Notes: a model not told the origin generated them from the sequence alone. DNA of 64,000 nucleotides from an uncultured Planctomycetota bacterium (GCA_900696465.1 CAADGE010000048.1:124001-188000), one strand, 5' to 3'. Positions 1 through 64,000 are shown, counted from the stretch's first letter. Made by a program: numbers and translations.

Positions 1-2647
1 TTCGCGCGTACTTCGCAGGTACCTCAAACACAAGCTCGTCATGCACTTGAATGATCATCTTCGACGGCCGCTTCTCGTTCCGGATTCTCCGGTCGATGTG
101 GATCATCGCCCGCTTGATCATGTCGGCTGCGGAGCCCTGCACGACGGTATTGATGGCGAATCGTTCGGCCGCATTGCGGATACCCTGATTGCGGGAATGA
201 ATATCCGGGATCGGGCGACGTCGGCCGAGGATCGTCTTGACGTATCCATGCTGCCGGGCGTGCTCGACGCACTGATCGAGGAAGACGCGGATCTTTGGAT
301 ATCGCTGGAAGTAACGATCGATGAACACCTTCGCCTGGCCGACGGACATGCCCGTCTGCCGCGCGAGGCCGAAAGCCGACTGGCCGTAAATGATGCCGAA
401 GTTGACAGTCTTGGCGCTGGCTCGCTGTTCTGGCGTGACCTGTTCGAGCGGCACGCCCTCGATCTGCGAGGCGACGAAGGCGTGGATGTCCCGATCTTCG
501 CGAAAGGCCTCGATGAGCGCTTCATCCCGCGAGAAGTGGGCCAGCACGCGCAACTCGATCTGCGAGTAGTCCGCCTTCAGCAGGACCTCACCCTCCGCGC
601 CAGGCACAAAGGCGCGGCGGATCTGCGCGCCGAGCGGCGTGCGGATGGGAATGTTCTGCAGATTGGGATCGCTGCATGAGAGGCGACCGGTGACCGCGAT
701 CGCCTGATGAAAGCTCGGGTGGATGCGACCGGTACGCGGCGAGACCAGATTCGGCAGGGCATCGACATAGGTGCTCTTGAGTTTGGCCTGCTCACGGTAC
801 TCGATAATCAGGCGTGGGATCGGGTCGCTGGTCTGCTCGGCGAGGACCTCCAGCACTTCGGCATCGGTTGAACGGCCGGTCTTCGTCTTCTTCACGACCG
901 GCAGCTTGCGTTCGTCGAAGAGAACCTCGGCGAGCTGTTTGGTGGAGTCAATGTTGAATGACCGGCCAGCTTCGGCGTGGATCTGCTTGCGCAGTTCCTC
1001 CAGCCGGTCGGCCATCTCGTTACTCAGACGGGCAAGCAGCTCGGTATCGATCGAGACCCCGAGATACTCCATACCCGCAAGGACTTCGACGAGTGGCATT
1101 TCCAATTCGCGAAAGAGCGATGCCAGCTCCGGGTCGGTCAGTTGCCGTTCGAGCACGCCCCGCAGTCGCCATGCCACGTCGGCGTCTTCGGCGGCGTACT
1201 CGCAGACGCGCTGCGTGGGCACCTGGTCAAACGTGATCTGGTTTTTGCCGGTGCCGATGATCTCCTTCGTGCTGATGGGGCGATAGTTCAGCAGCTCCAT
1301 CGAGAGGGCGTCGAGTCCGTGCGAGCGACGGGTCGGTTCGAGCACGAAGCTGGCGATCATCGAATCAAAATCGACGCCGCGGACCTCAATGCCCGCGGCT
1401 CGGAGCACAACGAGGTCATATTTGACATTTTGCCCGCACTTACGGATGCGCTCATTCTCAAAGACTGGCTTGAGATGACGGACGGCGACTTCCTGCGGGA
1501 TCAATCGGCCGACACCGCGCACGGGAATGTAATACCCGCTGCCGGCCTCCCAACTGATGCTGATTCCGACAAGTTCGGCAGCCGCCGGTACGAGTCCGGT
1601 CGTTTCCGTGTCAAAGGCGAAGCACGGGAGCTTTTGAAGTCGACCGACAAGTTCTGCCAGGGCAGCTTCGGTATCGATCAGCTCGTAGCGATTGACGCTC
1701 GCCGAATGCGTATCAAAGAGTTGGTCCGTCGGGGCTTGCTGCGCCGCGCCGACTTGTGCCACGGAGTTTCCGTTTGCGGCCTCCTCCGAGGGCACAGACA
1801 GGCGCTCGATCATCCGATTCATGCCCAGTTCGCGGAGGATCGGCACCGCCGCGGCAAGGTCGAATCGGTCGCATCGCGCCGACTCGAGATCGAACTCAAA
1901 TGGCATGTCGTTCTTGAGGGTCACGAGCTGCCGGACGACATCCATGCGTGCCCGAAAGGCGAGGATGTTCTCTCTCAACCTGGGCGAGAGTTCGTCGGCG
2001 TGGGCGATGATGTTGACGACGGAGCCGTACTTTTTCAGCAGGTCTGCGGCCTTCTTCGGGCCGACGCCTTCGACGCCTTTGATGTTGTCCACACTGTCGC
2101 CGATGAGCATCTGCGCTTCGATCGCCTGCTCTGGGCCGAAGCCCTTTTCCTCGATCATGGCCGCCATATCGATTACGCGGTCCTTGCCCGGGTCGTACAT
2201 ACGAACGCGATCGCTGAGCAACTGATCGAGGTCCTTGTCGCGACTGACGAGATAGATTTCGAGGTCGCTTTCTGCGTAGCGACGGCATAGGGTTGCGAGG
2301 ATGTCATCCGCCTCATATCCCAGCTGCCGCAGGATCGGCACCTTCATCGTCTGTAGAATCGAGACAATGCGATCCATCTGCGGGGGAAGATCTTCCGGCG
2401 GCGGCTGACGCTTGCCTTTGTATTCCGGGTCGATTTCCACGCGAAAGACCGTCTCGTCTGAGACGTCCATGGCCATCGCCAGGTAGTCGGGTTTGCGGTC
2501 GCGCAGCAGCCCGAGGAACATCTGCAGAAAGACATGCACGGCCCGCGTGGGTTCGCCGGTGGGGGAGGTCAGGGCCTGGAAGGGGGCGTAGTATGCCCGA
2601 TAGATCTGGGCGTGACCGTCGATGAGATAGAGCGTCTTTCGTGGCAT
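1..2647 (-). CDS. polA: DNA polymerase I, 3' end cut by window
   Basis: Replication and repair polymerase; 882 codons are visible and roughly 45 C-terminal residues lie beyond the window edge. The frame reads an N-terminal 5'-3' exonuclease (opening MPRKTLYLIDGHAQIYRAYY), then a 3'-5' proofreading domain, then the polymerase domain. The proofreading motifs look intact: DTE at about residues 346-348 (FAFDTETTG), NVKYD, and YAAEDAD. The polymerase motifs DYSQIELR and VHDE (about 868-871) are also present. This means all three activities are probably retained, unlike PolA of several lineages that lost proofreading. The ATG at 2645-2647 opens the conserved N-terminus. It is transcribed away from the gene at 3063 and nothing suggests an operon partner in the window. 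Confidence 0.97.
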   Translation of the reverse strand, partial: MPRKTLYLIDGHAQIYRAYYAPFQALTSPTGEPTRAVHVFLQMFLGLLRDRKPDYLAMAMDVSDETVFRVEIDPEYKGKRQPPPEDLPPQMDRIVSILQTMKVPILRQLGYEADDILATLCRRYAESDLEIYLVSRDKDLDQLLSDRVRMYDPGKDRVIDMAAMIEEKGFGPEQAIEAQMLIGDSVDNIKGVEGVGPKKAADLLKKYGSVVNIIAHADELSPRLRENILAFRARMDVVRQLVTLKNDMPFEFDLESARCDRFDLAAAVPILRELGMNRMIERLSVPSEEAANGNSVAQVGAAQQAPTDQLFDTHSASVNRYELIDTEAALAELVGRLQKLPCFAFDTETTGLVPAAAELVGISISWEAGSGYYIPVRGVGRLIPQEVAVRHLKPVFENERIRKCGQNVKYDLVVLRAAGIEVRGVDFDSMIASFVLEPTRRSHGLDALSMELLNYRPISTKEIIGTGKNQITFDQVPTQRVCEYAAEDADVAWRLRGVLERQLTDPELASLFRELEMPLVEVLAGMEYLGVSIDTELLARLSNEMADRLEELRKQIHAEAGRSFNIDSTKQLAEVLFDERKLPVVKKTKTGRSTDAEVLEVLAEQTSDPIPRLIIEYREQAKLKSTYVDALPNLVSPRTGRIHPSFHQAIAVTGRLSCSDPNLQNIPIRTPLGAQIRRAFVPGAEGEVLLKADYSQIELRVLAHFSRDEALIEAFREDRDIHAFVASQIEGVPLEQVTPEQRASAKTVNFGIIYGQSAFGLARQTGMSVGQAKVFIDRYFQRYPKIRVFLDQCVEHARQHGYVKTILGRRRPIPDIHSRNQGIRNAAERFAINTVVQGSAADMIKRAMIHIDRRIRNEKRPSKMIIQVHDELVFEVPAKYAR

Positions 2648-3062
2648 TCGGGACCTTCGTCCCGCGGTTGTGTCCCGCGGATCGGGGGGTGTCAAGCAGA
2701 GATGCGCCGGTCCGCTGCGGTGCCATTGCCTACCTGCACATTGCTCAAAGCGTTATCGTGTCGGAGCTTCGTCTCACGGCCCATAAGTCGGTGGCGCAGG
2801 CCGGCTTGCCTTGTAGATTCGCGGACGGCAGCTACCTCGTGGCGGTCCTGATTTCACGAGCAGCCCGACGTTGACATTTGTACTTGGTTTGCAGATACTT
2901 AGATAAGCTTCGTAGCGCCGTAATACGATCATCAGGCCTTCCGGACGGTACCTACCCCGAACGAAGCAGCAGGGATTCATCGACCGACAAACCTCTGGGA
3001 GGGGGCTGCGGCCCGGCCGAATGCAGGCCGACCGCGACAGCAGCGCGAATCGAGGGATAATT
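2648..3062. other. Divergent intergenic region, polA / membrane protein
   Basis: About 415 bases between divergently transcribed genes. No credible coding frame was found; the only recognisable element is the plus-strand promoter at 2871-2899. No polA promoter was identified with confidence. Confidence 0.6.
2871..2899 (+). promoter_or_regulatory. Sigma-70-type promoter
   Basis: A perfect -35 TTGACA (2871-2876) is followed after a 17-base spacer by GATACT (2894-2899), which matches four of six -10 positions. It points at the gene starting at 3063 and would give a leader of about 155 bases. Confidence 0.55.
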
Positions 3063-4811
3063 ATGGCGGGTGCAATGCCCCAGCAACGCGGCGGATCGAA
3101 TGCGACGACGACCGGGATGGTGGTCTCGATCATCGTGGCGGTCCTGCTGCTCGGCGTGCTCATTTGGCTGATAACCCAGCAGGAACAGCTCCGCAACAAT
3201 GCCAGCACGGCGCAGAGTGCCCGGGATCGCGCGGTGCGCGACAGCGAGGAGTTCAAGCGGGCCGCGGGGCTGGTGATTTCCGGCATGACGGGCGATGCAA
3301 ATGACACGCCGCAGGCGGCGAGGGACAAGCTTGAAGCGATGCTGGCCACGATTCGCTCTGATGGTCGTGTGGCCGATGCCGACCAGATGACATCCTCAAA
3401 CGGCGCCGTCGTCGTGATCGAGCGGCTGCATCAGCTTTATAAAGCCGAAATGGATGCACGCGAGAAGCTCGTCGGCGATCTGGCGAAAGTCGGTGCGGAC
3501 CTGCGTACGGCGCTGGCGGCCAACACGGAGCTTCAGCAGAAATTCGGCGATGATCTGGCAAGTCTGCGGGTCAAGGTGGAAGAGCTTCAGGCGGCCAAGA
3601 GCGACTTTGAACGGCTCAAGTCGAGCGAGACGCAGGCGTTGGCCAGTCAGATCGGCGCCAAGCAGGACGCGTTGGACGCCATGCGGCGCGAACAGATGAC
3701 CATGCGGCAGCGCATGCGTGATGAACTTCTTCATCGCGAAGGACTGCTCCACGAGCAGCGTGAGGCGCTGGCTCGGCTTCGGGCGCCGGGAGTCGATTCC
3801 GCGGCGCAGGAGCTGGCAGTGGCCCGAACCGGTGTGGGCACGATCCTGCGGGCCCTGCCCGGCGATTCGCTGGTGCACATCGACCTGGGTCGTGAAGACG
3901 GTGTGCGACTGGGAATGACGTTCGCCGTATATTCCGCGCTGGAGCGCATTCCCGAAGACGGTCGCGGCAAGGCGCACATCGAGGTGGTAAGTGTCGGCCG
4001 GCGCACGGCAGAATGCCGTGTGACCACCCCGCCTTCACCGGACAACCCGCTGCTCGAAGGCGACCTCGTGGGCAATATCATCCTCAGTCGCGACAAGTCC
4101 AAGAAGCAGCGCTTCTGCATTGTCGGTCAGTTCGATATCGACTTCGACGGTCAGGTTGACGTTCGCGGGGCCGAGGCAATTGCAGCACTCGTGCGGCGCT
4201 ACGGCGGTGAAGTGGTTGACCGGGTGGACGCGATGACGGACTACGTGATTGTCGGCCTCGAACCGCCGGAAGGTTTGACGGAAATGATCGCCGATGAGCC
4301 GGAGCTCGATCTGGAAGAAACTGAGGAGACGCCTGCTGCACGGCCCAGCAGGGTACGTTCCGATCGCGTCGATTCCGATGCGGAAGAAGCGGATGACGAA
4401 GATGCAGTGGACGAGAACGAAGACGAGGCGGAGGAAGATACCGCAACTGATGAGGACGATTCTGAGGATGCCGCGGATGAGGACGCCGACGACGATGAAG
4501 GCGAACCGGCCGGCGATGATTACGATGCCGACGACGCGGGTGATCTCGATGACACCGACGAGGATACCGACGTGACTGCGCCGAGCAATCGCCTTGCACA
4601 GGTTGCAGCCGCTCCGACGATTCAGCGCGCTCCCGAGGTGGATCCGACAAAGGGCCCGCGCGCCCGACGGGTCTTGACCGAGCGCGAGCGTTATCGTCAG
4701 GCGGTGGAGCGGGCGATGCTTCTGTCGATTCCGCGGCTGCCGCAGGACCGGTTCTTTAATTTCATCGGTTTGGAGAGCGGCCGCGAAGCGATGCGGGCTC
4801 TGGAGCAGTAA
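3063..4811 (+). CDS. Membrane-anchored coiled-coil protein with acidic tail, unknown function
   Basis: A 582-residue protein I do not recognise as a named family. It has one N-terminal transmembrane segment (about residues 18-38, ending LIWLITQQ), then a long Gln/Glu/Arg-rich coiled coil to about residue 245. Next comes a beta-rich stretch (LVHIDLGREDGVRLGM) reminiscent of FlgT-C-like domains, and a segment FCIVGQFDIDFDG...YGGEVV that weakly resembles a BRCT fold. A region dominated by Asp and Glu (about 405-510) precedes a conserved-looking basic C-terminus with the sequence RFFNFIGLESG. The start is the ATG at 3063, seven bases after GAGGG; an upstream in-frame ATG at 3021 lacks such a site. 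The last 50 bases overlap the convergent gene at 4762. Location is probably inner membrane with the bulk outside or inside unresolved; function is unknown. Confidence 0.8.
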   Translation: MAGAMPQQRGGSNATTTGMVVSIIVAVLLLGVLIWLITQQEQLRNNASTAQSARDRAVRDSEEFKRAAGLVISGMTGDANDTPQAARDKLEAMLATIRSDGRVADADQMTSSNGAVVVIERLHQLYKAEMDAREKLVGDLAKVGADLRTALAANTELQQKFGDDLASLRVKVEELQAAKSDFERLKSSETQALASQIGAKQDALDAMRREQMTMRQRMRDELLHREGLLHEQREALARLRAPGVDSAAQELAVARTGVGTILRALPGDSLVHIDLGREDGVRLGMTFAVYSALERIPEDGRGKAHIEVVSVGRRTAECRVTTPPSPDNPLLEGDLVGNIILSRDKSKKQRFCIVGQFDIDFDGQVDVRGAEAIAALVRRYGGEVVDRVDAMTDYVIVGLEPPEGLTEMIADEPELDLEETEETPAARPSRVRSDRVDSDAEEADDEDAVDENEDEAEEDTATDEDDSEDAADEDADDDEGEPAGDDYDADDAGDLDDTDEDTDVTAPSNRLAQVAAAPTIQRAPEVDPTKGPRARRVLTERERYRQAVERAMLLSIPRLPQDRFFNFIGLESGREAMRALEQ

Positions 4812-6249
4812 GCGCCACCGAGGCCGATCTCTCGAGATGCCGCAACATGACGGCGATCTGGATCAGGCAGATCAGAAGCCCCCAGCAGAAGTAGCCGCCC
4901 TCGAGGAGTCGGTCCGCCATTCGATCTCCCACCACTCCTTCACCGACGATCACCAGCAACAGAAGCTGCACGACCAGGCCCGCGACGCACGCAGCGCGGA
5001 AGCGGTCTGACGTCGGTAGGCAGGTCAACGCGTACCAGATCCCGAGATAGACAAGCGGCAGCGTCGTGGCGTGGTGCTTCCAGGTGCGCTCGGAAAGCAG
5101 CAGCATCGCCACGAGCACCATGCCGAATTCCAAGAGCCGGTGTGGATCGCTGCGCGCTGTTCCGCGCCGACGACACGACCATGCGAGGATCGCGAGCATC
5201 AACAGAGAGATAGCCGGACGCAGCAGGCGGCCAAGTTGTGTGGCGGGGCGGTCCATGTGTTCCATGCCGGCCTTGAACATCTCATCGGCCGGCATCGATT
5301 CGATGCGAAGGATGCCTGTGTTTGATAGCAGCCGCAGCAGCACGCCGTAGAGCGATTGATTGGCGATTTCCGTCGCGGCGTAGCCCTCGACGGCGAATGG
5401 ACGAACGAGCATATCGAACCAGGTGCGTAACAGCATGAGGTTGTATTCGAATCCGAGTACAACGCCGGGGATCAGGATGAAGACGAGTACGAGTCCGATG
5501 CCCGCCCATGCGCAGAGCCGCCAGTGGCGCTTGTAGAGGAAATAGACAAGGGCCAGTGCCGGCGTGATCTTGGTTACGATCGCCAGGGCCAACAACAGGC
5601 CGGCCCAGGCATCCTTGCCGCGCAGATAGCAGACCCATGCGAGGGCCAGCCAGATGAGCATGAAGATATTCAGATTACCGTGCTGGATGTCGGAGATGAT
5701 CGGGCGAATCCCAAAGACCAGGGTCATGAGTAATACGCCGATCGGTATGGGATGACCCTGATGCTTCATTTCTCGCAGCAGCAACCATGCGGCAAGTGAG
5801 AGCCCACCGAGCTTGAGGATGGACCAAACGACGCCTGCGCCAACGACACCGAGTTTTGCGAGTGGGGCAAGGCATATCAACACAAGGGGCGGCGTAGGGA
5901 ACCAGTGCCCATAGCCGTAAGGGTTGTCGGTACGTGTCAGCGCGGCTGATTCATCTTCGGCGGACGGTGCAGCGCCGTCCGCGTGCTGCTTCAGGAGCAA
6001 CTCCGCAGTTGGAAGCCATCGTCCCAGTGCGGTTCGGTGCCGCTGACCACTTTCTCGAAAGGGGCTGGTGTCAATCTTCTGAATGGTGATGACAAACTGA
6101 ACCGTGGGGACGATGAGGATGGTCAGGACGAGGATCGCAAAGGCGAGCCGGGCGATGTGATGGGAGAGAAACCTCCGGTCGAACTGGCCGAGGTGGGTTT
6201 TGAGGTACGGATCGGGCAGGATGGCGGCGTCGGTCGTCAGGTTGAACAT
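4762..6249 (-). CDS. GT87-type polyprenol-dependent membrane glycosyltransferase
   Basis: A 495-residue polytopic protein with about ten hydrophobic segments. The stretch QHGNLNIFMLIWLALAW, followed by GLLLALAIVTKITPAL and FLYKRHWR, is the signature block of the DUF2029/GT87 family. These enzymes use polyprenyl-phosphate sugars (mannose or arabinose-like) to glycosylate extracytoplasmic lipids or glycans; the substrate here cannot be inferred. The family is also recognisable from the acidic first periplasmic loop and the long cytoplasmic tail. Its stop codon lies inside the last codons of the convergent gene ending at 4811, a 50-base tail-to-tail overlap. It is not next to the EPS cluster, so linkage to EPS synthesis is only a possibility. 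Confidence 0.85.
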   Translation of the reverse strand: MFNLTTDAAILPDPYLKTHLGQFDRRFLSHHIARLAFAILVLTILIVPTVQFVITIQKIDTSPFRESGQRHRTALGRWLPTAELLLKQHADGAAPSAEDESAALTRTDNPYGYGHWFPTPPLVLICLAPLAKLGVVGAGVVWSILKLGGLSLAAWLLLREMKHQGHPIPIGVLLMTLVFGIRPIISDIQHGNLNIFMLIWLALAWVCYLRGKDAWAGLLLALAIVTKITPALALVYFLYKRHWRLCAWAGIGLVLVFILIPGVVLGFEYNLMLLRTWFDMLVRPFAVEGYAATEIANQSLYGVLLRLLSNTGILRIESMPADEMFKAGMEHMDRPATQLGRLLRPAISLLMLAILAWSCRRRGTARSDPHRLLEFGMVLVAMLLLSERTWKHHATTLPLVYLGIWYALTCLPTSDRFRAACVAGLVVQLLLLVIVGEGVVGDRMADRLLEGGYFCWGLLICLIQIAVMLRHLERSASVALTAPEPASLRGRSPNR

Positions 6250-6347
6250 GCCGATGTCTTAGCGTTCAGGCGGCGGAAGGGTCAAGGGGGAGAAAAACCG
6301 TCGAATAAGCGTACTCGGGATGACTGTAAGTATGTCCGAAAAGGGGG

Positions 6348-6376
6348 TTGACGGGCGACGGGACAGAATGTAGTAT
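6348..6376 (+). promoter_or_regulatory. Sigma-70-type promoter
   Basis: TTGACG (6348-6353), a 17-base spacer, then TAGTAT (6371-6376), inside the AT-rich stretch just upstream of the gene at 6452. Each hexamer deviates from consensus (five of six and four of six), so this is a moderate call. Confidence 0.45.
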
Positions 6377-6451
6377 AAGCTAATAATATAAGCCGAAGGT
6401 TATATATGGTGTCCGTGCTATTTTGACTGTCACCGGACAGGGACGTGTTGC

Positions 6452-7405
6452 ATGAATCGAGTTTTCGGAACGATCGTTCTGGCTTTCGCGATATTGGCGC
6501 CGTCGCCTGATCGCGTGTGGGCGCAGAACATTGAGGCAGGTCAAAAGACGACGGCTGCTCCATTCGATCTCAAATGGGAAGACTCTGCGGGCGAGCCGCG
6601 CCCTCCCATGACTTGCGAAACTCGCGAGAAGAATTTCCTCGGGTTGGATGCCGCACCACTGGAGGGTCCGCTGGAGGCCGATCGTCCGGACTTTACGGAG
6701 TCTCCGCGGACCATTCCCCGCGGCCGCATTCAGCTCGAAGGCGGCTACACCTATTACGCGGATGATGAGAAGGGTCGTCGCACGGGAAACCATGTGTTTC
6801 CTGAGTTTCTGCTGCGCATCGGTCTCGTCGATCGACTGGAGATGCGACTTGAATGGGAGGGCTGGTCTTTCACGGAGGAGCTGTTCGTCGAGCGCAACGA
6901 TTCTGGCCGCCGCGTTCGACGGAAGGATCATGACGACGGCGGGTCGGATATGGGTGTGGGCTTCAAAGCAGAACTGCTCGACCAGAGGGGTTTCATCCCG
7001 CAACTGGCTTTCATCGGGCATTTGTCACTGCCGACCGGCGCCGGTGGCAAGACCTCTGGCGACGTGGACCCGACGGGCATGTTTGTCTGGGCGTACGATC
7101 TGACGGAAGACTGGATGATGGGCGGCAATATCAACCTGGGTGTTCTGACCAGCGAGAAAGGGCGTTTCTTTCAGCCGGCGGCATCCTTGACGGTGGGCTA
7201 CTCGATTACCGAGAAGCTCGGGGCTTATACGGAATACATCGGTATCTTCCCGAACGATCGCGGCAGCGACTGTGCGCACACGCTCAACGGTGGTTTTACA
7301 TATCACCTGACCGACAATCTTATGTTTGATATCCGCGCCGGCGTCGGGCTCAACGAAGAGGCCGACGACTTTTTCATCGGCACGGGCTTTGCGATTCGAC
7401 TTTGA
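6452..7405 (+). CDS. Outer-membrane transporter-like protein, Phenol_MetA_deg type
   Basis: A 317-residue protein with a classical Sec signal peptide (residues about 1-25, ending VWAQ). The motif EADRPDFTESPRTIPRGRIQ, followed by LEGGYTYY, is diagnostic of the putative MetA-pathway-of-phenol-degradation family, which is common in planctomycetes. The rest alternates hydrophobic and polar residues with frequent glycine and aromatics (GFKAEL, YSITEKLGAYTEYIG) and ends in FAIRL, an aromatic/hydrophobic terminus typical of beta-barrels. An outer-membrane channel role is therefore inferred; the substrate is unknown. Only 15 bases separate it from the small membrane protein at 7421, so the two are probably co-transcribed from the promoter at 6348. 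Confidence 0.85.
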   Translation: MNRVFGTIVLAFAILAPSPDRVWAQNIEAGQKTTAAPFDLKWEDSAGEPRPPMTCETREKNFLGLDAAPLEGPLEADRPDFTESPRTIPRGRIQLEGGYTYYADDEKGRRTGNHVFPEFLLRIGLVDRLEMRLEWEGWSFTEELFVERNDSGRRVRRKDHDDGGSDMGVGFKAELLDQRGFIPQLAFIGHLSLPTGAGGKTSGDVDPTGMFVWAYDLTEDWMMGGNINLGVLTSEKGRFFQPAASLTVGYSITEKLGAYTEYIGIFPNDRGSDCAHTLNGGFTYHLTDNLMFDIRAGVGLNEEADDFFIGTGFAIRL

Positions 7406-7420
7406 AATGGAGGCATGAGG

Positions 7421-7552
7421 ATGAGCTTTGCACTCGATCTGATCTTTGTCGGGCTGCAACAACTGGTGGTCGGTATCGTGACGGCGATCCTTCAGGTTCC
7501 GCTGGATGTTATCACGGCATGGCTGAGCGATCTGGTTACGCCCGGCGGATAA
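7421..7552 (+). CDS. Small hydrophobic membrane protein, 43 residues
   Basis: A short frame beginning MSFALDLIFVGL and ending WLSDLVTPGG, with one hydrophobic helix covering most of the protein (about residues 4-33). GGAGG at 7409-7413 sits seven bases before the ATG at 7421; the in-frame ATG at 7415 would be only one base away, which decides the start. It follows the outer-membrane protein gene by 15 bases. Ribosome site, hydrophobicity and spacing support a real gene, but no family is recognised. Confidence 0.6.
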   Translation: MSFALDLIFVGLQQLVVGIVTAILQVPLDVITAWLSDLVTPGG

Positions 7553-7662
7553 GACGTAACCGGCTTGAAGAAGGACCTGCGGGGCGCTATGGTGTTTCGG
7601 CATGTCGCGCGCACGGCACGCGTTTGTGACGCGGCTTCGCGATCTGCACACGGAGAACCATG

Positions 7663-8115
7663 ATGAGTCACGTCGGCGAAGTGCTGTCGATTGCCCTGCG
7701 CGGCAAGGACCCGCGCGAGATGCGGGAAGTTCGCGAGGCGACTTGCGCGGTCGATGGCGTGCTCGAAGGCGATCCGGCATCGAGCGTGGATCGGGGCATC
7801 ACCTTGATCTCCTCGCGGCAATGGCGGCAGGTCATCTGTGAGCTGGGTGTCGAGCTGCCCTGGTGGACGCGGCGGGCAAATGTACTGGTGGATGTGGACG
7901 GCCTCGGCGGATTTATCGGGCAGTTGCTCAGGATCGGTGACGTGGAGATTCAGATCGTCGGCGAGACGAAGCCGTGCGGACTGATGGATCGGCTGCACCC
8001 CGGGTTGCGATCCGCTCTAATCCCGGACTGCCGCGGTGGCGTCCACGGCCGGATCGTCAAAGGAGGCGTCCTTCACGTGGGGGAAATGGTGGAGCTTGTG
8101 CGCGGGCCGGTATGA
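7663..8115 (+). CDS. MOSC domain protein
   Basis: A 150-residue stand-alone MOSC protein, the C-terminal domain of molybdenum cofactor sulfurases. It reads DRGITLISSRQWRQV near residue 45, then LLRIGDVEIQIVGETKPC with the conserved cysteine, and GRIVKGGVLHVGEMVEL near the C-terminus. Such proteins bind pyranopterin cofactors or carry sulfur, but the small single-domain forms are biochemically undefined. Two ATGs are adjacent (7660 and 7663); the second has the better distance from GGAG at 7652-7655. No molybdenum cofactor gene is nearby. Confidence 0.85.
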   Translation: MSHVGEVLSIALRGKDPREMREVREATCAVDGVLEGDPASSVDRGITLISSRQWRQVICELGVELPWWTRRANVLVDVDGLGGFIGQLLRIGDVEIQIVGETKPCGLMDRLHPGLRSALIPDCRGGVHGRIVKGGVLHVGEMVELVRGPV

Positions 8116-8135
8116 TTTGGGCGCATCCCCTGTTG

Positions 8136-9017
8136 CTAATCGTCTTCGTCGTCGTTTGATGCCGGTTTGGAGGGGGCATCCGGTGTGCCATCATTCTCGT
8201 CCTCTTCATCGTCCTCATCTTCTTCAGTCGAGAGCTTGGCACGCTCCGTGGCACTGGCAATCTGAGCCGTCGGCAGTATCAGCCCGCTGAGGATGTCCTG
8301 ACGCATGGCCATGAACGCGGTCGGATTGGCCTCGATCTCATCGTCCTCGGGCAACTGGAGAACAACGACGCCTACGAGCTTGCCGTTCTCCGCGAAAACC
8401 GGCTGGCCCGGCTCCAAAGTCAGGCCGGAGGGAATCAGCAGTTCGCGCGGCTTGCGGGCATGGCCGGCGATGCGGCCGTCGCTGACGACCGGTGTGCGGT
8501 CAAAGAACTTCGCCATTCTGCGCAGTGCCAGAATCTTGTCACCGACCTGCGGCTGCGCAGATTTGCTGAGATCGATGAATCGAAACGTACGATCGCCGGG
8601 GTCCTTGATTTTGACCCAGGCGAGGTCGAGTTCGGTATCGCGGGCCAATACCTTCGCAGGGATGCCCTCGATGTCATCGCCGATGAGGATTTTCATATCC
8701 AGCGGGGTAACGCTGCCGCCGCGCCGGGCACCGCCGAGGCGTGAATTGGCGCAGAGGATCAACCCCTTGGGGTCGATCATGATGCCGGTGATCTCGTTTT
8801 CGCTCTCCCGCTTACCGTACTGGCTCTCCATGCGGAGGAGGAACTTGACGGTGACGAGGGCGGGAGCGTGCTCTTTGGCGAGAGTACGGTAGGTCGCGGC
8901 GTCATCCGCCTGGACCGACCCGGCCGCCGCTGGGAAGGAAAAGCAGAGCGCACAGACGGCAAAAGAGCGAAGGTCGAATCGGTCTGTGAACACGGGATTA
9001 CTCCTTGCTGGGTTCAT
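8136..9017 (-). CDS. Catalytically dead trypsin-like (HtrA-family) protein
   Basis: A 293-residue exported protein with a signal peptide (about residues 1-37, ending GSVQA) and a trypsin-like fold related to the HtrA gene immediately upstream. Where active HtrA proteins have the His of TNxHV, this protein has ILCANSRLGG. The Asp region is kept (DTELDLAWVKI). Where GNSGGP is expected it has EPGQPVF. Two of three catalytic residues are thus missing, while the fold appears preserved. No PDZ domain is present and the tail is strongly acidic. The ATG at 9017 lies inside the last 20 bases of the upstream protease gene, so translation is probably coupled. A regulatory, adaptor or substrate-binding role for its active neighbour is inferred. 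Confidence 0.85.
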   Translation of the reverse strand: MNPARSNPVFTDRFDLRSFAVCALCFSFPAAAGSVQADDAATYRTLAKEHAPALVTVKFLLRMESQYGKRESENEITGIMIDPKGLILCANSRLGGARRGGSVTPLDMKILIGDDIEGIPAKVLARDTELDLAWVKIKDPGDRTFRFIDLSKSAQPQVGDKILALRRMAKFFDRTPVVSDGRIAGHARKPRELLIPSGLTLEPGQPVFAENGKLVGVVVLQLPEDDEIEANPTAFMAMRQDILSGLILPTAQIASATERAKLSTEEDEDDEEDENDGTPDAPSKPASNDDEDD

Positions 9018-11148
9018 CTGCTTTTTCCAGGGTGGGTTTCCAGTCGGGTTCGACGAACTGGAATCGCGTCTGCACGCCGCGCAGCACGACAAAGACAACG
9101 CGGTCGGGCTGCTGCCGGGTCACGGCGCGCATGGCATTGCGATAGCTGCGCAGACTCTTGATTTCCCGATCGCCGATGCGAATGATCAGGTCGCCGGATT
9201 GGATACCGCCGAGGCCGGCCCAGCCGGCAGATTCGACCTGTTCAACAATGACGCCGCGGACGTTCTCGTCCCAGCGGTTTTCGTCACGATCGAAGAAGGT
9301 GATCTCGCGGACGTTCAACTCGAAGTCGCGGTTTCGCTCGCGGCGGGCTTCCTGCGGTGATATCTGCGTGCGCTCCAGCTTGACGGTCAGTTCCAGCTCC
9401 TGCCCGTCACGGAGGACGGAGAGCTTCGCATCGCCGTCCACGTCAAGCTTTCGGAGCTGACGGGCAAACAGACCGGCATCCTGCATGCCGCGGGGGCGCA
9501 GGGGCTGACCGTCAAGTGCCGTAATGATGTCACCAACGCGCAGGTCTGATTCGGCGGCCAATGTGCGCGGATAGACGCGGGTGATGCGGTACCCGAGCGA
9601 GTCAGGATGGCCGAGCTGGCGTGCCAGCTTGTCGATGACCGGCTGGGTGGCCACGCCGATCCATGCCTTTGGCACCTCGCGCGGCGGGTCCTCGTCGTCC
9701 TCGGGCTTGGGCTTGAGCAGGGTGATGTGGTTCTTGCCTCCTCGGTCGAACTCGATGAGCAGATATTCCGGCAGTGGTTTGGCATCCATGATCGACTTGT
9801 AGCGCTCGACCAGTGCCGCGAGGTCGGTAATCGCCTGTCCGTCGATCCGGCGGATCACATCTCCGTACGAGAGCGGCGGCTCGGCGAGCTGCGCCGGCCC
9901 GCCGGAGCGTACACTGCTGACCATGGCGCCTGCGGTTGAATCGAGGCGATACTCGCGGGCCATGCGCTCGGTGATTTCCTCGGCGGTCATGCCCCATGCG
10001 CGGAGTGCGGTCTCGTCGCCGCGGTCCTTTTCAAGCTTCTGTGTGAGAAGCTCGGCTTCCTGCGACTGACCAGCGCGCTCGAAGGTCAGCCGGACCGACG
10101 ATCCGATCGGCAGGTCGGCCAGCCGCTTCATGAGTGGTGGCACTTCTTCGGCGAAGCGGACGGTGACTGGTTCGTTGTTGATCTTCACAATGACGTCACC
10201 GGCCTTGATACCCGCCGTGGTGGCCGGGCTACCGTCGACAACGGAGTTGACCAGAACGCCGCGGTCGTAGCCGGTTTTCTCGATGGGCTTGAAGGAGACG
10301 CCGATCCAGCTTCGGGGCACTTCACCGTGGGCCACAAGTGCTTCGAAGACCGAGCGGGCCAGGTTGCTGGGGATGGCGAAACCGATGGCGTTACCGCCAA
10401 GCTCATTGATGCCGATGATCTCGCCCTTGAGATTGACCAGCGGGCCACCACTGTTGCCGGGGTGGATCAGGGCGTCATGCTGAATCCAGCGGGTAAAGAG
10501 CCCCGTGCGCTGGCCGCTTTCCAGTTCGAGTTCCTCGAGATCGTCGGCATCGTTGCCCACGAAAACACGCTGGGTGTTCGAGACGATGCCGAGGGTGACG
10601 CTTCTCGAGAGCGCCAGCGGCGAACCCATGGCCATGACGTAGTCACCGACCCGGAGATCATCGGAATCTCCGAAGGCGGCGACGGGCAGCTTCTCGCCCT
10701 TCGTCTTGAGCTTGGAGAGATCGAGCTGCAGCACGGCCAAATCGGTCAGCGGGTCCTCACCGATGAGTTTGGCGGGAAGCTCCTGCTTGTCCGCGAGAGT
10801 GCAGCGGAACTTCTTGCCGTTTTTGGTGACGTGTTGATTGGTAATGACATAGCCGTCCGCGGAGATGATCGTCCCGCTGCCGACGGAATTGCCCTTGTGC
10901 TCCTTGCCGTCCCAGTAATCCACAGTGACAACGTTGATGTTGACCAGCGCGGGAAAGACACGGTCGCGGGCGCCTTCGATGATCTGTCGCAGGCCTTCGC
11001 GCAGGTGCTCGATGTCGCCCGAGATGGTCGCTTTCGGTGCGGAAGGAGCATCCGCGCGCAACGCGGAATCCATCATGCTGAGGTGACCTACAAGGACTGA
11101 GGCGAGAACAAAAGAAAGACGGCGGCGACAGTACGGCGATCGGGTCAT
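8998..11148 (-). CDS. HtrA/DegP-type serine protease with several PDZ domains
   Basis: A 716-residue periplasmic protease. A signal peptide (about 1-32) precedes the trypsin domain, in which the full triad is visible: His106 (TNQHV), Asp136 (DPLTDLAVL) and Ser233 (GNSGGP). After it come at least three, probably four, PDZ-like units: SWIGVSF with PATTAGIKAGDVI (about 280-335), a divergent one with LSYGDVIRRIDG (about 425), one starting AWIGVATQP (about 495), and one with IQSGDLIIRIGD (about 665). DegP usually has two PDZ domains and about 450-500 residues, so this is enlarged. GGAAGGG precedes the ATG at 11148. The dead homologue follows with a 20-base overlap. Envelope protein quality control is the likely role. 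Confidence 0.93.
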   Translation of the reverse strand: MTRSPYCRRRLSFVLASVLVGHLSMMDSALRADAPSAPKATISGDIEHLREGLRQIIEGARDRVFPALVNINVVTVDYWDGKEHKGNSVGSGTIISADGYVITNQHVTKNGKKFRCTLADKQELPAKLIGEDPLTDLAVLQLDLSKLKTKGEKLPVAAFGDSDDLRVGDYVMAMGSPLALSRSVTLGIVSNTQRVFVGNDADDLEELELESGQRTGLFTRWIQHDALIHPGNSGGPLVNLKGEIIGINELGGNAIGFAIPSNLARSVFEALVAHGEVPRSWIGVSFKPIEKTGYDRGVLVNSVVDGSPATTAGIKAGDVIVKINNEPVTVRFAEEVPPLMKRLADLPIGSSVRLTFERAGQSQEAELLTQKLEKDRGDETALRAWGMTAEEITERMAREYRLDSTAGAMVSSVRSGGPAQLAEPPLSYGDVIRRIDGQAITDLAALVERYKSIMDAKPLPEYLLIEFDRGGKNHITLLKPKPEDDEDPPREVPKAWIGVATQPVIDKLARQLGHPDSLGYRITRVYPRTLAAESDLRVGDIITALDGQPLRPRGMQDAGLFARQLRKLDVDGDAKLSVLRDGQELELTVKLERTQISPQEARRERNRDFELNVREITFFDRDENRWDENVRGVIVEQVESAGWAGLGGIQSGDLIIRIGDREIKSLRSYRNAMRAVTRQQPDRVVFVVLRGVQTRFQFVEPDWKPTLEKADEPSKE

Positions 11149-11352
11149 TTACACGCCCTTCCAGGAATCTGGCCCAGTGACAATCGAACGTCCCCCGGTG
11201 GGTCATACACGGGAGTGAGTTTCAAGTTTCCACGAAGAATGGATGGCCTGCAAGGGGTGCAGCTGCGCGTACCTCATCCTACAAGCTCGGGAATGGATGT
11301 TTGAGCGGTTTTCGGCGGACCGATGCGTTCCTGAACTTTGCTGCTTCGGTGA

Positions 11353-14300
11353 TCAGGCCGACCTGGCCACGGTCGTTGGCGTGTCGGGTACAGATCGGGG
11401 CGTTGTCGATGTCGATCCTGTTCTATCGCTCGCCGGATTCGGTGCGGGGGTTTGTTCGGGCACATCGTCGCCGAGCGTCTGTTTGAGCCATTGATTCAGC
11501 TTCTGATTCCGGGCCACGATTTGGCCCAGTGTGAGCTGCGTTGCCGTATTCGTTGCAGTCCCGGTGGATGTCTTCGAAGCGGCTGGCGTCGAGCCGACGG
11601 CCTGTTTTTGTGACTTCTCCGCATCGCGGCGACGCGTTGTCTGTTGTCGAGTTGCCGTGGTGGATGGTCTGTTGGCGACTGCCACAGCCTGCTGAACGCG
11701 GAGCGATGCTGTGGCTTGCGCTCCCCCTTCAAGCGTATGCGGCGCAGTGATCTGATCCGCGAGGACGGCCCGCAGTTGTTCCATTTCACGGGGAACTACG
11801 CCACGACAAAGCTCGTCGGCCTGATCGAGCCGACTGCGGATCTGCTGGATACGTGCACGGGCATCGAGCGAACCGTAGAGCTGCCGCACGATTCCCACCA
11901 GTTGTCCGACGCGCGCGGTCTGCTGCCGCAGGACTTCAATGCGTTTGTCGGCCTCGCCGGCGACCTGCTCGACACGCACGCGGGCCTGTTCGGCATGCTC
12001 GGCAGCCGCCGTGATCCGGTCTTCGATGCCGTTCGACGACTCCGTGAGACGCTGGACGATCTCCGACGTCTTCTTGGAGAGCTGTGCCAATCCGGCGGCG
12101 CGACGGCCGGCTTCGTCGATCAGTTCGCGGGGCAGATCGATCAGGGCCTGAGTGGACTGCTGCGCCTCCTCGGTGCGGCGAAGCAATGTTTCGATTTCCT
12201 CACGCGTCTTCTCGCAGGACTCTCGTATTTCATTCATGGTGCGGGCACTCTCGTCGCGCTGCTCGATGAGCAGGAGACGCGCCGCGTGTATCTGTTCGCG
12301 CGACAGTTCGGCTTCCTGTACTGCGCGCTGACGAATGGTCTGCAATTCGTCGGTGAACTTGCGGGCCATCGCCTCGGATTTTTCCATGGCCTGTTCGGCT
12401 CGGGCGATAGCGGCCTCTGCCATCGATCGGGCATCTCGCACGACGGATTGCGTCGTGGTCTGCGCCTGGTCGGCTGTTGCCTCGATCCGCTGCACGATCT
12501 GATCGGCGGCGGTGCGCACATCCGTCAGGACCTGCTCGGCTTTTTCCGTGAGCTTCGTCGCCGTGTCGGAGGTGCGGGTGAAGACGTCGCCGGCCCTGGC
12601 CAGCAATTCTGCGGCGCTTTGCTGAAGTTTTGTGACGGCCTGATCGGCCTCACGGCGCGCCGCGACGAGTCGATCGTGGTGAGCGGCGGCGTCGTCTTTG
12701 ATGGTCTGCCGGAGTGCGTCGAGCTGGTTGAAAATGGCCACAGCGGATCGTTGCTGACCTTCGGCGGCCTCGTGTGCCGTCGTCTGAACGTTGTCCGACA
12801 GACGTACGAGATCGGCGCGGATGGCACCGGCTCGGTCGTTCATCTGCAAAAGCATGGTGCGGACTTCTTCGAGGCGCTCTTTGCTCTCGTTGCGCATGGC
12901 TTCTCTGGCCGCTTTGGTCTCGCCGCGGAGCGCTTCCAGCGCCCCCTTGGCCTCAATGCGTATCGCGTCACCGGCGCTCCTTGACTCAATGCGAGCCGAT
13001 TGGGCGGTCTGGTGAGCATCCTCAATGAGCGCCAGGAGCTTCTGGCGGGTCTGTCGAAGTCGTTCGCCCAGTTCCGTGGTGAATGTTTTCGCTTCCGCAC
13101 GCAATGCTTCGCTGCGGCTTGCGGCATTCGACAGCTCGGCATGGAGTGAATCGGTCAGCGTCGCGGTGCGCGCCTGGATTGTCTTTTCGGCTTCGTCGCG
13201 GGCCTTGGCGATCGATCTACGCGCCGCATCGGCGGCGGCATCAAAGGAGCTGCGCAGGCCGTCGGCGATTTCGTGAAACTGCTGCATCTTCGCCTGGACG
13301 AGGAACATCTGCTGCTCGATCTCCGCAGCAATACGCTGCTGTACGCCGCCGACCAGGCGTTCAATCATTGCGGCAGCAACCTGTTCCTGTTGCTCGACGG
13401 TGACAAGGTGCATTTCAGCTTGCGATTCAGAGTCGGGTTGTGATGGCGCGGATTTGACGGCTTCGATCATCTGCCGCATCTCGGCTGATTGCTGTTGCGC
13501 CTCCTGAGTGACCCGGCGAAGCTCATCGTGCATTTCCGCGGTACGTCGACGCAGGCTTTCGGCTTCTTCATCGGCCGCGCGACGGACGGCGCGAAGCTCT
13601 CTGATTTCGTTGCGCAGGACTTCGATCTCATCAGCGGCCGATGTGGTGTCGGACATGTGATCGCCGCGGCTTCTTCTCGCTGATGAATCCTCGCGCTGCC
13701 GCAGATCGTCTCTACTGACCGATGCTGAACCGCTCGAAACTGGTACCGTACGGACATCAAGCTGCCGCACGATCGTGTCCACCAGCGCGGCTGTCACGAT
13801 CGTTTCCGATCGAGTGTATGCAGCGAGCAAAACGTTATCGCAGATGTGGTTAATTAGTCGGGGAATGCCTTCGGCGTGCCGGTGTATGGCTTCGAGAGCG
13901 TCCGGCGTGAACAGTTCGCGGCCGTTGCTCAGCCCGGCCGCCTCAAGGCGATGCGTGATGTAGGCGGCCGTCAACTCGCTGGTGAAAGCGGATAAGTGCA
14001 GACTGCGAAAGAGACGCTGCCGCAGATGCTGGAGATTTGATCGGCGCAGGATATGGTGCAATTCGGAATGGCCGAAGAAGAAGACCTGCAACAGTTTGGC
14101 ATCGTCGGCTTCGAGGTTACCGAGCAGGCGAAGTTCCTCGAAAGACTCCGGCGGCAGCATCTGGGCTTCGTCCACAGCCACCACGACGATTCGATCACGA
14201 GCGTACTGCTGAAGGAGGAACTCACGCAAGGCGTGCGCCAATTCCGCGGTTGGGGCGTCGGCCGATACCTCGAGGTCGAAGCCCCGACAGATTTCGTGCA

Positions 14301-14559
14301 GCAGCTCGCGCGGACTGCGGCGGGCGTTCGTGACAAAAGCGATGCGCAGCGTGGGCCCGAGCCGGGCGGTCAGGAGTCGCGTGAGCAGCGTCTTTCCGGA
14401 ACCCACATCACCGGTGACCACGACGAATCCCTTGCGCTGTTGAGCTGCGAAGATCAACGTGGCGAGGGCTTCTTCATGCTCCGGTGTGTTGAAGAAGAAG
14501 CGAGGGTCCGGCGTGTTATTAAACGGCGGCGTGTGCAGGCCGAAAAAGTCGCAGTACAT
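11353..14559 (-). CDS. ExeA/XrtA-type AAA ATPase fused to a giant coiled coil
   Basis: A 1068-residue protein. Residues 1-270 are an ExeA-like (general secretion protein A, TIGR03015-like) ATPase opening MYCDFFGLHTPPF. Walker A is GDVGSGKT at 50-57, Walker B is VVVAVDEAQ with DE at 130-131, and the arginine-rich SNLQHLRQRLFRSL follows. From about residue 305 to 960 the sequence is almost uninterrupted Ala/Glu/Arg/Gln heptads without proline, resembling apolipoprotein-type or chemoreceptor-like coiled coil; the last 100 residues are Thr/Pro/Ala-rich. Family members in EPS loci are normally about 270-350 residues, so the extension is unusual. It is divergent from the EPS genes starting at 15030. 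Role in the EPS or envelope machinery is inferred from context. The start is the conserved MYCDFF N-terminus. Confidence 0.88.
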   Translation of the reverse strand: MYCDFFGLHTPPFNNTPDPRFFFNTPEHEEALATLIFAAQQRKGFVVVTGDVGSGKTLLTRLLTARLGPTLRIAFVTNARRSPRELLHEICRGFDLEVSADAPTAELAHALREFLLQQYARDRIVVVAVDEAQMLPPESFEELRLLGNLEADDAKLLQVFFFGHSELHHILRRSNLQHLRQRLFRSLHLSAFTSELTAAYITHRLEAAGLSNGRELFTPDALEAIHRHAEGIPRLINHICDNVLLAAYTRSETIVTAALVDTIVRQLDVRTVPVSSGSASVSRDDLRQREDSSARRSRGDHMSDTTSAADEIEVLRNEIRELRAVRRAADEEAESLRRRTAEMHDELRRVTQEAQQQSAEMRQMIEAVKSAPSQPDSESQAEMHLVTVEQQEQVAAAMIERLVGGVQQRIAAEIEQQMFLVQAKMQQFHEIADGLRSSFDAAADAARRSIAKARDEAEKTIQARTATLTDSLHAELSNAASRSEALRAEAKTFTTELGERLRQTRQKLLALIEDAHQTAQSARIESRSAGDAIRIEAKGALEALRGETKAAREAMRNESKERLEEVRTMLLQMNDRAGAIRADLVRLSDNVQTTAHEAAEGQQRSAVAIFNQLDALRQTIKDDAAAHHDRLVAARREADQAVTKLQQSAAELLARAGDVFTRTSDTATKLTEKAEQVLTDVRTAADQIVQRIEATADQAQTTTQSVVRDARSMAEAAIARAEQAMEKSEAMARKFTDELQTIRQRAVQEAELSREQIHAARLLLIEQRDESARTMNEIRESCEKTREEIETLLRRTEEAQQSTQALIDLPRELIDEAGRRAAGLAQLSKKTSEIVQRLTESSNGIEDRITAAAEHAEQARVRVEQVAGEADKRIEVLRQQTARVGQLVGIVRQLYGSLDARARIQQIRSRLDQADELCRGVVPREMEQLRAVLADQITAPHTLEGGAQATASLRVQQAVAVANRPSTTATRQQTTRRRDAEKSQKQAVGSTPAASKTSTGTATNTATQLTLGQIVARNQKLNQWLKQTLGDDVPEQTPAPNPASDRTGSTSTTPRSVPDTPTTVARSA

Positions 14560-15029
14560 GCCTGGCTCCTGAGGACTGAACGGACGGATCGTGAGCCGGC
14601 ACTAAACGGCCGACTGCAGCGCGGCGCAGGTGTGATCTTCCACGCGCAGCGCGCCCGTGCATTCGTTATCGGAAGCGATTGCAAGACTGCTTGATGGTGA
14701 ATGAACGGCCTGCACGGCAGGAATTGCCGATCGCGCAGGCAAGTTCAGCCGTCAACGGATCGCCCGGCAGCTGACACGCGGGTAAACAAGTTCATGTGCA
14801 TACACGGCGACGTCATTCCGGTGGTGAACTCGTCTGTCGGCAGCGATGGAGCGCAGAAACTGCAGGCAGAACAACCGGTTGATACGGTCAGATATTCAGT
14901 TGCCGCGCGCGCCACCCGATAAACCGCTCGACCGCTTAATTGCGAGTCGGTCGTAGCCAGACCGGCAAACGGATTTGCCACGATAACGGTTGGGACATGA
15001 TGCAAAAGACGCACGGACGCGTATCAGCG
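14560..15029. other. Divergent intergenic region, ATPase / EPS operon
   Basis: About 470 bases that should hold the promoters of both the ATPase gene and the EPS run. I searched by eye for TTGACA/TATAAT pairs and for a sigma-54 GG-N10-GC element (used by PrsK/PrsR-regulated exosortase loci elsewhere) and found none that was convincing. A 73-codon frame at 14701-14922 has no coding character. Confidence 0.5.
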
Positions 15030-15833
15030 ATGAGTCGATCGCCGCGGTTTGCGACGGCAAACGGTTGCCAGCCACGCCGACGTCGCGGCATGGCCCTTTC
15101 GATACTCCTTCGCTTCGGAAGCTACGTTGCCGCATTTGGTTGCATGCTTTGGTGCGGCTGTGGGCCGAGCGAAGAACAGATTAACGCATTCGTCCATGAG
15201 TGGGAGGCGTCGGTCTCCGCGGCCGACTACCGCGTTCAGCCGCCGGACACGCTGGAGATCAGTTCCGCGCAGGCCCCGGAGCTTGACGGCGAAATACAAA
15301 CGATCCGCCAGGATGGCAAGATCACGCTTCGTCTCTTGGGCGAAGTGAAGGTCGCCGGACTGACGCCAGTTGAAATCTCGCGCAAACTCGAATCGTTGCT
15401 GGCCAGATACTACATCGAGCCGCAGGTAAGCGTTCGCGTGGATACCGCGGGCAGCAAAAAATTCTTCGTCTTCGGGCAGGTCTCGCAGGAAGGGGCCTTC
15501 GCCTACACAGGTCGCGACACGCTGCTTAGTGCACTGGCCCAGGCCAAGCCGACCTTCATCGCTGCCAAGGAGCAGATCAAGATCATCCGGCCCAGCCATG
15601 AAGAATCCAAACGACATGTTTTGAAAGTGGATGCCAATCGGCTTCTTGAGTACGGGATGATGGATCAAAACATCCTCCTGCAGGAGGGTGACATCGTTTT
15701 TGTGCCACCGACCGTGCTGGGCTGGATGGGCCTGCGTCTGCGGGAAATTCTGTTCCCGCTTCAGCCGGTGGGCCAGGCGTATGTCACGCCTGCGAACGTG
15801 GTGGCGGCCAATCGCATCTATCAAGATCCCTGA
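15030..15833 (+). CDS. Wza/GumB-like polysaccharide export lipoprotein
   Basis: A 267-residue export protein. A basic N-terminus and hydrophobic segment end in LWCGC, a plausible lipobox, so the mature protein is probably lipid-anchored. The Poly_export domain begins YRVQPPDTLEISS, continues IRQDGKITLRLLGEVKVAGL, and is followed by an SLBB unit (KKFFVFGQVSQEGAF) and a final INILLQEGDIVFVPP-like block. This is the outer-membrane or periplasmic export channel subunit of an EPS system (family like TIGR03027 in exosortase loci). Possible starts are ATG 14997, 15030 and 15090; none has a strong ribosome site and 15030 was chosen because it gives a normal basic n-region. It is the first gene of the EPS run, 24 bases before the chain-length gene. 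Confidence 0.88.
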   Translation: MSRSPRFATANGCQPRRRRGMALSILLRFGSYVAAFGCMLWCGCGPSEEQINAFVHEWEASVSAADYRVQPPDTLEISSAQAPELDGEIQTIRQDGKITLRLLGEVKVAGLTPVEISRKLESLLARYYIEPQVSVRVDTAGSKKFFVFGQVSQEGAFAYTGRDTLLSALAQAKPTFIAAKEQIKIIRPSHEESKRHVLKVDANRLLEYGMMDQNILLQEGDIVFVPPTVLGWMGLRLREILFPLQPVGQAYVTPANVVAANRIYQDP

Positions 15834-15857
15834 ATCAGTTGGAGCAGGTACGGACCT

Positions 15858-17564
15858 ATGCAGCATCACATGGACGAATTCAGCGTGACGGATTTTCGCT
15901 ACACGTTCGGCGAGGTGTGGCGGGTCGTCCGCAATCGGCGCTGGCACTTTCTGCTGCCCTTCTGCGCGGTCGGTTCGATCGCCATGATCGCATCGCTCTG
16001 GGTGCCGCGCACCTACACCGCGACGACGGTGATCAAGCGCGAGCATGATCCGGTGCTGGCCAGCATGATGGGCCGCGCCTGGACCGAGCCCTACGGCGAA
16101 ATGCGCAAGCGAATCGCCGGGGATCTGACGGATCTCGATTTCCTGACCGGCGTGCTCGAAGAACTCGATCTGCCGACGAATCTGCCTCGATTTGAGAATG
16201 GCGAGCTGACACCTGGGGGCGAGCGACGCCGGCGCGACCTGGCCACGCGGATTGCACAGGGGCTGACCATCACGCCCGTCGAGACGACACCGAATCGGGA
16301 TGTGCTGACGATCCGGCTGGCACTGGACGAACCGGCGCATCTTGCGGAGATACTATCGACCTGCCGCGATCGCTACATCCAGGAGGCGCAGAAGAAGACG
16401 GTGCGCATCCTTCGGGACGTGGAAAAGTTTTTCCAGGCAGAGTCCGAGCGCAGCCGGGCGCGGCTGGCAGGGCTACAGAAGCAGATCATCGAGTTCGAGC
16501 TGAAGTATCCGGGCATTGACCCGTTGATGCCGGATCCGACGCAGACCGAACAGACCTCGTTGATCGTTGAGCGGCTGGATCAGGAGCGTCAGCGCGATGA
16601 ACTGACTGCGGAACGAGAGAAGCTGCTGGCCCGGCTGGCTGCGGCTCAAATCGACGGCAGCGCAGGGGAGAGCGCGATTGCATGTACCGATCATCAGCGC
16701 GTGAACCCACGGTTGGAAGAACTCGAAGGAGAAATCCACCGGCTCGAAGCGGAGATCGTCCAGAACAAGCAGACACGGCTGATGACGGAGTACCATCCGA
16801 CGATCGTTCGCCTGCGGAAGACCATCGAGGCGAGGCAGGAGGAACTGGCCTCGCTCCCGAGGATGATTCCACGGGATGATCTGCCGGCAGAGCCGGTCCT
16901 GAGCGTACAGGAACAATATCAGAATCAGATTGCCGCGCAGGATACAAAGCTCGCTGCGGTGACTTCGCGTCTGAAGGAAATCGCCGAACAGATTGCCGGA
17001 ATCGAGCGCCGGCGCGTGCAGACAGCCGATCAGCGGGAGTCCTACCTCAAACTGCGTGAGAGTGCTGAACGACATCGTGAGGAGCTCGCCAGCTGGCAAT
17101 CCAATCTTGGTCCGATCGCTCACCTGCTGGCGGTGGAAGACAGCAACCGCGGGCTGCGATTTACGACCATGCAGGAAAGTACCATGAACCCGCGTCCGAT
17201 CTCGCCGGATTCCCGGGTTGTACTTTTGGCCTGCCTGGCGATCGGGGTGGCGGTGGGGGCGTTATGTGTCATGCTTGCAGAACTGTTTGATCGGTCCTTC
17301 CAGACGGTCAAGCAGCTCAGTTCGTCTCTGACCATCCCGGTGATCGAGAGCGTGGATGAGATTCTGACGAAACCAGCCCGTCGGCGCCGACTGGTCAGCC
17401 AGTTCGTGCTGATGCCGGCGGCCGCGGCAGGATTGCTCCTGGCGCTCCTGACCACCGGATCGCTGGCATACCTGAGCATCGAGCGTCCGAGTCACATTGA
17501 ATCGCTCCAGCTTACAGAGAGCCGTACGAATGGCGTGGCATTTGGTGAGTTCGACGCAGAATAA
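15858..17564 (+). CDS. Wzz/GumC-like polysaccharide chain-length determinant
   Basis: A 568-residue inner-membrane co-polymerase that sets glycan length and links the synthesis and export parts. The Wzz domain is at the N-terminus with the first transmembrane segment near residues 33-50 (FCAVGSIAMIASLWVP). A long periplasmic coiled coil rich in Glu, Arg and Gln follows (about 190-430). A second membrane segment near 455-475 (LACLAIGVAVGALCVMLAEL) is preceded by the proline-containing MNPRPISPDSR motif typical of the family. A third hydrophobic stretch occurs near 520-540. It resembles the TIGR03007 chain-length proteins of exosortase-type EPS loci. It has no fused kinase domain; the separate kinase gene follows after 61 bases. 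Confidence 0.88.
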   Translation: MQHHMDEFSVTDFRYTFGEVWRVVRNRRWHFLLPFCAVGSIAMIASLWVPRTYTATTVIKREHDPVLASMMGRAWTEPYGEMRKRIAGDLTDLDFLTGVLEELDLPTNLPRFENGELTPGGERRRRDLATRIAQGLTITPVETTPNRDVLTIRLALDEPAHLAEILSTCRDRYIQEAQKKTVRILRDVEKFFQAESERSRARLAGLQKQIIEFELKYPGIDPLMPDPTQTEQTSLIVERLDQERQRDELTAEREKLLARLAAAQIDGSAGESAIACTDHQRVNPRLEELEGEIHRLEAEIVQNKQTRLMTEYHPTIVRLRKTIEARQEELASLPRMIPRDDLPAEPVLSVQEQYQNQIAAQDTKLAAVTSRLKEIAEQIAGIERRRVQTADQRESYLKLRESAERHREELASWQSNLGPIAHLLAVEDSNRGLRFTTMQESTMNPRPISPDSRVVLLACLAIGVAVGALCVMLAELFDRSFQTVKQLSSSLTIPVIESVDEILTKPARRRRLVSQFVLMPAAAAGLLLALLTTGSLAYLSIERPSHIESLQLTESRTNGVAFGEFDAE

Positions 17565-17625
17565 GCGAACCGGAGCGGTCGCATCCGGCAAACGCTAAGC
17601 CGGCAGGGAGGCGGTCGAGTAAGTC

Positions 17626-18582
17626 ATGGGACACATCGCAGAAGCATTGAAGCTGGCCGAGCGGCAGCAAACCGAGCGGAATCGGTTAGCCGGGCATGAC
17701 GTTCTCGCGGCGACGCAGGGTGGGCATGCCCTGCTGGACAATGCGGCCGTCGAACGCCCTCCTCGTACTTGTTCGCACTTGCCTCGCCCGTCGGACGACA
17801 TGGTCTGGCCGCGTGCCGAGGCAGCAGGACGCAGCGAAGGCGAACTACTCCATGACCCGTTGCACGACATTTTACCCGGGACCGAACTCAACGCAGACTG
17901 GAAGGTTGATCCGACCATCGTGGCCATCCACGACAAGACAGGTTCCGTTGCCGAGCAGTATCGAGCCATCCGGACCTGGCTGCTGTGTCGGGCTCGGGCG
18001 AATGAACGGACCTGTCTGGCCATTACCAGCAGCGTGCCGGGCGAAGGCAAGACGGTCACGACGGCAAATCTTGCCGTGGTGATGGCGGAAATCCGTCGGA
18101 TGCGCGTCCTGGCGCTGGACTGTGACCTGCGACAGGGCGAACTAGCGTCTCGGTTCTGTGTGCCGGGCACACCGGGGTTGGTCGAGTTGCTGTCCGGGCA
18201 GGTCAAGCTGGATGAAGTCCTGAAGCCGACGCCGCTGGGAAATCTGTTTGTGCTGCCGGCGGGACAGCTTGGCCAGACGAACCCGACGGAACTGCTGAAT
18301 TCAACGTCTGCAACTCGGGTGTTCGACGAAATCCGCGAGAGATTCCATTACACGCTGGTCGATACACCTCCGGTGCAGCGCGTGTCCGATGTCGGGGTAA
18401 TCGGCGCCTTGTGCAGCGCGGTGGTCGTCGTGGTCCGGCTGCACCGGACGGCGACGCACCTCGTCCGGCAATCCGTCCAGTGGCTGCAGTCGAACCAACT
18501 GAACGTGATGGGCAGCATCGCCACGGGAAGCAGCTTGCGGGATGCGATGGAGGGCTATTGCCCGTCGCGCAACGGTGAGTGA
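17626..18582 (+). CDS. BY-kinase family protein (CpsD/CapB-like) of the EPS cluster
   Basis: A 318-residue cytoplasmic P-loop protein of the bacterial tyrosine kinase type. Walker A is SSVPGEGKT (135-143), Walker A' is VLALDCDLR (161-169) and Walker B is YTLVDTPP (242-249). The signature EQYRAIRTWLL (110-120) precedes the P loop as in CpsD/Wzc. The C-terminus (DAMEGYCPSRNGE) has a single tyrosine rather than a tyrosine cluster, so autophosphorylation of a Tyr tail is doubtful. An N-terminal segment of about 90 residues is variable. It should act with the chain-length protein encoded just upstream (TIGR03018-like pair). Confidence 0.88.
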   Translation: MGHIAEALKLAERQQTERNRLAGHDVLAATQGGHALLDNAAVERPPRTCSHLPRPSDDMVWPRAEAAGRSEGELLHDPLHDILPGTELNADWKVDPTIVAIHDKTGSVAEQYRAIRTWLLCRARANERTCLAITSSVPGEGKTVTTANLAVVMAEIRRMRVLALDCDLRQGELASRFCVPGTPGLVELLSGQVKLDEVLKPTPLGNLFVLPAGQLGQTNPTELLNSTSATRVFDEIRERFHYTLVDTPPVQRVSDVGVIGALCSAVVVVVRLHRTATHLVRQSVQWLQSNQLNVMGSIATGSSLRDAMEGYCPSRNGE

Positions 18583-18654
18583 GCCCCCACCTTCGTCTCT
18601 ACGCTCCGGACGGATGCACGCAGGAAGGGGAGCGCAGCACGCTCCGCTCGAAAC

Positions 18655-19704
18655 ATGACTGGCGCCGTGATCCACGTCCGATCCTACGAACCTGAACTGG
18701 CAGCGTCGTGGGCGGACTACGTCGGCGGGCATCCGGACGGCACCTTCTTTCACGAACTTGCATGGAAATCCGCGGTAGAGACCGCGTTCGGCCATCGCGC
18801 GCAAGATCTGATCGCGCTGCGCGGTCGGCGGATCGTCGGCGTGCTGCCGATGTTTCAGATCGAAAGCGTGATTGCCGGTCGGATGCTCGTCAGTCAGCCC
18901 TACGCGACGTACGGGGGCGTGCTGGCGGATGATGCAGAGGCATCGGCCGTGCTGATCGCCGAAGCGCAGTCGCTGATGCGTCGCTGCGGGGCGCGGGTGC
19001 TGGAGTTGCGATCGATCCGCGCGGCCAGTGAGGACCATTCGATCCGGCGCAGTCACGCGACGTATATCCGCGATCTCCCTCGCGATCCTCGACTGGTAGA
19101 TGTACTGTTGCCGCGTAAGGCGCGGGCTGCCGCTCGAAAGGCCGTGGAGCGGTCTTCACTCACGGTCGAGTTCGGCCGCCATCTGCTTCGTGATATCTGG
19201 CGACTCTACATCCGCTCCATGCGCAAACTCGGATCGCCTAACTATCCCCTGCGATTCTTCGAGGCGATTGACCGTGCGGCATCCGGAAGCGTTGTATCGC
19301 AAATGGTTCGATGCGATGGCGTTCCGGTCGCGGGGCTCCTGACGTTCGTGCATCGCGGAACGGTCATGCCCTACTTCGTGGGCATGGACGATCGCCGGGA
19401 AATTTACGGCCTCTCGCAGTATGTCTACGTTGAGTCCATGCGCCACGCCGTATCGCTGGGCTGCGAGCGATACGACTTCGGCCGCAGCCGGATCGACAAT
19501 ACCGGCGCGTGCGCCTTCAAGCGCGGCTGCGGTTTCGAGCCACGCGTGCTGGAGTATCAGGATATCGTGCCGAAGGGCTCGGCCGCGCCGGACCTGGCGC
19601 CTTCGTCACCGCGATGGCGTGCGGCGCGGCATCTCTGGCGGAAGCTGCCGCTGGGGGTCACGCGCCCGCTCGGTTCATGGCTGGCGCGATCGATTCCCGG
19701 TTGA
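18655..19704 (+). CDS. FemAB-like acyltransferase of exosortase/EPS loci
   Basis: A 349-residue GNAT-fold protein of the FemAB type found in exosortase A loci (TIGR03019-like). Recognisable blocks are HPDGTFFHELAWKSAVETAFGH with the usual LIALRGRRIVGVLPMF, then QPYATYGGVLAD. A second half follows with LLTFVHRGTVMPYFVGMDD and YDFGRSRIDNTGACAFKRGCGF. FemAB proteins transfer aminoacyl groups to peptidoglycan stems; in this subfamily the substrate is unknown and may be the exopolysaccharide. The start ATG at 18655 has no obvious ribosome site. Its TGA overlaps an ATG for the next gene (TGATG at 19702-19706). Confidence 0.85.
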   Translation: MTGAVIHVRSYEPELAASWADYVGGHPDGTFFHELAWKSAVETAFGHRAQDLIALRGRRIVGVLPMFQIESVIAGRMLVSQPYATYGGVLADDAEASAVLIAEAQSLMRRCGARVLELRSIRAASEDHSIRRSHATYIRDLPRDPRLVDVLLPRKARAAARKAVERSSLTVEFGRHLLRDIWRLYIRSMRKLGSPNYPLRFFEAIDRAASGSVVSQMVRCDGVPVAGLLTFVHRGTVMPYFVGMDDRREIYGLSQYVYVESMRHAVSLGCERYDFGRSRIDNTGACAFKRGCGFEPRVLEYQDIVPKGSAAPDLAPSSPRWRAARHLWRKLPLGVTRPLGSWLARSIPG

Positions 19705-19727
19705 TGGGTCAGCGGCAGGTGAGGCGG

Positions 19728-21080
19728 ATGTCTCGACGCGGAAACATTCTGTTCCTGGCGCATCGTGTGCCCTTTCCACCGGACAAGGGGGACAAGATTC
19801 GCACGTATCATCAGCTCCGTCGGCTGGCATCCAACCATCATGTCTACTGTGCCTGCTTTGTGGACCGCCCGGAAGATCGCTTGCACGCCGCTGCTCTGCA
19901 CGAGTGGTGTAGCGAGGTCTGTGCGATTGACTGGTCGCGCTCTCGTGCGATGTGGCGCGCGGCCGCAGCGATGTTGCGCGGCGGGACGCTGACCACGGCG
20001 GCTTATGACTGCCCGGCCATGCGGCGTCAGATCGACGCATGGAACGCGACGATCGAGTTTGACGCAGTGGTGGCCTTTTCGGCTTGCATGGCGCCTTACG
20101 CCGAACAGGCAAGGGCCAGGCGCCGAGTGCTGGATTTGTGCGACGCCGACAGCCGGAAGTGGCTGGACTATGCTGAGCGCGGCCACGGTCTTCGGTCGCG
20201 CATTTATGGCATCGAGGGCAGACGCCTGGAAGCATACGAGCGAAAATGCGTGGCACGATTCGATGCCACGATCGTCATCACGGATCGCGAGCGCGCGCTG
20301 CTGGATCCTGACGGGCGGTTCGATCGGTTGCATGTCATTCCCAACGGTGTGGACCTGCCGGCAATCGATGTGCCTTCAGCGGCCGGCTGCGATCCCGTCA
20401 TCACCTTCGTCGGGGCGATGGACTACCCGCCGAACGTGAGCGGTATCCTCTGGTTTGCGCGGCATGTATGGCCGGGTGTGCAGAAGGCAGTTCCAGGCGC
20501 TCGGCTGATGATCGTGGGTCGCAACCCCGCGCGGGAAGTGCGCGGCCTGGCTCGACTCCCCGGCGTGTGCGTTACCGGAGAAGTGCCATCGGTCTGGCCC
20601 TATCTGCTTCGGTCGCGTGTAGCGATAGCGCCGCTTCACATTGCCCGAGGGTTGGCCAACAAGGCATTGGAGGCGATGGCATCGCGTCGGCCGCTGGTGG
20701 CCACGACCGGGGTCGCGCAGAGTCTGGGCGCCGAGCCGGATCGACACATGTTGACGGCGGATGACGCGACATCGTTCGCTCGGCAAGTGATACGACTTTG
20801 CAGAAGCGATCCGTTGTGTAACCGTTTCGCAGAGGCCGGCTATCGGCACGTGGCGATGAATTACTGCTGGGCGGAAGCCATGGATCGATATGCGGCCGTG
20901 GTCATGGGAAGGCAGGGGCTCGGACCGACGGTGACCAGGATGCGATCAAAGCAGATCGTGCGCTCTACGAGTGAAGAAATCGAGAACATAACGAAGTGCC
21001 TGCTGCCTTCGGATCGCGGAGTGAGGCAGGAAATGCCGAAGCCGACCCACGACTTCCGATATCGCTACAGTCCGACCTGA
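19728..21080 (+). CDS. Glycosyltransferase, TIGR03087-like (exosortase-locus type)
   Basis: A 450-residue GT4-type enzyme. It opens GNILFLAHRVPFPPDKGDKI and contains DLCDADSRKWLDYA, which matches the D-x-D-SxKW signature of the exosortase-associated family. Later come FDATIVITDRER and the GT4 donor-side blocks ITFVGAMDYPPN and VAIAPLHIARGLANKALEAMA. It should add a sugar to the growing EPS repeat in the cytoplasm. The ATG at 19728 follows AGGTGAGG (19717-19724); an alternative ATG at 19704 overlaps the preceding stop. The last 35 residues are low-complexity and may be less constrained. Confidence 0.88.
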   Translation: MSRRGNILFLAHRVPFPPDKGDKIRTYHQLRRLASNHHVYCACFVDRPEDRLHAAALHEWCSEVCAIDWSRSRAMWRAAAAMLRGGTLTTAAYDCPAMRRQIDAWNATIEFDAVVAFSACMAPYAEQARARRRVLDLCDADSRKWLDYAERGHGLRSRIYGIEGRRLEAYERKCVARFDATIVITDRERALLDPDGRFDRLHVIPNGVDLPAIDVPSAAGCDPVITFVGAMDYPPNVSGILWFARHVWPGVQKAVPGARLMIVGRNPAREVRGLARLPGVCVTGEVPSVWPYLLRSRVAIAPLHIARGLANKALEAMASRRPLVATTGVAQSLGAEPDRHMLTADDATSFARQVIRLCRSDPLCNRFAEAGYRHVAMNYCWAEAMDRYAAVVMGRQGLGPTVTRMRSKQIVRSTSEEIENITKCLLPSDRGVRQEMPKPTHDFRYRYSPT

Positions 21081-21182
21081 ACCCGCTCGATACAACCATA
21101 ATCGATCGCCGGATCGTGTTGTTCCTGTCTGCCGTGGAGTGGACCTCCGGCAGATCCTGCGCGTCCGATCAAGGAATGGTCC

Positions 21183-22721
21183 GTGGCACAGATCAGTTCG
21201 TACATCCCGATTCCGATCTTCGAGCGGCCGCGCCCGAGACCTGACCTTCGCTACGTTGACCAGGAGCTTGACCGGGCAGATTTGCCGCACCTTGAATCGA
21301 TGGTTGAAACGCCCGCGGACGACACCGGTTTGCGGTGCAGAGTTCTCGTGATCGCGAGCCGCTTTCCGCCGGTTGCATCGGTTGGCGCCACGCGCATTCG
21401 CAAGTTTGTAAAGTACCTGCCGCAATTCGGATGGGACGCGGTTGTGCTGACCGGTGCGCAGCGGGCCGGGCGCATCTCTGCTCACGATGTTCGCCGTGCG
21501 GTCGATCTCGAAAGTCTGAAAGATATACCCGAAACGGTGCCGGTACATCGCCTCAGCGCGGTGCTCGATAATCTGCCGGGACATGTTTCACGTCGAACGG
21601 CAAAGCTCCTGGGAACGCTGACCGGCTTTACGGGCATGGACGAAGCAAGGTGGGGCGCGGCGCTCAAGTGGAGGTTGCAGCGGGCGCACGATTGCCTCAC
21701 CTTCCCCGATCGCGGCATCTGGCGGTGGCCCGCGGCCGTGCGCGACGCCCTGCGGCTGCATCGGCAGTACGATTTTGACGCGATTTTCTCATCGGGCATG
21801 CCGTTCAGTGATCACCTGATCGCGCTGACGGTTTCGATGTTGATTCGTCGACCCTGGCTGGCGGATTTTCGTGATCCATGGGTGGAGTACGTTCACTGGC
21901 GACAATGGAGGAGCAATCGCGGTGAGCTCCTGACGCAGGCCTGCGAGGCGGCCGTAGTTCATCGTGCGGCGCGCGTTTTGAGCGTCAACGATTCGATGAC
22001 CGAGCGCTTTCGCGCGCGGTATCCACGGTTGCGGAAAGCTAAGTTTGTGACGCTGCCCAACGGATTTGATCCGGCGGATTTTCCGAAGGACCGCACGTTG
22101 GGCGAACCGAACATCTTTCGACTCCTGCACGCCGGTTCCCTGTACTCCGCGCGAAGTCCGCAAGCGGTGATCGAGGCCTTCCGACGCTTCATCCGCGAAA
22201 CTCCGGACAGTGCTGATCGTGCGCGGCTCGATTTCGCAGGTCGGCCCGGACCGTTTCTGGCGGAGCTAAGCCGCCCTGAAGACCGTGGAACGATTCGCTA
22301 CCTCGGCATGCTGCCGCATTCGAAAGCCCTCGAGGCGATGGCCGCGGCAGATGTGAACCTGATCATCCTGCCGGACGTGCCCGGTAGTGAGGGAGACTCG
22401 ACGGCAAAGATGTACGAATGTCTTGGCAGCGGGCGGATGGTGCTCGCAACAGTCCCGCTTAACGGTGCGGCGGCTCGTGAACTTCGCAACTACGAAGGCG
22501 TGCAGATCTGTGCTCCTGATGATGTCGATTCGATCCGCAAAGCGATCGGAGCGATGTATCAGGCATGGCGTACCAGCACGACGAGAGTCGCGCGACCGGC
22601 CGGACAGCTGGCGACCATCGATCGACGGCGACATACGTCAAAGCTGGCGGAGATTCTCACGAGCGTAGCCGCACGGCGAAGCGCTGTGCACGCAGGACGG
22701 ACACAGGAGTACCAGGGATGA
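21183..22721 (+). CDS. Glycosyltransferase family 4-like protein
   Basis: A 512-residue GT-B glycosyltransferase. An N-terminal extension of about 50 residues precedes RVLVIASRFPPVASVGATR, the start of the acceptor-binding domain. A later LADFRDPWVEYVHW block and VTLPNGFDPADF mark the family of sugar transferases common in capsule loci, and the donor domain has ADVNLIILPDVPGSEGDSTAKMYE. The GTG at 21183 was chosen because AAGGA (21171-21175) precedes it by seven bases. The paralogue at 24772 shares the DLRDP/NGYDPADC pattern. The stop overlaps the deacetylase start by four bases (ATGA), indicating coupled translation. Confidence 0.85.
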   Translation: MAQISSYIPIPIFERPRPRPDLRYVDQELDRADLPHLESMVETPADDTGLRCRVLVIASRFPPVASVGATRIRKFVKYLPQFGWDAVVLTGAQRAGRISAHDVRRAVDLESLKDIPETVPVHRLSAVLDNLPGHVSRRTAKLLGTLTGFTGMDEARWGAALKWRLQRAHDCLTFPDRGIWRWPAAVRDALRLHRQYDFDAIFSSGMPFSDHLIALTVSMLIRRPWLADFRDPWVEYVHWRQWRSNRGELLTQACEAAVVHRAARVLSVNDSMTERFRARYPRLRKAKFVTLPNGFDPADFPKDRTLGEPNIFRLLHAGSLYSARSPQAVIEAFRRFIRETPDSADRARLDFAGRPGPFLAELSRPEDRGTIRYLGMLPHSKALEAMAAADVNLIILPDVPGSEGDSTAKMYECLGSGRMVLATVPLNGAAARELRNYEGVQICAPDDVDSIRKAIGAMYQAWRTSTTRVARPAGQLATIDRRRHTSKLAEILTSVAARRSAVHAGRTQEYQG

Positions 22722-23740
22722 GTCACTGGCTGGCGAAAGCGGAGTTCGATACCTGGACGGGGCAGTGGCTGCGCCGGATGCGACGTCGGCAGAACGAGCG
22801 ATGCATCAACATCCTCGCGTATCATCATGTACTGCCGGAGGATCATCTCTTCACGCGAGGCACAACACTGCGTCACGATCCTGTCGAGTTCGAGCGCCAG
22901 ATGGACTACCTTGTGGAGCATTATCGCCCGATCGGTCTTCGCGAGCTGGTCGATGCCTTGGATCGCAGGGAGGAGCTTCGGCGGGCCGTAGTCGTCACCT
23001 TTGACGACGGACTCGCGGACTCGCTGCGGATCGCCATGCCGATTCTCCGTCGGCGTCGCATTCCGATGACCATCTTCGCGGTCACGTCGGTGATCGGGAA
23101 TGCGGACCTACAGTGGCAGCACAAGCTACGCTGGCTGGTCAATCAGGGTCTTGGCGAAAAGGTTCGAGAAGCCATGACCATTGAGGGTTTCCCGCCGTCG
23201 CGGGAAGACGAAAGCGTAGAGGAGTACGCGCGGCACCACTACCGAGTCGATCTCTCTGAGATACTCGAGATTCTTGTGAAGGCAACAGGTACCACGGGTG
23301 CGGCGCTGGCCGGCAGGATGAGGCCTTATCTCGAACCCGAGGAGATGGCCGAGGTCGACGCCGAGCTGGTCGAGTTCGGGAACCACACGCATACACATGC
23401 CATCCTCTCGGCACTGAGCGAAGCCGACCAGCGCGAGGAGATCACTCGCGGGCGGGATGTTCTGCGGTCGATCGTGGGGTACGAACCGCTGGCACTGGCC
23501 TATCCCTTCGGGTTGAAACGCCACTACACAGAGACCTCGAAGCGACTGGTCGCCGAGGCAGGGCATCGCGCGGCGCTGGATGCCCGACGACGGATCAATC
23601 GCGCTGCGGCCGACCCGTTCGAGCTGTCGCGTAAGCCGGCCCCCTGTGGATCGCAGCGAGCATTTGAACAGATGATTGAGGACTGGCCTGACAACGCGCT
23701 GTTGCCGGTTCCGCGCACCTCGCCGGGAGGTCGATCATGA
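22718..23740 (+). CDS. Polysaccharide deacetylase (NodB-type)
   Basis: A 340-residue carbohydrate esterase 4-type enzyme predicted to remove N- or O-acetyl groups from the EPS. The entry block is INILAYHHVLPEDH (about 30-43). The catalytic base and metal motif is TFDDG (94-98), and the metal-binding histidines are in GNHTHTHAIL (about 221-230). A final PFGLKRHYTE block resembles motif 3. The spacing between TFDDG and the histidines is longer than in classic NodB, as in EPS-locus deacetylases. No signal peptide is evident, so it may act on a cytoplasmic lipid-linked intermediate. Both ends overlap neighbours by four bases (ATGA at 22718 and 23737). Confidence 0.88.
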   Translation: MSHWLAKAEFDTWTGQWLRRMRRRQNERCINILAYHHVLPEDHLFTRGTTLRHDPVEFERQMDYLVEHYRPIGLRELVDALDRREELRRAVVVTFDDGLADSLRIAMPILRRRRIPMTIFAVTSVIGNADLQWQHKLRWLVNQGLGEKVREAMTIEGFPPSREDESVEEYARHHYRVDLSEILEILVKATGTTGAALAGRMRPYLEPEEMAEVDAELVEFGNHTHTHAILSALSEADQREEITRGRDVLRSIVGYEPLALAYPFGLKRHYTETSKRLVAEAGHRAALDARRRINRAAADPFELSRKPAPCGSQRAFEQMIEDWPDNALLPVPRTSPGGRS

Positions 23741-24723
23741 ACACGATCCGCCGCACCCTGGTCGTCGCCCCGTACATCGGCGAGTTCGGCTGGGAACTGA
23801 TGAACTGGCAGGGCCGTGTTCGCTGGCTGACGGCCCGCGGCGGCTTTGAGCGCCTGGTGGTCTGCGCCCGCACCGATCGTCGGCCGCTTTACGGAGAAGT
23901 TCCCGGCCGGGTGCCGGTGGTCTTCTGCCCGGTGCCGGCGTTCGAGATGCCCGGTGAGGCGAATGAGGATCATCGAATCTGGCCGGACGGACGACCGGTC
24001 GATTCGAAGCTGCTCCGCGAACTGGTGCTCGAGCAGATTCGATCGGCTTGCGAGCAGGGCGGCGTCGATCTGACTGATGCCAACCTGATGGTTCCGGGCT
24101 TCCGAGGGCGAACCTGGTCGACGGAGCGATCAGAGCAGGTTTTCGATACCCTGCGGTTCTCGCTGACGCTTACGACGGATGTGCTGCTGGTGCCGCGCTC
24201 ACGGCACAGCGCGACGGAGCGTAATCGTCCGCTGTCATGGTGGGAGGACCTGGCGGCTCGGCTGACGGGTGGCGGGTTGCGTGTGGAACTGTACCGTGCG
24301 CCCCTGGAAGAATCGATTCGCCAGCTTTCCCGCTCGCGGCTTGCGGCGGGGGCTTCGACCGGAGGTCTTCACCTGGCGAGCTTGTGTCGTTGTCCGCATT
24401 ACGTCTGGGGCAGTGATGGCAATGCGCGTTGGACTCGCTGGGGAATGACCAATCGTCAGCGCTATGAGACCGTGTGGAATCCGCTTGGCACCCCCTGTCG
24501 ATACGACGAGTGCGGCTGGCAGCCGGACGCAGCATACGCGGCTGATCAGATTCGACGCACCCTCGACGAGATTGGCCTGACGGACTCGAATGCGGCGGGT
24601 TCCTGGGCACTGCGACCCGCATGGCGGGTCAAACGTGGACTGGCGCGCGTACTGCATCCTGCGGACGGCGCATCGCCATGGCCCTGGCGATTGAGACAAC
24701 TGGTACGCGAGCGGCTGGTCTAG
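23737..24723 (+). CDS. EPS-cluster protein of unknown function, glycosyltransferase-like
   Basis: A 328-residue protein I cannot assign. It opens with a distinctive APYIGEFGWELMNWQGRVR and has a mid-region rich in arginine and tryptophan. It contains GASTGGLHLASLCRCPHYVWG (about 203-223), which recalls the STGxLHLA donor-site loop of GT9 heptosyltransferase-type GT-B enzymes. On that basis a divergent glycosyltransferase is possible. There is no signal peptide and no membrane segment. It starts inside the deacetylase gene (four-base ATGA overlap) and lies between glycosyltransferases, which supports a cytoplasmic sugar-assembly role. Confidence 0.7.
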   Translation: MNTIRRTLVVAPYIGEFGWELMNWQGRVRWLTARGGFERLVVCARTDRRPLYGEVPGRVPVVFCPVPAFEMPGEANEDHRIWPDGRPVDSKLLRELVLEQIRSACEQGGVDLTDANLMVPGFRGRTWSTERSEQVFDTLRFSLTLTTDVLLVPRSRHSATERNRPLSWWEDLAARLTGGGLRVELYRAPLEESIRQLSRSRLAAGASTGGLHLASLCRCPHYVWGSDGNARWTRWGMTNRQRYETVWNPLGTPCRYDECGWQPDAAYAADQIRRTLDEIGLTDSNAAGSWALRPAWRVKRGLARVLHPADGASPWPWRLRQLVRERLV

Positions 24724-24771
24724 GCCGCTGGAACGATATTCGACGATCGGCCGGTGCAAGGACGTACAGGC

Positions 24772-26142
24772 GTGTTAACAGAACGACATCTGCTGCTGAT
24801 TGCCTATCACTTCCCGCCCAGAGGCGGCAGCGGCGTGCAACGCGCGCTCAAACTGGCCAGGTACCTGCCGCAGAGCGGTTGGCGGGCGCACGTCATCTGC
24901 GCGGGGCATCGACATTTTCCGCTCATGGATGAATCGCTTCTCGAGGAAGCGGACACGGCAAGCGTATACCCCACGCGCGGATACGAGCCCGCTGCGATAG
25001 CGAAGCGGTTGGGCGACACCTTCGGCGCTTTGATCGGTGGTCGAAGTCTGGGCGATTCGCTGGCCTGGCGGCTGAATCTCTGGTTTGACCGTCTTGGTTT
25101 GAATCAGCTGCTGATGGAGCGAGAGCGCCTGTGGACGGCCTCTGCATACGCCCAGGCGAGGCAGATCGCATGCCAGTATCCCATTGAAGCCGTGCTGACG
25201 ACCTCGCCGGTCTGTGCCACGCATCTGGTTGGACGGCGAATCAAAAGGCGGCTTGGACTTCCGTGGATCGCTGATCTGCGCGATCCGATTGTTGATAATT
25301 TTGTCCGCGAGACGCGCTCCGCGCTGGTGCAGCGATCCCGAAGGCGGATCGAGCAACAGGTCCTGTGCGAAGCCGATCAGGTCGTCGTAACCTGTCCGGA
25401 GCTGGGCGACCGATTGACCGAGCGATATGCGTCGGCGATCGCTCGTCCGATCCTCACTATCCCCAATGGTTACGATCCGGCGGATTGCCCTGCGGCGCCG
25501 GCTCGTAATTCGTCCGGCATGGATCGCTTCACCCTGACATATGTCGGGTCTTTCTATCGTGAGCAGTCGGTTCTACCACTCGTCGAGGCGCTTCGGGAGC
25601 TTCGGCAGAGGCAGACCGAGTTGCCGGCACGCATCATCCTTCGAATCGTCGGCAGTATCTCAGAGTCACAGCGATCGCTGCTTCGGGAGAAGGATCGCGA
25701 GTTAATCGAGATCGTCGGCTACCAGACTCATGCGCAGGCGGTCGCCGAGATGGCCGCGGCGGATGCACTCATCTTAACGATTCCCTCCAACGAGGGAGGG
25801 CGTTACTGCATTCCGGCCAAGGTCTATGAATACCTGGCGTTTGGCGGACACATCCTGGCGAACGTCCATCCCGGCACAGCCATCGCGGGAATCCTCCAGC
25901 AGGCAGGCGGCTGCACGTTGCTCTCGGAGTCGAGTCCTCAGGCATGGCGGCAGGCCATTGTGCAATGCTGCATGGAATGGAAAGCCGGCCGGCTGACAAC
26001 GCGTCATCGAACCGAAGTCGTTGAACGATTCCGCAGAGACAGGTTAACGGCGCTCTACGCTCGCGCGATCGAGAGTTGCCTGACCCCGGGTGAGGAACGA
26101 CTGGCGATGCCCGATCCGTTCTCGGTAAAGGAGGCGGCGTGA
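24772..26142 (+). CDS. Glycosyltransferase family 4-like protein
   Basis: A 456-residue GT-B enzyme. It opens LTERHLLLIAYHFPPRGGSG followed by VQRALKLARYLP, typical of GT4 transferases of capsule loci. LPWIADLRDPIVDNF and LTIPNGYDPADC match the same blocks in the gene at 21183, so the two are probably ancient paralogues. The donor side has AAADALILTIPSNEGGRYCIPAKVYEYLA, where the glutamates typical of the nucleotide-sugar site are visible. The GTG at 24772 was preferred over GTG 24754 because AAGGA at 24758-24762 precedes it by nine bases. The stop overlaps the next start (GTGA at 26139-26142). Confidence 0.87.
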   Translation: MLTERHLLLIAYHFPPRGGSGVQRALKLARYLPQSGWRAHVICAGHRHFPLMDESLLEEADTASVYPTRGYEPAAIAKRLGDTFGALIGGRSLGDSLAWRLNLWFDRLGLNQLLMERERLWTASAYAQARQIACQYPIEAVLTTSPVCATHLVGRRIKRRLGLPWIADLRDPIVDNFVRETRSALVQRSRRRIEQQVLCEADQVVVTCPELGDRLTERYASAIARPILTIPNGYDPADCPAAPARNSSGMDRFTLTYVGSFYREQSVLPLVEALRELRQRQTELPARIILRIVGSISESQRSLLREKDRELIEIVGYQTHAQAVAEMAAADALILTIPSNEGGRYCIPAKVYEYLAFGGHILANVHPGTAIAGILQQAGGCTLLSESSPQAWRQAIVQCCMEWKAGRLTTRHRTEVVERFRRDRLTALYARAIESCLTPGEERLAMPDPFSVKEAA

Positions 26143-27443
26143 AAATCGTCTGGCACATGCCAACGCTACGCCGAACAGGCTGCGGGCTGTCGAAGCGCGC
26201 CGTTGAGCTGGCTGTGCGCGCGGCCGCGGCAGGTCACACGGTCCGATTCGTTGTTGATCATCGCAAGTGTGATGGCGATTTGCGCGAGATCGCAGGGATT
26301 CCCGTCGAACGGATAAAGACGGACGCTCCGATACCCTGGCACTGGTCGTTGCAGGCGCGATCGCGCCGACATGCCGCCGGTCAGGCACTGTGCGCGATCG
26401 GAAACGAGCACGACCTGCTGGTTACCTGCCAACCCGAAGTAGCGGCCGTTTACGGGTCGCAGGCGAATCGCTCACCACTTGTTTTTGTCTGCGGCGGTAC
26501 CACGTTGCTGCACGATGCGACGGACCAGTGCAGCCAGGCAGGGCGTGGCGTTTTATATCGTGCGGCAGCGGCACTGGACCGCCAGATCAAGCAGCGAAAC
26601 GAGCGAGCCGCCGTTCAACGCTGCGATCTCGCGGTGTTTAACAGCGTCCATACGCGAGAGCGCGTGATTGCGACGTATGGCGTTGATCCTGCAAAGTGTT
26701 TCACGGTCTACGGCGGCACCGATTCGGAACAGTTCATGCCGGTCGATGCGTCGTCTCGATCGGTGATTCGCGGCCGGCTTGGCATTCCGTCGGGGGCGTT
26801 TGTCATTTGCTGGAGCGGACGACTGTCCCCGGAAAAGCATGTTGCATTGCTGATCGACGCAGCCGCGCGGATGGAGCGAGAAAATCTGCAAGTCGTTCTG
26901 GTCGGCGATGGTCCGCTGCGGAGAGAACTGGAAGTCCGGGTTGATCACCACCGGCTGCAGAAGATCGTTCTGTTTGCCGGAGAGCAGCGGAATGTCCATC
27001 ATTGGCTGCAGGCCGCTGACGTGTTTGCATTTCCGTCGCGCGGTGAATCGTTCGGCAACTCTCTTGCGGAGGCGATGAACTGTGGACTTCCATGCGTAGC
27101 GCTCCGGCCCGACGGCCGAACGATTTGCAACGCCTCCATCGAGATTCTAGACGGCGGCCGTTGCGGACTGCTGGTGGACCGTGACAATCCACACGACTTT
27201 GCTGAAGCGCTGGAGCGGCTTCGGGCTGACAGCGCGCTGCGCAGCGAGCTGGGCATGGCGGCGCGGGTGCGCGCCTCAAACATGTTCACATGGGATCGCG
27301 CGAGCCGCGAATTCATCTCGCTGCTAGAGCGACTCGCGAGCAATGGTTCGACCGTTGCAGCAAGGCCGGAGGCCGTAAAAAAACGGTCAGACGCACAGTG
27401 CATGCTCGAACGGTCGAGATGGAATTCGTTGAGCCAGACGTAA
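26139..27443 (+). CDS. Glycosyltransferase family 4 protein
   Basis: A 434-residue retaining GT-B enzyme and the most canonical GT4 of the cluster. CWSGRLSPEKHVALLIDA begins the donor domain, VVLVGDGPLRREL follows, and the EX7E-type catalytic block is FPSRGESFGNSLAEAMNCGLP. The N-terminal domain opens KIVWHMPTLRRTGCGLSKRA. The GTG start at 26139 has an excellent ribosome site (AAAGGAGG, 26127-26134) and overlaps the preceding stop by four bases. A residual 12 bases separate it from the ligase-like gene. The sugar donor is unknown. Confidence 0.9.
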   Translation: MKIVWHMPTLRRTGCGLSKRAVELAVRAAAAGHTVRFVVDHRKCDGDLREIAGIPVERIKTDAPIPWHWSLQARSRRHAAGQALCAIGNEHDLLVTCQPEVAAVYGSQANRSPLVFVCGGTTLLHDATDQCSQAGRGVLYRAAAALDRQIKQRNERAAVQRCDLAVFNSVHTRERVIATYGVDPAKCFTVYGGTDSEQFMPVDASSRSVIRGRLGIPSGAFVICWSGRLSPEKHVALLIDAAARMERENLQVVLVGDGPLRRELEVRVDHHRLQKIVLFAGEQRNVHHWLQAADVFAFPSRGESFGNSLAEAMNCGLPCVALRPDGRTICNASIEILDGGRCGLLVDRDNPHDFAEALERLRADSALRSELGMAARVRASNMFTWDRASREFISLLERLASNGSTVAARPEAVKKRSDAQCMLERSRWNSLSQT

Positions 27444-27455
27444 GCGAGGACCGCG

Positions 27456-28886
27456 ATGCGTTTTGCATTCTATGTTGCTCTGCTGCTGGCGGTCCTGCCG
27501 CTGGTATTAAGCCGACCTTTCTTCGGCCTGTGCGTATATTACGTGGTCTCGCTGCTGCAACCGAAGATCTTCTGCTGGCATCCGGATTTCCAGGATGCAA
27601 TGCTCGTCGGTGTTCCACTGGTCATCGGCGCCATGACCATCGGTGTTCGCCGCGTGCAAGTCGTTCCAAGCCGCGAGGTGCTTACCGGCCGGATCATCGG
27701 CTGGCGCGAGCGGCTGACGCAGAACATGCTCTTCGAGCCGGCATGGCCGCTGCTGGCGCTCTTATTGCTGCTGATCTACATCACCATTAACCGGGCAGTC
27801 GCGCCGTACCCGATGGGGCACACGGCCTTTCAGTATCGCGCGCTCTGGAAGATTTTTATCGTTACGGCGCTGCTAACGGGAATGGCCTCCGACCATCGCC
27901 GAGTGCGGATTCTCTACATCGTCGTGGCAATGGCGACGGCGTTCTGGGCGATCAAGGGCGGTCTGAAGGTCGTACTGCTTGGTCCGCACCAGGTCTACGG
28001 CAAGAGCTATGACAACAACCTCTTCGCACTGACCAGCGCCATGGTCCTGCCGATGATCTTTTACTACGGCATGTCGATCAAGAGCCATCGCTGGCGAAAC
28101 GTTCTGCTGGTCTGTGCCGTGCTTGTCTGCCTGGCGATCATCTGTTCACGCAGCCGCGCGGGCTTCCTTGCGCTGGCCGTGGTCCTGACTGGTATGGCAT
28201 GGCACAGCCGTTATCGTCTGCGAGCGGTTGCGGCGGTCGTGCTCGTGCTGGTCGTGGCGTTCACGACCTCCGGCGGGGAGATTCTGGAACGCTTCGATTC
28301 CATCGTGAACTACCATGAGGACAAGTCCGCGCGTTCACGCTTGTGGACCTGGCAGGTATCCGGCAAGCTCCTGATGCAAAGCCCGCTGGTCGGCGTGGGG
28401 TTCAACAACTTCGAACTCGCGAACCGCATAACGGAAGGCAGTCGCAAGGCGGCGCACAACATTTACCTTCAGAACCTGGCCGAACTGGGACTGCTGGGGC
28501 ATCCCCTGTGGCTGATCGTCGTGATCGGCTCGTATTTCTCAATGTTCCGCTTCATGCGCCGGACGCGAAAGCTGCCACCCGACATGCGCTGGTCGTACAA
28601 TCTGGCGCGGGGGCTCTGGCTTGGGATGACGGCTTACTGCATCCACGGTATTTTTCATAATGAAGAATATCTCGAGCTTATGTTCACGCTCATCGGTCTG
28701 CACGTCGCGCTGAAGGTCGCAACGCGTCGGCAGCTCGAAGCTCGGCGAATCATTGCGGAATCGCCGCCGATCGACGGATCTTCCGCTCCGTCGTCGACAA
28801 CCACCTCGAGGCCGCCGAAGAAACGACCGCAACCCATGCATCCGGGAAGAATGTTCCCGGCGTGGCCGCGCCCGGGCATGGCCTGA
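27456..28886 (+). CDS. O-antigen ligase/polymerase-like membrane protein (exosortase A type)
   Basis: A 476-residue polytopic protein with about twelve hydrophobic segments and a proline-rich cytoplasmic-looking tail. AFWAIKGGLKVVLLGPHQV followed by YGKSYDNNLFAL is the signature of the exosortase A-associated putative O-glycosylation ligases (TIGR03097-like). The large loop with SARSRLWTWQ and AHNIYLQNLAELGLLG is the Wzy_C/O-ligase core. It would polymerise the EPS repeat or attach glycan at the periplasmic face. It is the last gene of the EPS run and ends seven bases before the convergent M48 peptidase stop; no terminator hairpin is visible between them. Confidence 0.88.
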   Translation: MRFAFYVALLLAVLPLVLSRPFFGLCVYYVVSLLQPKIFCWHPDFQDAMLVGVPLVIGAMTIGVRRVQVVPSREVLTGRIIGWRERLTQNMLFEPAWPLLALLLLLIYITINRAVAPYPMGHTAFQYRALWKIFIVTALLTGMASDHRRVRILYIVVAMATAFWAIKGGLKVVLLGPHQVYGKSYDNNLFALTSAMVLPMIFYYGMSIKSHRWRNVLLVCAVLVCLAIICSRSRAGFLALAVVLTGMAWHSRYRLRAVAAVVLVLVVAFTTSGGEILERFDSIVNYHEDKSARSRLWTWQVSGKLLMQSPLVGVGFNNFELANRITEGSRKAAHNIYLQNLAELGLLGHPLWLIVVIGSYFSMFRFMRRTRKLPPDMRWSYNLARGLWLGMTAYCIHGIFHNEEYLELMFTLIGLHVALKVATRRQLEARRIIAESPPIDGSSAPSSTTTSRPPKKRPQPMHPGRMFPAWPRPGMA

Positions 28887-28893
28887 GCGGCCG

Positions 28894-30483
28894 CTAGGTG
28901 CTTGCCAGCCAGCCGATCGCTCGAGCGATGCTGTCATAATAGACGGACGCGGCGATGATCGTGCCGATGAGAGTTGCGAGCGCCAGGCCCGCCTTGATAC
29001 GAACCAGAAAGCGATCGAAGTGCACGAGGGCCGCCGGGTCACAGGCCATCTGCTCAATCAGCCGGCAGCGTGACTCGATGCTGCCGTGTCGCCAGCTCGG
29101 CGCTCGACGGGGAATGCCATTGAGACTGGCGATTTTCGAGAGCGTTCGACCGAAGAGATTGGCCGCGGAAATGCACAATCCACTGGTGTGGCTGGTGCCG
29201 TGCACAGGACACCATTGGAGGCACTCTCGCACGTCCGGGGTCACGCAGCGGACCCCGAACAGATCGGCCTGCCGCTCAAATTTCCGCGAGAGCCAGCCGA
29301 AGCCGAAAAGCCACACCAGCAGCAGCGCGCCGAGGCCGCCAAGTTGCAACAGGGCCTGATCGCGAACCATACCGAATCGTTCCATCATCAGAACGACGCC
29401 GCCGGAGAGATACATGGACGTTGCCGCAAACGCTCCAAAGAAGGGCAGATGCCAGTGATGAACGTGGCCGGCCTCGTGCCCGAAGACGGCCTCGATTTCT
29501 TCCTCATCCATGGTTTCAAGCAGGGCGTCGGAAATGAGGATGTATCGAAGCGGCGGGATAAAGCCCATCACAGCGGCGTTCACCGTCATGCCGTGCGTGT
29601 GCCACAGAAGGATTTCCCGATAACGCAGTCCGATCCGTCGGCAGGTCTGTTCGAAGCGTTCGCGCAATGGACCGGCGGGCAGTGGCTCCGTGGACCACAC
29701 GTAGCGGAGCATGACCGGTGCCAGGACAAGCACAACGATCGAAGCGAGACCAAGCAGTGCATCGGAGAGCCAGGGCAGCCCGGTCATGCGAAACAGGTAG
29801 GGCCGCATCCCGTCCGTGAAATGTTTGACGAAGACGATGAGCGTCATCGGCGCGGCGATTACCAGTACATGGTGGCGAAACTTGTCGAGCAGATAGGCGC
29901 CGATGGACCGGTCAGGATTCGGAGCCGTTCGTCGGGCGGCTGCCAGTGCCTCCATAGCGGCGTTGTTGCCGATGGGGCTGACCTCGGTTGATGCATCGTG
30001 TGCTGACGGCAGCCGATGTCCACCAAGAAAGTCCGCTTTGAGGGCCAGTTCAGCGCGGTATTGCAAGGCCCACGCCAACGTCAAAGCCAGGAAGAACGGG
30101 ACCAGCAGGAGAAGATCGCCGACGAGTACGAAGCGATCGAGATTCCAGCAACCCGGACTGCGAACGATGGTTGCCCAGGGCGTGAGGATGAGCGTGGAAA
30201 GCAGCGAGCCGGCAAAGAGCCCGAGCAGCAGGAATTGCGATCGAGCGAAGCGACGGATGGCGAGATTCTGCCCGGTGGACGTACCGTCGATCGCGGCAAG
30301 GGTGCGGCGGCGGGCGAGGTAGGCGATGCCGGCGATCAGGGCGACCTGCAGCCCTACAAAGGCGAGAGTAGCTCCCACCACCGAAGGGTCCGAGGCGGGA
30401 CGGTCCCGAAACAAGTTTAACTGGCGGGGGGGGAGGTCCTCACTGAGGACCAGGGCAAATGCCATGATGATGACAAAATACAT
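28894..30483 (-). CDS. M48 family membrane metallopeptidase
   Basis: A 529-residue integral membrane peptidase. Hydrophobic segments occur near residues 35-55, 85-105, 120-140, 205-220, 240-258 and at the C-terminus. The zinc motif is HEAGH (336-340) in the context AVFGHEAGHVHHWH, as in HtpX/Ste24-type M48 enzymes. NAAVMGFIPPLRYILISDALLE upstream is the conserved substrate-cleft strand. The protein is larger than HtpX (about 290 residues), closer to planctomycete M48 forms. Envelope proteostasis is inferred, which agrees with the divergently encoded Spy-like proteins next door. Starts at ATG 30483; a second ATG is in frame six codons later. Confidence 0.88.
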   Translation of the reverse strand: MYFVIIMAFALVLSEDLPPRQLNLFRDRPASDPSVVGATLAFVGLQVALIAGIAYLARRRTLAAIDGTSTGQNLAIRRFARSQFLLLGLFAGSLLSTLILTPWATIVRSPGCWNLDRFVLVGDLLLLVPFFLALTLAWALQYRAELALKADFLGGHRLPSAHDASTEVSPIGNNAAMEALAAARRTAPNPDRSIGAYLLDKFRHHVLVIAAPMTLIVFVKHFTDGMRPYLFRMTGLPWLSDALLGLASIVVLVLAPVMLRYVWSTEPLPAGPLRERFEQTCRRIGLRYREILLWHTHGMTVNAAVMGFIPPLRYILISDALLETMDEEEIEAVFGHEAGHVHHWHLPFFGAFAATSMYLSGGVVLMMERFGMVRDQALLQLGGLGALLLVWLFGFGWLSRKFERQADLFGVRCVTPDVRECLQWCPVHGTSHTSGLCISAANLFGRTLSKIASLNGIPRRAPSWRHGSIESRCRLIEQMACDPAALVHFDRFLVRIKAGLALATLIGTIIAASVYYDSIARAIGWLAST

Positions 30484-30510
30484 AGTGGGGGTATCTTAGG
30501 GTTAGAGACC

Positions 30511-30580
30511 GTAACGTGGGTAGGGGATAATCAAAGACTTGATGCATTCCAACGGCGGGCGTTACGGTACAATGGTAACG
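30511..30580. promoter_or_regulatory. Palindromic operator-like site over a -10-like hexamer
   Basis: Between the divergent M48 and Spy-like genes, CGTTAC (30560-30565) and GTAACG (30575-30580) form a perfect inverted repeat around TACAAT (30568-30573, five of six -10 matches). A further GTAACG lies at 30511-30516. No good -35 element was found, so activation or repression by a dimeric regulator is only a suggestion. Confidence 0.3.
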
Positions 30581-30614
30581 GGTGACAGGGGGGGGCTGTG
30601 TGAGGAGTTCAATC

Positions 30615-31481
30615 ATGTGGCGGCAGCGAGCCAGGCTGGTCGTGTGGATCGTCGCGTTACCGGCGGCGTTTCGGCCGGTCGCAGTGGCACAGGAAAGATC
30701 GACACCGTCGGAACAATCTCCTCCGACGACCACGAACCCGATGAGTCTCGAACATCGGATTCCGCAGCCCGTGGGCTGGACTGATCCGACTTTCATACTC
30801 GATTCGATGACGGAAGAACTACGGCTGGACGAGTCGCAGCGTCAGACATCACGGCAGCTGCTCATCGACTATCGAGCCCGACAGATCGAGATTCGCAAGT
30901 CGTTCCAGCCGCCATCGGAAGACCTCGATCGGACTCGACAGCTACTGGCGGAAATGAGAGTGGCGCAGGAAAAGCAGGACGATGCGAAGATCAAGGAACT
31001 GACCGAGAAACTTCGACAGTTGCGTGCTGAACAGGAATCTCTGCTAGCTCCGCTCCGGCGGCAGCTTCAGGAAGCACAGGAAGCGCTGCACCGCGACCTG
31101 CTTACACTCATGCGTGAGGATCAGAAGGAAGGGTTCGAGCGCATCTGGCACGAGCGGATGATCGAGCGGCGGGGCTATTCGGGAAGGGTTCGCAGTCCCA
31201 AGGCGTTGAAGGATGCCGTCGACAAACTCAGGGACCTCACCCCTGACCAGCGCGAGCAGATTCAGGCACTCTTCAAGGAGCACATGGAGTCTGAACGCAA
31301 AACAGGTGAAACAGCGGGAGCGCGAGATCGACTGGCCTCACGACTGTACGACGCGGTGATCGGGCTTCTCACGCCGGAACAACGAAAGGAAGTCACCACC
31401 ATGCTGGCCGGGCGAGACGTGCCGGCCGCTTCGGATGATTCACGGCCCCGCGGTGAAACATCCGATAAAGCATCCAGGTAA
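30615..31481 (+). CDS. Periplasmic LTxxQ/Spy-like helical protein, copy 1
   Basis: A 288-residue exported protein: signal peptide ending PVAVAQ (about residue 25), a Pro/Thr linker, then almost entirely charged helix. It contains two LTPxQ motifs (LTPDQREQIQALF and LTPEQRKEVTTML), the hallmark of the Spy/CpxP-type chaperone and metal-sensor fold, here lengthened by coiled coil. QPVGWTDPTFILDSMTEELR is shared almost intact with the next gene, so the pair arose by tandem duplication. GAGGAG (30602-30607) precedes the ATG by seven bases. Family assignment rests on the motif and composition, not on full-length similarity. Confidence 0.7.
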   Translation: MWRQRARLVVWIVALPAAFRPVAVAQERSTPSEQSPPTTTNPMSLEHRIPQPVGWTDPTFILDSMTEELRLDESQRQTSRQLLIDYRARQIEIRKSFQPPSEDLDRTRQLLAEMRVAQEKQDDAKIKELTEKLRQLRAEQESLLAPLRRQLQEAQEALHRDLLTLMREDQKEGFERIWHERMIERRGYSGRVRSPKALKDAVDKLRDLTPDQREQIQALFKEHMESERKTGETAGARDRLASRLYDAVIGLLTPEQRKEVTTMLAGRDVPAASDDSRPRGETSDKASR

Positions 31482-31677
31482 GCAACCCTCCTGCGGTTCA
31501 TTCCGACAGCGTTCCGCAGCGCTGGAGATTTTGCGATTGTCTCGCACGACGCCGTGAGCGTATTCGTGCGCAATCGTTTTGTAAATGTGACGGAGCGAGC
31601 CGAGTTCTACCGCAATGTTCGTGCGCGCCCTCAGCGGAGCGTGCGATACATGCCTTCAACGGATTGGAGCATTCCCC

Positions 31678-32523
31678 ATGTTGCCTTCCTGCCTGAAACC
31701 AGCACTCGGTGCCCTGTTGCTCGTCCTGCCTGCCACCGGCCCGGATCGTATCGAAAAACATCGGGCCGCTGAGGAAATACAGGAGGTCGCAACCTCCCAG
31801 CGATCGGCCTCGTATTTCGCGCAGCCCGTGACCTGGACTACACCGACGGCGATTCTCGATGCGATGAGCGAAAAGCTGAACCTTGGTATAGCGCAGATCG
31901 AATCAGCCCGGCGACTGCTGACCGAGTACCGATCGAATCAGGTGAAAATCCGCAGAGGGCTTGAGCCGTCGCGCGAGGAGACCGGACGCTCGCAGCAGTT
32001 GCTGCGCGAGATCGTACTGGCTCGCGAGAGCGAAGATACCGAGCAGGCGGAGAAGCTGATGGAAGAGCTTCGCATTCTTCGCGCGCGGCAGGATGACCGA
32101 AAAGAAGCCCTCTACCAGCAACTCTTCGAGGCGCAGACCACGCTCTACCATGACCTGCGCGACCTGCTGACGGAGGATCAATACGCGGAATTCGACCTCA
32201 TCTGGCGCGAGCGGATCGTTCCGCACAGCCGTAACCTGAGCGATGTTCACAGTCACGATCAGATCAAGGCCGCTGTGAGCAAGCTGGACGACCTCACATC
32301 GGAGCAGGTCGAGAAGCTCGATAAGCTGTTTAAGACCTATGTCGAACTGCTGCGGGCCGTGCGCGAAGAGACAGGCACGCGAAATCAACTCATTACCGGC
32401 ATTCATCGGAGCCGCCTTCACCAGGCCGTGATGGCGGTGCTCACACCGTCACAGCGCGAGCGATTCGAGAACAATCTCGAAAAAGTCCTACAGGACGAGG
32501 ATCCGTCGAAGTCACCCAACTAA
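31678..32523 (+). CDS. Periplasmic LTxxQ/Spy-like helical protein, copy 2
   Basis: A 281-residue paralogue of the preceding protein, with the block QPVTWTTPTAILDAMSEKLN where copy 1 has QPVGWTDPTFILDSMTEELR. It keeps LTSEQVEKLDKLF and LTPSQRERFENNL. The N-terminus MLPSCLKPALGALLLVLPA is a weak signal sequence. The ATG at 31678 follows GGAG (31666-31669) by eight bases; an upstream in-frame ATG has no ribosome site. A 196-base gap separates the copies, so each may have its own promoter. Divergence is large, which argues for an old duplication with possible specialisation. Confidence 0.7.
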   Translation: MLPSCLKPALGALLLVLPATGPDRIEKHRAAEEIQEVATSQRSASYFAQPVTWTTPTAILDAMSEKLNLGIAQIESARRLLTEYRSNQVKIRRGLEPSREETGRSQQLLREIVLARESEDTEQAEKLMEELRILRARQDDRKEALYQQLFEAQTTLYHDLRDLLTEDQYAEFDLIWRERIVPHSRNLSDVHSHDQIKAAVSKLDDLTSEQVEKLDKLFKTYVELLRAVREETGTRNQLITGIHRSRLHQAVMAVLTPSQRERFENNLEKVLQDEDPSKSPN

Positions 32524-32577
32524 ACACTTGCGACTCGCGTGTCGAGTACGAACCGGCTGCGGTGTTGCGCCCATTGA

Positions 32578-33147
32578 TCAAACGCGCGTTGCTCTACAGC
32601 TCGTACGATCTTCGGTCGATACTCCCTGGCGATAGGCCGCGACGGCTGCTTCCAGGCCGGCCTGGTCCTGTACCTGGAGCGTTCGCTCGTCGTTTTCCCA
32701 TCGCCCTTCCGGCTGACGGTCATTCACGGTGATATAGAAGTAAGGGGTGGCTCCAAGACCACCACCCGGGACATACGTGCCGGTTCGCCGCACATCCTGC
32801 CATGAAATGAATCTGCGAGATAGCAGGGTACACAGGGTTGCGCCTTCCGGCGTCAGAATCAGTCTGCGAACATAACCGCGAAGATAGCCGATTAACGTAA
32901 GGGCGATCACCGCGCTGGCAGAGACACGCAGCCATCCCGGTGTGGGGGTGAAAACGAGAAAGACCTGTAGCCCGCAGATCGGCGCCATGACCAGCCAGTA
33001 GATGCTCTGTGGAGTTCGCAGATAGGGCCAGCTTGACCGGCAAGCGGCCCCGCCGCCGCTCACTTGCGCTTTGACTCGCGCAACCTGTTCCGACTTGCCA
33101 GGTCCATCGAGTTCGGCCTCCGCATTCTGGCTGCCGCGCGGGTGCAT
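32578..33147 (-). CDS. Two-helix membrane protein with PH-like domain
   Basis: A 189-residue protein with a charged N-terminus, two adjacent membrane helices (about residues 48-68 and 72-92) and a soluble C-terminal part reading RRLILTPEGATLCTLLSRRFISWQDV. That pattern is typical of bacterial PH-domain membrane proteins. No function can be given. ATG 33147 is used here; an upstream TTG at 33153 would overlap the preceding monooxygenase stop by four bases (TTGA). It is probably co-transcribed with that gene. Confidence 0.65.
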   Translation of the reverse strand: MHPRGSQNAEAELDGPGKSEQVARVKAQVSGGGAACRSSWPYLRTPQSIYWLVMAPICGLQVFLVFTPTPGWLRVSASAVIALTLIGYLRGYVRRLILTPEGATLCTLLSRRFISWQDVRRTGTYVPGGGLGATPYFYITVNDRQPEGRWENDERTLQVQDQAGLEAAVAAYRQGVSTEDRTSCRATRV

Positions 33148-33149
33148 GT

Positions 33150-33434
33150 TCAATGATCGTAATAGGTGTGAGCCGGTCGTCCCGCGAGGATTTGTTCTTT
33201 GCCCCAGGTGGCAACGGCGCGAAAGGCCTCGGAGCCGATGAAGCTCTCGAAGGCGGCTCGATCACTCCACTCCGAGAGAATCACGTACGACTGAGGATCG
33301 TCGATATCACGAGCCATGCGTGTTGACGTATGCCCCGAGATCGACTTCATGGCCTGGATGACTTTGCGGAAGGCAGTCTCGAAGGTCTCTTCCTTGCCGG
33401 GCAGGACCTTGTAATTCATTCCGATGGTGACCAT
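33150..33434 (-). CDS. Antibiotic biosynthesis monooxygenase (ABM) domain protein
   Basis: A 94-residue single-domain ABM protein (dimeric alpha-beta barrel). It reads MVTIGMNYKVLPGKEETFET, then SYVILSEWSDRAAFESFIGS near residues 52-71. Family members include quinol monooxygenases and heme-degrading IsdG-like enzymes; this one lacks features that would separate these. A GAGG ribosome site lies six bases before the ATG at 33434, which sets the start well inside the longer open frame. The small membrane protein follows directly. Confidence 0.85.
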   Translation of the reverse strand: MVTIGMNYKVLPGKEETFETAFRKVIQAMKSISGHTSTRMARDIDDPQSYVILSEWSDRAAFESFIGSEAFRAVATWGKEQILAGRPAHTYYDH

Positions 33435-33655
33435 GCGTGCCTCGCGTAAGGTAAGTGGCGTTGTGGTAGAGCCGCGCCGAGGGCGGGCGAACCTGCTCAA
33501 AGTCGTTTCTGTCATCTTAGGGTCGCATCGAAAAGAGGCAAGGCCGGCGCGGTAGTTCGCCGTAGATGCGATGCAGAATGGCATCGGCCCGTCGTCTGAC
33601 CTTGACCTTGCACGACTCGTCGAAATCAGCTAATCCATATAGAATCAGTCATCCT

Positions 33656-33744
33656 GGAGAGGTGTCCGAGTGGCTGAAGGTGCATGCTTGGAAAGCATGT
33701 GTACGGGTAACACCGTACCGGGGGTTCGAATCCCCCCCTCTCCG
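33656..33744 (+). tRNA. tRNA-Ser(GGA)
   Basis: An 89-nt class II tRNA. The acceptor stem is GGAGAGG (33656-33662) pairing with CCTCTCC (33737-33743), with discriminator G at 33744. The anticodon loop CTTGGAAAG gives anticodon GGA. The long variable arm (GTACGGGTAACACCGTAC) and the T arm with GGTTCGAATCC fit serine tRNA. CCA is not encoded. Confidence 0.95.
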
Positions 33745-33934
33745 TTTCATTTTGCAGGCAGTTCACAACCTCCCGCCGGGGCGGCGCTCGACTTGAAAAC
33801 CCCGCTAATTGCGAAGAATAGTCGATTCCTGATAGCCCGACTGCCCTCAATCACCCTCAATTCCGTTATATTGGACTCATCAAGTCCTGCGGCCTTGGAG
33901 AGGTTCTCATCACGGTTCAAGAGGGAGGAAGATG

Positions 33935-36328
<2,394 letters not shown>

Positions 36329-36546
36329 AGCCGTTGCGCTCCGATTCTGTCCTCACGCTGTCTGCAAAAGGCCACAGGCAACGATTAAAGGCGTCGAGGC
36401 AATGGGCCACAAAAAGACGAGCGACGTCAACGTCTTTCTATGTCTTGCAAAGAACTGAGCACGCGTCACTTCGTCTGTCGCGATAGCACCGGTTGAATCT
36501 CGAACAGTACGAGACCAGCTACGCTGCCGGCAAGCGGCATCATTCG

Positions 36547-36600
36547 GATATCAACCGCGATGGTGTCATCGATGCGCTGGACCATCCAGCCGTTCGTTGA
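36547..36600 (+). pseudogene. Dockerin repeat relic
   Basis: An orphan frame reads DINRDGVIDALDHPAVR then a stop. It matches the dockerin EF-hand at the end of the FG-GAP protein (DMNADNVVDALDIQPF), 260 bases upstream. It has no start codon or upstream domain. It is probably the decayed end of a deleted or duplicated dockerin gene. Confidence 0.5.
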
Positions 36601-36604
36601 ACCG

Positions 36605-39600
36605 CTACTGGGTTGAGGCGACCCCGATTTCAGCCGTCGGTTTGCGGGCCTCTTCTCCGCGAATAACGGGCGCGAACCCGTGCCGCATCGTGTTCTCGCA
36701 GATCGTCCGCGGCAGCATGAAGTTCTGAAGATAATCCGGGCCGCCGGTCTTGACGCCCAACCCGCTGCGACCGAAACCACCGAAGGGCTGCCGATCTACG
36801 CGGGAGACCGTCGTCTTGCGATTCAGATAAAGCGTACCCACGAACAGCCGGCGGCGGGCAAGCTCAATGTGAGCCGGGCTGCGGGAGAATACACCGGCGG
36901 TCAAGGCATACGGCGTGCTGCCGGCGATATCGAGCGCCTTCTCAAAACTGGCCGCCCGAATGACCGCAAGGATCGGCGCCAGTATCTCCTCCTGTGCCAT
37001 CCGGGCATCCGGCGGGACATCTGTGAAGATCGCTGGCGAGAAGAAGTAGCCATCCTGTGCAGTGGTACCGCGCGTGGAGGGGCCCTCCAGGACGCACCGG
37101 GCCTCGGTCTTGCCGATCTTGACCCATTCGCTTGCCCGTCGGAGCGAGGCCTCATCAATCAGCGGACCGACGGAAGTGCCCGGAAGATCGGCGGCAGCGG
37201 GGACGATGCCGCGCGCGGCTTCAACGAGCTTCGACAGGAATTCGTCGTGAACATCGCCGACGGCAATCACGCGCGAGCAGGAGGTGCACTTCTGACCGGA
37301 GAACCCGAAGGCCGATGCGATGGTCGCCTGCACGGCCTCGTCGATGTCCGCGTCGTCATCGACGATCAGCGAATTCTTCCCTCCGAGATCGGCGACGACA
37401 TGCTTGAAATAGGTGTGACGGGCCCGGCGGCAGCGGGCGCTCTCCAGAATCCGCTCACCGACTTCACTCGAACCGGTGAAGGCAATCAGGTCCACCTCCG
37501 GGTGTCCAACGAGGTAGTCTCCAACTTCATCTCCGCGGCCCGGCACGAAGTGCAGTGCGCCCTTTGGTACACCCGACTCGTGCAGCAGCTTGACCAGCCA
37601 TGCGGCTGAAACGGATGCACTGGTCGCGGGCTTGACGATGACCGTATTTCCGGCGACGAGCGCCGCGGCGGTCATGCCTGTCAGCAGCGCGATCGGAAAC
37701 GAGACCGGGCTGATGACGGCGGCTACGCCGCGCGGCTGGTAGCTGTACTCGTTGGCCTCACCGGCGAAGTTCCGCAGCCGGCCACGCCGCGTAAGCCGGT
37801 TCATTTCGTAGGCATAGAAGCGGAGATAATCGATCGCTTCGATGACGTCCCCGTGAGCTTCTCGCCAGTTCTTGCCCACTTCGTAGACCAGCCAGGCAGC
37901 GGCTTCGAACCGGCGATCGTGGAGCCGCTCGGCCGCGCGAGTAAGGATGGATGCACGCTCACCGGGCGAAGTGGCCGCCCACGATTCGAGGGAACGCCGC
38001 GCCGCGATGACGGCACGATCTGCGAGTATCCGTCCGCAGACAGCCGTGTGGCCGACAATTTCGGTGGGACGGGAGGGATTGCGCGATGCGTACCAGTCTT
38101 CGCTGTCACATTCCGCGCCGTCGATGATCGCCGGATGACGACGGTCGAAGCGGCTGCGGGCGTCGGCCAGTGCCGACATCATGGCATCCCGGTTGTCTGG
38201 TCGGGAAAAATCAACTTCAGATTCATTCTCAAATGGGTTCATTTCTGCATACTCGTCGGGGTCTCGAAGAATCGGTCGGGGCAAAGGCGGCGGTCCCTCG
38301 GTGCGGTGTCGGATGGGCTCGAGAAGCAGGCGGTCGATCGCAACGCCGGCGCCGAAGCTCTGCCGGAGGAATGACTCGTTCGCCGTGTTCTCGATCAGCC
38401 GCCGGATCAGGTAGGCCATTCCGGTGATCAGGTTTCCAAAGGGCGAATAGATTCGCAGTCGCTGGTCCATGGCGACGATGGCCCGCTTGAGCTGGTCTCC
38501 CATGCCGGTGAGCATCTGCAGTTCGACCGTGCGCGGCGGAAGGCCGAGGTGTTGCTCCATGGCCAGGACGGCGGCAATCGATCGGACGTTATGACTGGCG
38601 AAGGCGGGGCGGATGACGTCGGCGTGCTCCAGCATCTTTGCGGCCACCCGCTCGAAGGCGGCGTCCGACTCCCACTTGTGCGTATAGACCGGGATGGGCC
38701 AGCCGCTGCGGATCGCATTCGCCGTCTCCGCGTCCCAGTAGGCCCCCTTGACCAGTCGAACGGTGATCGGCGTGCCGCGTCGGCGCACAAAGTCGATCAG
38801 GTCGGACATGTCGCGGTCCGCATCACGAAGGTACGTCTGGATGACAATGCCGCAATCCTGCCAGTCTCGAAACTCGGGCTCCATCAGGACGCGCTTGTAA
38901 ATCTCCAGCGTGAGGTCCTTGACGGCGTAGTGCTCCATGTCGATGTTGATGAAGACACCACGTCGCCTGGCCGCCGACAGGATCGGTCGCAGGCGGTCGA
39001 GTACGGACTTGGCAGTACCTTCCGGGTCGATCGGATCGAACCTGGCAACGATGCCCGTCAGCTTGATGGAGATGTTCACGCGCGGCAGCGGACCCCAGGG
39101 CGCGTCATCCAGAAGCGGTGCAAGGGACCAATTCGGAGCCACGTCGCTGAGCTTTTCGATCAGGTGGATGTAGAGGGTCTGAAGCTCCCGCGCCACCCGA
39201 TCGGCTATCACCGTTTCACCGAGCACGTCGAGTGTGAAAGTCATACCCTGTCGGCGCATGCGGACGACCGCGCGGATAGCCTCCTCGGCAGTGCTGCCGC
39301 AGACGAACTGTCGGGCCGCGCGGGCACAGCCGAATTCTGCCGCCCATGCCGCGAGCAAGCCGCGCAACGATTCACAATTCTGATAGCTCAGAAGAAATTG
39401 GGCAGGTAGCGGCAGGTCTGGATGAGCTTCGTCGCCACCCAGGTATTCCTGAAGGTGCCGGGCGATGGCCTTGCGTGATCGAAGCGCTGGGAGGACTTCA
39501 ATGAATCGGAAGAGCCGCAGTTTGAGGTCCTCACTGCGGGTGAGCCACTGCATGGCCTGATTCTGTGCGTATTCAAGCGACCAGAGGGGTGGCGAGGCGG

Positions 39601-39685
39601 CTTCGGCTCGCTCGAAAATCTCCCGACCGATGCGCTGCGTCGCCGCTTCAAGAGCCCGCCGATCCGTTACCGACACGTGTGGCAC
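36605..39685 (-). CDS. putA: Bifunctional proline dehydrogenase / glutamate semialdehyde dehydrogenase
   Basis: A 1026-residue enzyme that oxidises proline to pyrroline-5-carboxylate and then to glutamate. The FAD-barrel proline dehydrogenase half spans about residues 1-460 (NISIKLTGIVARFDP, VFINIDMEHY, VRLVKGAYWDAE). The aldehyde dehydrogenase half follows with FTGSSEVGERI, LGGKNSLIVDDDADIDE, catalytic Cys800 in SGQKCTSCSR and a C-terminal PFGGFGRSGLG. There is no N-terminal ribbon-helix-helix domain, so this is the bifunctional rather than the self-regulating trifunctional PutA. Starts at ATG 39685. It is transcribed alone in the window. Confidence 0.95.
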   Translation of the reverse strand: MPHVSVTDRRALEAATQRIGREIFERAEAASPPLWSLEYAQNQAMQWLTRSEDLKLRLFRFIEVLPALRSRKAIARHLQEYLGGDEAHPDLPLPAQFLLSYQNCESLRGLLAAWAAEFGCARAARQFVCGSTAEEAIRAVVRMRRQGMTFTLDVLGETVIADRVARELQTLYIHLIEKLSDVAPNWSLAPLLDDAPWGPLPRVNISIKLTGIVARFDPIDPEGTAKSVLDRLRPILSAARRRGVFINIDMEHYAVKDLTLEIYKRVLMEPEFRDWQDCGIVIQTYLRDADRDMSDLIDFVRRRGTPITVRLVKGAYWDAETANAIRSGWPIPVYTHKWESDAAFERVAAKMLEHADVIRPAFASHNVRSIAAVLAMEQHLGLPPRTVELQMLTGMGDQLKRAIVAMDQRLRIYSPFGNLITGMAYLIRRLIENTANESFLRQSFGAGVAIDRLLLEPIRHRTEGPPPLPRPILRDPDEYAEMNPFENESEVDFSRPDNRDAMMSALADARSRFDRRHPAIIDGAECDSEDWYASRNPSRPTEIVGHTAVCGRILADRAVIAARRSLESWAATSPGERASILTRAAERLHDRRFEAAAWLVYEVGKNWREAHGDVIEAIDYLRFYAYEMNRLTRRGRLRNFAGEANEYSYQPRGVAAVISPVSFPIALLTGMTAAALVAGNTVIVKPATSASVSAAWLVKLLHESGVPKGALHFVPGRGDEVGDYLVGHPEVDLIAFTGSSEVGERILESARCRRARHTYFKHVVADLGGKNSLIVDDDADIDEAVQATIASAFGFSGQKCTSCSRVIAVGDVHDEFLSKLVEAARGIVPAAADLPGTSVGPLIDEASLRRASEWVKIGKTEARCVLEGPSTRGTTAQDGYFFSPAIFTDVPPDARMAQEEILAPILAVIRAASFEKALDIAGSTPYALTAGVFSRSPAHIELARRRLFVGTLYLNRKTTVSRVDRQPFGGFGRSGLGVKTGGPDYLQNFMLPRTICENTMRHGFAPVIRGEEARKPTAEIGVASTQ

Positions 39686-39904
39686 AACTTTTTACCCCAG
39701 GGCCAGAGGAGTGTAGAGATCAGCGGCTAGGGTCGCAAGCGTTGCAGCCGGTCGCCGGAATCCATAGACTTCCGCATCATGAACCAAAGAGACTCTGGCC
39801 GGCATGATGTTCGGGTGCAACTGTATTCTACGCACGCAATTCATGTCGCCCGATTGGGTACCGTCTGCGGGACTAGGCGCGGAACGATCCGGCACCCTTC
39901 CTGC

Positions 39905-40627
39905 GTGATACGCGTTGTTTCACTTCGACAACGTCGGCATCGCGCAGCCGCTCGCGTGGCACTGGGCCTCATTCTCCTAGCAATCCTTATACCCGGATGC
40001 GAGGACAAGCGACGCCACGCGACCGGCAGAAGCGTGGATTTCGGGGAATCGGCATCACCCGTGGGAGCAGATGCGGGAGCAGATGCCGTCGCTATGGCGG
40101 TCCTCGATGCGCTGCGGGATGCCCAGTTAAGCCGTTCCCACGGCCTCGGGCATCCGGAGAGTCTGGCCGCCTATGAAGATGCCATGCGACGGCTGCGTTC
40201 CCTCGCTGCGACTGCGGAGATACACGAACAGTTGAAGTCGGCCGCCGTCTCTCTGGGGCTGCCAAAGAACCTGTCGGCCGAAGCGGCGGTGACTCATGCG
40301 ATTGAGAACTGGGTATCGATCGTCGCCCACTACGTCGAGGGCTATCAGATGGCTTCGCTGGGTGTCTCGGAAGTTGTTCCAAATGAACAGGCAGTAGCGT
40401 TTATCAACGCGGAAAACCCTGGCGACGCAAAGGAACTGGCGGAACTCCGTGACGGATCGTCCGGTGCCGCAGCATCTGCACCCGCCGATGATGAAATCAG
40501 ACAACAAGCCATCCGACGTGGCATCGTGCCGCCAGGTACGGCGGGCATCGAGATACGTCTCAAGAAGGTCGATGGCTCCTGGCGCGTGCTACGACTAGGC
40601 ATCGGCCCTGCTCGTCACGCCTCGTAA
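39905..40627 (+). CDS. Putative lipoprotein of unknown function
   Basis: A 240-residue protein with a basic n-region, a hydrophobic stretch VALGLILLAILIPGC and therefore a probable lipobox. The mature part is alanine- and acid-rich with an unassigned central helical domain (MRRLRSLAATAEIHEQLKSA) and a short C-terminal beta segment (IEIRLKKVDGSWRVLRLGI). The start is uncertain: GTG 39905 gives the best signal sequence, the frame is open back to ATG 39779, and no ribosome site is clear. No family is recognised. Confidence 0.55.
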   Translation: MIRVVSLRQRRHRAAARVALGLILLAILIPGCEDKRRHATGRSVDFGESASPVGADAGADAVAMAVLDALRDAQLSRSHGLGHPESLAAYEDAMRRLRSLAATAEIHEQLKSAAVSLGLPKNLSAEAAVTHAIENWVSIVAHYVEGYQMASLGVSEVVPNEQAVAFINAENPGDAKELAELRDGSSGAAASAPADDEIRQQAIRRGIVPPGTAGIEIRLKKVDGSWRVLRLGIGPARHAS

Positions 40628-41130
40628 TTCAGCCGATTCGACTGTTCTGGTCGAAGAGTTGTTCGAGCCGGGGGCACTTCGGCAGATACCACCTACGCAC
40701 TGGCATTTTTCGGATAATTGGCCAGCAATCTGGGTTCAAGGGCATGGCTTGCATTTTTTCTACCAGTTTTGCGAAGTCGTAAACAATTGTCACATAAGAA
40801 CCTATGTGATTAACACCCTCAATTTTCAATCGAATTAATCTCCGCGCAAGAAATGCGCACGGCTTCAAGTTTTTGGGGCACGTAGTCCGATCTTGTATTT
40901 GTCTATGTTACCTAAGTTATCTAGACTATCCAGTCATCCTAATATATCGTGTCTGGCATTAAGGCGGCTGACTGGTGGCTGGGGTAGCAATGGCGATGGT
41001 CACCCTGTGGGAAGCAGGGCTTGAAGAGGTCAGAGGAGAGTCGGCGCGGTCAGAGCCCTGTCGGAGTCGGGACTCTGTAAGTGAGCGAAAAGCTCATTCG
41101 TGATGCCGGCAAGCCAGGAGAGTTCGACGC
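40628..41130. other. Intergenic region with an AT-rich core
   Basis: About 500 bases with no convincing gene. The core (about 40740-40935) is clearly more AT-rich than its surroundings and holds CACATA-N6-TATGTG and several TATC/TAAG motifs. The last 80 bases before the next gene contain two small hairpins (GAGTC-GG-GACTC, TGAGC-GAAA-AGCTCA) and AAGCCAGGAG at 41111-41120, which may simply be the ribosome site. Confidence 0.4.
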
Positions 41131-41865
41131 ATGGCGATGAATCAGTTGCTCAGTCAGTATCTCGATCCACTGCTTCAGGGTAAGCGCTCCGATTGTCGTG
41201 AGCTGGTCAAGACCGCGCTGCAGGACGGCGCCGAACCGCGCGTACTCTACCGGGAGTTGATATGGCCGGCCATGGAGCGCGTGGATCGCCTCTATCGCGA
41301 GGATCGCATCAATCTCGCGGCCGAGCACATGGCAACCCGAATCAACCGCACGGTAGCAGATCATTTGCAGAGTCGATTGGATCGAAAGCCCTCGATTGAC
41401 AAATGCATATTGATTACCTGTGCGCCGGGCGAGCCCGAGGAACTCAGCGCTCAGATGTGTGCTGATCTGTTCGAAGCCGACGGCTGGGATGTCTTCTTCC
41501 TGGGCGGGGGAGTTCCGGAAGATGAAGTCGTTTCGCTGGCGGGTCAGATCCAACCGGACATCCTGCTGATCTTCGGCAGTCGTCCGCAGGATGCGCCCAA
41601 TGTGCGCGTGCTGATCGACCGAATTCGCGAAATTGGGGCTTGTCCGAAGATGAACATTATGGTGTCAGGAGGCGTGTTCAACCGTGCGGCAGGTCTTTGG
41701 AAGGAAGTAAAGGCGGATCTCTTCGCGGAGACGGCAGCGGAGGCCCTTGAGCTGGCGATCGAGGCGCCGCCACGCATGTCGGATACGCGACCGGCGGGCG
41801 CTCCCAAGAAGCGACGTCGACGAAGACGCCCGCCGCTCCTGGCGCAGGTCGAGGGGCATTGCTGA
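41131..41865 (+). CDS. Cobalamin-binding-domain protein lacking the axial histidine
   Basis: A 244-residue cytoplasmic protein. Residues 1-85 match the helical B12-binding-2 cap (ELIWPAMERVDRLYRED then LAAEHMATR). Residues 90-205 match the B12-binding Rossmann domain (APGEPEELSAQMCADLFEADG, then WDVFFLGGGVP, LLIFGSRP, MVSGGVF). In corrinoid proteins and CarH-type sensors the loop reads GExHExG; here it is GEPEELS, so the cobalt-ligating histidine is replaced. The C-terminal tail is arginine-rich (KKRRRRRRPP). A sensor or scaffold use of the fold is inferred; whether cobalamin still binds is open. ATG 41131 and 41137 are both possible. Confidence 0.8.
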   Translation: MAMNQLLSQYLDPLLQGKRSDCRELVKTALQDGAEPRVLYRELIWPAMERVDRLYREDRINLAAEHMATRINRTVADHLQSRLDRKPSIDKCILITCAPGEPEELSAQMCADLFEADGWDVFFLGGGVPEDEVVSLAGQIQPDILLIFGSRPQDAPNVRVLIDRIREIGACPKMNIMVSGGVFNRAAGLWKEVKADLFAETAAEALELAIEAPPRMSDTRPAGAPKKRRRRRRPPLLAQVEGHC

Positions 41866-42049
41866 TTGGATTGGAAGAACCGGATTTCATGAGTGCGGCC
41901 TGTCGCGGCGCGGAGCGCTTCGATGGGCTGCTTTCTTTGTTGGTGACCATCCGGGATTGGACAGCTGATAGCTTCGGGGATAAAAGGAGGCGAGTGGCGT
42001 TGACCGTGGATGGTGCCGCACGCGCCACCGACTTCGAGAACCCCACGCT

Positions 42050-43393
42050 GTGAAACCAAAACCAACCGGACGCTCCGATCGCAGGACGGGCTCGGCCTCC
42101 CGGACCGGAGATGGTACGCGTCGCACCGGCGTCGGGCGACCGCGCTTTGAGAGAACGCCAGAGCGAGGACCTGAGGATGCGAAGATCGCTTCGACCTTCG
42201 TCTCGCCGTGGGTCCAGCTTCGTTCAGGCACGGGTCATCCGTTCATTTATCAACGCATGATCGGCCGTGCAGACTCGGCGGCAACGCCGGGCGACGTGGT
42301 GAACATCTACGACAAGGCCGGCGCCTTCTTTGGTCGCGGGTTGTACAACCCGAAGTCCCAGATCAGTGTGCGCGTCCTCACACACGAAGATCGACCGATT
42401 GACGAGGGCTTCTGGCAGACATCCTTGGCCCGAGCGGTTGAGCTTCGCCGTCGGCTACAGCTTGACCATGTGACCGATGCGTATCGGCTGGTACATGCGG
42501 AGGGCGACGGGCTCAGCGGACTGATCGTCGAGCGCTACGCGGATTGCCTCGTCTTTGAGTTGTTCTCGCTGGGCATGTTTCAACGCGTTTCCCTCCTGTC
42601 GAAGCTCCTGTGTGCACAGCTTGGCCCGCCGAAATCCCTGGATCGACCTGCGCAGGAGGGTGGCACCTGGCGGGTTGCAGTCCGTGCCGATGCGGCCGTG
42701 GAGCGTGCCGAGGGCTTTTCACCGACGGCTGCAGATCGCGCGGTGACCGGTCGACTCGTCATCCGGGAGCATGGCATTCGCTATCGTGTGGACGTGGCCG
42801 GAGGCCACAAGACCGGTTTCTTCTGCGATCAGCGAGATAATCGCTTGCGCTTCGCTTCGCTCTGCCGCGATGCCGATGTACTGGACCTTTGCTGTTACAC
42901 GGCGGGATTCGGGCTGGCTGCTCGGTTGCTGGGCCACGCACGGGAAGTCACCAGCGTCGATCTTGATGAGTCGGCGCTGGCCGTCGCACAGGACAATGTG
43001 CATCTCAACAATGCAAGAATCCATCTCGTGCACTCGGATGCCTTCATCTACCTTCGGCAGATGATGGCCAACGGGCGCATGTACGACAGCGTGGTGCTCG
43101 ATCCGCCCAAATTTGCCAATGCGCGCGATGCCATCGATGAGGCCCTTCGCAAGTACCACGATCTGAACAACCTGACGATGCGGGTGGTCAAGCCCGGCGG
43201 CTTTCTGCTGACCTGTAGTTGCAGCGGTCTGGTCTCGCGCGAAGTGTTCATGCAGACTGTGCAGAAGGCGGCGCGGTCAGCAGGGCGGCGCGTGCAGATA
43301 CTCGATGTCACCGGGGCAGGGCCGGATCACCCGATCATGCCGAACTGTCCGGAATCCGCCTATCTGAAGGCCATCTGGCTACGAGTGCTCTGA
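42050..43393 (+). CDS. rlmI: RlmI-like 23S rRNA (cytosine-C5) methyltransferase
   Basis: A 447-residue SAM-dependent RNA methyltransferase. After a basic disordered N-terminus (about 45 residues) comes a PUA domain (VSPWVQLRSGTGHPFIYQRM). A bridging EEHG-like domain follows (LVHAEGDGLSGLIVERY), then the Rossmann methyltransferase. The methyltransferase shows GHKTGFFCDQRDNR, VLDLCCYTAGFGLAA (SAM motif I), VVLDPPKFA (motif IV) and a C-terminal LLTCSCSG carrying the catalytic cysteines. RlmI modifies C1962 of 23S rRNA. The GTG at 42050 opens the frame; no clear ribosome site. It is 13 bases from the transporter gene. Confidence 0.9.
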   Translation: MKPKPTGRSDRRTGSASRTGDGTRRTGVGRPRFERTPERGPEDAKIASTFVSPWVQLRSGTGHPFIYQRMIGRADSAATPGDVVNIYDKAGAFFGRGLYNPKSQISVRVLTHEDRPIDEGFWQTSLARAVELRRRLQLDHVTDAYRLVHAEGDGLSGLIVERYADCLVFELFSLGMFQRVSLLSKLLCAQLGPPKSLDRPAQEGGTWRVAVRADAAVERAEGFSPTAADRAVTGRLVIREHGIRYRVDVAGGHKTGFFCDQRDNRLRFASLCRDADVLDLCCYTAGFGLAARLLGHAREVTSVDLDESALAVAQDNVHLNNARIHLVHSDAFIYLRQMMANGRMYDSVVLDPPKFANARDAIDEALRKYHDLNNLTMRVVKPGGFLLTCSCSGLVSREVFMQTVQKAARSAGRRVQILDVTGAGPDHPIMPNCPESAYLKAIWLRVL

Positions 43394-43406
43394 AAAGGGG
43401 GGCGAC

Positions 43407-44339
43407 TTGTCCGCGGTACGACTTCGCCTGGCCCTCTCCCTCATGATCATGGCCTTCATCGGCGGACTGACGCCGATCGCCGCGCGGATGGCGGTGGCAG
43501 ACCTGCCACCGATGTTGGTGGCCTGGGTTCGTTTCGCCACGGCCGGGCTGCTCTTATGGCTGACGCTGCGGGTTCGCGGGCAGGAACTCGGATTCCGGCG
43601 CGCTCACGTAGCAGGCCTGTTGCTGCTGGCGGCCTTGTGCGTGCCTATTAATCAGCTTGGTTTCCTCGGCGGTGTCAAGTTGGCGAACGCATCGCATGCC
43701 GCGCTTTTCTATGCCATGACGCCGGTGCTCGTCTTCTGGGGTTCGGTGCTGGCTCGTCGGGCACAGTTCTCCGGCCTGATGTTCGCCGGCGCATTGCTTG
43801 CCTTTGCCGGAGCCGCTTGCGTGCTATGGCCATCGCTGGTGCTCGCGCCTGCTGAAGGTGGGCGCTGGCAGTCGATGCTGACCGGTGATCTGCTGTTGAT
43901 CCTGGCGATCGTGTCCTGGGCGGCCTTCATCGTCGCGAGCAAGATGTTTCTGGAGACGTATGGCGCCCTGCAGACGCTCACGGCGGTCTTTCTGCTGGGA
44001 GCACTCATTCACACGCCGCTGGGTCTATGGTCACTTCGTGATTTCGCATGGAATGACATAACGCGGTCATCCCTGTTGGGCTTTCTCTTCATTACCTGCA
44101 TCAGCAGTTATGCCGGATACCTTCTCACCTACGTCGTCATCGCCCGATACGACGCAACCCGGGCGATGATCGTGGTCAATGTGCAGTTTCTGCTCACCGT
44201 TGTGATCGAATGGGCGGCCTTCAATGAGCCGCTGACTCTTTACTTCGCAGCCGGCTCGGTGCTGATCTTCGCCGCGATCGGGCTCGACATCGCTACGGTC
44301 GGGCGTCGGGCACGCGCACATGCGGTCGGACGCGAATAA
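43407..44339 (+). CDS. EamA/DMT-family transporter
   Basis: A 310-residue inner-membrane protein with about ten membrane helices in two EamA repeats. The first has PIAARMAVADLPPMLVAWVR and ANASHAALFYAMTPVLVFWG; the second has LLLILAIVSWAAFIVASKMF and FLFITCISSYAGYLLTYVVIA. Members export metabolites or take up nucleotide sugars and amino acids; the substrate is not predictable. The TTG at 43407 is chosen because GGGGG lies about six bases upstream; the next ATG is inside the first helix. Confidence 0.88.
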   Translation: MSAVRLRLALSLMIMAFIGGLTPIAARMAVADLPPMLVAWVRFATAGLLLWLTLRVRGQELGFRRAHVAGLLLLAALCVPINQLGFLGGVKLANASHAALFYAMTPVLVFWGSVLARRAQFSGLMFAGALLAFAGAACVLWPSLVLAPAEGGRWQSMLTGDLLLILAIVSWAAFIVASKMFLETYGALQTLTAVFLLGALIHTPLGLWSLRDFAWNDITRSSLLGFLFITCISSYAGYLLTYVVIARYDATRAMIVVNVQFLLTVVIEWAAFNEPLTLYFAAGSVLIFAAIGLDIATVGRRARAHAVGRE

Positions 44340-44378
44340 GCCGTGCGGATGCTTCGTGCGTAATGATGGGCCGCTACG

Positions 44379-44744
44379 CTAGAGGAACGCCATTCCGTAG
44401 GTACGAAGCAAGTCAGGCAGCACTTCCGTGAATTTCGATCTCGGCAAGACCTGCTGCGCCCCGGCACTTCGTGCATCGTCACGCGCGCTGCCGTCGACAT
44501 GAGAATAGTATGCAACAATCTGCGGAAGGGGATTCTGTTGAGCCGCCCGCCGCAGGCAGTCGCAGGCAAGTTCACGCGGCAAAGCCATGTCCACGATGAC
44601 CAGTCGCGCTTCACCGGACGTCAGCGCCTGTTCGAACGCTTCCGTCGATTGAACGACCTGCACGGGGACGCCCAGTGCCTGACCGGTGCCGCTGATTTTC
44701 GATGCAAAGATGAGCTCTCGCGTGGCGGCGATCACGACCGGCAT
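44379..44744 (-). CDS. Receiver-like domain protein with degenerate acidic pocket
   Basis: A 121-residue single-domain protein resembling a response-regulator receiver. The phospho-acceptor aspartate is present (LVIVDMALPRE), as is a late lysine (PRSKFTEVL). However, the N-terminal strand (VVIAATRELIFASKI) lacks the paired acidic residues that bind magnesium. It may be a pseudo-receiver or an atypical one. AAGGA lies eight bases before the ATG at 44744. No kinase is adjacent. Confidence 0.7.
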   Translation of the reverse strand: MPVVIAATRELIFASKISGTGQALGVPVQVVQSTEAFEQALTSGEARLVIVDMALPRELACDCLRRAAQQNPLPQIVAYYSHVDGSARDDARSAGAQQVLPRSKFTEVLPDLLRTYGMAFL

Positions 44745-44916
44745 GGCTGAGTCCTTTCGTTGCAATGTTGGCATAAGAACAGCGCGAGGACGATGCGTCA
44801 ACGCGGCGTATCACCGATGCCGGCGACGCGCCAGCGGCTTGACGTATTCCAGCGGCGGTTTGAGAATTGCATGTGTCGAACCGGCCGAAGGCATGGGCGA
44901 CGGGAGGTGTAAGGCA

Positions 44917-45291
44917 ATGGCCAGACATTCACCAAGATTTCTGAAGCTGGTGGCAGAGTCGAAGCAGGGCGTCCGCGAATTGACGATCGAGGATGTGAAG
45001 CCACGGCTCGATCGCGGCGAATCCTTCCATCTCGTGGATGTTCGCGAGGAAAGCGAATGGGCCGCGGGGCATCTCCCGAATGCCGCCCATCTGAGCCGGG
45101 GAATCATCGAGCGCGACATCGAGCAACGCATTCCCGATCTGAACGCAGAGATCATCCTGTACTGCGGCGGCGGCTATCGATCGGCGCTGACCGCCGAGAG
45201 TCTGATGAAAATGGGTTACCGAAATGTCTTTTCGATGGACGGCGGCTATCGCGCCTGGTGTGAGGCGGGCTATCCGGTGATCAAGGGATAG
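44917..45291 (+). CDS. Rhodanese-like domain protein
   Basis: A 124-residue cytoplasmic single rhodanese domain. FHLVDVREESEWAAGHLPNA is the entry motif, and the active loop is ILYCGGGYRSALTAESL with the sulfur-carrying cysteine. MDGGYRAWCEAGYPV completes the fold. GGAGGT at 44903-44908 precedes the ATG at 44917 by eight bases, which fixes the start far inside a longer open frame. Role is sulfur transfer; partner unknown. Confidence 0.92.
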   Translation: MARHSPRFLKLVAESKQGVRELTIEDVKPRLDRGESFHLVDVREESEWAAGHLPNAAHLSRGIIERDIEQRIPDLNAEIILYCGGGYRSALTAESLMKMGYRNVFSMDGGYRAWCEAGYPVIKG

Positions 45292-45404
45292 CAGTGCATG
45301 CAACCGCAATCTTGCCGGACGGCGCTGTTGCATTGCACTTTGCGAATGCTGTTGAAACTACGCTGACCTTCGCGTTGACGGGGCTTCCGTCGCTATGATC
45401 TCGC

Positions 45405-45857
45405 ATGGTTCCTACTGTCGACGCAGACAGGGCAAACGATTCAGGCGATGCGTCTGCGATCATCGTCTACGATGGCCAATGTGCATTCTGCGAACGACAG
45501 GTAGAGCGTATCCGAAAGCAGGATCGTTATGGCCGCTTTGAATATGTGGCTTGGCAGTCCACACAGATGAACGAGCGCTTCGCGCGACTGGTTGAGGGTG
45601 AGCTGGGAAGCGGCATCCGGCTCATCCTGCCGGATGGGCGCATCCTCATCGGTGCGGATGCCGTGCATGGCATTGCGCAACGACTTGACGGATGGCGACG
45701 TCTCGCGTGGATCTATCGGGTGCCGCTCGTTCATTCGCTCTGCCGCGCGTTTTATCGCTGGATTGCTGCGAATCGGTATCGGATTGCAGGACGCTGTGAT
45801 GCGCGCAGTTGCGATAAGCTGACGCGGGAGCATCGCGAACCGCCGGAGACATTGTAA
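45405..45857 (+). CDS. DCC-family thiol-disulfide oxidoreductase-like protein (DUF393)
   Basis: A 150-residue protein with the family signature YDGQCAFCERQV (D-x-x-C-x-x-C). The DUF393/DCC family also has the middle GADAVHGIAQRL and a helical end; here the C-terminus carries two more cysteines (GRCDARSCDKL). The redox role is inferred from the CxxC motif only. It ends two bases before the BtuF-like gene, so the two are co-transcribed. Confidence 0.85.
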   Translation: MVPTVDADRANDSGDASAIIVYDGQCAFCERQVERIRKQDRYGRFEYVAWQSTQMNERFARLVEGELGSGIRLILPDGRILIGADAVHGIAQRLDGWRRLAWIYRVPLVHSLCRAFYRWIAANRYRIAGRCDARSCDKLTREHREPPETL

Positions 45858-45859
45858 CG

Positions 45860-46801
45860 ATGAGCGGCTTACGGATTGCATCCCTGCTGGCGAGTGGCAC
45901 GGAGATCGTTTTCGGGATCGGTCTGGGTGATCAACTGGTGGCCGTGAGTCACGAGTGCGACCACCCGTCCGAAGTGGCAGGTCGTCCGCGTGTAACCTAT
46001 GCCAATGTCAATTCCGCTGCCGACAGCCGCCGGATCGACGAGCAGGTACGCACGATGTGTGCGCAGGGTGAACCGCTCTATGGGATCGATGAGGCGAAAC
46101 TCGCGGCATTGCGACCGGATGTCATCCTGACGCAGGCGCAGTGCGATGTCTGCGCCGTGCGCTACGAGGATGTGATGACGCTTGTCGGTCGCGTGCCGGC
46201 CCTGCGCGAGACACGTGTGACTGCCTTGAATCCCACACGACTGCGTCATGTGTTTGAGGACATCCTCCGTGTGGCCGAATCATGCGGCGTCGCTGAGGCG
46301 GGCCGAAGTTATGTGGATTCGCTGAAGTCCCGCGTCGCCGCGGTCGAAGTTCGCGTACGCGAGAACCTGCCGATCGATCAACGTGTCCGAGCGGCTTGTC
46401 TGGAATGGCTCGATCCGCCCATGCTTTCGGCCAACTGGATGCCGGATCTGATCGAGCTGGCCGGAGGGCGCTGCGAACTGACGTCGGCCGGCGCACACAG
46501 CGGATACGCCGACTGGGATGAAATCCGACGATTTGATCCCGAGGTGGTCGTGCTCATGCCCTGCGGTTTTGATCTTGCCCGGACATTGAGCGAGGCAACC
46601 GTCGTGCAAACCAGGCCGGGTTGGAGGAAACTGACAGCGGTACAGAACGGTCGCGTGTTTGCCGTCGACGGAAATGCCTATTTCAACCGGAGCGGCCCGC
46701 GAATGGTGGACAGTCTGGAGATGCTCGCAGGTATTTTACATCCGGGGCTGTTCGATGGTGTGCTGACGCGATTCGAGCATGCCTGCAGGCCATTGTTCTG
46801 A
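45860..46801 (+). CDS. BtuF-like cobalamin/siderophore-binding fold protein, apparently cytoplasmic
   Basis: A 313-residue class III substrate-binding protein fold. It opens RIASLLASGTEIVFGIGLGD followed by QLVAVSHECDHP and has ALRPDVILTQAQCDVCAV. Its second lobe has ALNPTRLRHVFEDILRVAE, RRFDPEVVVLMPCGFDL and FAVDGNAYFNRSGPR. These are typical of the cobalamin-binding BtuF relatives. There is no signal peptide or lipobox, so it is probably not a transport component as encoded. No ABC permease or ATPase is adjacent. The substrate could be a corrinoid or a different ligand. Confidence 0.8.
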   Translation: MSGLRIASLLASGTEIVFGIGLGDQLVAVSHECDHPSEVAGRPRVTYANVNSAADSRRIDEQVRTMCAQGEPLYGIDEAKLAALRPDVILTQAQCDVCAVRYEDVMTLVGRVPALRETRVTALNPTRLRHVFEDILRVAESCGVAEAGRSYVDSLKSRVAAVEVRVRENLPIDQRVRAACLEWLDPPMLSANWMPDLIELAGGRCELTSAGAHSGYADWDEIRRFDPEVVVLMPCGFDLARTLSEATVVQTRPGWRKLTAVQNGRVFAVDGNAYFNRSGPRMVDSLEMLAGILHPGLFDGVLTRFEHACRPLF

Positions 46802-46809
46802 TCGAGCAG

Positions 46810-47268
46810 TTACTTCGCGGATAGTCCGGCCTTGCGGAGGATGCGACGTAACCCTGCGACGTCCGATTCATCGAATGCGCCCACCTCGTGGCTGTCGAGA
46901 TCGAGCACGCCCCAGCAGGTGTCATCCTCATTCACCAGCGGCAGGACAACCTCTGAGCGATCACGCGGATCACAGGCGATGTAGTTTTCTCCAAGCTCGG
47001 CGACGTCACGCACCAGCAGGGGGTTGCGACTGACGAAGGCCTTCCCGCAGGCACCGTGCAGACCGATCGGAGAGCAGGCGGGCTTGTCTCGCCGTGGGCC
47101 AAGGATCAGTTCGTCGCCACCTACGTGCAAATAAAAACCGACCCATGAAACGCCCGTGGGGTGCAGGAGTTCCCAGAGCAGATCGACGACCTTCTGCATG
47201 CGCAGATTTCGATCTGCCAGCGGCGATTCAGGGAGCAAAGCGAGGATTTGCGGGTAAGGGCGCTGCAT
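46810..47268 (-). CDS. msrC: Free methionine-(R)-sulfoxide reductase (GAF fold)
   Basis: A 152-residue GAF-domain reductase repairing free Met-R-sulfoxide. The three catalytic or resolving cysteines of fRMsr are all present: Cys65 (DKPACSPI), Cys74 (HGACGKAF) and Cys99 (YIACDPRDRSE). WVGFYL (42-47) and CWGVLDLDSHE follow the family pattern. The usual length is about 150-165 residues. The frame extends upstream to 47346 but the conserved region begins at MQRPYPQIL; no ribosome site decides between starts. It is convergent to the BtuF-like gene, eight bases away. Confidence 0.85.
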   Translation of the reverse strand: MQRPYPQILALLPESPLADRNLRMQKVVDLLWELLHPTGVSWVGFYLHVGGDELILGPRRDKPACSPIGLHGACGKAFVSRNPLLVRDVAELGENYIACDPRDRSEVVLPLVNEDDTCWGVLDLDSHEVGAFDESDVAGLRRILRKAGLSAK

Positions 47269-47375
47269 GAGCGGCGAGTATCTTCGCAGCTCGCTCTCGC
47301 CGCAAGCACGGAGCGTTCCGCGAAGCGACATACGCATCAAGATCACTGTCGAGAGTCAGTCAGATTGTGAAACAC

Positions 47376-48380
47376 TCATCCGGCTGTGCCGATGGCGACC
47401 ATCGCACATTCGGATGCGGATACAACGCGGTTGCGACCGCTGTTTTTTGCTGCGTAGAGGGCCTCATCCGCGGTGCAGAGCAGGGCGTCCGGGTCGCTCA
47501 TGTTTGATCGGGCCTCCGCGACGCCCAGACTGATCGTGACCGGGATGTGTTTGCGGCCGTGCAGGAAAACATGGGATGCGATTCTCCCGCGGAGATTTTC
47601 AGCGCACGTGACTCCGCCTTGTTCATCGGTTTCCTGACAGATGACCAGAAACTCCTCGCCGCCGAGTCGACAGACCATGTCAGAAGCGCGCACGCACTTG
47701 AGAAGCACTTCGGCGGTCTGCTCGAGGATGGCATCGCCTGCGGCGTGTCCATGTGTATCGTTGATTCGTTTGAAACGATCGATGTCGAGCATGATCGCTG
47801 TAAAGGGGTGGCCGTGGCGTTTCCAGTGGGCCCAGTATTGATCCAGCCGGTTGAGCGCCTCGCGGCGATTCACGAGCTTGGTCAGCTCGTCGGTCGTGGC
47901 CATGTGCAGGAGCTTTTCGTTGACCGATGCAAGCTGCTCATTGGCCACCGCCATTTCTGCGTTGAGTCGATGGATATCGCGCATTCGCCTTGCGAGGTCC
48001 TGTTCCAGTCGGATGATTCGTTCCGCGGCGCGGAGCCGGGCCATCAGCTCCTGCCGGTTGATCGGCTTGGCGAGAAACTCGTCCGCGCCGGCCTCGAATG
48101 CCTCGACGAGCCGTTCCGCAGGTGAGTGTGCCGTAACGATGACTATGTAAATCGAGCCGATGCCCTCCTGTGTGCGCAGCGCGCGACACAGTTCGATGCC
48201 GCTCATTTCGGGCATCATCCAGTCTGTTATCACGATCGGTGGGGCGTGTTCAAGAATCATGCGCAGCGCGGCTCTTCCGTCGCCGGCCTTGAGCACTTTG
48301 TAACCGCTGAGCGTGAGATACTTCTCCATCAGCCGGCTGGCAAAGGTATCATCTTCTGCAATGAGCACACGCTTGGGCAT
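47376..48380 (-). CDS. Response regulator with diguanylate cyclase output (REC-GGDEF)
   Basis: A 334-residue PleD/WspR-type protein making cyclic di-GMP. The receiver opens RVLIAEDD (5-12), with phospho-acceptor Asp53 (ITDWMMP) and Lys105. A helical linker (about 120-160) precedes the GGDEF domain, with MLDIDRFKRINDTHGH at about 197-212 and the active-site GGEEF (240-244). RASD (231-234) five residues upstream is an intact I-site for product inhibition. The start is ATG 48380, eight bases after the Hpt gene's stop, in line with AEDD at the usual distance. Phosphoryl input is probably via the adjacent Hpt protein. Confidence 0.93.
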   Translation of the reverse strand: MPKRVLIAEDDTFASRLMEKYLTLSGYKVLKAGDGRAALRMILEHAPPIVITDWMMPEMSGIELCRALRTQEGIGSIYIVIVTAHSPAERLVEAFEAGADEFLAKPINRQELMARLRAAERIIRLEQDLARRMRDIHRLNAEMAVANEQLASVNEKLLHMATTDELTKLVNRREALNRLDQYWAHWKRHGHPFTAIMLDIDRFKRINDTHGHAAGDAILEQTAEVLLKCVRASDMVCRLGGEEFLVICQETDEQGGVTCAENLRGRIASHVFLHGRKHIPVTISLGVAEARSNMSDPDALLCTADEALYAAKNSGRNRVVSASECAMVAIGTAG

Positions 48381-48388
48381 GGTCCGGT

Positions 48389-48724
48389 TCAACCTTTCGG
48401 TGCAATCGACGTGGCCCTGCAACACATGTCCGCAAGCTCGCGCACCTGTTTGCTGAGGGCTTCGAGGTCTTGCGTGGTGCGGGCCGTCAGTTCGAGGCCG
48501 CGCGCGGCATCGGTTATGGTGGGGAAGCCGTATCCTCCGGCCGATCCCTTGAGCTGATGCGCCAGACGCTGCAGGGTTGCGAGATCGCCTTCGGCGAGAA
48601 CCGTCATCAACGCAGAGGCCTTCTCGGGCAGATTCCGAACAAAATCATCCAGGAGCTGCTGAAGGTCCGGATCGCCCGCCAGACTGCTTACGATGGGTCC
48701 GTTATGGTCTGTTTCAGGTCGCAC
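48389..48724 (-). CDS. Histidine phosphotransfer (Hpt) protein
   Basis: A 111-residue Hpt protein. The phosphorylated histidine is His56 in LAHQLKGSAGGYGF. The fold is all helical, and FVRNLPEKASALMTVLAEGD matches the second helix of the domain. The GTG at 48724 follows AAGGAG by six bases. It ends eight bases before the REC-GGDEF gene on the same strand, so phosphate is probably passed between the two. No histidine kinase is present nearby. Confidence 0.9.
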   Translation of the reverse strand: MRPETDHNGPIVSSLAGDPDLQQLLDDFVRNLPEKASALMTVLAEGDLATLQRLAHQLKGSAGGYGFPTITDAARGLELTARTTQDLEALSKQVRELADMCCRATSIAPKG

Positions 48725-48968
48725 TATCCGCTCCTTAGTACCTCACTTAATCGGCAGGTTCAGAGAGCGAGTTTGCCTCGGAGTCCTCGGTACAGCGATC
48801 AGCCGTTCCGATCGTTTTCGGCGATTACCGGTCCGACCATCGGTTTTCTCGGTCGTGTCTGATGATCGAATCGAACGGTGGCCAGATCGCACGAAGGTTA
48901 GCGCTCTTTCAAGGGATTTCGTTCTTGTCGGTTTGACGCCATGCCGCGACGCCCGTAAGAAGCGCGAC

Positions 48969-49550
48969 ATGTGGAAGTTTGTTACGGTTGCTTCACTGGC
49001 GGGTGGGGGGGCTGCGATATGCCTGTTGGCCGCGCGTTTAGCAAGCACGCGACGCGTCCGATATTCGCAGATTCTACGCGAATGGCGCGATGGTAAGACT
49101 TGGACGATGGCGAATGCCTTCGAGGGTGTGGGGCAATCAGCAGATCCCCAGACGACTGCGATGCGGCTTTATCTGGCCGGTGTCAGTTTGCTCCAAGCCG
49201 GAAGGGTGAAGGAGGCCGCACGGGCATTCGGGGCCGCACATCACAGCAATCCTCACTTGGAAACAGCTGCTCTGCTGACCTTCGCCTGTCTCAAAGCAAA
49301 GGAAGGCGAAGATACAGATCTGCTCGAACAGGTCGTGCAGACCTGGCAAGAGATGAAGTCTCCCGATGTCGTCGCGCATGCGCCGGATCGCCTCATTGTC
49401 GAATTATTGACAGACGTGAAGGGCTGCTCGACCAGTTTATCTCCACTCGGGCGACTCGCATGGGGCGTACTGCCGCCTTCACAACAGGCGCGAATGGCGC
49501 AGTTGCTCAATGATGCGACATGCCGCTGGGTCGATCCGCTGCGGGAGTAA
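48969..49550 (+). CDS. TPR-like membrane-anchored protein, unknown function
   Basis: A 193-residue protein with an N-terminal hydrophobic segment (ASLAGGGAAICLLAARLA, about 8-25) and a helical C-terminal part. The tract YLAGVSLLQAGRVKEAARAF resembles one or two TPR motifs. The ATG at 48969 is used because the hydrophobic anchor begins there; the open frame extends further upstream without a ribosome site. No conserved catalytic motif is visible. Confidence 0.6.
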   Translation: MWKFVTVASLAGGGAAICLLAARLASTRRVRYSQILREWRDGKTWTMANAFEGVGQSADPQTTAMRLYLAGVSLLQAGRVKEAARAFGAAHHSNPHLETAALLTFACLKAKEGEDTDLLEQVVQTWQEMKSPDVVAHAPDRLIVELLTDVKGCSTSLSPLGRLAWGVLPPSQQARMAQLLNDATCRWVDPLRE

Positions 49551-49596
49551 GAGGCCGATTCAGTCACGCACCGTACGACGCCGTTCACGATTGCGG

Positions 49597-50097
49597 TCAA
49601 TCGCCGGTCGACGTAGGCATTCCCGCGGCTTGCCAACCCTTGATACCGGGCTCGTACACCGACACATTGCGATAGCCCCACTCGACGGCCTTCCGGGCTG
49701 CCATGCGGCTGACCGGGCAGCCACCGCCCGCACAGTAGAAAAGAATCGGCCGGGTCTTGTCAGGCGGGAGCATCGCGGGCGTCATTTTCTCGTAGTCGAC
49801 ATTGATTGCCCCCGGGATGTGGCCGCGCTTGAAATGCTCGCGATCGAGCGCATGGATAATCAGCAGGTTGTCTGAACCGATCTTCGACTTGAGCTCGTCT
49901 GCGGAATCGACGGTAGAGATTCGGACGCCGGCGTTCTCGCCGCAGCCCGACAACAGACCGGCAAGCAGCAGGAAGGTCATGCCAAAGCGCCGCGGCGCCG
50001 AGGTCCATCCGCAAAGCGTACGCAGTCCGGCGACCGCAAAACGCAGATTGAAAGTCGATTGAATGGTCCGACTCGCCTGATCAGGTGTGGTGCGCAT
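49597..50097 (-). CDS. Rhodanese-like lipoprotein
   Basis: A protein of up to 166 residues with LLLAGLLSGCG, a lipobox-like sequence, before the rhodanese domain. The active loop is FYCAGGGCPVSRMAA with the sulfur-carrying cysteine, followed by GYRNVSVYEPGIKGWQAAGMP. It probably acts outside the cytoplasmic membrane. The n-region is unusually long from ATG 50097; ATG 49980 would give a short one (MTFLLLAGLLSGC). Neither has a clear ribosome site. Confidence 0.8.
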   Translation of the reverse strand: MRTTPDQASRTIQSTFNLRFAVAGLRTLCGWTSAPRRFGMTFLLLAGLLSGCGENAGVRISTVDSADELKSKIGSDNLLIIHALDREHFKRGHIPGAINVDYEKMTPAMLPPDKTRPILFYCAGGGCPVSRMAARKAVEWGYRNVSVYEPGIKGWQAAGMPTSTGD

Positions 50098-50120
50098 GGC
50101 CGCTCGCGTTCGCTGTCGGC

Positions 50121-51239
50121 TCAGACGGCAAGTTCGATCAACTCTTTCGTCGTGGTGGTCAGATTGTCGTAGCCGGTCTCGGTCGCGACGACGAGGTCCT
50201 CGATTCGGATGCCGCCCCAGCCCTCGTAGTAGAGCCCCGGCTCAACAGAAAAGACCATGCCGGACGCGATCTTCGTCTTGAAAGTCGGCTTGAGCCGCGG
50301 ATCTTCGTGGATGGCCAGACCGACGCCGTGACCGGTGCCATGCATGAAGGCCTCGGCGCAGTTCTTTTCCTTGAAGTAGTCGCGGCAGAGAGCGTCGAGT
50401 TCGTGGCAAGTGACGCCGGGTTTTATGCCGGCCAGGCATCGTAGCTGGGCCTGAAGCACGAGGTCGTAGACCTCGCGGTATCGGCCGTCGGCCTTGCCCA
50501 TAAACATCATCCGGGTCATGTCGCCGCAATAGCCCTCGTGGATGGCGCCGAAGTCGAGGAGGACCAACTGGTTTTTCTCAAGCTTTCGAATGGGAGAAGG
50601 GGAGTAGTGCGGGTTGCAGGCGGTCTCACCGAAGGCCACGATCGGTGCGAACGAATTGCCCTCGCTGTTGGTCCGCAGATACGTATCGATTTCAACAGCG
50701 ACCTGCCGCTCCGTCATGCCGACCCTGAGATAGCCGCGCATGTGATCGAAACATTGACCAGTTATCCGCTGGGCCTTGCGGATCAGCTCGATTTCTTCCG
50801 GCGTCTTACAGAGGCGAAGACCGGCGAGGAGTTCCTCCGCGGGTTTCCACTGATAGTCCGGCGTCAGCTCGAGCAGGGCGGTCGCATCCTTATAGAGGAG
50901 TGCGTCGCGTTCGAAGCCGATCGCAACCTTGCCGCTGCCCAGTATCTGCCGGAGCTTCTCCGCAATGACGCCTGGTGTGGTGGGGGAGAGGATTAGCTGC
51001 GGGGTAACGCCCTTAAGTTTCTTCGCTCCGCTGATGTAGCGGCCGTCGCAGAGCAGGTGGCATTCACCCTTGGAGTAGAGCACGAAGCCCTCGGGATCGC
51101 CGAAGGCCTGCACTTCACCGGGCATGGTCGTATGAAACCCGGTGAGGTAGAGGACATTTTTCGGATTGGAAATGAAGATCGCATCAAGGCCGCCGGACTG
51201 CATCTGCTGCTCAAGTCGAGTGAATCGCTGTGCGTTCAT
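50121..51239 (-). CDS. M24 family aminopeptidase P-type (Xaa-Pro) peptidase
   Basis: A 372-residue cytoplasmic metallopeptidase. The creatinase-like N-terminal domain is followed by the pita-bread fold with all metal ligands: Asp in VLLDFGAIHEG, Asp in GDMTRMMF, His in HGTGHGVGLAIHE, Glu in FSVEPGLY and Glu in IRIEDLV. Length and motifs fit YpdF/PepQ-like Xaa-Pro peptidases. The ATG at 51239 is preferred over ATG 51266 because GGAGGG lies about nine bases upstream of it. It stands alone on the minus strand. Confidence 0.93.
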   Translation of the reverse strand: MNAQRFTRLEQQMQSGGLDAIFISNPKNVLYLTGFHTTMPGEVQAFGDPEGFVLYSKGECHLLCDGRYISGAKKLKGVTPQLILSPTTPGVIAEKLRQILGSGKVAIGFERDALLYKDATALLELTPDYQWKPAEELLAGLRLCKTPEEIELIRKAQRITGQCFDHMRGYLRVGMTERQVAVEIDTYLRTNSEGNSFAPIVAFGETACNPHYSPSPIRKLEKNQLVLLDFGAIHEGYCGDMTRMMFMGKADGRYREVYDLVLQAQLRCLAGIKPGVTCHELDALCRDYFKEKNCAEAFMHGTGHGVGLAIHEDPRLKPTFKTKIASGMVFSVEPGLYYEGWGGIRIEDLVVATETGYDNLTTTTKELIELAV

Positions 51240-51616
51240 GGGGCGCTGCCCTCCTCTCGGAATCATTTTGCTTTCGCATTCTGTCCGATGCGCTCATGAA
51301 TGGCAATCTGCCTGATTCAGAGGAGGTCATAAGCCGATTGATTTTCGAGTCTTAGCAAAAGGATACCTGATATTGTTTCTCGTCAGAGTAACATTCGGGC
51401 CACGCTTAGTTGGGAATCACGGACTAGAAGGTCCATTAGACTGAATGAAGAAGTAAGCAGGCCGAACGTGTCAACTGACCGAAAAAACCCACCGAATTTA
51501 TCTCAAATCTCTTGACGCAGTCACGGGTGCTGCGTAGATTATTAAGAGCCGGTATGTAGCCAATTCTGTTCTGAGGAGCATCAAATCTGCATTTCTTTCA
51601 GCGGGAAAGGCGCGTC
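51240..51616. other. Divergent intergenic region, M24 peptidase / lipoprotein
   Basis: About 380 bases without a convincing gene. Besides the promoter at 51512-51540, it is relatively AT-rich. No minus-strand promoter was identified. Confidence 0.5.
51512..51540 (+). promoter_or_regulatory. Sigma-70-type promoter
   Basis: TTGACG (51512-51517), 17-base spacer, TAGATT (51535-51540). It precedes the large lipoprotein gene at 51617 with a leader of about 70 bases. Confidence 0.5.
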
Positions 51617-53986
51617 ATGAAACCACAGCAAAGTAATGAAAGATCTCGAAAGGGACTCAAAAGTTACACACCCCTCTTATATGTATATATTGGCATCTGT
51701 TTATCTGGTTGTAATACTCAGGTGGTGGTGGACACCAGCACTTATGCCGATACCGCCGACCAGCCGGCGGCGATCGCACCCGGTGTTCCGCAGCCACTTC
51801 CTCCCACCGTGGTGCTTGATGGGCCGGGCTGGCAGATCCTCATTGACGGCTTTACGCTGATCAACCTTATCCACCATCCAATCTTACCCGGCGGCGTGTT
51901 TCCCGGAGGCGATCGGCAGCATTTCTCCGCACATGTGCAGATACACTTGGTCGGCACAGGCACACTGGCCGGCTGGCAGCGAAACATTCTGATGCCGTTT
52001 AATGGCGCGATCGATTCGAATGTGCGACCGTATGGGGCAAACGTCCAGTCTTTCGCCACCGAGTTGTTCATGCTTGATGGCCAGATCAGCGGAGATCCTG
52101 ATTTCGATTTGTTGCGCATTCAGGCGGGAACCGGCTTCGGCATGCCCAGTCCAGGTCACACTACCCTGACGAGGCAGGGCGACGACTGGAACGTAGATAG
52201 CCATTTTGACATTGTCTATCACGTCGAGTTCATCGGCGCACCCGGCGGAGTTCTTTCCGGTCAGGCCGATTTGCAGCAGCGGCAACAGCACATCCAGATC
52301 GGTCAAGCGCCGACTTCTGGTTCGTGGACCGAAAAGGGGGATGCGCCACCGCTCCTGCCCGGTCAGGAGACGGTCGGTGACGGGCCGCTGAATTCAATCA
52401 ATGGAGCATTGTCGTTTACAAACGACGTAGACCTGTACTGCATCCGGATCGACGACCCGTTGCAGTTCCAGGCGACCACCGTCGGCGGGACGGCCTTTAA
52501 TACGCAACTCTTCCTTCTCGATTCCGGCGGAATCGGAATCACCCACAACGACGACAATCCCGGCGGCGGGACGCAGTCCACCATCACGGGTCAGTTCGTA
52601 CCGGGATCTGGCCACTACTTGCTGGCCATCAGCGCCTTCAATCGCGATCCGGTCAATCCGGCAAATCAGCTCATCTGGAACAACGGGCCCTCCAACGTCG
52701 AACGCCCGCCGGACGGCTTGGGTGCCCCCGGCCCGCTTTCGAATTGGATATCCTTTTCGGGTGCCAGCGGGGCCTACACCGTCCATTTGACGGGCTGCAG
52801 ATTCTGTGCGACCCCGCCACCACCGATTATTGTCGACCCGGGAAATGATTACTGGGTGATGGATGATCCATTGAAGGTCATTTTTGGTGGGACCGAGATA
52901 CCTCCGATTCCAGCCGATTTTTTCAACCCGGGGTCTTTGCCATTCACGGGGGTGATTCTCTTCGGGGTCAATTCCACGAATCCATTTCTGGGCGACGCCG
53001 ATACGATTCTTCGGCGAACGACTTCTGCAAATCTGCCGAGCATCGGCGCGGCTGACAGCGTCCTGACTGAGATTTTTGAGTTGCGATTGCGCAGCATCGA
53101 TACGATCGACATCTCAGGAATTGAATGGAAAGTCGAGTTGACCTTGCCGGAGCCGCAGCCGAGCGGGGCGATGCAGATTCAGAGACTATCGCTCGACGGG
53201 GGAAGCTTCACCACAGACTTGTACATCCGGCCTGTCTTCATTTTCGCGAGAGTAGATGACAGCGAGCCCCCGCGGGTGTTCGATCCTGGTGTGATCGTCA
53301 CGTTGAGCAGTACCCTGCCATCGAACTGGTCCACGCTGCCGCCGGCGGATACGTATCCCGGAGGTGGTCCGAACTTCTATCCGCTTACGCCGCTCGATCT
53401 GCTATCTCCGGGTGGGATGCATACGACGTTGGTGCCTGCTTTTGCATCGGGGCCACCGAGGAACTGTCCGCCTCTGGACTTGAACTTCGACAATCTTCAC
53501 AACAGTGAAGATCTTCAAGCATGGGTTGAAGCGTTTCTTGCAGGACCGTCGCACCCGTCATTTTGCGCGGTGGATGCCAATGCAAACCACCTTGCAGACC
53601 TGGAGGACATCCAAATCAGTGTTGCGGTACTCCTGAACTGGCCCTCAACACTGATTGCGGTAGGAGACTGGGTCAACATTGATGCAGAATGCGACTATCG
53701 CCACCATTCGGTCACGGGAGAATGTCGCGAGCCGCCCCGGGCGAATCGTACGCGTCACATCGTTGTTCAGGCGGCGGATAAGGACGGCAATCCCAGCAAC
53801 TGTCCAGTCAAGTTTCGCTTGTACAAATGCGACGGAGTGGGCACAGAGAAGGCAGTGGAAGTCGAACCGGGCGACAACGAATGCGTCACGGTCCCGGAGA
53901 ACCGTACGCTGCAAGTGTGGTGCAAGCGCGACGGGGACAACGTCCCGTGCCGCATCAGCATCAAGGACGTGGGCGGCTGTCCGTAA
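51617..53986 (+). CDS. Large exported lipoprotein with PPC-like and dockerin-like segments
   Basis: A 789-residue protein. The signal sequence ends CLSGC with lipid-acceptor Cys32. A beta-rich region follows (about 60-230). A segment near 265-350 (NDVDLYCIRIDDPLQFQ, then LLDSGGIGITHNDDN) resembles the PPC bacterial pre-peptidase fold. Later beta-rich parts end in a dockerin-like cluster (DLNFDNLHNSEDLQ, DANANHLADLEDIQ) with two calcium-type loops. The last 110 residues are cysteine-containing and novel. No PEP-CTERM motif is present. Surface location is inferred from the lipobox; function is unknown. It runs up to the rRNA terminator on the other strand. Confidence 0.8.
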   Translation: MKPQQSNERSRKGLKSYTPLLYVYIGICLSGCNTQVVVDTSTYADTADQPAAIAPGVPQPLPPTVVLDGPGWQILIDGFTLINLIHHPILPGGVFPGGDRQHFSAHVQIHLVGTGTLAGWQRNILMPFNGAIDSNVRPYGANVQSFATELFMLDGQISGDPDFDLLRIQAGTGFGMPSPGHTTLTRQGDDWNVDSHFDIVYHVEFIGAPGGVLSGQADLQQRQQHIQIGQAPTSGSWTEKGDAPPLLPGQETVGDGPLNSINGALSFTNDVDLYCIRIDDPLQFQATTVGGTAFNTQLFLLDSGGIGITHNDDNPGGGTQSTITGQFVPGSGHYLLAISAFNRDPVNPANQLIWNNGPSNVERPPDGLGAPGPLSNWISFSGASGAYTVHLTGCRFCATPPPPIIVDPGNDYWVMDDPLKVIFGGTEIPPIPADFFNPGSLPFTGVILFGVNSTNPFLGDADTILRRTTSANLPSIGAADSVLTEIFELRLRSIDTIDISGIEWKVELTLPEPQPSGAMQIQRLSLDGGSFTTDLYIRPVFIFARVDDSEPPRVFDPGVIVTLSSTLPSNWSTLPPADTYPGGGPNFYPLTPLDLLSPGGMHTTLVPAFASGPPRNCPPLDLNFDNLHNSEDLQAWVEAFLAGPSHPSFCAVDANANHLADLEDIQISVAVLLNWPSTLIAVGDWVNIDAECDYRHHSVTGECREPPRANRTRHIVVQAADKDGNPSNCPVKFRLYKCDGVGTEKAVEVEPGDNECVTVPENRTLQVWCKRDGDNVPCRISIKDVGGCP

Positions 53987-54007
53987 GGCGGCAAGGGATC
54001 GGTGCGG

Positions 54008-54050
54008 AAAAAAGGCGAGGCCCGATGATCCGGGTGGACCATCGGGCCTC
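54008..54050 (-). terminator. Rho-independent terminator of the rRNA unit
   Basis: A perfect 11-bp stem (GAGGCCCGATG at 54017-54027 with CATCGGGCCTC at 54040-54050) is followed, in the minus-strand sense, by GCC and a run of six T (54008-54013). It lies just downstream of the 5S gene. Confidence 0.85.
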
Positions 54051-54056
54051 AAAAAA

Positions 54057-54163
54057 GCTGGCACTAACCTACTCTCGCCCGCTTGGACTACCATCGGCCC
54101 CAGGGACTTCACTGCTGAGTTCGGAATGGGATCAGGTGTTTCCCCCTGGGTGTGGGCACCAGC
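54057..54163 (-). rRNA. rrf: 5S ribosomal RNA
   Basis: The minus strand reads GCTGGTGCCCACACCCAGGG, then the conserved CCGAACTCAGCAGTGAAG and a final GTGCCAGC that pairs with the 5' end. About 107 nt, terminal bases approximate. It follows the 23S gene after a 270-base spacer that contains a strong hairpin (54167-54176 with 54188-54197), probably a processing signal. Confidence 0.93.
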
Positions 54164-54742
54164 ACGGCCTTCTGCGACCTTGCCGGCCGCAGAAGGCAAA
54201 CCTTTCAAGGATCGCTTCCCTTGGCATCCGTGCGTCGCAAGCGACGGCGAATGGTGGGGGAAAGCGTCCCTGGAATACTGGAATAGAGTTGGGGGTGAGA
54301 ATCGAACATCGCGTGATTCTTCGCCGACGGAGGACTTGATGGAAGCCGCCGGTTCGTGGTTTTTGATCATGAACCGTTGGCTGTCCGCATTTAGTCATCG
54401 AGATTGCCGAGGCAATCAGCGAATGATAAATGTGGTCAAGCAATCGACCGTTAGTACCAGTCAGCTTAGGGCCTCTCAGCCCTTACACACCTGGCCTATC
54501 GACCTCGTGGTCTACGAGGGGTCTCTCGTCTCCGAAGAGACATCCAAACCTTATCTTCGGGGGGGCTTCACGCTTAGATGCTTTCAGCGTTTATCCTTTC
54601 GCAACATGGCTACCCTGCGCTGCCCTTAGCAGGACAACAGGTGCACCAGAGGTTGCTACAACCCAATCCTCTCGTACTAAGGTTGTATCCCGTCAAGTTT
54701 GGTGCGCCCACGGCAGATAGGGACCGACCTGGCTCACGCCGG

Positions 54743-54798
<56 letters not shown>

Positions 54799-55401
54799 CC
54801 TTCAGCCCCAGGATGCGATGGGCCGACATCGAGGTGCCAAACCTCCACGCCGCTATGGACGCTCGGTGGAGATCAGCCTGTTATCCCCGGAGTACCTTTT
54901 GTCCGATGAGCGATCGCCCTTCCACACGGGACGACCGGATCACTAGGGCCTGCTTTCGCATCTGCTCGTTCTGTATAACTCGCAGTTAAGCCGGCTTGTA
55001 CCCTTGCGCTCTCTGCACGATTGCCAACCGTGCTGAGCCGACCTTTGCACTCCTCCGGTACTTTTTAGGAGGAGACCGCCCCAGTCAAACTGCCCACCTA
55101 GCACTGTCCCATGCCCGGATTCACGGGTCACGGTGAGGAGACGAGTAATACAAGGGTGGTATTTCAACGATGGCTCCCCAGCGGCCGAAACCGCTGGATC
55201 AAAGCCTCCCACCTATCCTACGCATGTAGTATCCGGCTCCAGTACCAGGCTACAGTAAAGGTTCACGGGGTCTTTCCGTCTTGCCGCGGGTATGTGGTAT
55301 CTTCACCACAAGTCCTATTTCACCGAGTCGGTCCTTGAGACAGTGCAGCAGTCGTTTCGCCATTCATGCGCGTCGGAACTTACCCGACAAGGAACTTCGC
55401 T

Positions 55402-56077
55402 CAGTTGGTCCCGCTCGTTTTCACGAGGGGCTGGACTTTACCTTGCCGAGATCATTTTCATGAATGCGTCCGCGGTTCATTCTTTCTGCAATTTTCATGA
55501 TCTGCTTCAGGCCGTCCGCATCGAGATGCTGACGGGCTGAGACGGCCTCAACGACCTTGCGAAAGGCAAGGTAGTCTTGGCGTTTGATGGTTTTCAGGTC
55601 ATGTTGATCGAAGAAAGGAATAATGCGGGCTTTCAGGTCTTGCAGTTTTCGTACTCGCCAGCACATCCGATCGCCGTGGTTTTTCCGGACGACACCACAG
55701 CCAAAAAAGGCCTTGATGGCGTACAGAACTTTTACGTCGCGGGCGTGCTGAACGATGGTGAACTCTGGCAAAACCTGGACACCAAGTGTCATGTCGCTGT
55801 GCTTGGAGATCCCGATGTGGAAGCAACCTTCCCCATCGGTAAAGCCAACGATCCACTGGGCGTCTAAATTCACAAAAAACGACCTCGGTCCGAACGTCAA
55901 GTCTCTGAGGGTTCCTTCAACGCGGATGCGTCAAAGGTCTTCCCTGCGGATTGTCCCCATGTCCGCTGGATTTTTACTTTCTGGCCAAGCCAGATGAGTA
56001 CCAGACGGCTGTTGAGGAGTTTCCCGCATATGGTTCGGTTTTACTAAGGCTAGCGTATCGAGCGTAACACGTGGTTA
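55402..56077 (-). mobile_element. Group I self-splicing intron at position L1931 of 23S
   Basis: Length 676 nt. The 5' exon ends CCTAAGGT with the required U, and the intron ends in G directly before AGCGAAGTTCC, so exon joining restores the conserved sequence around E. coli U1931/A1932. The internal guide GCCTTAG (56044-56050) pairs with exon CTAAGGT through six Watson-Crick pairs plus a U-G at the splice site (P1). Just before it, CGCT can pair with the 3' exon AGCG (P10). Core elements are recognisable: P-like GCGGGAAACTCC (within 56016-56030), Q-like GACAATCCGCAGG (55943-55955), R-like CCTCAGAGACTTG (55898-55910) and S-like AAGGTAAAGTCC (55433-55444), where GACTT and AAGTC form P7. It contains a homing endonuclease gene. 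Confidence 0.93.
55421..55873 (-). CDS. LAGLIDADG homing endonuclease encoded in the intron
   Basis: A protein of about 150 residues with a single LAGLIDADG motif (QWIVGFTDGEGCFHIGI), so it should act as a homodimer that cuts intronless 23S genes and drives intron spread. The C-terminal half (KRQDYLAFRKVVEAVS) is typical of this family. The GTG at 55873 has GAGG about nine bases upstream and gives the usual short leader before the motif; the frame is open back to TTG 55900. Its last codons, encoding LGKVKSSPS, are formed by the S element, so the protein end and ribozyme core share sequence. The stop lies 19 bases from the 3' splice site. Confidence 0.9.
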   Translation of the reverse strand: MNLDAQWIVGFTDGEGCFHIGISKHSDMTLGVQVLPEFTIVQHARDVKVLYAIKAFFGCGVVRKNHGDRMCWRVRKLQDLKARIIPFFDQHDLKTIKRQDYLAFRKVVEAVSARQHLDADGLKQIMKIAERMNRGRIHENDLGKVKSSPS

Positions 56078-56371
56078 ACCTTAGGACCCTCATAGTTAGG
56101 GCCGCCGTTTACGGGTGCTTCGGTCGCCAGCTTCAGGGGCGAACCCCTTAACCGCCTTCCTTAACATTCCCGCACCGAGCAGGCGTCAGTCTCTATACAT
56201 CCTCTTGCGAGTTAGCAGAGACCTGTGTTTTTGATAAACAGTCGCCACTGCCGTTTCTCTGCGCCCTCTGCTTGTATTGCTACAGGCAGGAGGGACCCCT
56301 TCTCCCGGAGTTACGGGGTCAATTTGCCTAGTTCCTTAAGGACCGTTCTCTCGAGCGCCTGAGGATACTCT

Positions 56372-56402
<31 letters not shown>

Positions 56403-56771
56403 TCCGCATGACAATTGATCCAACGCTTTTCTCGGTTCCTCCTCCGCGCACTTCAGCAACAAATCGGCCTCGCCCTCTCGGGAACCCTCGAACCTAATCG
56501 TGGGCTGCACCTTGGAAAAACGCACGTTGGGGTAGATCATACGAAGGGCAGGAATATTAACCTGCTGTCCATCGGCTACGCCTTTCGGCCTCGCCTTAGG
56601 GTCCGCCTAACCCTGGGCGGATTTACCTTCCCCAGGAAACCTTAGGCTTACGGCGAGAGGGATTTTCACCCTCTTTCTCGTTACTCAAACCGGCATACTC
56701 ACCTGATAGGCCCGCCAGCGCGCCTTGCGGTACGCCTTGTATCTGCCTATCAGCGCTCTCCTACCGAACCA

Positions 56772-56853
56772 AGAATGACGAATTACAAATTACAAATTCA
56801 AAGCGGACGCGATCGTGCGCGACCGCGCTTCGTAATTCGTAATTCGTCATTCT
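56772..56853 (-). repeat. Intervening-sequence-like hairpin in 23S helix 45
   Basis: A perfect 15-bp inverted repeat (56772-56786 with 56839-56853) brackets an 82-base insert with further imperfect pairing inward. On the minus strand it falls between GAAGCTGCGGGAACTGA and TGGTTCGGTAGGAGAGCGC, which is the E. coli helix 45 position (about nucleotide 1170). Such inserts are excised by RNase III in other bacteria, leaving a fragmented 23S. The arm sequence (GAATGACGAATTAC) looks like a dispersed palindrome, and the AT-rich arms contrast with the rRNA. Confidence 0.75.
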
Positions 56854-57225
56854 CAGTTCCCGCAGCTTCGGTTTACATCTTAGTCCCGTTCATTATCGGT
56901 GCCGGATTTCTCGACGGGTAAGCTATTACGCACTTTTTAAATGGTGGCTGCTTCTAAGCCAACATCCCCGCTGTCATAGAAATCCAACTTCCTTATGCAC
57001 TTAGATGTAATTTGGGACCTTAGCTGACGGTCAGGGTTGTTTCCCTTTTGACCGTGGACATTATCACCCACAGTCTTTCTCCCGGGATAGTCTTCGCGGT
57101 ATTCGGAGTTTGATTGGAGGCGGTAGTCTGGTGGACCCCGCGATCCATTCAGTAGCTCTACCCCCGCGAAGTAGTGGCCCGAGGCATGCCCTCAAGCATT
57201 TTCGGAGAGAACCAGCTATCTCTGA

Positions 57226-57260
<35 letters not shown>

Positions 57261-57370
57261 GCCAGAACTTTTCAACGTTCACGGCTTCGAGCCTCCGCGC
57301 CCGGTTAGGGGCGCTTCACTCTGCCCATGGGTAGATCACTCAGCTTCGGGTCTACCCCCTGCGACTCATT

Positions 57371-57403
<33 letters not shown>

Positions 57404-58078
57404 ACCGCTCAAGCGGTTTAGCCTTGCCACAGAGGAGTAACTCGCCGGTCCATTATGCAAAAGGTACGCCATCGACCATAACCGACCGAAGCCGGTTCTA
57501 GGTCTTTGACTGCTTGTAGATACATGGTTTCAGGTTCTTTTGACTCCGCTTATTGCGGTTCTTTTCACCTTTCAGTCGCCATACTTGTTCACTATCGGTC
57601 GTCCAGGAGTACTTAGCCTTGGAGGGTGGTCCCCCCGGCTTCACACGGAGTTTCACGACATCCGTGCTACTCTGGGAATCCTCTCAACGGAGAGCAGCGA
57701 TCGTCGCGTACGGGGCTGTCACCCTGTGTCGCCGGCCTTTCCAGACCGTTCTGCTGATCGCGCCTTTGTAACTCCTCGAGGCCCCACAACCCCGGGCACG
57801 AGGCCCGGTTTGGGCTAGATCCGCGTTCGCTCGCCGCTACTGACGGAGTCTCGGTTGATTTCCTTTCCTCCAGGTACTTAGATGTTTCAGTTCCCTGGGT
57901 CGGCTCCGACGCACTATGCATTCATGCGTCGGTTGCCCCGCGTATTAAGCGAGGCAGGGTTGCCCCATTCAGAAATCTCCGGATCAAAGCTTGTTTGCCA
58001 GCTCCCCGGAGCTTATCGCAGGCTGCCACGTCTTTCATCGCCTCTGGACGCCTAGGCATCCACCATGCACCCTTACGA

Positions 58079-58101
58079 GCTTGACCACATTTATCAATCG
58101 C
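58079..58101 (-). other. Processing stem flanking 23S, 5' arm
   Basis: This 23-base segment pairs with 54419-54441 beyond the 3' end of 23S with 22 of 23 matches. It encloses the mature ends and matches the long RNase III processing stalk of bacterial 23S precursors. Confidence 0.85.
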
Positions 58102-58445
58102 TGCCACAACTCTGACACTCTGAAACAGACGCACACCGAAGCATGCAACTGCTCAAAGCTCCTCATCGTGATCGCCACTGACAACGTGCCAAGTCACCGT
58201 CGGCGCTCCATCTCTTTCGATCGCCGTCCGACAGGCCCGAAAGCCCGCGGCCGACGCCGACAGAAACGGAGAACTTGTGAAGGATCTTCGTGATGTCGAT
58301 CCTCACATTCCCAACTCTATTCAATTGTCAAAGAGCACGTCGTCCAGATCGCCCTTACGGGCTCACTAGAGACTGGAAACGGGAAACTGGATTCGCAACT
58401 CCGTGCTCACTCCAGTTTCCAGATTCTTGCCTCCAGTTTCCTGAT
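58087..58445. other. Spacer between tRNA-Ala and 23S
   Basis: About 360 bases with no gene. It contains the boxA at 58326-58338 and a repeat cluster: GGAAACTGGA (58383-58392) and two inverted copies TCCAGTTTCC (58412-58421 and 58433-58442). The repeat cluster directly precedes the tRNA-Ala 3' end and has the look of a dispersed palindromic element. Confidence 0.6.
58326..58338 (-). promoter_or_regulatory. boxA antitermination element
   Basis: The minus strand reads TGCTCTTTGACAA, one base from the boxA consensus TGCTCTTTAACAA used by the Nus factors. It lies ahead of the 23S gene, as in typical rRNA spacers. Confidence 0.8.
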
Positions 58446-58518
58446 TGGAGCCGACCGGGATCGAACCGGCAACCCCTAGCTTGCAAAGCTAGTGCTCTCC
58501 CAATTGAGCTACGGCCCC
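58446..58518 (-). tRNA. tRNA-Ala(TGC)
   Basis: 73 nt. Acceptor GGGGCCG pairs with CGGCTCC (one G-U), discriminator A; anticodon loop CTTTGCAAG gives TGC; the T arm has GGTTCGATCC. CCA is not encoded. It is the second tRNA of the rRNA unit. Confidence 0.96.
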
Positions 58519-58652
58519 GAGCTTGAAACAAGATACTAGAGACTGCAAACGAGTTACGCCAGTCTCACATGCTCTTGCGTCGGAGCACCGCTCGGTCGAG
58601 CACCATCCTTTAACAATTGGCCGAGAAACTCTCAGCCGCAATTCTTTGTACC

Positions 58653-58727
58653 TCAGCCGCCGCCTTTTGCTCGAAGGAGCATCAAGACGACGACGATTCC
58701 GATCAAAGCCAACAAGCCCCAGTTCAT
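58653..58727 (-). CDS. Possible 24-residue membrane peptide in the tRNA spacer
   Basis: A short frame MNWGLLALIGIVVVL followed by MLLRAKGGG and a stop, that is one membrane helix with a basic C-terminal end. AGGT lies about eight bases before the ATG. It sits between tRNA-Ile and tRNA-Ala, where a protein gene is unexpected. Its amphipathic order (Trp at the interface, hydrophobic core, Arg-Lys stop) is not what random GC-rich DNA usually gives, but nothing else supports translation. Confidence 0.35.
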   Translation of the reverse strand: MNWGLLALIGIVVVLMLLRAKGGG

Positions 58728-58763
58728 CTTGCCGACCTGCGCCTCTCGCGGGGCAAAACCAAA

Positions 58764-58837
58764 TGGGCCCGGTTGGAGTCGAACCAACGACCTCGTCGTT
58801 ATCAGCGACGCGCTCTAACCAACTGAGCTACGAGCCC
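58764..58837 (-). tRNA. tRNA-Ile(GAT)
   Basis: 74 nt. Acceptor GGGCTCG pairs with CGGGCCC (one U-G), discriminator A; anticodon loop CTGATAACG gives GAT; D arm AGCTCAGTTGGTTAGAGC and T arm GGTTCGACTCC are standard. CCA is not encoded. It is the first tRNA of the rRNA unit. Confidence 0.96.
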
Positions 58838-59011
58838 TGCTCTGGCTGAGCTGCGTGCCCTGCACTGGCTAATTTTTTCGGAATCGGCTGGGCGGCCGGT
58901 CGGCTCAAAATCCTCTGGGCCGACACATCGCGCTGGAAGGGATCGTCGCAAACGCGACGACAATTACCCTTTTGCTGCGTGACACTCGCCTTCGAAAAAG
59001 AAAGCGGCGTC

Positions 59012-59042
59012 AAAAAAAGCCACCGGCGTCTGCCGGCGGCTT
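59012..59042 (-). terminator. Rho-independent terminator
   Basis: On the minus strand AAGCCGCCGGC pairs with GCCGGTGGCTT around an AGAC loop (one G-U pair), followed by seven T (59012-59018). It lies about 170 bases downstream of the promoter at 59187-59214 and 175 bases before tRNA-Ile. Confidence 0.8.
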
Positions 59043-59180
59043 GATCGAAAACCGTCAAGCACCTGTCAGCAGTCACGCCGACCGATTCAGAGCTACCTTG
59101 CAAGTCTTGCGAATCAATCGAACCCTTTACGTTGTTCCAGCGGCCGCTTAAAGCCGCCACACGGGCTACCCAACTTGCAG
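59012..59180 (-). ncRNA. Candidate small RNA or attenuated leader
   Basis: A segment of about 170 bases bounded by a strong promoter and a classic terminator, on the strand of the rRNA unit. It has no good open frame. Internal palindromes include GCAAGACTTGC and GCGGC-TTTAA-GCGGCCGC-like pairing. It does not show signatures of SRP RNA, RNase P RNA, tmRNA or a tRNA that I could find. It may be an independent sRNA or an rRNA-leader attenuator. Confidence 0.45.
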
Positions 59181-59186
59181 CACAGT

Positions 59187-59214
59187 AATGTAGCACCTGA
59201 ACAGCCCGTGTCAA
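59187..59214 (-). promoter_or_regulatory. Strong sigma-70-type promoter
   Basis: A perfect TTGACA (plus-strand coordinates 59209-59214), 16-base spacer, then TACATT (59187-59192). It points toward the small-RNA candidate and, beyond the terminator, the tRNA-23S-5S unit. Confidence 0.65.
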
Positions 59215-59473
59215 GCCCGAAATCGGGGTTTTATCAGGCACTGAACACGACCATAACTTCCAGTAGATGCAAAGGATAGAGTAATGGCCGCTGCGGCTCG
59301 TGAACTTTTGCACAAAAAAAGTGACTTCCGGCTCTGAAACCGCGCCGACGCGACGTGGGATGAGCCGTATAATGCCTCTCGAAACGATGAAAGGCCAGCG
59401 CAGGATTTTGTATCCTGTTGGGAATTGGCTCAGCGAAAGAGATAGGGAACGATCAAGAGGAGCACCAGAAGTA

Positions 59474-59659
59474 ATGCGAAAATCCAAGGATATCAAGCGA
59501 AAACGAACACAGGCCGGCATCGAGTTCCGCAAAGGCAACCGTGAAGATGCGTACAAGATGTGGCGAGAAGCCAAGCAGGAGCTCGATGCGCTGCGAGGTC
59601 GCAATCAGCCCGCGACCGAAAAGGCCGCTGGTGATGCGGCGGAGAAGCCGGCTGAGTAA
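59474..59659 (+). CDS. Small basic protein, 61 residues, unknown
   Basis: MRKSKDIKRKRTQAGIEF starts a very basic helix, followed by GNREDAYKMWREAKQELDAL and an Ala/Glu-rich tail (ATEKAAGDAAEKPAE). The middle looks like a single TPR-like helical hairpin. GAGGAG at 59457-59462 precedes the ATG by 11 bases. The open frame extends upstream but that part lacks coding character. The charge pattern suggests nucleic-acid or ribosome association, which is only a guess. Confidence 0.6.
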   Translation: MRKSKDIKRKRTQAGIEFRKGNREDAYKMWREAKQELDALRGRNQPATEKAAGDAAEKPAE

Positions 59660-59718
59660 GTTCATGAGCAGTCGTCCTCCTCGCTACCGCCTTCGTAAAC
59701 TCTGATCGAGTACCTTCT

Positions 59719-60642
59719 GTGCCTGAGCATTTTGCTGATCGGTTGATGGCAGCCGTGGCCACGCGCGGCGCGCCGTGTACCGTTGCGCTCGATCCCGTCT
59801 ACGAGCACCTGCCGCCGGCACTTCAATCCGGCAAGGGCGGGGATGATGGCACCCGCCTGGCTGATATCGAGCAATTCTGCATGCAGGTGCTCGATGTGAT
59901 CGCGCCGATCATTCCCTCCGTAAAGATCAATTCGGCCTACTTCGAGCGATACCATGCGGCCGGAATTGCCCTCTACGATCGACTGATTCAGCAGGCATCG
60001 CGACTCGGCCTCGTGGTCATCGGCGACGTCAAGCGAGGTGACGTGGGGCACACGGCGCAGATGTATGCACAGGCACATCTGCGTGGTGATCACAGCAACC
60101 CGCAGAACATCGCAGATGCGGTGACGGTCAGCGGCTACTTCGGGATTGACGGCGTGCAACCCTTCCTTGATGAATGTCGAGTATCGGGTCGGGGCATCTT
60201 TGTGCTGGTGAGAACGTCGAATCCCTCCGCAGCAGCCATCCAGGATCTGCACACTTCGGACGGCCGCCGCGTGTGCGAGGTCATCGCGGATCAGGTCGCG
60301 ACGTGGTCCGAACAGGGGGATGCGGTCGGCCAGTGCGGGTATTCGTATGTCGGCGCAGTGACAGCGACGCGCGACCCGGCCGATGCGGCACGACTGCGAG
60401 CGCTCATGCCGAAGTCCATCCTGCTCGTACCGGGCTACGGTGCCCAAGGCGGCAATGCGGCGGATTTTCTGCCGTATTTCAATCGTGATCGTTCCGGGGC
60501 GATCGTGGCGGCCGGTCGATCGATCATCTTTGCACATCAGGAAGCCGCGCGCGCGACGATTGCCAGTGGTGACTGGCGGCGCTGTGTCGAGCATGCTGCC
60601 AGGGACTTCGTCTCGGATATCGCGAGACTGCTGCAGAGCTGA
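59719..60642 (+). CDS. pyrF: Orotidine 5'-phosphate decarboxylase, subfamily 2
   Basis: A 307-residue enzyme for the last step of UMP synthesis. The catalytic array is DVKRGDVG with Asp103, Lys105 and Asp108 in the order of the family. TVALDPVYEHLP near the start, VKINSAYFERY and LLVPGYGAQGG with AAGRSIIFAH at the end fit the longer PyrF type 2 (TIGR02127-like) with a TIM barrel. The GTG at 59719 is in frame with the conserved N-terminus; the ribosome site is weak. It is followed by the PPIase fusion gene after 127 bases. Confidence 0.94.
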   Translation: MPEHFADRLMAAVATRGAPCTVALDPVYEHLPPALQSGKGGDDGTRLADIEQFCMQVLDVIAPIIPSVKINSAYFERYHAAGIALYDRLIQQASRLGLVVIGDVKRGDVGHTAQMYAQAHLRGDHSNPQNIADAVTVSGYFGIDGVQPFLDECRVSGRGIFVLVRTSNPSAAAIQDLHTSDGRRVCEVIADQVATWSEQGDAVGQCGYSYVGAVTATRDPADAARLRALMPKSILLVPGYGAQGGNAADFLPYFNRDRSGAIVAAGRSIIFAHQEAARATIASGDWRRCVEHAARDFVSDIARLLQS

Positions 60643-60769
60643 CATCGCTCGGCGCCAAGGGTGTCGCGTTTGACACTGGGCACATATCCATCTAGGATTC
60701 CGGCGTGTTTACACGTTCGTTTGCACAACGACGTTGCATTCAGGATGACACCAATTTCGAGGAATGAAA

Positions 60770-61870
60770 ATGACTGGCGGAAGAACGATGGTTGGCGCGT
60801 GCGCGCTGCTTGCGATGGGCATCAGCAGTCTGACTCTGGCAGATGAAAAGGCAAAGATGGGCGATGATAAGCCGAAGATCGCGGACCGGGCCTACGTGCG
60901 GATGAGCACGTCTCTCGGCGACATGGTGATCGAGCTCAATCGGGAGAAGGCCCCGCAGACGGTGGAAAATTTCCTGGGCTATGCGAAGGAAGGTTTTTAC
61001 GAGGGCACGGTCTTTCACCGCGTCATCAAGAACTTCATGATCCAGGGGGGTGGCTTTGAGCCGGGCTATAAGCAGAAGCAGACGAAGTCCCCGATTCGCA
61101 ACGAAGCCAACAACGGCCTGAAAAACGAGCGCGGCACGATCGCCATGGCACGCACGGGCGACCCGCACTCCGCCACCAGCCAGTTCTTCATCAACGTGGT
61201 CGATAACTCCCAGCTCAACCACAGCGGCGAGAATCCGCAGGGTTGGGGCTATTGCGTCTTCGGTAAGGTGATCGACGGGCTCGACGTGATGGACAAGATT
61301 CGCAATACCCCGGTGGAGATGGATCCTCGGGCCGACGGCCGTCAGCCGGCAGCGCCGACGACGCCGGTGGTCATCCGGAAAGTGACCATTCTTTCGCAGG
61401 ACGAAGTCAAATCGCTCATCGAGGCCGAGCAGAAGCGCATGGCCGAGCGGGAAAGGGAAAAGGCAATGGAAGGTGCCAAGACGATGGATGCAGCGAAGGC
61501 ACTCGTACAATCGCGCGGCGCGGATCCATCCAAGGGAGTGACCACCCCCAGCGGCCTCTGGTACGTTGATGCCGTCGAGGGCATGGGCCAGACGCCGGCT
61601 CGCTCGTCAGATCGTGTCAAGGTTCACTACACCGGCTGGCTGACGAACGGTAACAAGTTCGATTCCTCGGTCGATCGCGGCGAGCCGATCTCCTTCGGCC
61701 TCAATCAGGTTATCCGCGGCTGGACCGAAGGCGTGGGTAGCATGAAGGTCGGCAGCAAGCGATTCCTCATTATCCCGCCGGACCTGGCTTATGGTCCGGC
61801 CGGCCGGCCCGGCATCCCGCCGAATTCGACGCTGGTCTTCGAGGTCGAGTTGCTCGGCATCAACGAATAA
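60770..61870 (+). CDS. Exported cyclophilin-FKBP fusion, dual peptidyl-prolyl isomerase
   Basis: A 366-residue protein with a signal peptide (about 1-25). The cyclophilin domain covers about residues 41-208 ([39 protein letters not shown]). After a charged helical linker (about 210-255, [16 protein letters not shown]) comes an FKBP domain (260-366; [47 protein letters not shown]). Both domains keep the catalytic-pocket residues visible in these motifs. Two unrelated isomerase folds in one chain should accelerate folding of exported proteins. GAGGA (60759-60763) is six bases before ATG 60770 and touches ATG 60764, which decides the start. Confidence 0.93.
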
Positions 61871-62013
61871 TATCCTGCTCCTTCGGGACGTGTTGATGGC
61901 CGGGTTGCATCGTTCACAGGTCACCATCGCCGCAGTGTTCAAGATCATGCGCGACCGGGAGGTTGTGCGTCTGTTAGTCGAATGTCTGCGGTACGGGCAC
62001 GCGAGCGGTCATC

Positions 62014-63246
62014 GTGCAACTACTCGTTTTTGAGGATGCTGGCTATCGCAACCTGTTGCCGCTGGTCTACAGCCGGTGCACGTTCAACCTTCGCTGCGGC
62101 TTCGACAATCTTCTCTCGAAGATTGAGGCGGCCGTTGGACGGACGGCAGAATCCATATTCGTCAGGAAGACGCTCGCAGCGGTCATGTCCGAACGGCAGA
62201 CCCGCCGCGTCAATCAGCCCGCCACATCGGACGATCAGCTCTGGATCAACGGCCGTCTGCTCTTGCGATCAGAAATTCAAATCGCTTTGAATTCTGTAGT
62301 CTGGCAGGCGAATACGCTACTAGTCGCGCGGGTGGATCGGGCGATCGGCTCGAAGTTGACGCCGGAAGTCCTGCAGGACCCGGCACGCCTGCGTGAAACG
62401 CTTGCCGGCTGCAACCAGGCGACGTTGCCTGCAGAATCATGCACGCTCATTGATTATCCCTGGCAGCTTGTGCAGGAGAATCCTGCAGAGATCGCACGGC
62501 AGTTCGCCCGCGACACGGGTGGTGCTCCCGCTGCATCGCAAGCTGGCGCGCATCTTGTGAAGCCCGGATCGATACGGATTGGCGACGGCAGTCGCATCAA
62601 GCCGGGCGCGGTGCTGGATGCCGACAGCGGCCCGATTTTCATCGGCGAGAATGTCACCATCCATCCGTGCGCCGTGGTGCAGGGACCGTGCTACATCGGC
62701 GATGGCTGCACGATACAACCCGGCGCGTCGATTCGCTCGGGTTGCAGCATCGGGATGGTCTGTAAGGTCGGCGGTGAAGTAGAAGGGACCATCTTCCACG
62801 GCTACAGCAACAAGCAGCATGACGGCTTCATCGGGCATTCGTACATCGGCGAGTGGGTGAATCTTGGCGCCGATACGGTGGGCAGCGATCTGAAGAACAC
62901 CTATGGTCCGGTGCGCGTGCCGATCAACGGCGCGTCGGTCGACACCGGCGAGACCTTCGTCGGGGCCTTCATCGGCGATCACACCAAGACGGCAATTCGC
63001 ACGACGTTGCCGACCGGCTGCGTGATCGGCTATGCGTGCAACATCGCGGTCAGTGGATTTGTGCCCACGTTTGTGCCGAGCTTCACATGGCTGACAGACG
63101 GCGGTCGACAGGTGAATGATCCGCAGAAGGCGCTGGCGCTGGCGCGCAAAGTGGTCGCCCGGCGAAATCGCAGCTACTCACCTGCCGAGGAAACTCTGTT
63201 TCTTTCGATACAGCAGACGGCAGGGAAACATGAGGCCATCGTCTGA
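62014..63246 (+). CDS. GlmU-like sugar-phosphate nucleotidyltransferase with beta-helix
   Basis: A 410-residue protein of the putative alternative GlmU family (TIGR03991-like). The N-terminus (MQLLVFEDAGYRNLLPLVY) begins a truncated nucleotidyltransferase fold. A left-handed beta-helix follows (about 185-370) with hexapeptide repeats such as IGDGSRIKPGAVLD, IGENVTIHPCAVVQGPCYIG and IGHSYIGEWVNLGADTVGSDL. It may make or acetylate a UDP-sugar precursor for envelope glycans. The GTG at 62014 is the start of the conserved region. Ends 28 bases before the convergent mltA. Confidence 0.88.
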   Translation: MQLLVFEDAGYRNLLPLVYSRCTFNLRCGFDNLLSKIEAAVGRTAESIFVRKTLAAVMSERQTRRVNQPATSDDQLWINGRLLLRSEIQIALNSVVWQANTLLVARVDRAIGSKLTPEVLQDPARLRETLAGCNQATLPAESCTLIDYPWQLVQENPAEIARQFARDTGGAPAASQAGAHLVKPGSIRIGDGSRIKPGAVLDADSGPIFIGENVTIHPCAVVQGPCYIGDGCTIQPGASIRSGCSIGMVCKVGGEVEGTIFHGYSNKQHDGFIGHSYIGEWVNLGADTVGSDLKNTYGPVRVPINGASVDTGETFVGAFIGDHTKTAIRTTLPTGCVIGYACNIAVSGFVPTFVPSFTWLTDGGRQVNDPQKALALARKVVARRNRSYSPAEETLFLSIQQTAGKHEAIV

Positions 63247-63274
63247 TGCAGCAGCCCTTTTCAGGTTCGACGAG

Positions 63275-64000
63275 CTACTCTGACTGCTGGGCGACGCTGT
63301 TGGTTCCCGGCAGCGTGGTACCGTTGCGGGCGATCAGGTAGTAGAGCTTGCCCTCGCTGTAGGTGAAGCCGGCGTGCTTGCCTGCATCGTCGCCGATTCC
63401 CATGTAGATGTCCGTCCGGCCCGGCGCACGGATGGCGGCGCCGCGATCCTGATCCAGCACGAAGCAACGGAACGATCGCATCGACTCTCCAGGTACGAGC
63501 GGCACGCGCGTATCGAGAAAGGCCAGGGCCGCGCGCGGGAAGATTTCCTTGTCTGTGGCAATGCTGTGATACGGCGTGACGCGCTCGGCCAGGCAACCGT
63601 AGGGGCCGCCGCGCGACTCGCGGAAGAAGACATAGCGCTTGTTGCGGAAGAGGTACTCGTCGAGATCTTCCGGATGCTGCCGGAAGTGATTGATCATCGT
63701 ATCGAGCGAGAGGCGGAAGCGGTCGATCTTGCCGTCGGCCACTAGCAACTTGCCGATCGGCGTGTAGTCGTGACCATTGTGACCGGCGTAGCCGATCTCG
63801 TAGAGGGAGTTATCCGGCAGGCGGATGAAGCCGGAGCCCTGAACCGTAAACACGTAGGTTTCAAAACGATCGCCCAGCCAGACGATCTCGTTCCCCGCGA
63901 GCATGCCGCTGGTCTCGATCTCCTCCCGTGTGGCCCAGGGGCCGCCGATCGGGTTGCCCTCCTCGTCCTTCTTCAGGTCCGGCGGCAGGCGATACATCGG
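63275..64000 (-). CDS. mltA: Membrane-bound lytic transglycosylase A, 5' end cut by window
   Basis: The C-terminal part (about 242 residues) of an MltA-type peptidoglycan lytic transglycosylase. Diagnostic blocks are GNEIVWLGDRFETYVFTVQG with SGFIRLPD, YVFFRESRGGP, and the catalytic 3D-type domain with VLDQDRGAAIRAPGRTDIYM then GIGDDAG. The putative catalytic Asp lies in this last stretch. The N-terminus, with any lipobox, is beyond the window. It is convergent to the GlmU-like gene. Confidence 0.93.
   Translation of the reverse strand, partial: PMYRLPPDLKKDEEGNPIGGPWATREEIETSGMLAGNEIVWLGDRFETYVFTVQGSGFIRLPDNSLYEIGYAGHNGHDYTPIGKLLVADGKIDRFRLSLDTMINHFRQHPEDLDEYLFRNKRYVFFRESRGGPYGCLAERVTPYHSIATDKEIFPRAALAFLDTRVPLVPGESMRSFRCFVLDQDRGAAIRAPGRTDIYMGIGDDAGKHAGFTYSEGKLYYLIARNGTTLPGTNSVAQQSE

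Follow-up and report, generated by a model that had tools for sequence, protein, structure and literature searches.

Exopolysaccharide (EPS) families correlated with PEP-CTERM proteins have been found almost invariably near EpsH (Haft et al. 2006, PMC1569441), and the locus described here raises the question of whether such a gene set can do its core work without an exosortase. The window, a 64,000-nucleotide stretch (G000:C48:124001-188000) of a metagenome-assembled genome (MAG) of 4.14 Mb in 48 contigs that is 96.8% complete, carries at positions 11353-28886 a 12-gene EPS cluster, in the order given in Table 1. Checking the ORFs at the coordinates of the preliminary description showed every frame to be intact, with all of the gene families named there recovered. 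The same cluster order, again without an exosortase, recurs in 11 of 12 genomes of the same family, which excludes a chance grouping of these genes; the twelfth (G208) holds the front half of the cluster on a short contig. GT4 is missing in two same-family genomes, and some contigs or stretches end early.

Table 1. Genes of the EPS cluster, with positions counted from the first nucleotide of the window and profile scores in bits.
Feature	Position	Strand	Evidence and remarks
ExeA-like AAA ATPase	11353..14559	-	TIGR03015-like residues 1-268, 234.5 (cut-off 324.5); divergent transcription; ~800-residue soluble helical/coiled-coil tail
Wza-like polysaccharide export lipoprotein (Poly_export + SLBB)	15090..15833	+	PF02563 72 (cut-off 28); PF22461 31.6; TIGR03027 95.8 (cut-off 180); ORF open from 14940, lipoprotein-like start near 15090
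Polysaccharide co-polymerase/chain-length protein (PCP)	15858..17564	+	TIGR03007-like, 76.7 (cut-off 278.9); no Pfam match; hydropathy peaks close to both termini
Stand-alone BY-kinase	17626..18582	+	Intact Walker motifs; loss of the C-terminal Tyr cluster; TIGR03018 139 (cut-off 230.7); TIGR01007 119.7 (cut-off 108)
FemAB-family (GNAT) protein	18655..19704	+	TIGR03019 276.9 (cut-off 260.4)
Glycosyltransferase stp1	19728..21080	+	TIGR03087 377.4 (cut-off 316.7); ORF open from 19509
GT2, GT4-type glycosyltransferase	21183..22721	+	PF13579, PF13439; conserved in f1
Polysaccharide deacetylase	22718..23740	+	PF01522 71.9; ATG overlaps the stop of the upstream gene
X328, conserved 328-aa protein	23737..24723	+	Kept in 10 same-family genomes, many invariant residues; dN/dS 0.21
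GT3, GT4-type glycosyltransferase	24754..26142	+	PF13579, PF13439
GT4, GT4-type glycosyltransferase, stp2-like	26139..27443	+	TIGR03088 116, under cut-off; PF00534 108
Wzy_C/PEP_O_lig_1-like membrane protein (polymerase or ligase)	27456..28886	+	PF04932 69 (cut-off 31.7); TIGR03097 183.3 (cut-off 188.1)

The conserved protein X328 gave no match in Pfam and NCBIfam profile searches; its invariant stretches include GEFGWELMNWQ and STGGLHLASLC. The cluster is flanked by genes for a multi-PDZ HtrA-like protein (8998-11148) and an HtpX-like M48 protease (28894-30483), both of which also adjoin it in same-genus genomes.

Resemblance to the XrtA system proved uneven across the cluster. The only locus members to pass NCBI's XrtA-system cut-offs were the FemAB protein (TIGR03019) and the TIGR03087 glycosyltransferase, two of the families whose NCBI names carry 'XrtA/PEP-CTERM system'. 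The ATPase, the export lipoprotein, the chain-length protein and the kinase scored well under the cut-offs of the corresponding profiles, the kinase passing TIGR01007, and the Wzy_C protein fell narrowly short of TIGR03097. The deacetylase gave no TIGR03006 match in the NCBIfam profile search and is thus not of the XrtA type. In genome-wide profile scans nothing in the window rose above cut-off for an exosortase, a PF02397 transferase, a TIGR03108-like amidotransferase or a PEP-CTERM protein, and no flippase family of Pfam or NCBIfam matched any locus protein, in agreement with the absences first reported for this DNA.

An exosortase is nevertheless encoded elsewhere in the genome, and the possibility of an exosortase-free organism was rejected. 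The gene, of EpsH type (G000:C30:142075-142848), scored 185.6 bits against PF09721 and 146.1 bits against TIGR02602 (cut-off 105.6), and its sequence has the Cys, Arg and His motifs; against the XrtA profile TIGR03109 it reached 140 bits, under the cut-off of 208. It lies in an operon comprising genes for a Wza-like protein, the exosortase, an EpsI-like protein, a 1518-aa TPR protein and an 875-aa Wzc-like protein, an arrangement (WzaX-Xrt-EpsI-TPR-WzcX) common to this genome and its relative G002. The genome also encodes 31 PEP-CTERM proteins above the PF07589 cut-off, against none in 14 control genomes. The preliminary description had offered two readings, an XrtA encoded elsewhere or an exosortase-independent EPS system, and had regarded an unlinked xrtA with many PEP-CTERM proteins as evidence against the latter. 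An unlinked exosortase and its putative substrates are largely what the genome holds, although the enzyme is not an XrtA by cut-off; support for exosortase independence concerns the type of locus rather than the window's own genome, and comes from the order-wide non-linkage and the f4 family described below.

Other parts of the genome touch on the same theme. PF02397 sugar transferases are encoded on contigs C27, C46 and C40, and TIGR03108-like amidotransferases occur on contigs other than that of the window, all below cut-off. Contig C40 (L286) carries at 369-10286 a separate polysaccharide locus with a Wzy_C protein, a WecG-type transferase, a PF02397 transferase and a weak flippase match (20 bits). 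A small XrtH-like exosortase of 203 aa is encoded on C19, scoring 70.2 bits against XrtH (cut-off 86), and its gene overlaps that of a 281-aa protein without known family (L002; 1414-2867, + strand).

All 12 same-family genomes carry both FemAB and an exosortase. In the closed relatives G002 and G038 the two lie 1.33 and 1.53 Mb apart by their coordinates, the opposite way round the circular chromosome being no shorter in either, and in G124 the separation is 1.87 Mb. An exosortase within 40 kb on the same contig was found at none of the 42 FemAB loci of the window's order, many of which lie on short contigs. The locus is under purifying selection in its own family, with dN/dS values of 0.04-0.21 across the 12 cluster genes between G002 and G038.

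Surveying the 248 genomes of the class, we found TIGR03019 in 78 and exosortases in 241, both being present in 76 of the 78 FemAB-positive genomes. Other families do show linkage, with an exosortase 1-3 kb from FemAB in G175, G039 and G053 and 19 kb away in G043 and G050. A separate scan of public MAGs covered 80 FemAB loci, many on short contigs; only in Singulisphaera acidiphila did an exosortase-like gene lie closer than about 10 kb, roughly 6 kb from a FemAB-stp1 pair. In a quick-method tree of 79 exosortase sequences, the FemAB-linked enzymes of 550-690 aa form a separate clade (support 100) that is absent from the window's own family, so the window's locus lacks a dedicated exosortase of the type linked elsewhere. 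The own-family exosortases of ~330 aa form one clade (support 100) inside a widespread group shared with f2, f3, f5 and f14; the grouping appears to track families roughly, as expected under vertical descent. The C30 enzyme groups with this widespread ~330-aa paralogue, and its candidacy as the displaced partner of the locus was not supported. A second exosortase in G124, which belongs to the window's genus, falls in a third group of the tree.

Separation within one genome is taken further by f4, a family of the same order represented by three MAGs from three genera (93, 94 and 80% complete). All three encode a TIGR03019 FemAB above cut-off, and neither an exosortase (searched at E 0.001) nor a PEP-CTERM protein was detected in any of them. 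The Wza-PCP-BY-kinase-FemAB block is intact in all three and is followed by stp1 (TIGR03087) in two, the contig of the third ending there. Rough dN/dS values are about 0.12-0.32 where synonymous sites are unsaturated. The f4 FemAB sequences cluster with those of the order, for which the FemAB tree, with its many weak forks, makes vertical descent likely. The converse also occurs: seven same-order genomes have an exosortase and no FemAB, with 9-46 PEP-CTERM proteins in the three tested. The f4 locus is not an exact copy of that in the window, the genes downstream being different and including a Wzm/Wzt-like ABC exporter. In the set L102, L143; L211, L217, L221, Wzm/Wzt-like genes come after the FemAB block in f4 and recur in similar form in some related loci, suggesting a switch of export route. 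In the exosortase-less G031 (L102), three genes of low third-position GC separate FemAB from stp1 (10623-12809), in what looks like a recent insert. G226, which has FemAB, no exosortase and one weak PEP-CTERM match, was set aside as main evidence; its FemAB belongs to another clade and has a different neighbourhood.

The genes present and their conserved order, the lack of linkage to an exosortase, the purifying selection and the survival of the core in f4 together lead us to read the locus, with a probability of about 0.7, as an EPS synthesis and export cluster of XrtA-locus ancestry that is separable from exosortase sorting and whose core job needs no exosortase. The main competitor is coupling in trans, in which PEP-CTERM proteins would find their acceptor or matrix, on the canonical XrtA pattern, in the polysaccharide itself or in a lipid-linked glycan that the TIGR03097-like protein moves, the genes being merely scattered. 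The intact exosortase and the 31 PEP-CTERM proteins make such coupling possible in the window's genome, and it would accord with the two proteins above XrtA-system cut-offs, with FemAB loci lying beside the long exosortase in other families of the class, and with the retention of both components throughout the window's family. However, f4 has retained the core although no exosortase or PEP-CTERM protein was detected there, most exosortase-bearing genomes of the class do without FemAB (the 241 against 78 above), and the exosortase has a Wza/Wzc operon of its own. We therefore regard coupling in trans as unlikely, though as a serious minority view.

Far less credit is due to the two remaining explanations. 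Assembly, binning or faulty detection might account for the missing exosortase in the locus or in f4, since these are MAGs and some are very fragmented (G248 in 470 contigs, G249 in 350). Yet the same separation is seen in the closed or near-closed relatives G002, G038 and G124, and the search was sensitive enough to recover exosortases from nearly every genome of the class and even the small XrtH-like protein. The three independent f4 MAGs agree with one another; from their completeness, and assuming independence, the chance of missing one gene in all three is ~0.0008. Surveyed genomes elsewhere have 9-81 PEP-CTERM matches, G226 excepted, so that the complete lack of them in f4 is not explained by a single missing contig, and for some ten or more dispersed genes to be missed in each MAG by chance would be far less likely still, again assuming independence. 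An artefact is accordingly very improbable. Marginally less probable again is the view that the cluster is decaying, as the remains of an XrtA system whose exosortase was lost: it would suit a locus devoid of flippase, initiating transferase and amidotransferase and a BY-kinase devoid of its Tyr cluster, but the frames are all intact, the synteny is kept across the genera of the family, and selection on the genes is purifying.

Within the reading of a separable EPS cluster, family membership suggests the following route. An initiating sugar transferase from elsewhere in the genome (C27, C46 or C40) would place the first sugar on undecaprenyl phosphate, and stp1 and the three other glycosyltransferases would lengthen the repeat unit, to which the FemAB-like GNAT protein may add a decoration, an aminoacyl or acyl group. 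A transporter encoded elsewhere would flip the unit, and the Wzy_C protein would then polymerise or transfer it, with chain length probably set by the co-polymerase together with the stand-alone BY-kinase. The deacetylase would trim the polysaccharide and the Wza lipoprotein would export it. Exosortase/PEP-CTERM sorting would form a separate system in another operon, with its own Wza and Wzc.

The ATPase and the kinase of this cluster share a lineage-specific peculiarity. Soluble ATPase tails of 700-1500 residues, with abundant Ala, Glu, Arg and Gln but little Pro or Gly, are confined to f1 and f2, where the long-tailed proteins measure 1021-1821 aa (L091-L099, L101, L109, L150, L162); total length is 384-394 aa in f5 and 289-320 aa in f14/f15. 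The tail of the window's ATPase contains no TM segment. The last 40 residues of the BY-kinase mostly hold 0-3 Tyr in f1/f2, compared with 7-11 in f4 and f5, with exceptions both ways. Long tails and few Tyr are associated (Fisher p 4e-4), but both changes probably arose as one event in the f1+f2 lineage; the p value does not count as independent evidence, and the link is suggestive only for that reason. Myxococcus provides a scaffold-type BY-kinase partner of this Tyr-less kind in EcpK, which is without a phosphorylatable Tyr (PMC12004946). On this basis it is conceivable, if rather doubtful, that the EPS machine of the window's family is both exosortase-independent and controlled without phosphorylation of the BY-kinase tail, the coiled-coil tail of the ATPase governing co-polymerase assembly, or its placement within the cell, instead.

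Experimental precedent for EPS assembly without an exosortase comes from Methylobacillus 12S, in which disruption of epsH was reported to leave methanolan production unaffected (PMC1569441). Among open-licence papers we found no report of this gene set persisting without any detectable exosortase. The f4 core, with neither exosortase nor substrates detectable, indicates that the EPS module can stand alone and that family names containing 'XrtA/PEP-CTERM' can mislead; f4 also provides a natural contrast for separating the parts of exosortase-EPS loci that serve sorting from those that serve polysaccharide assembly.

Compared with known systems, the cluster shares with the XrtA/PEP-CTERM EPS locus (the EpsH system of Methylobacillus, Zoogloea and Aquincola) its ATPase, export lipoprotein, chain-length protein, BY-kinase, FemAB protein, TIGR03087 glycosyltransferase and TIGR03097-like protein, but lacks the exosortase, EpsI, the TIGR03108 amidotransferase and an EpsB-type transferase; its deacetylase is not TIGR03006, most of its members score under XrtA cut-offs, and the exosortase occupies a separate operon. 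Closer at hand, the FemAB loci of other Phycisphaerae (G043, G050) share the Wza-PCP-(ATPase)-BY-kinase-FemAB-stp1 core and a TIGR03097-like protein. These two, together with G175, G039 and G053, differ from the window in having an exosortase of 550-690 aa 1-19 kb from FemAB, fused to EpsI in the copy scanned from G043, and in G043 and G050 the ATPase is short (293-320 aa) and inside the operon, whereas that of the window is long and divergent. Among markers of the Wzx/Wzy pathway, Wzx and the initiating transferase are absent from the locus, and Wza, BY-kinase and Wzy_C score over cut-off. The version of that pathway with a split PCP-2 and BY-kinase, Myxococcus EpsV/EcpK, resembles the locus in Wza, Wzy_C and a BY-kinase-like partner separate from the co-polymerase, which in the window is a candidate with a TIGR03007 score under cut-off; the window's locus, without Wzx, departs from it in a kinase whose Walker motifs look intact and in having an ExeA-type ATPase that carries a long coiled-coil tail.
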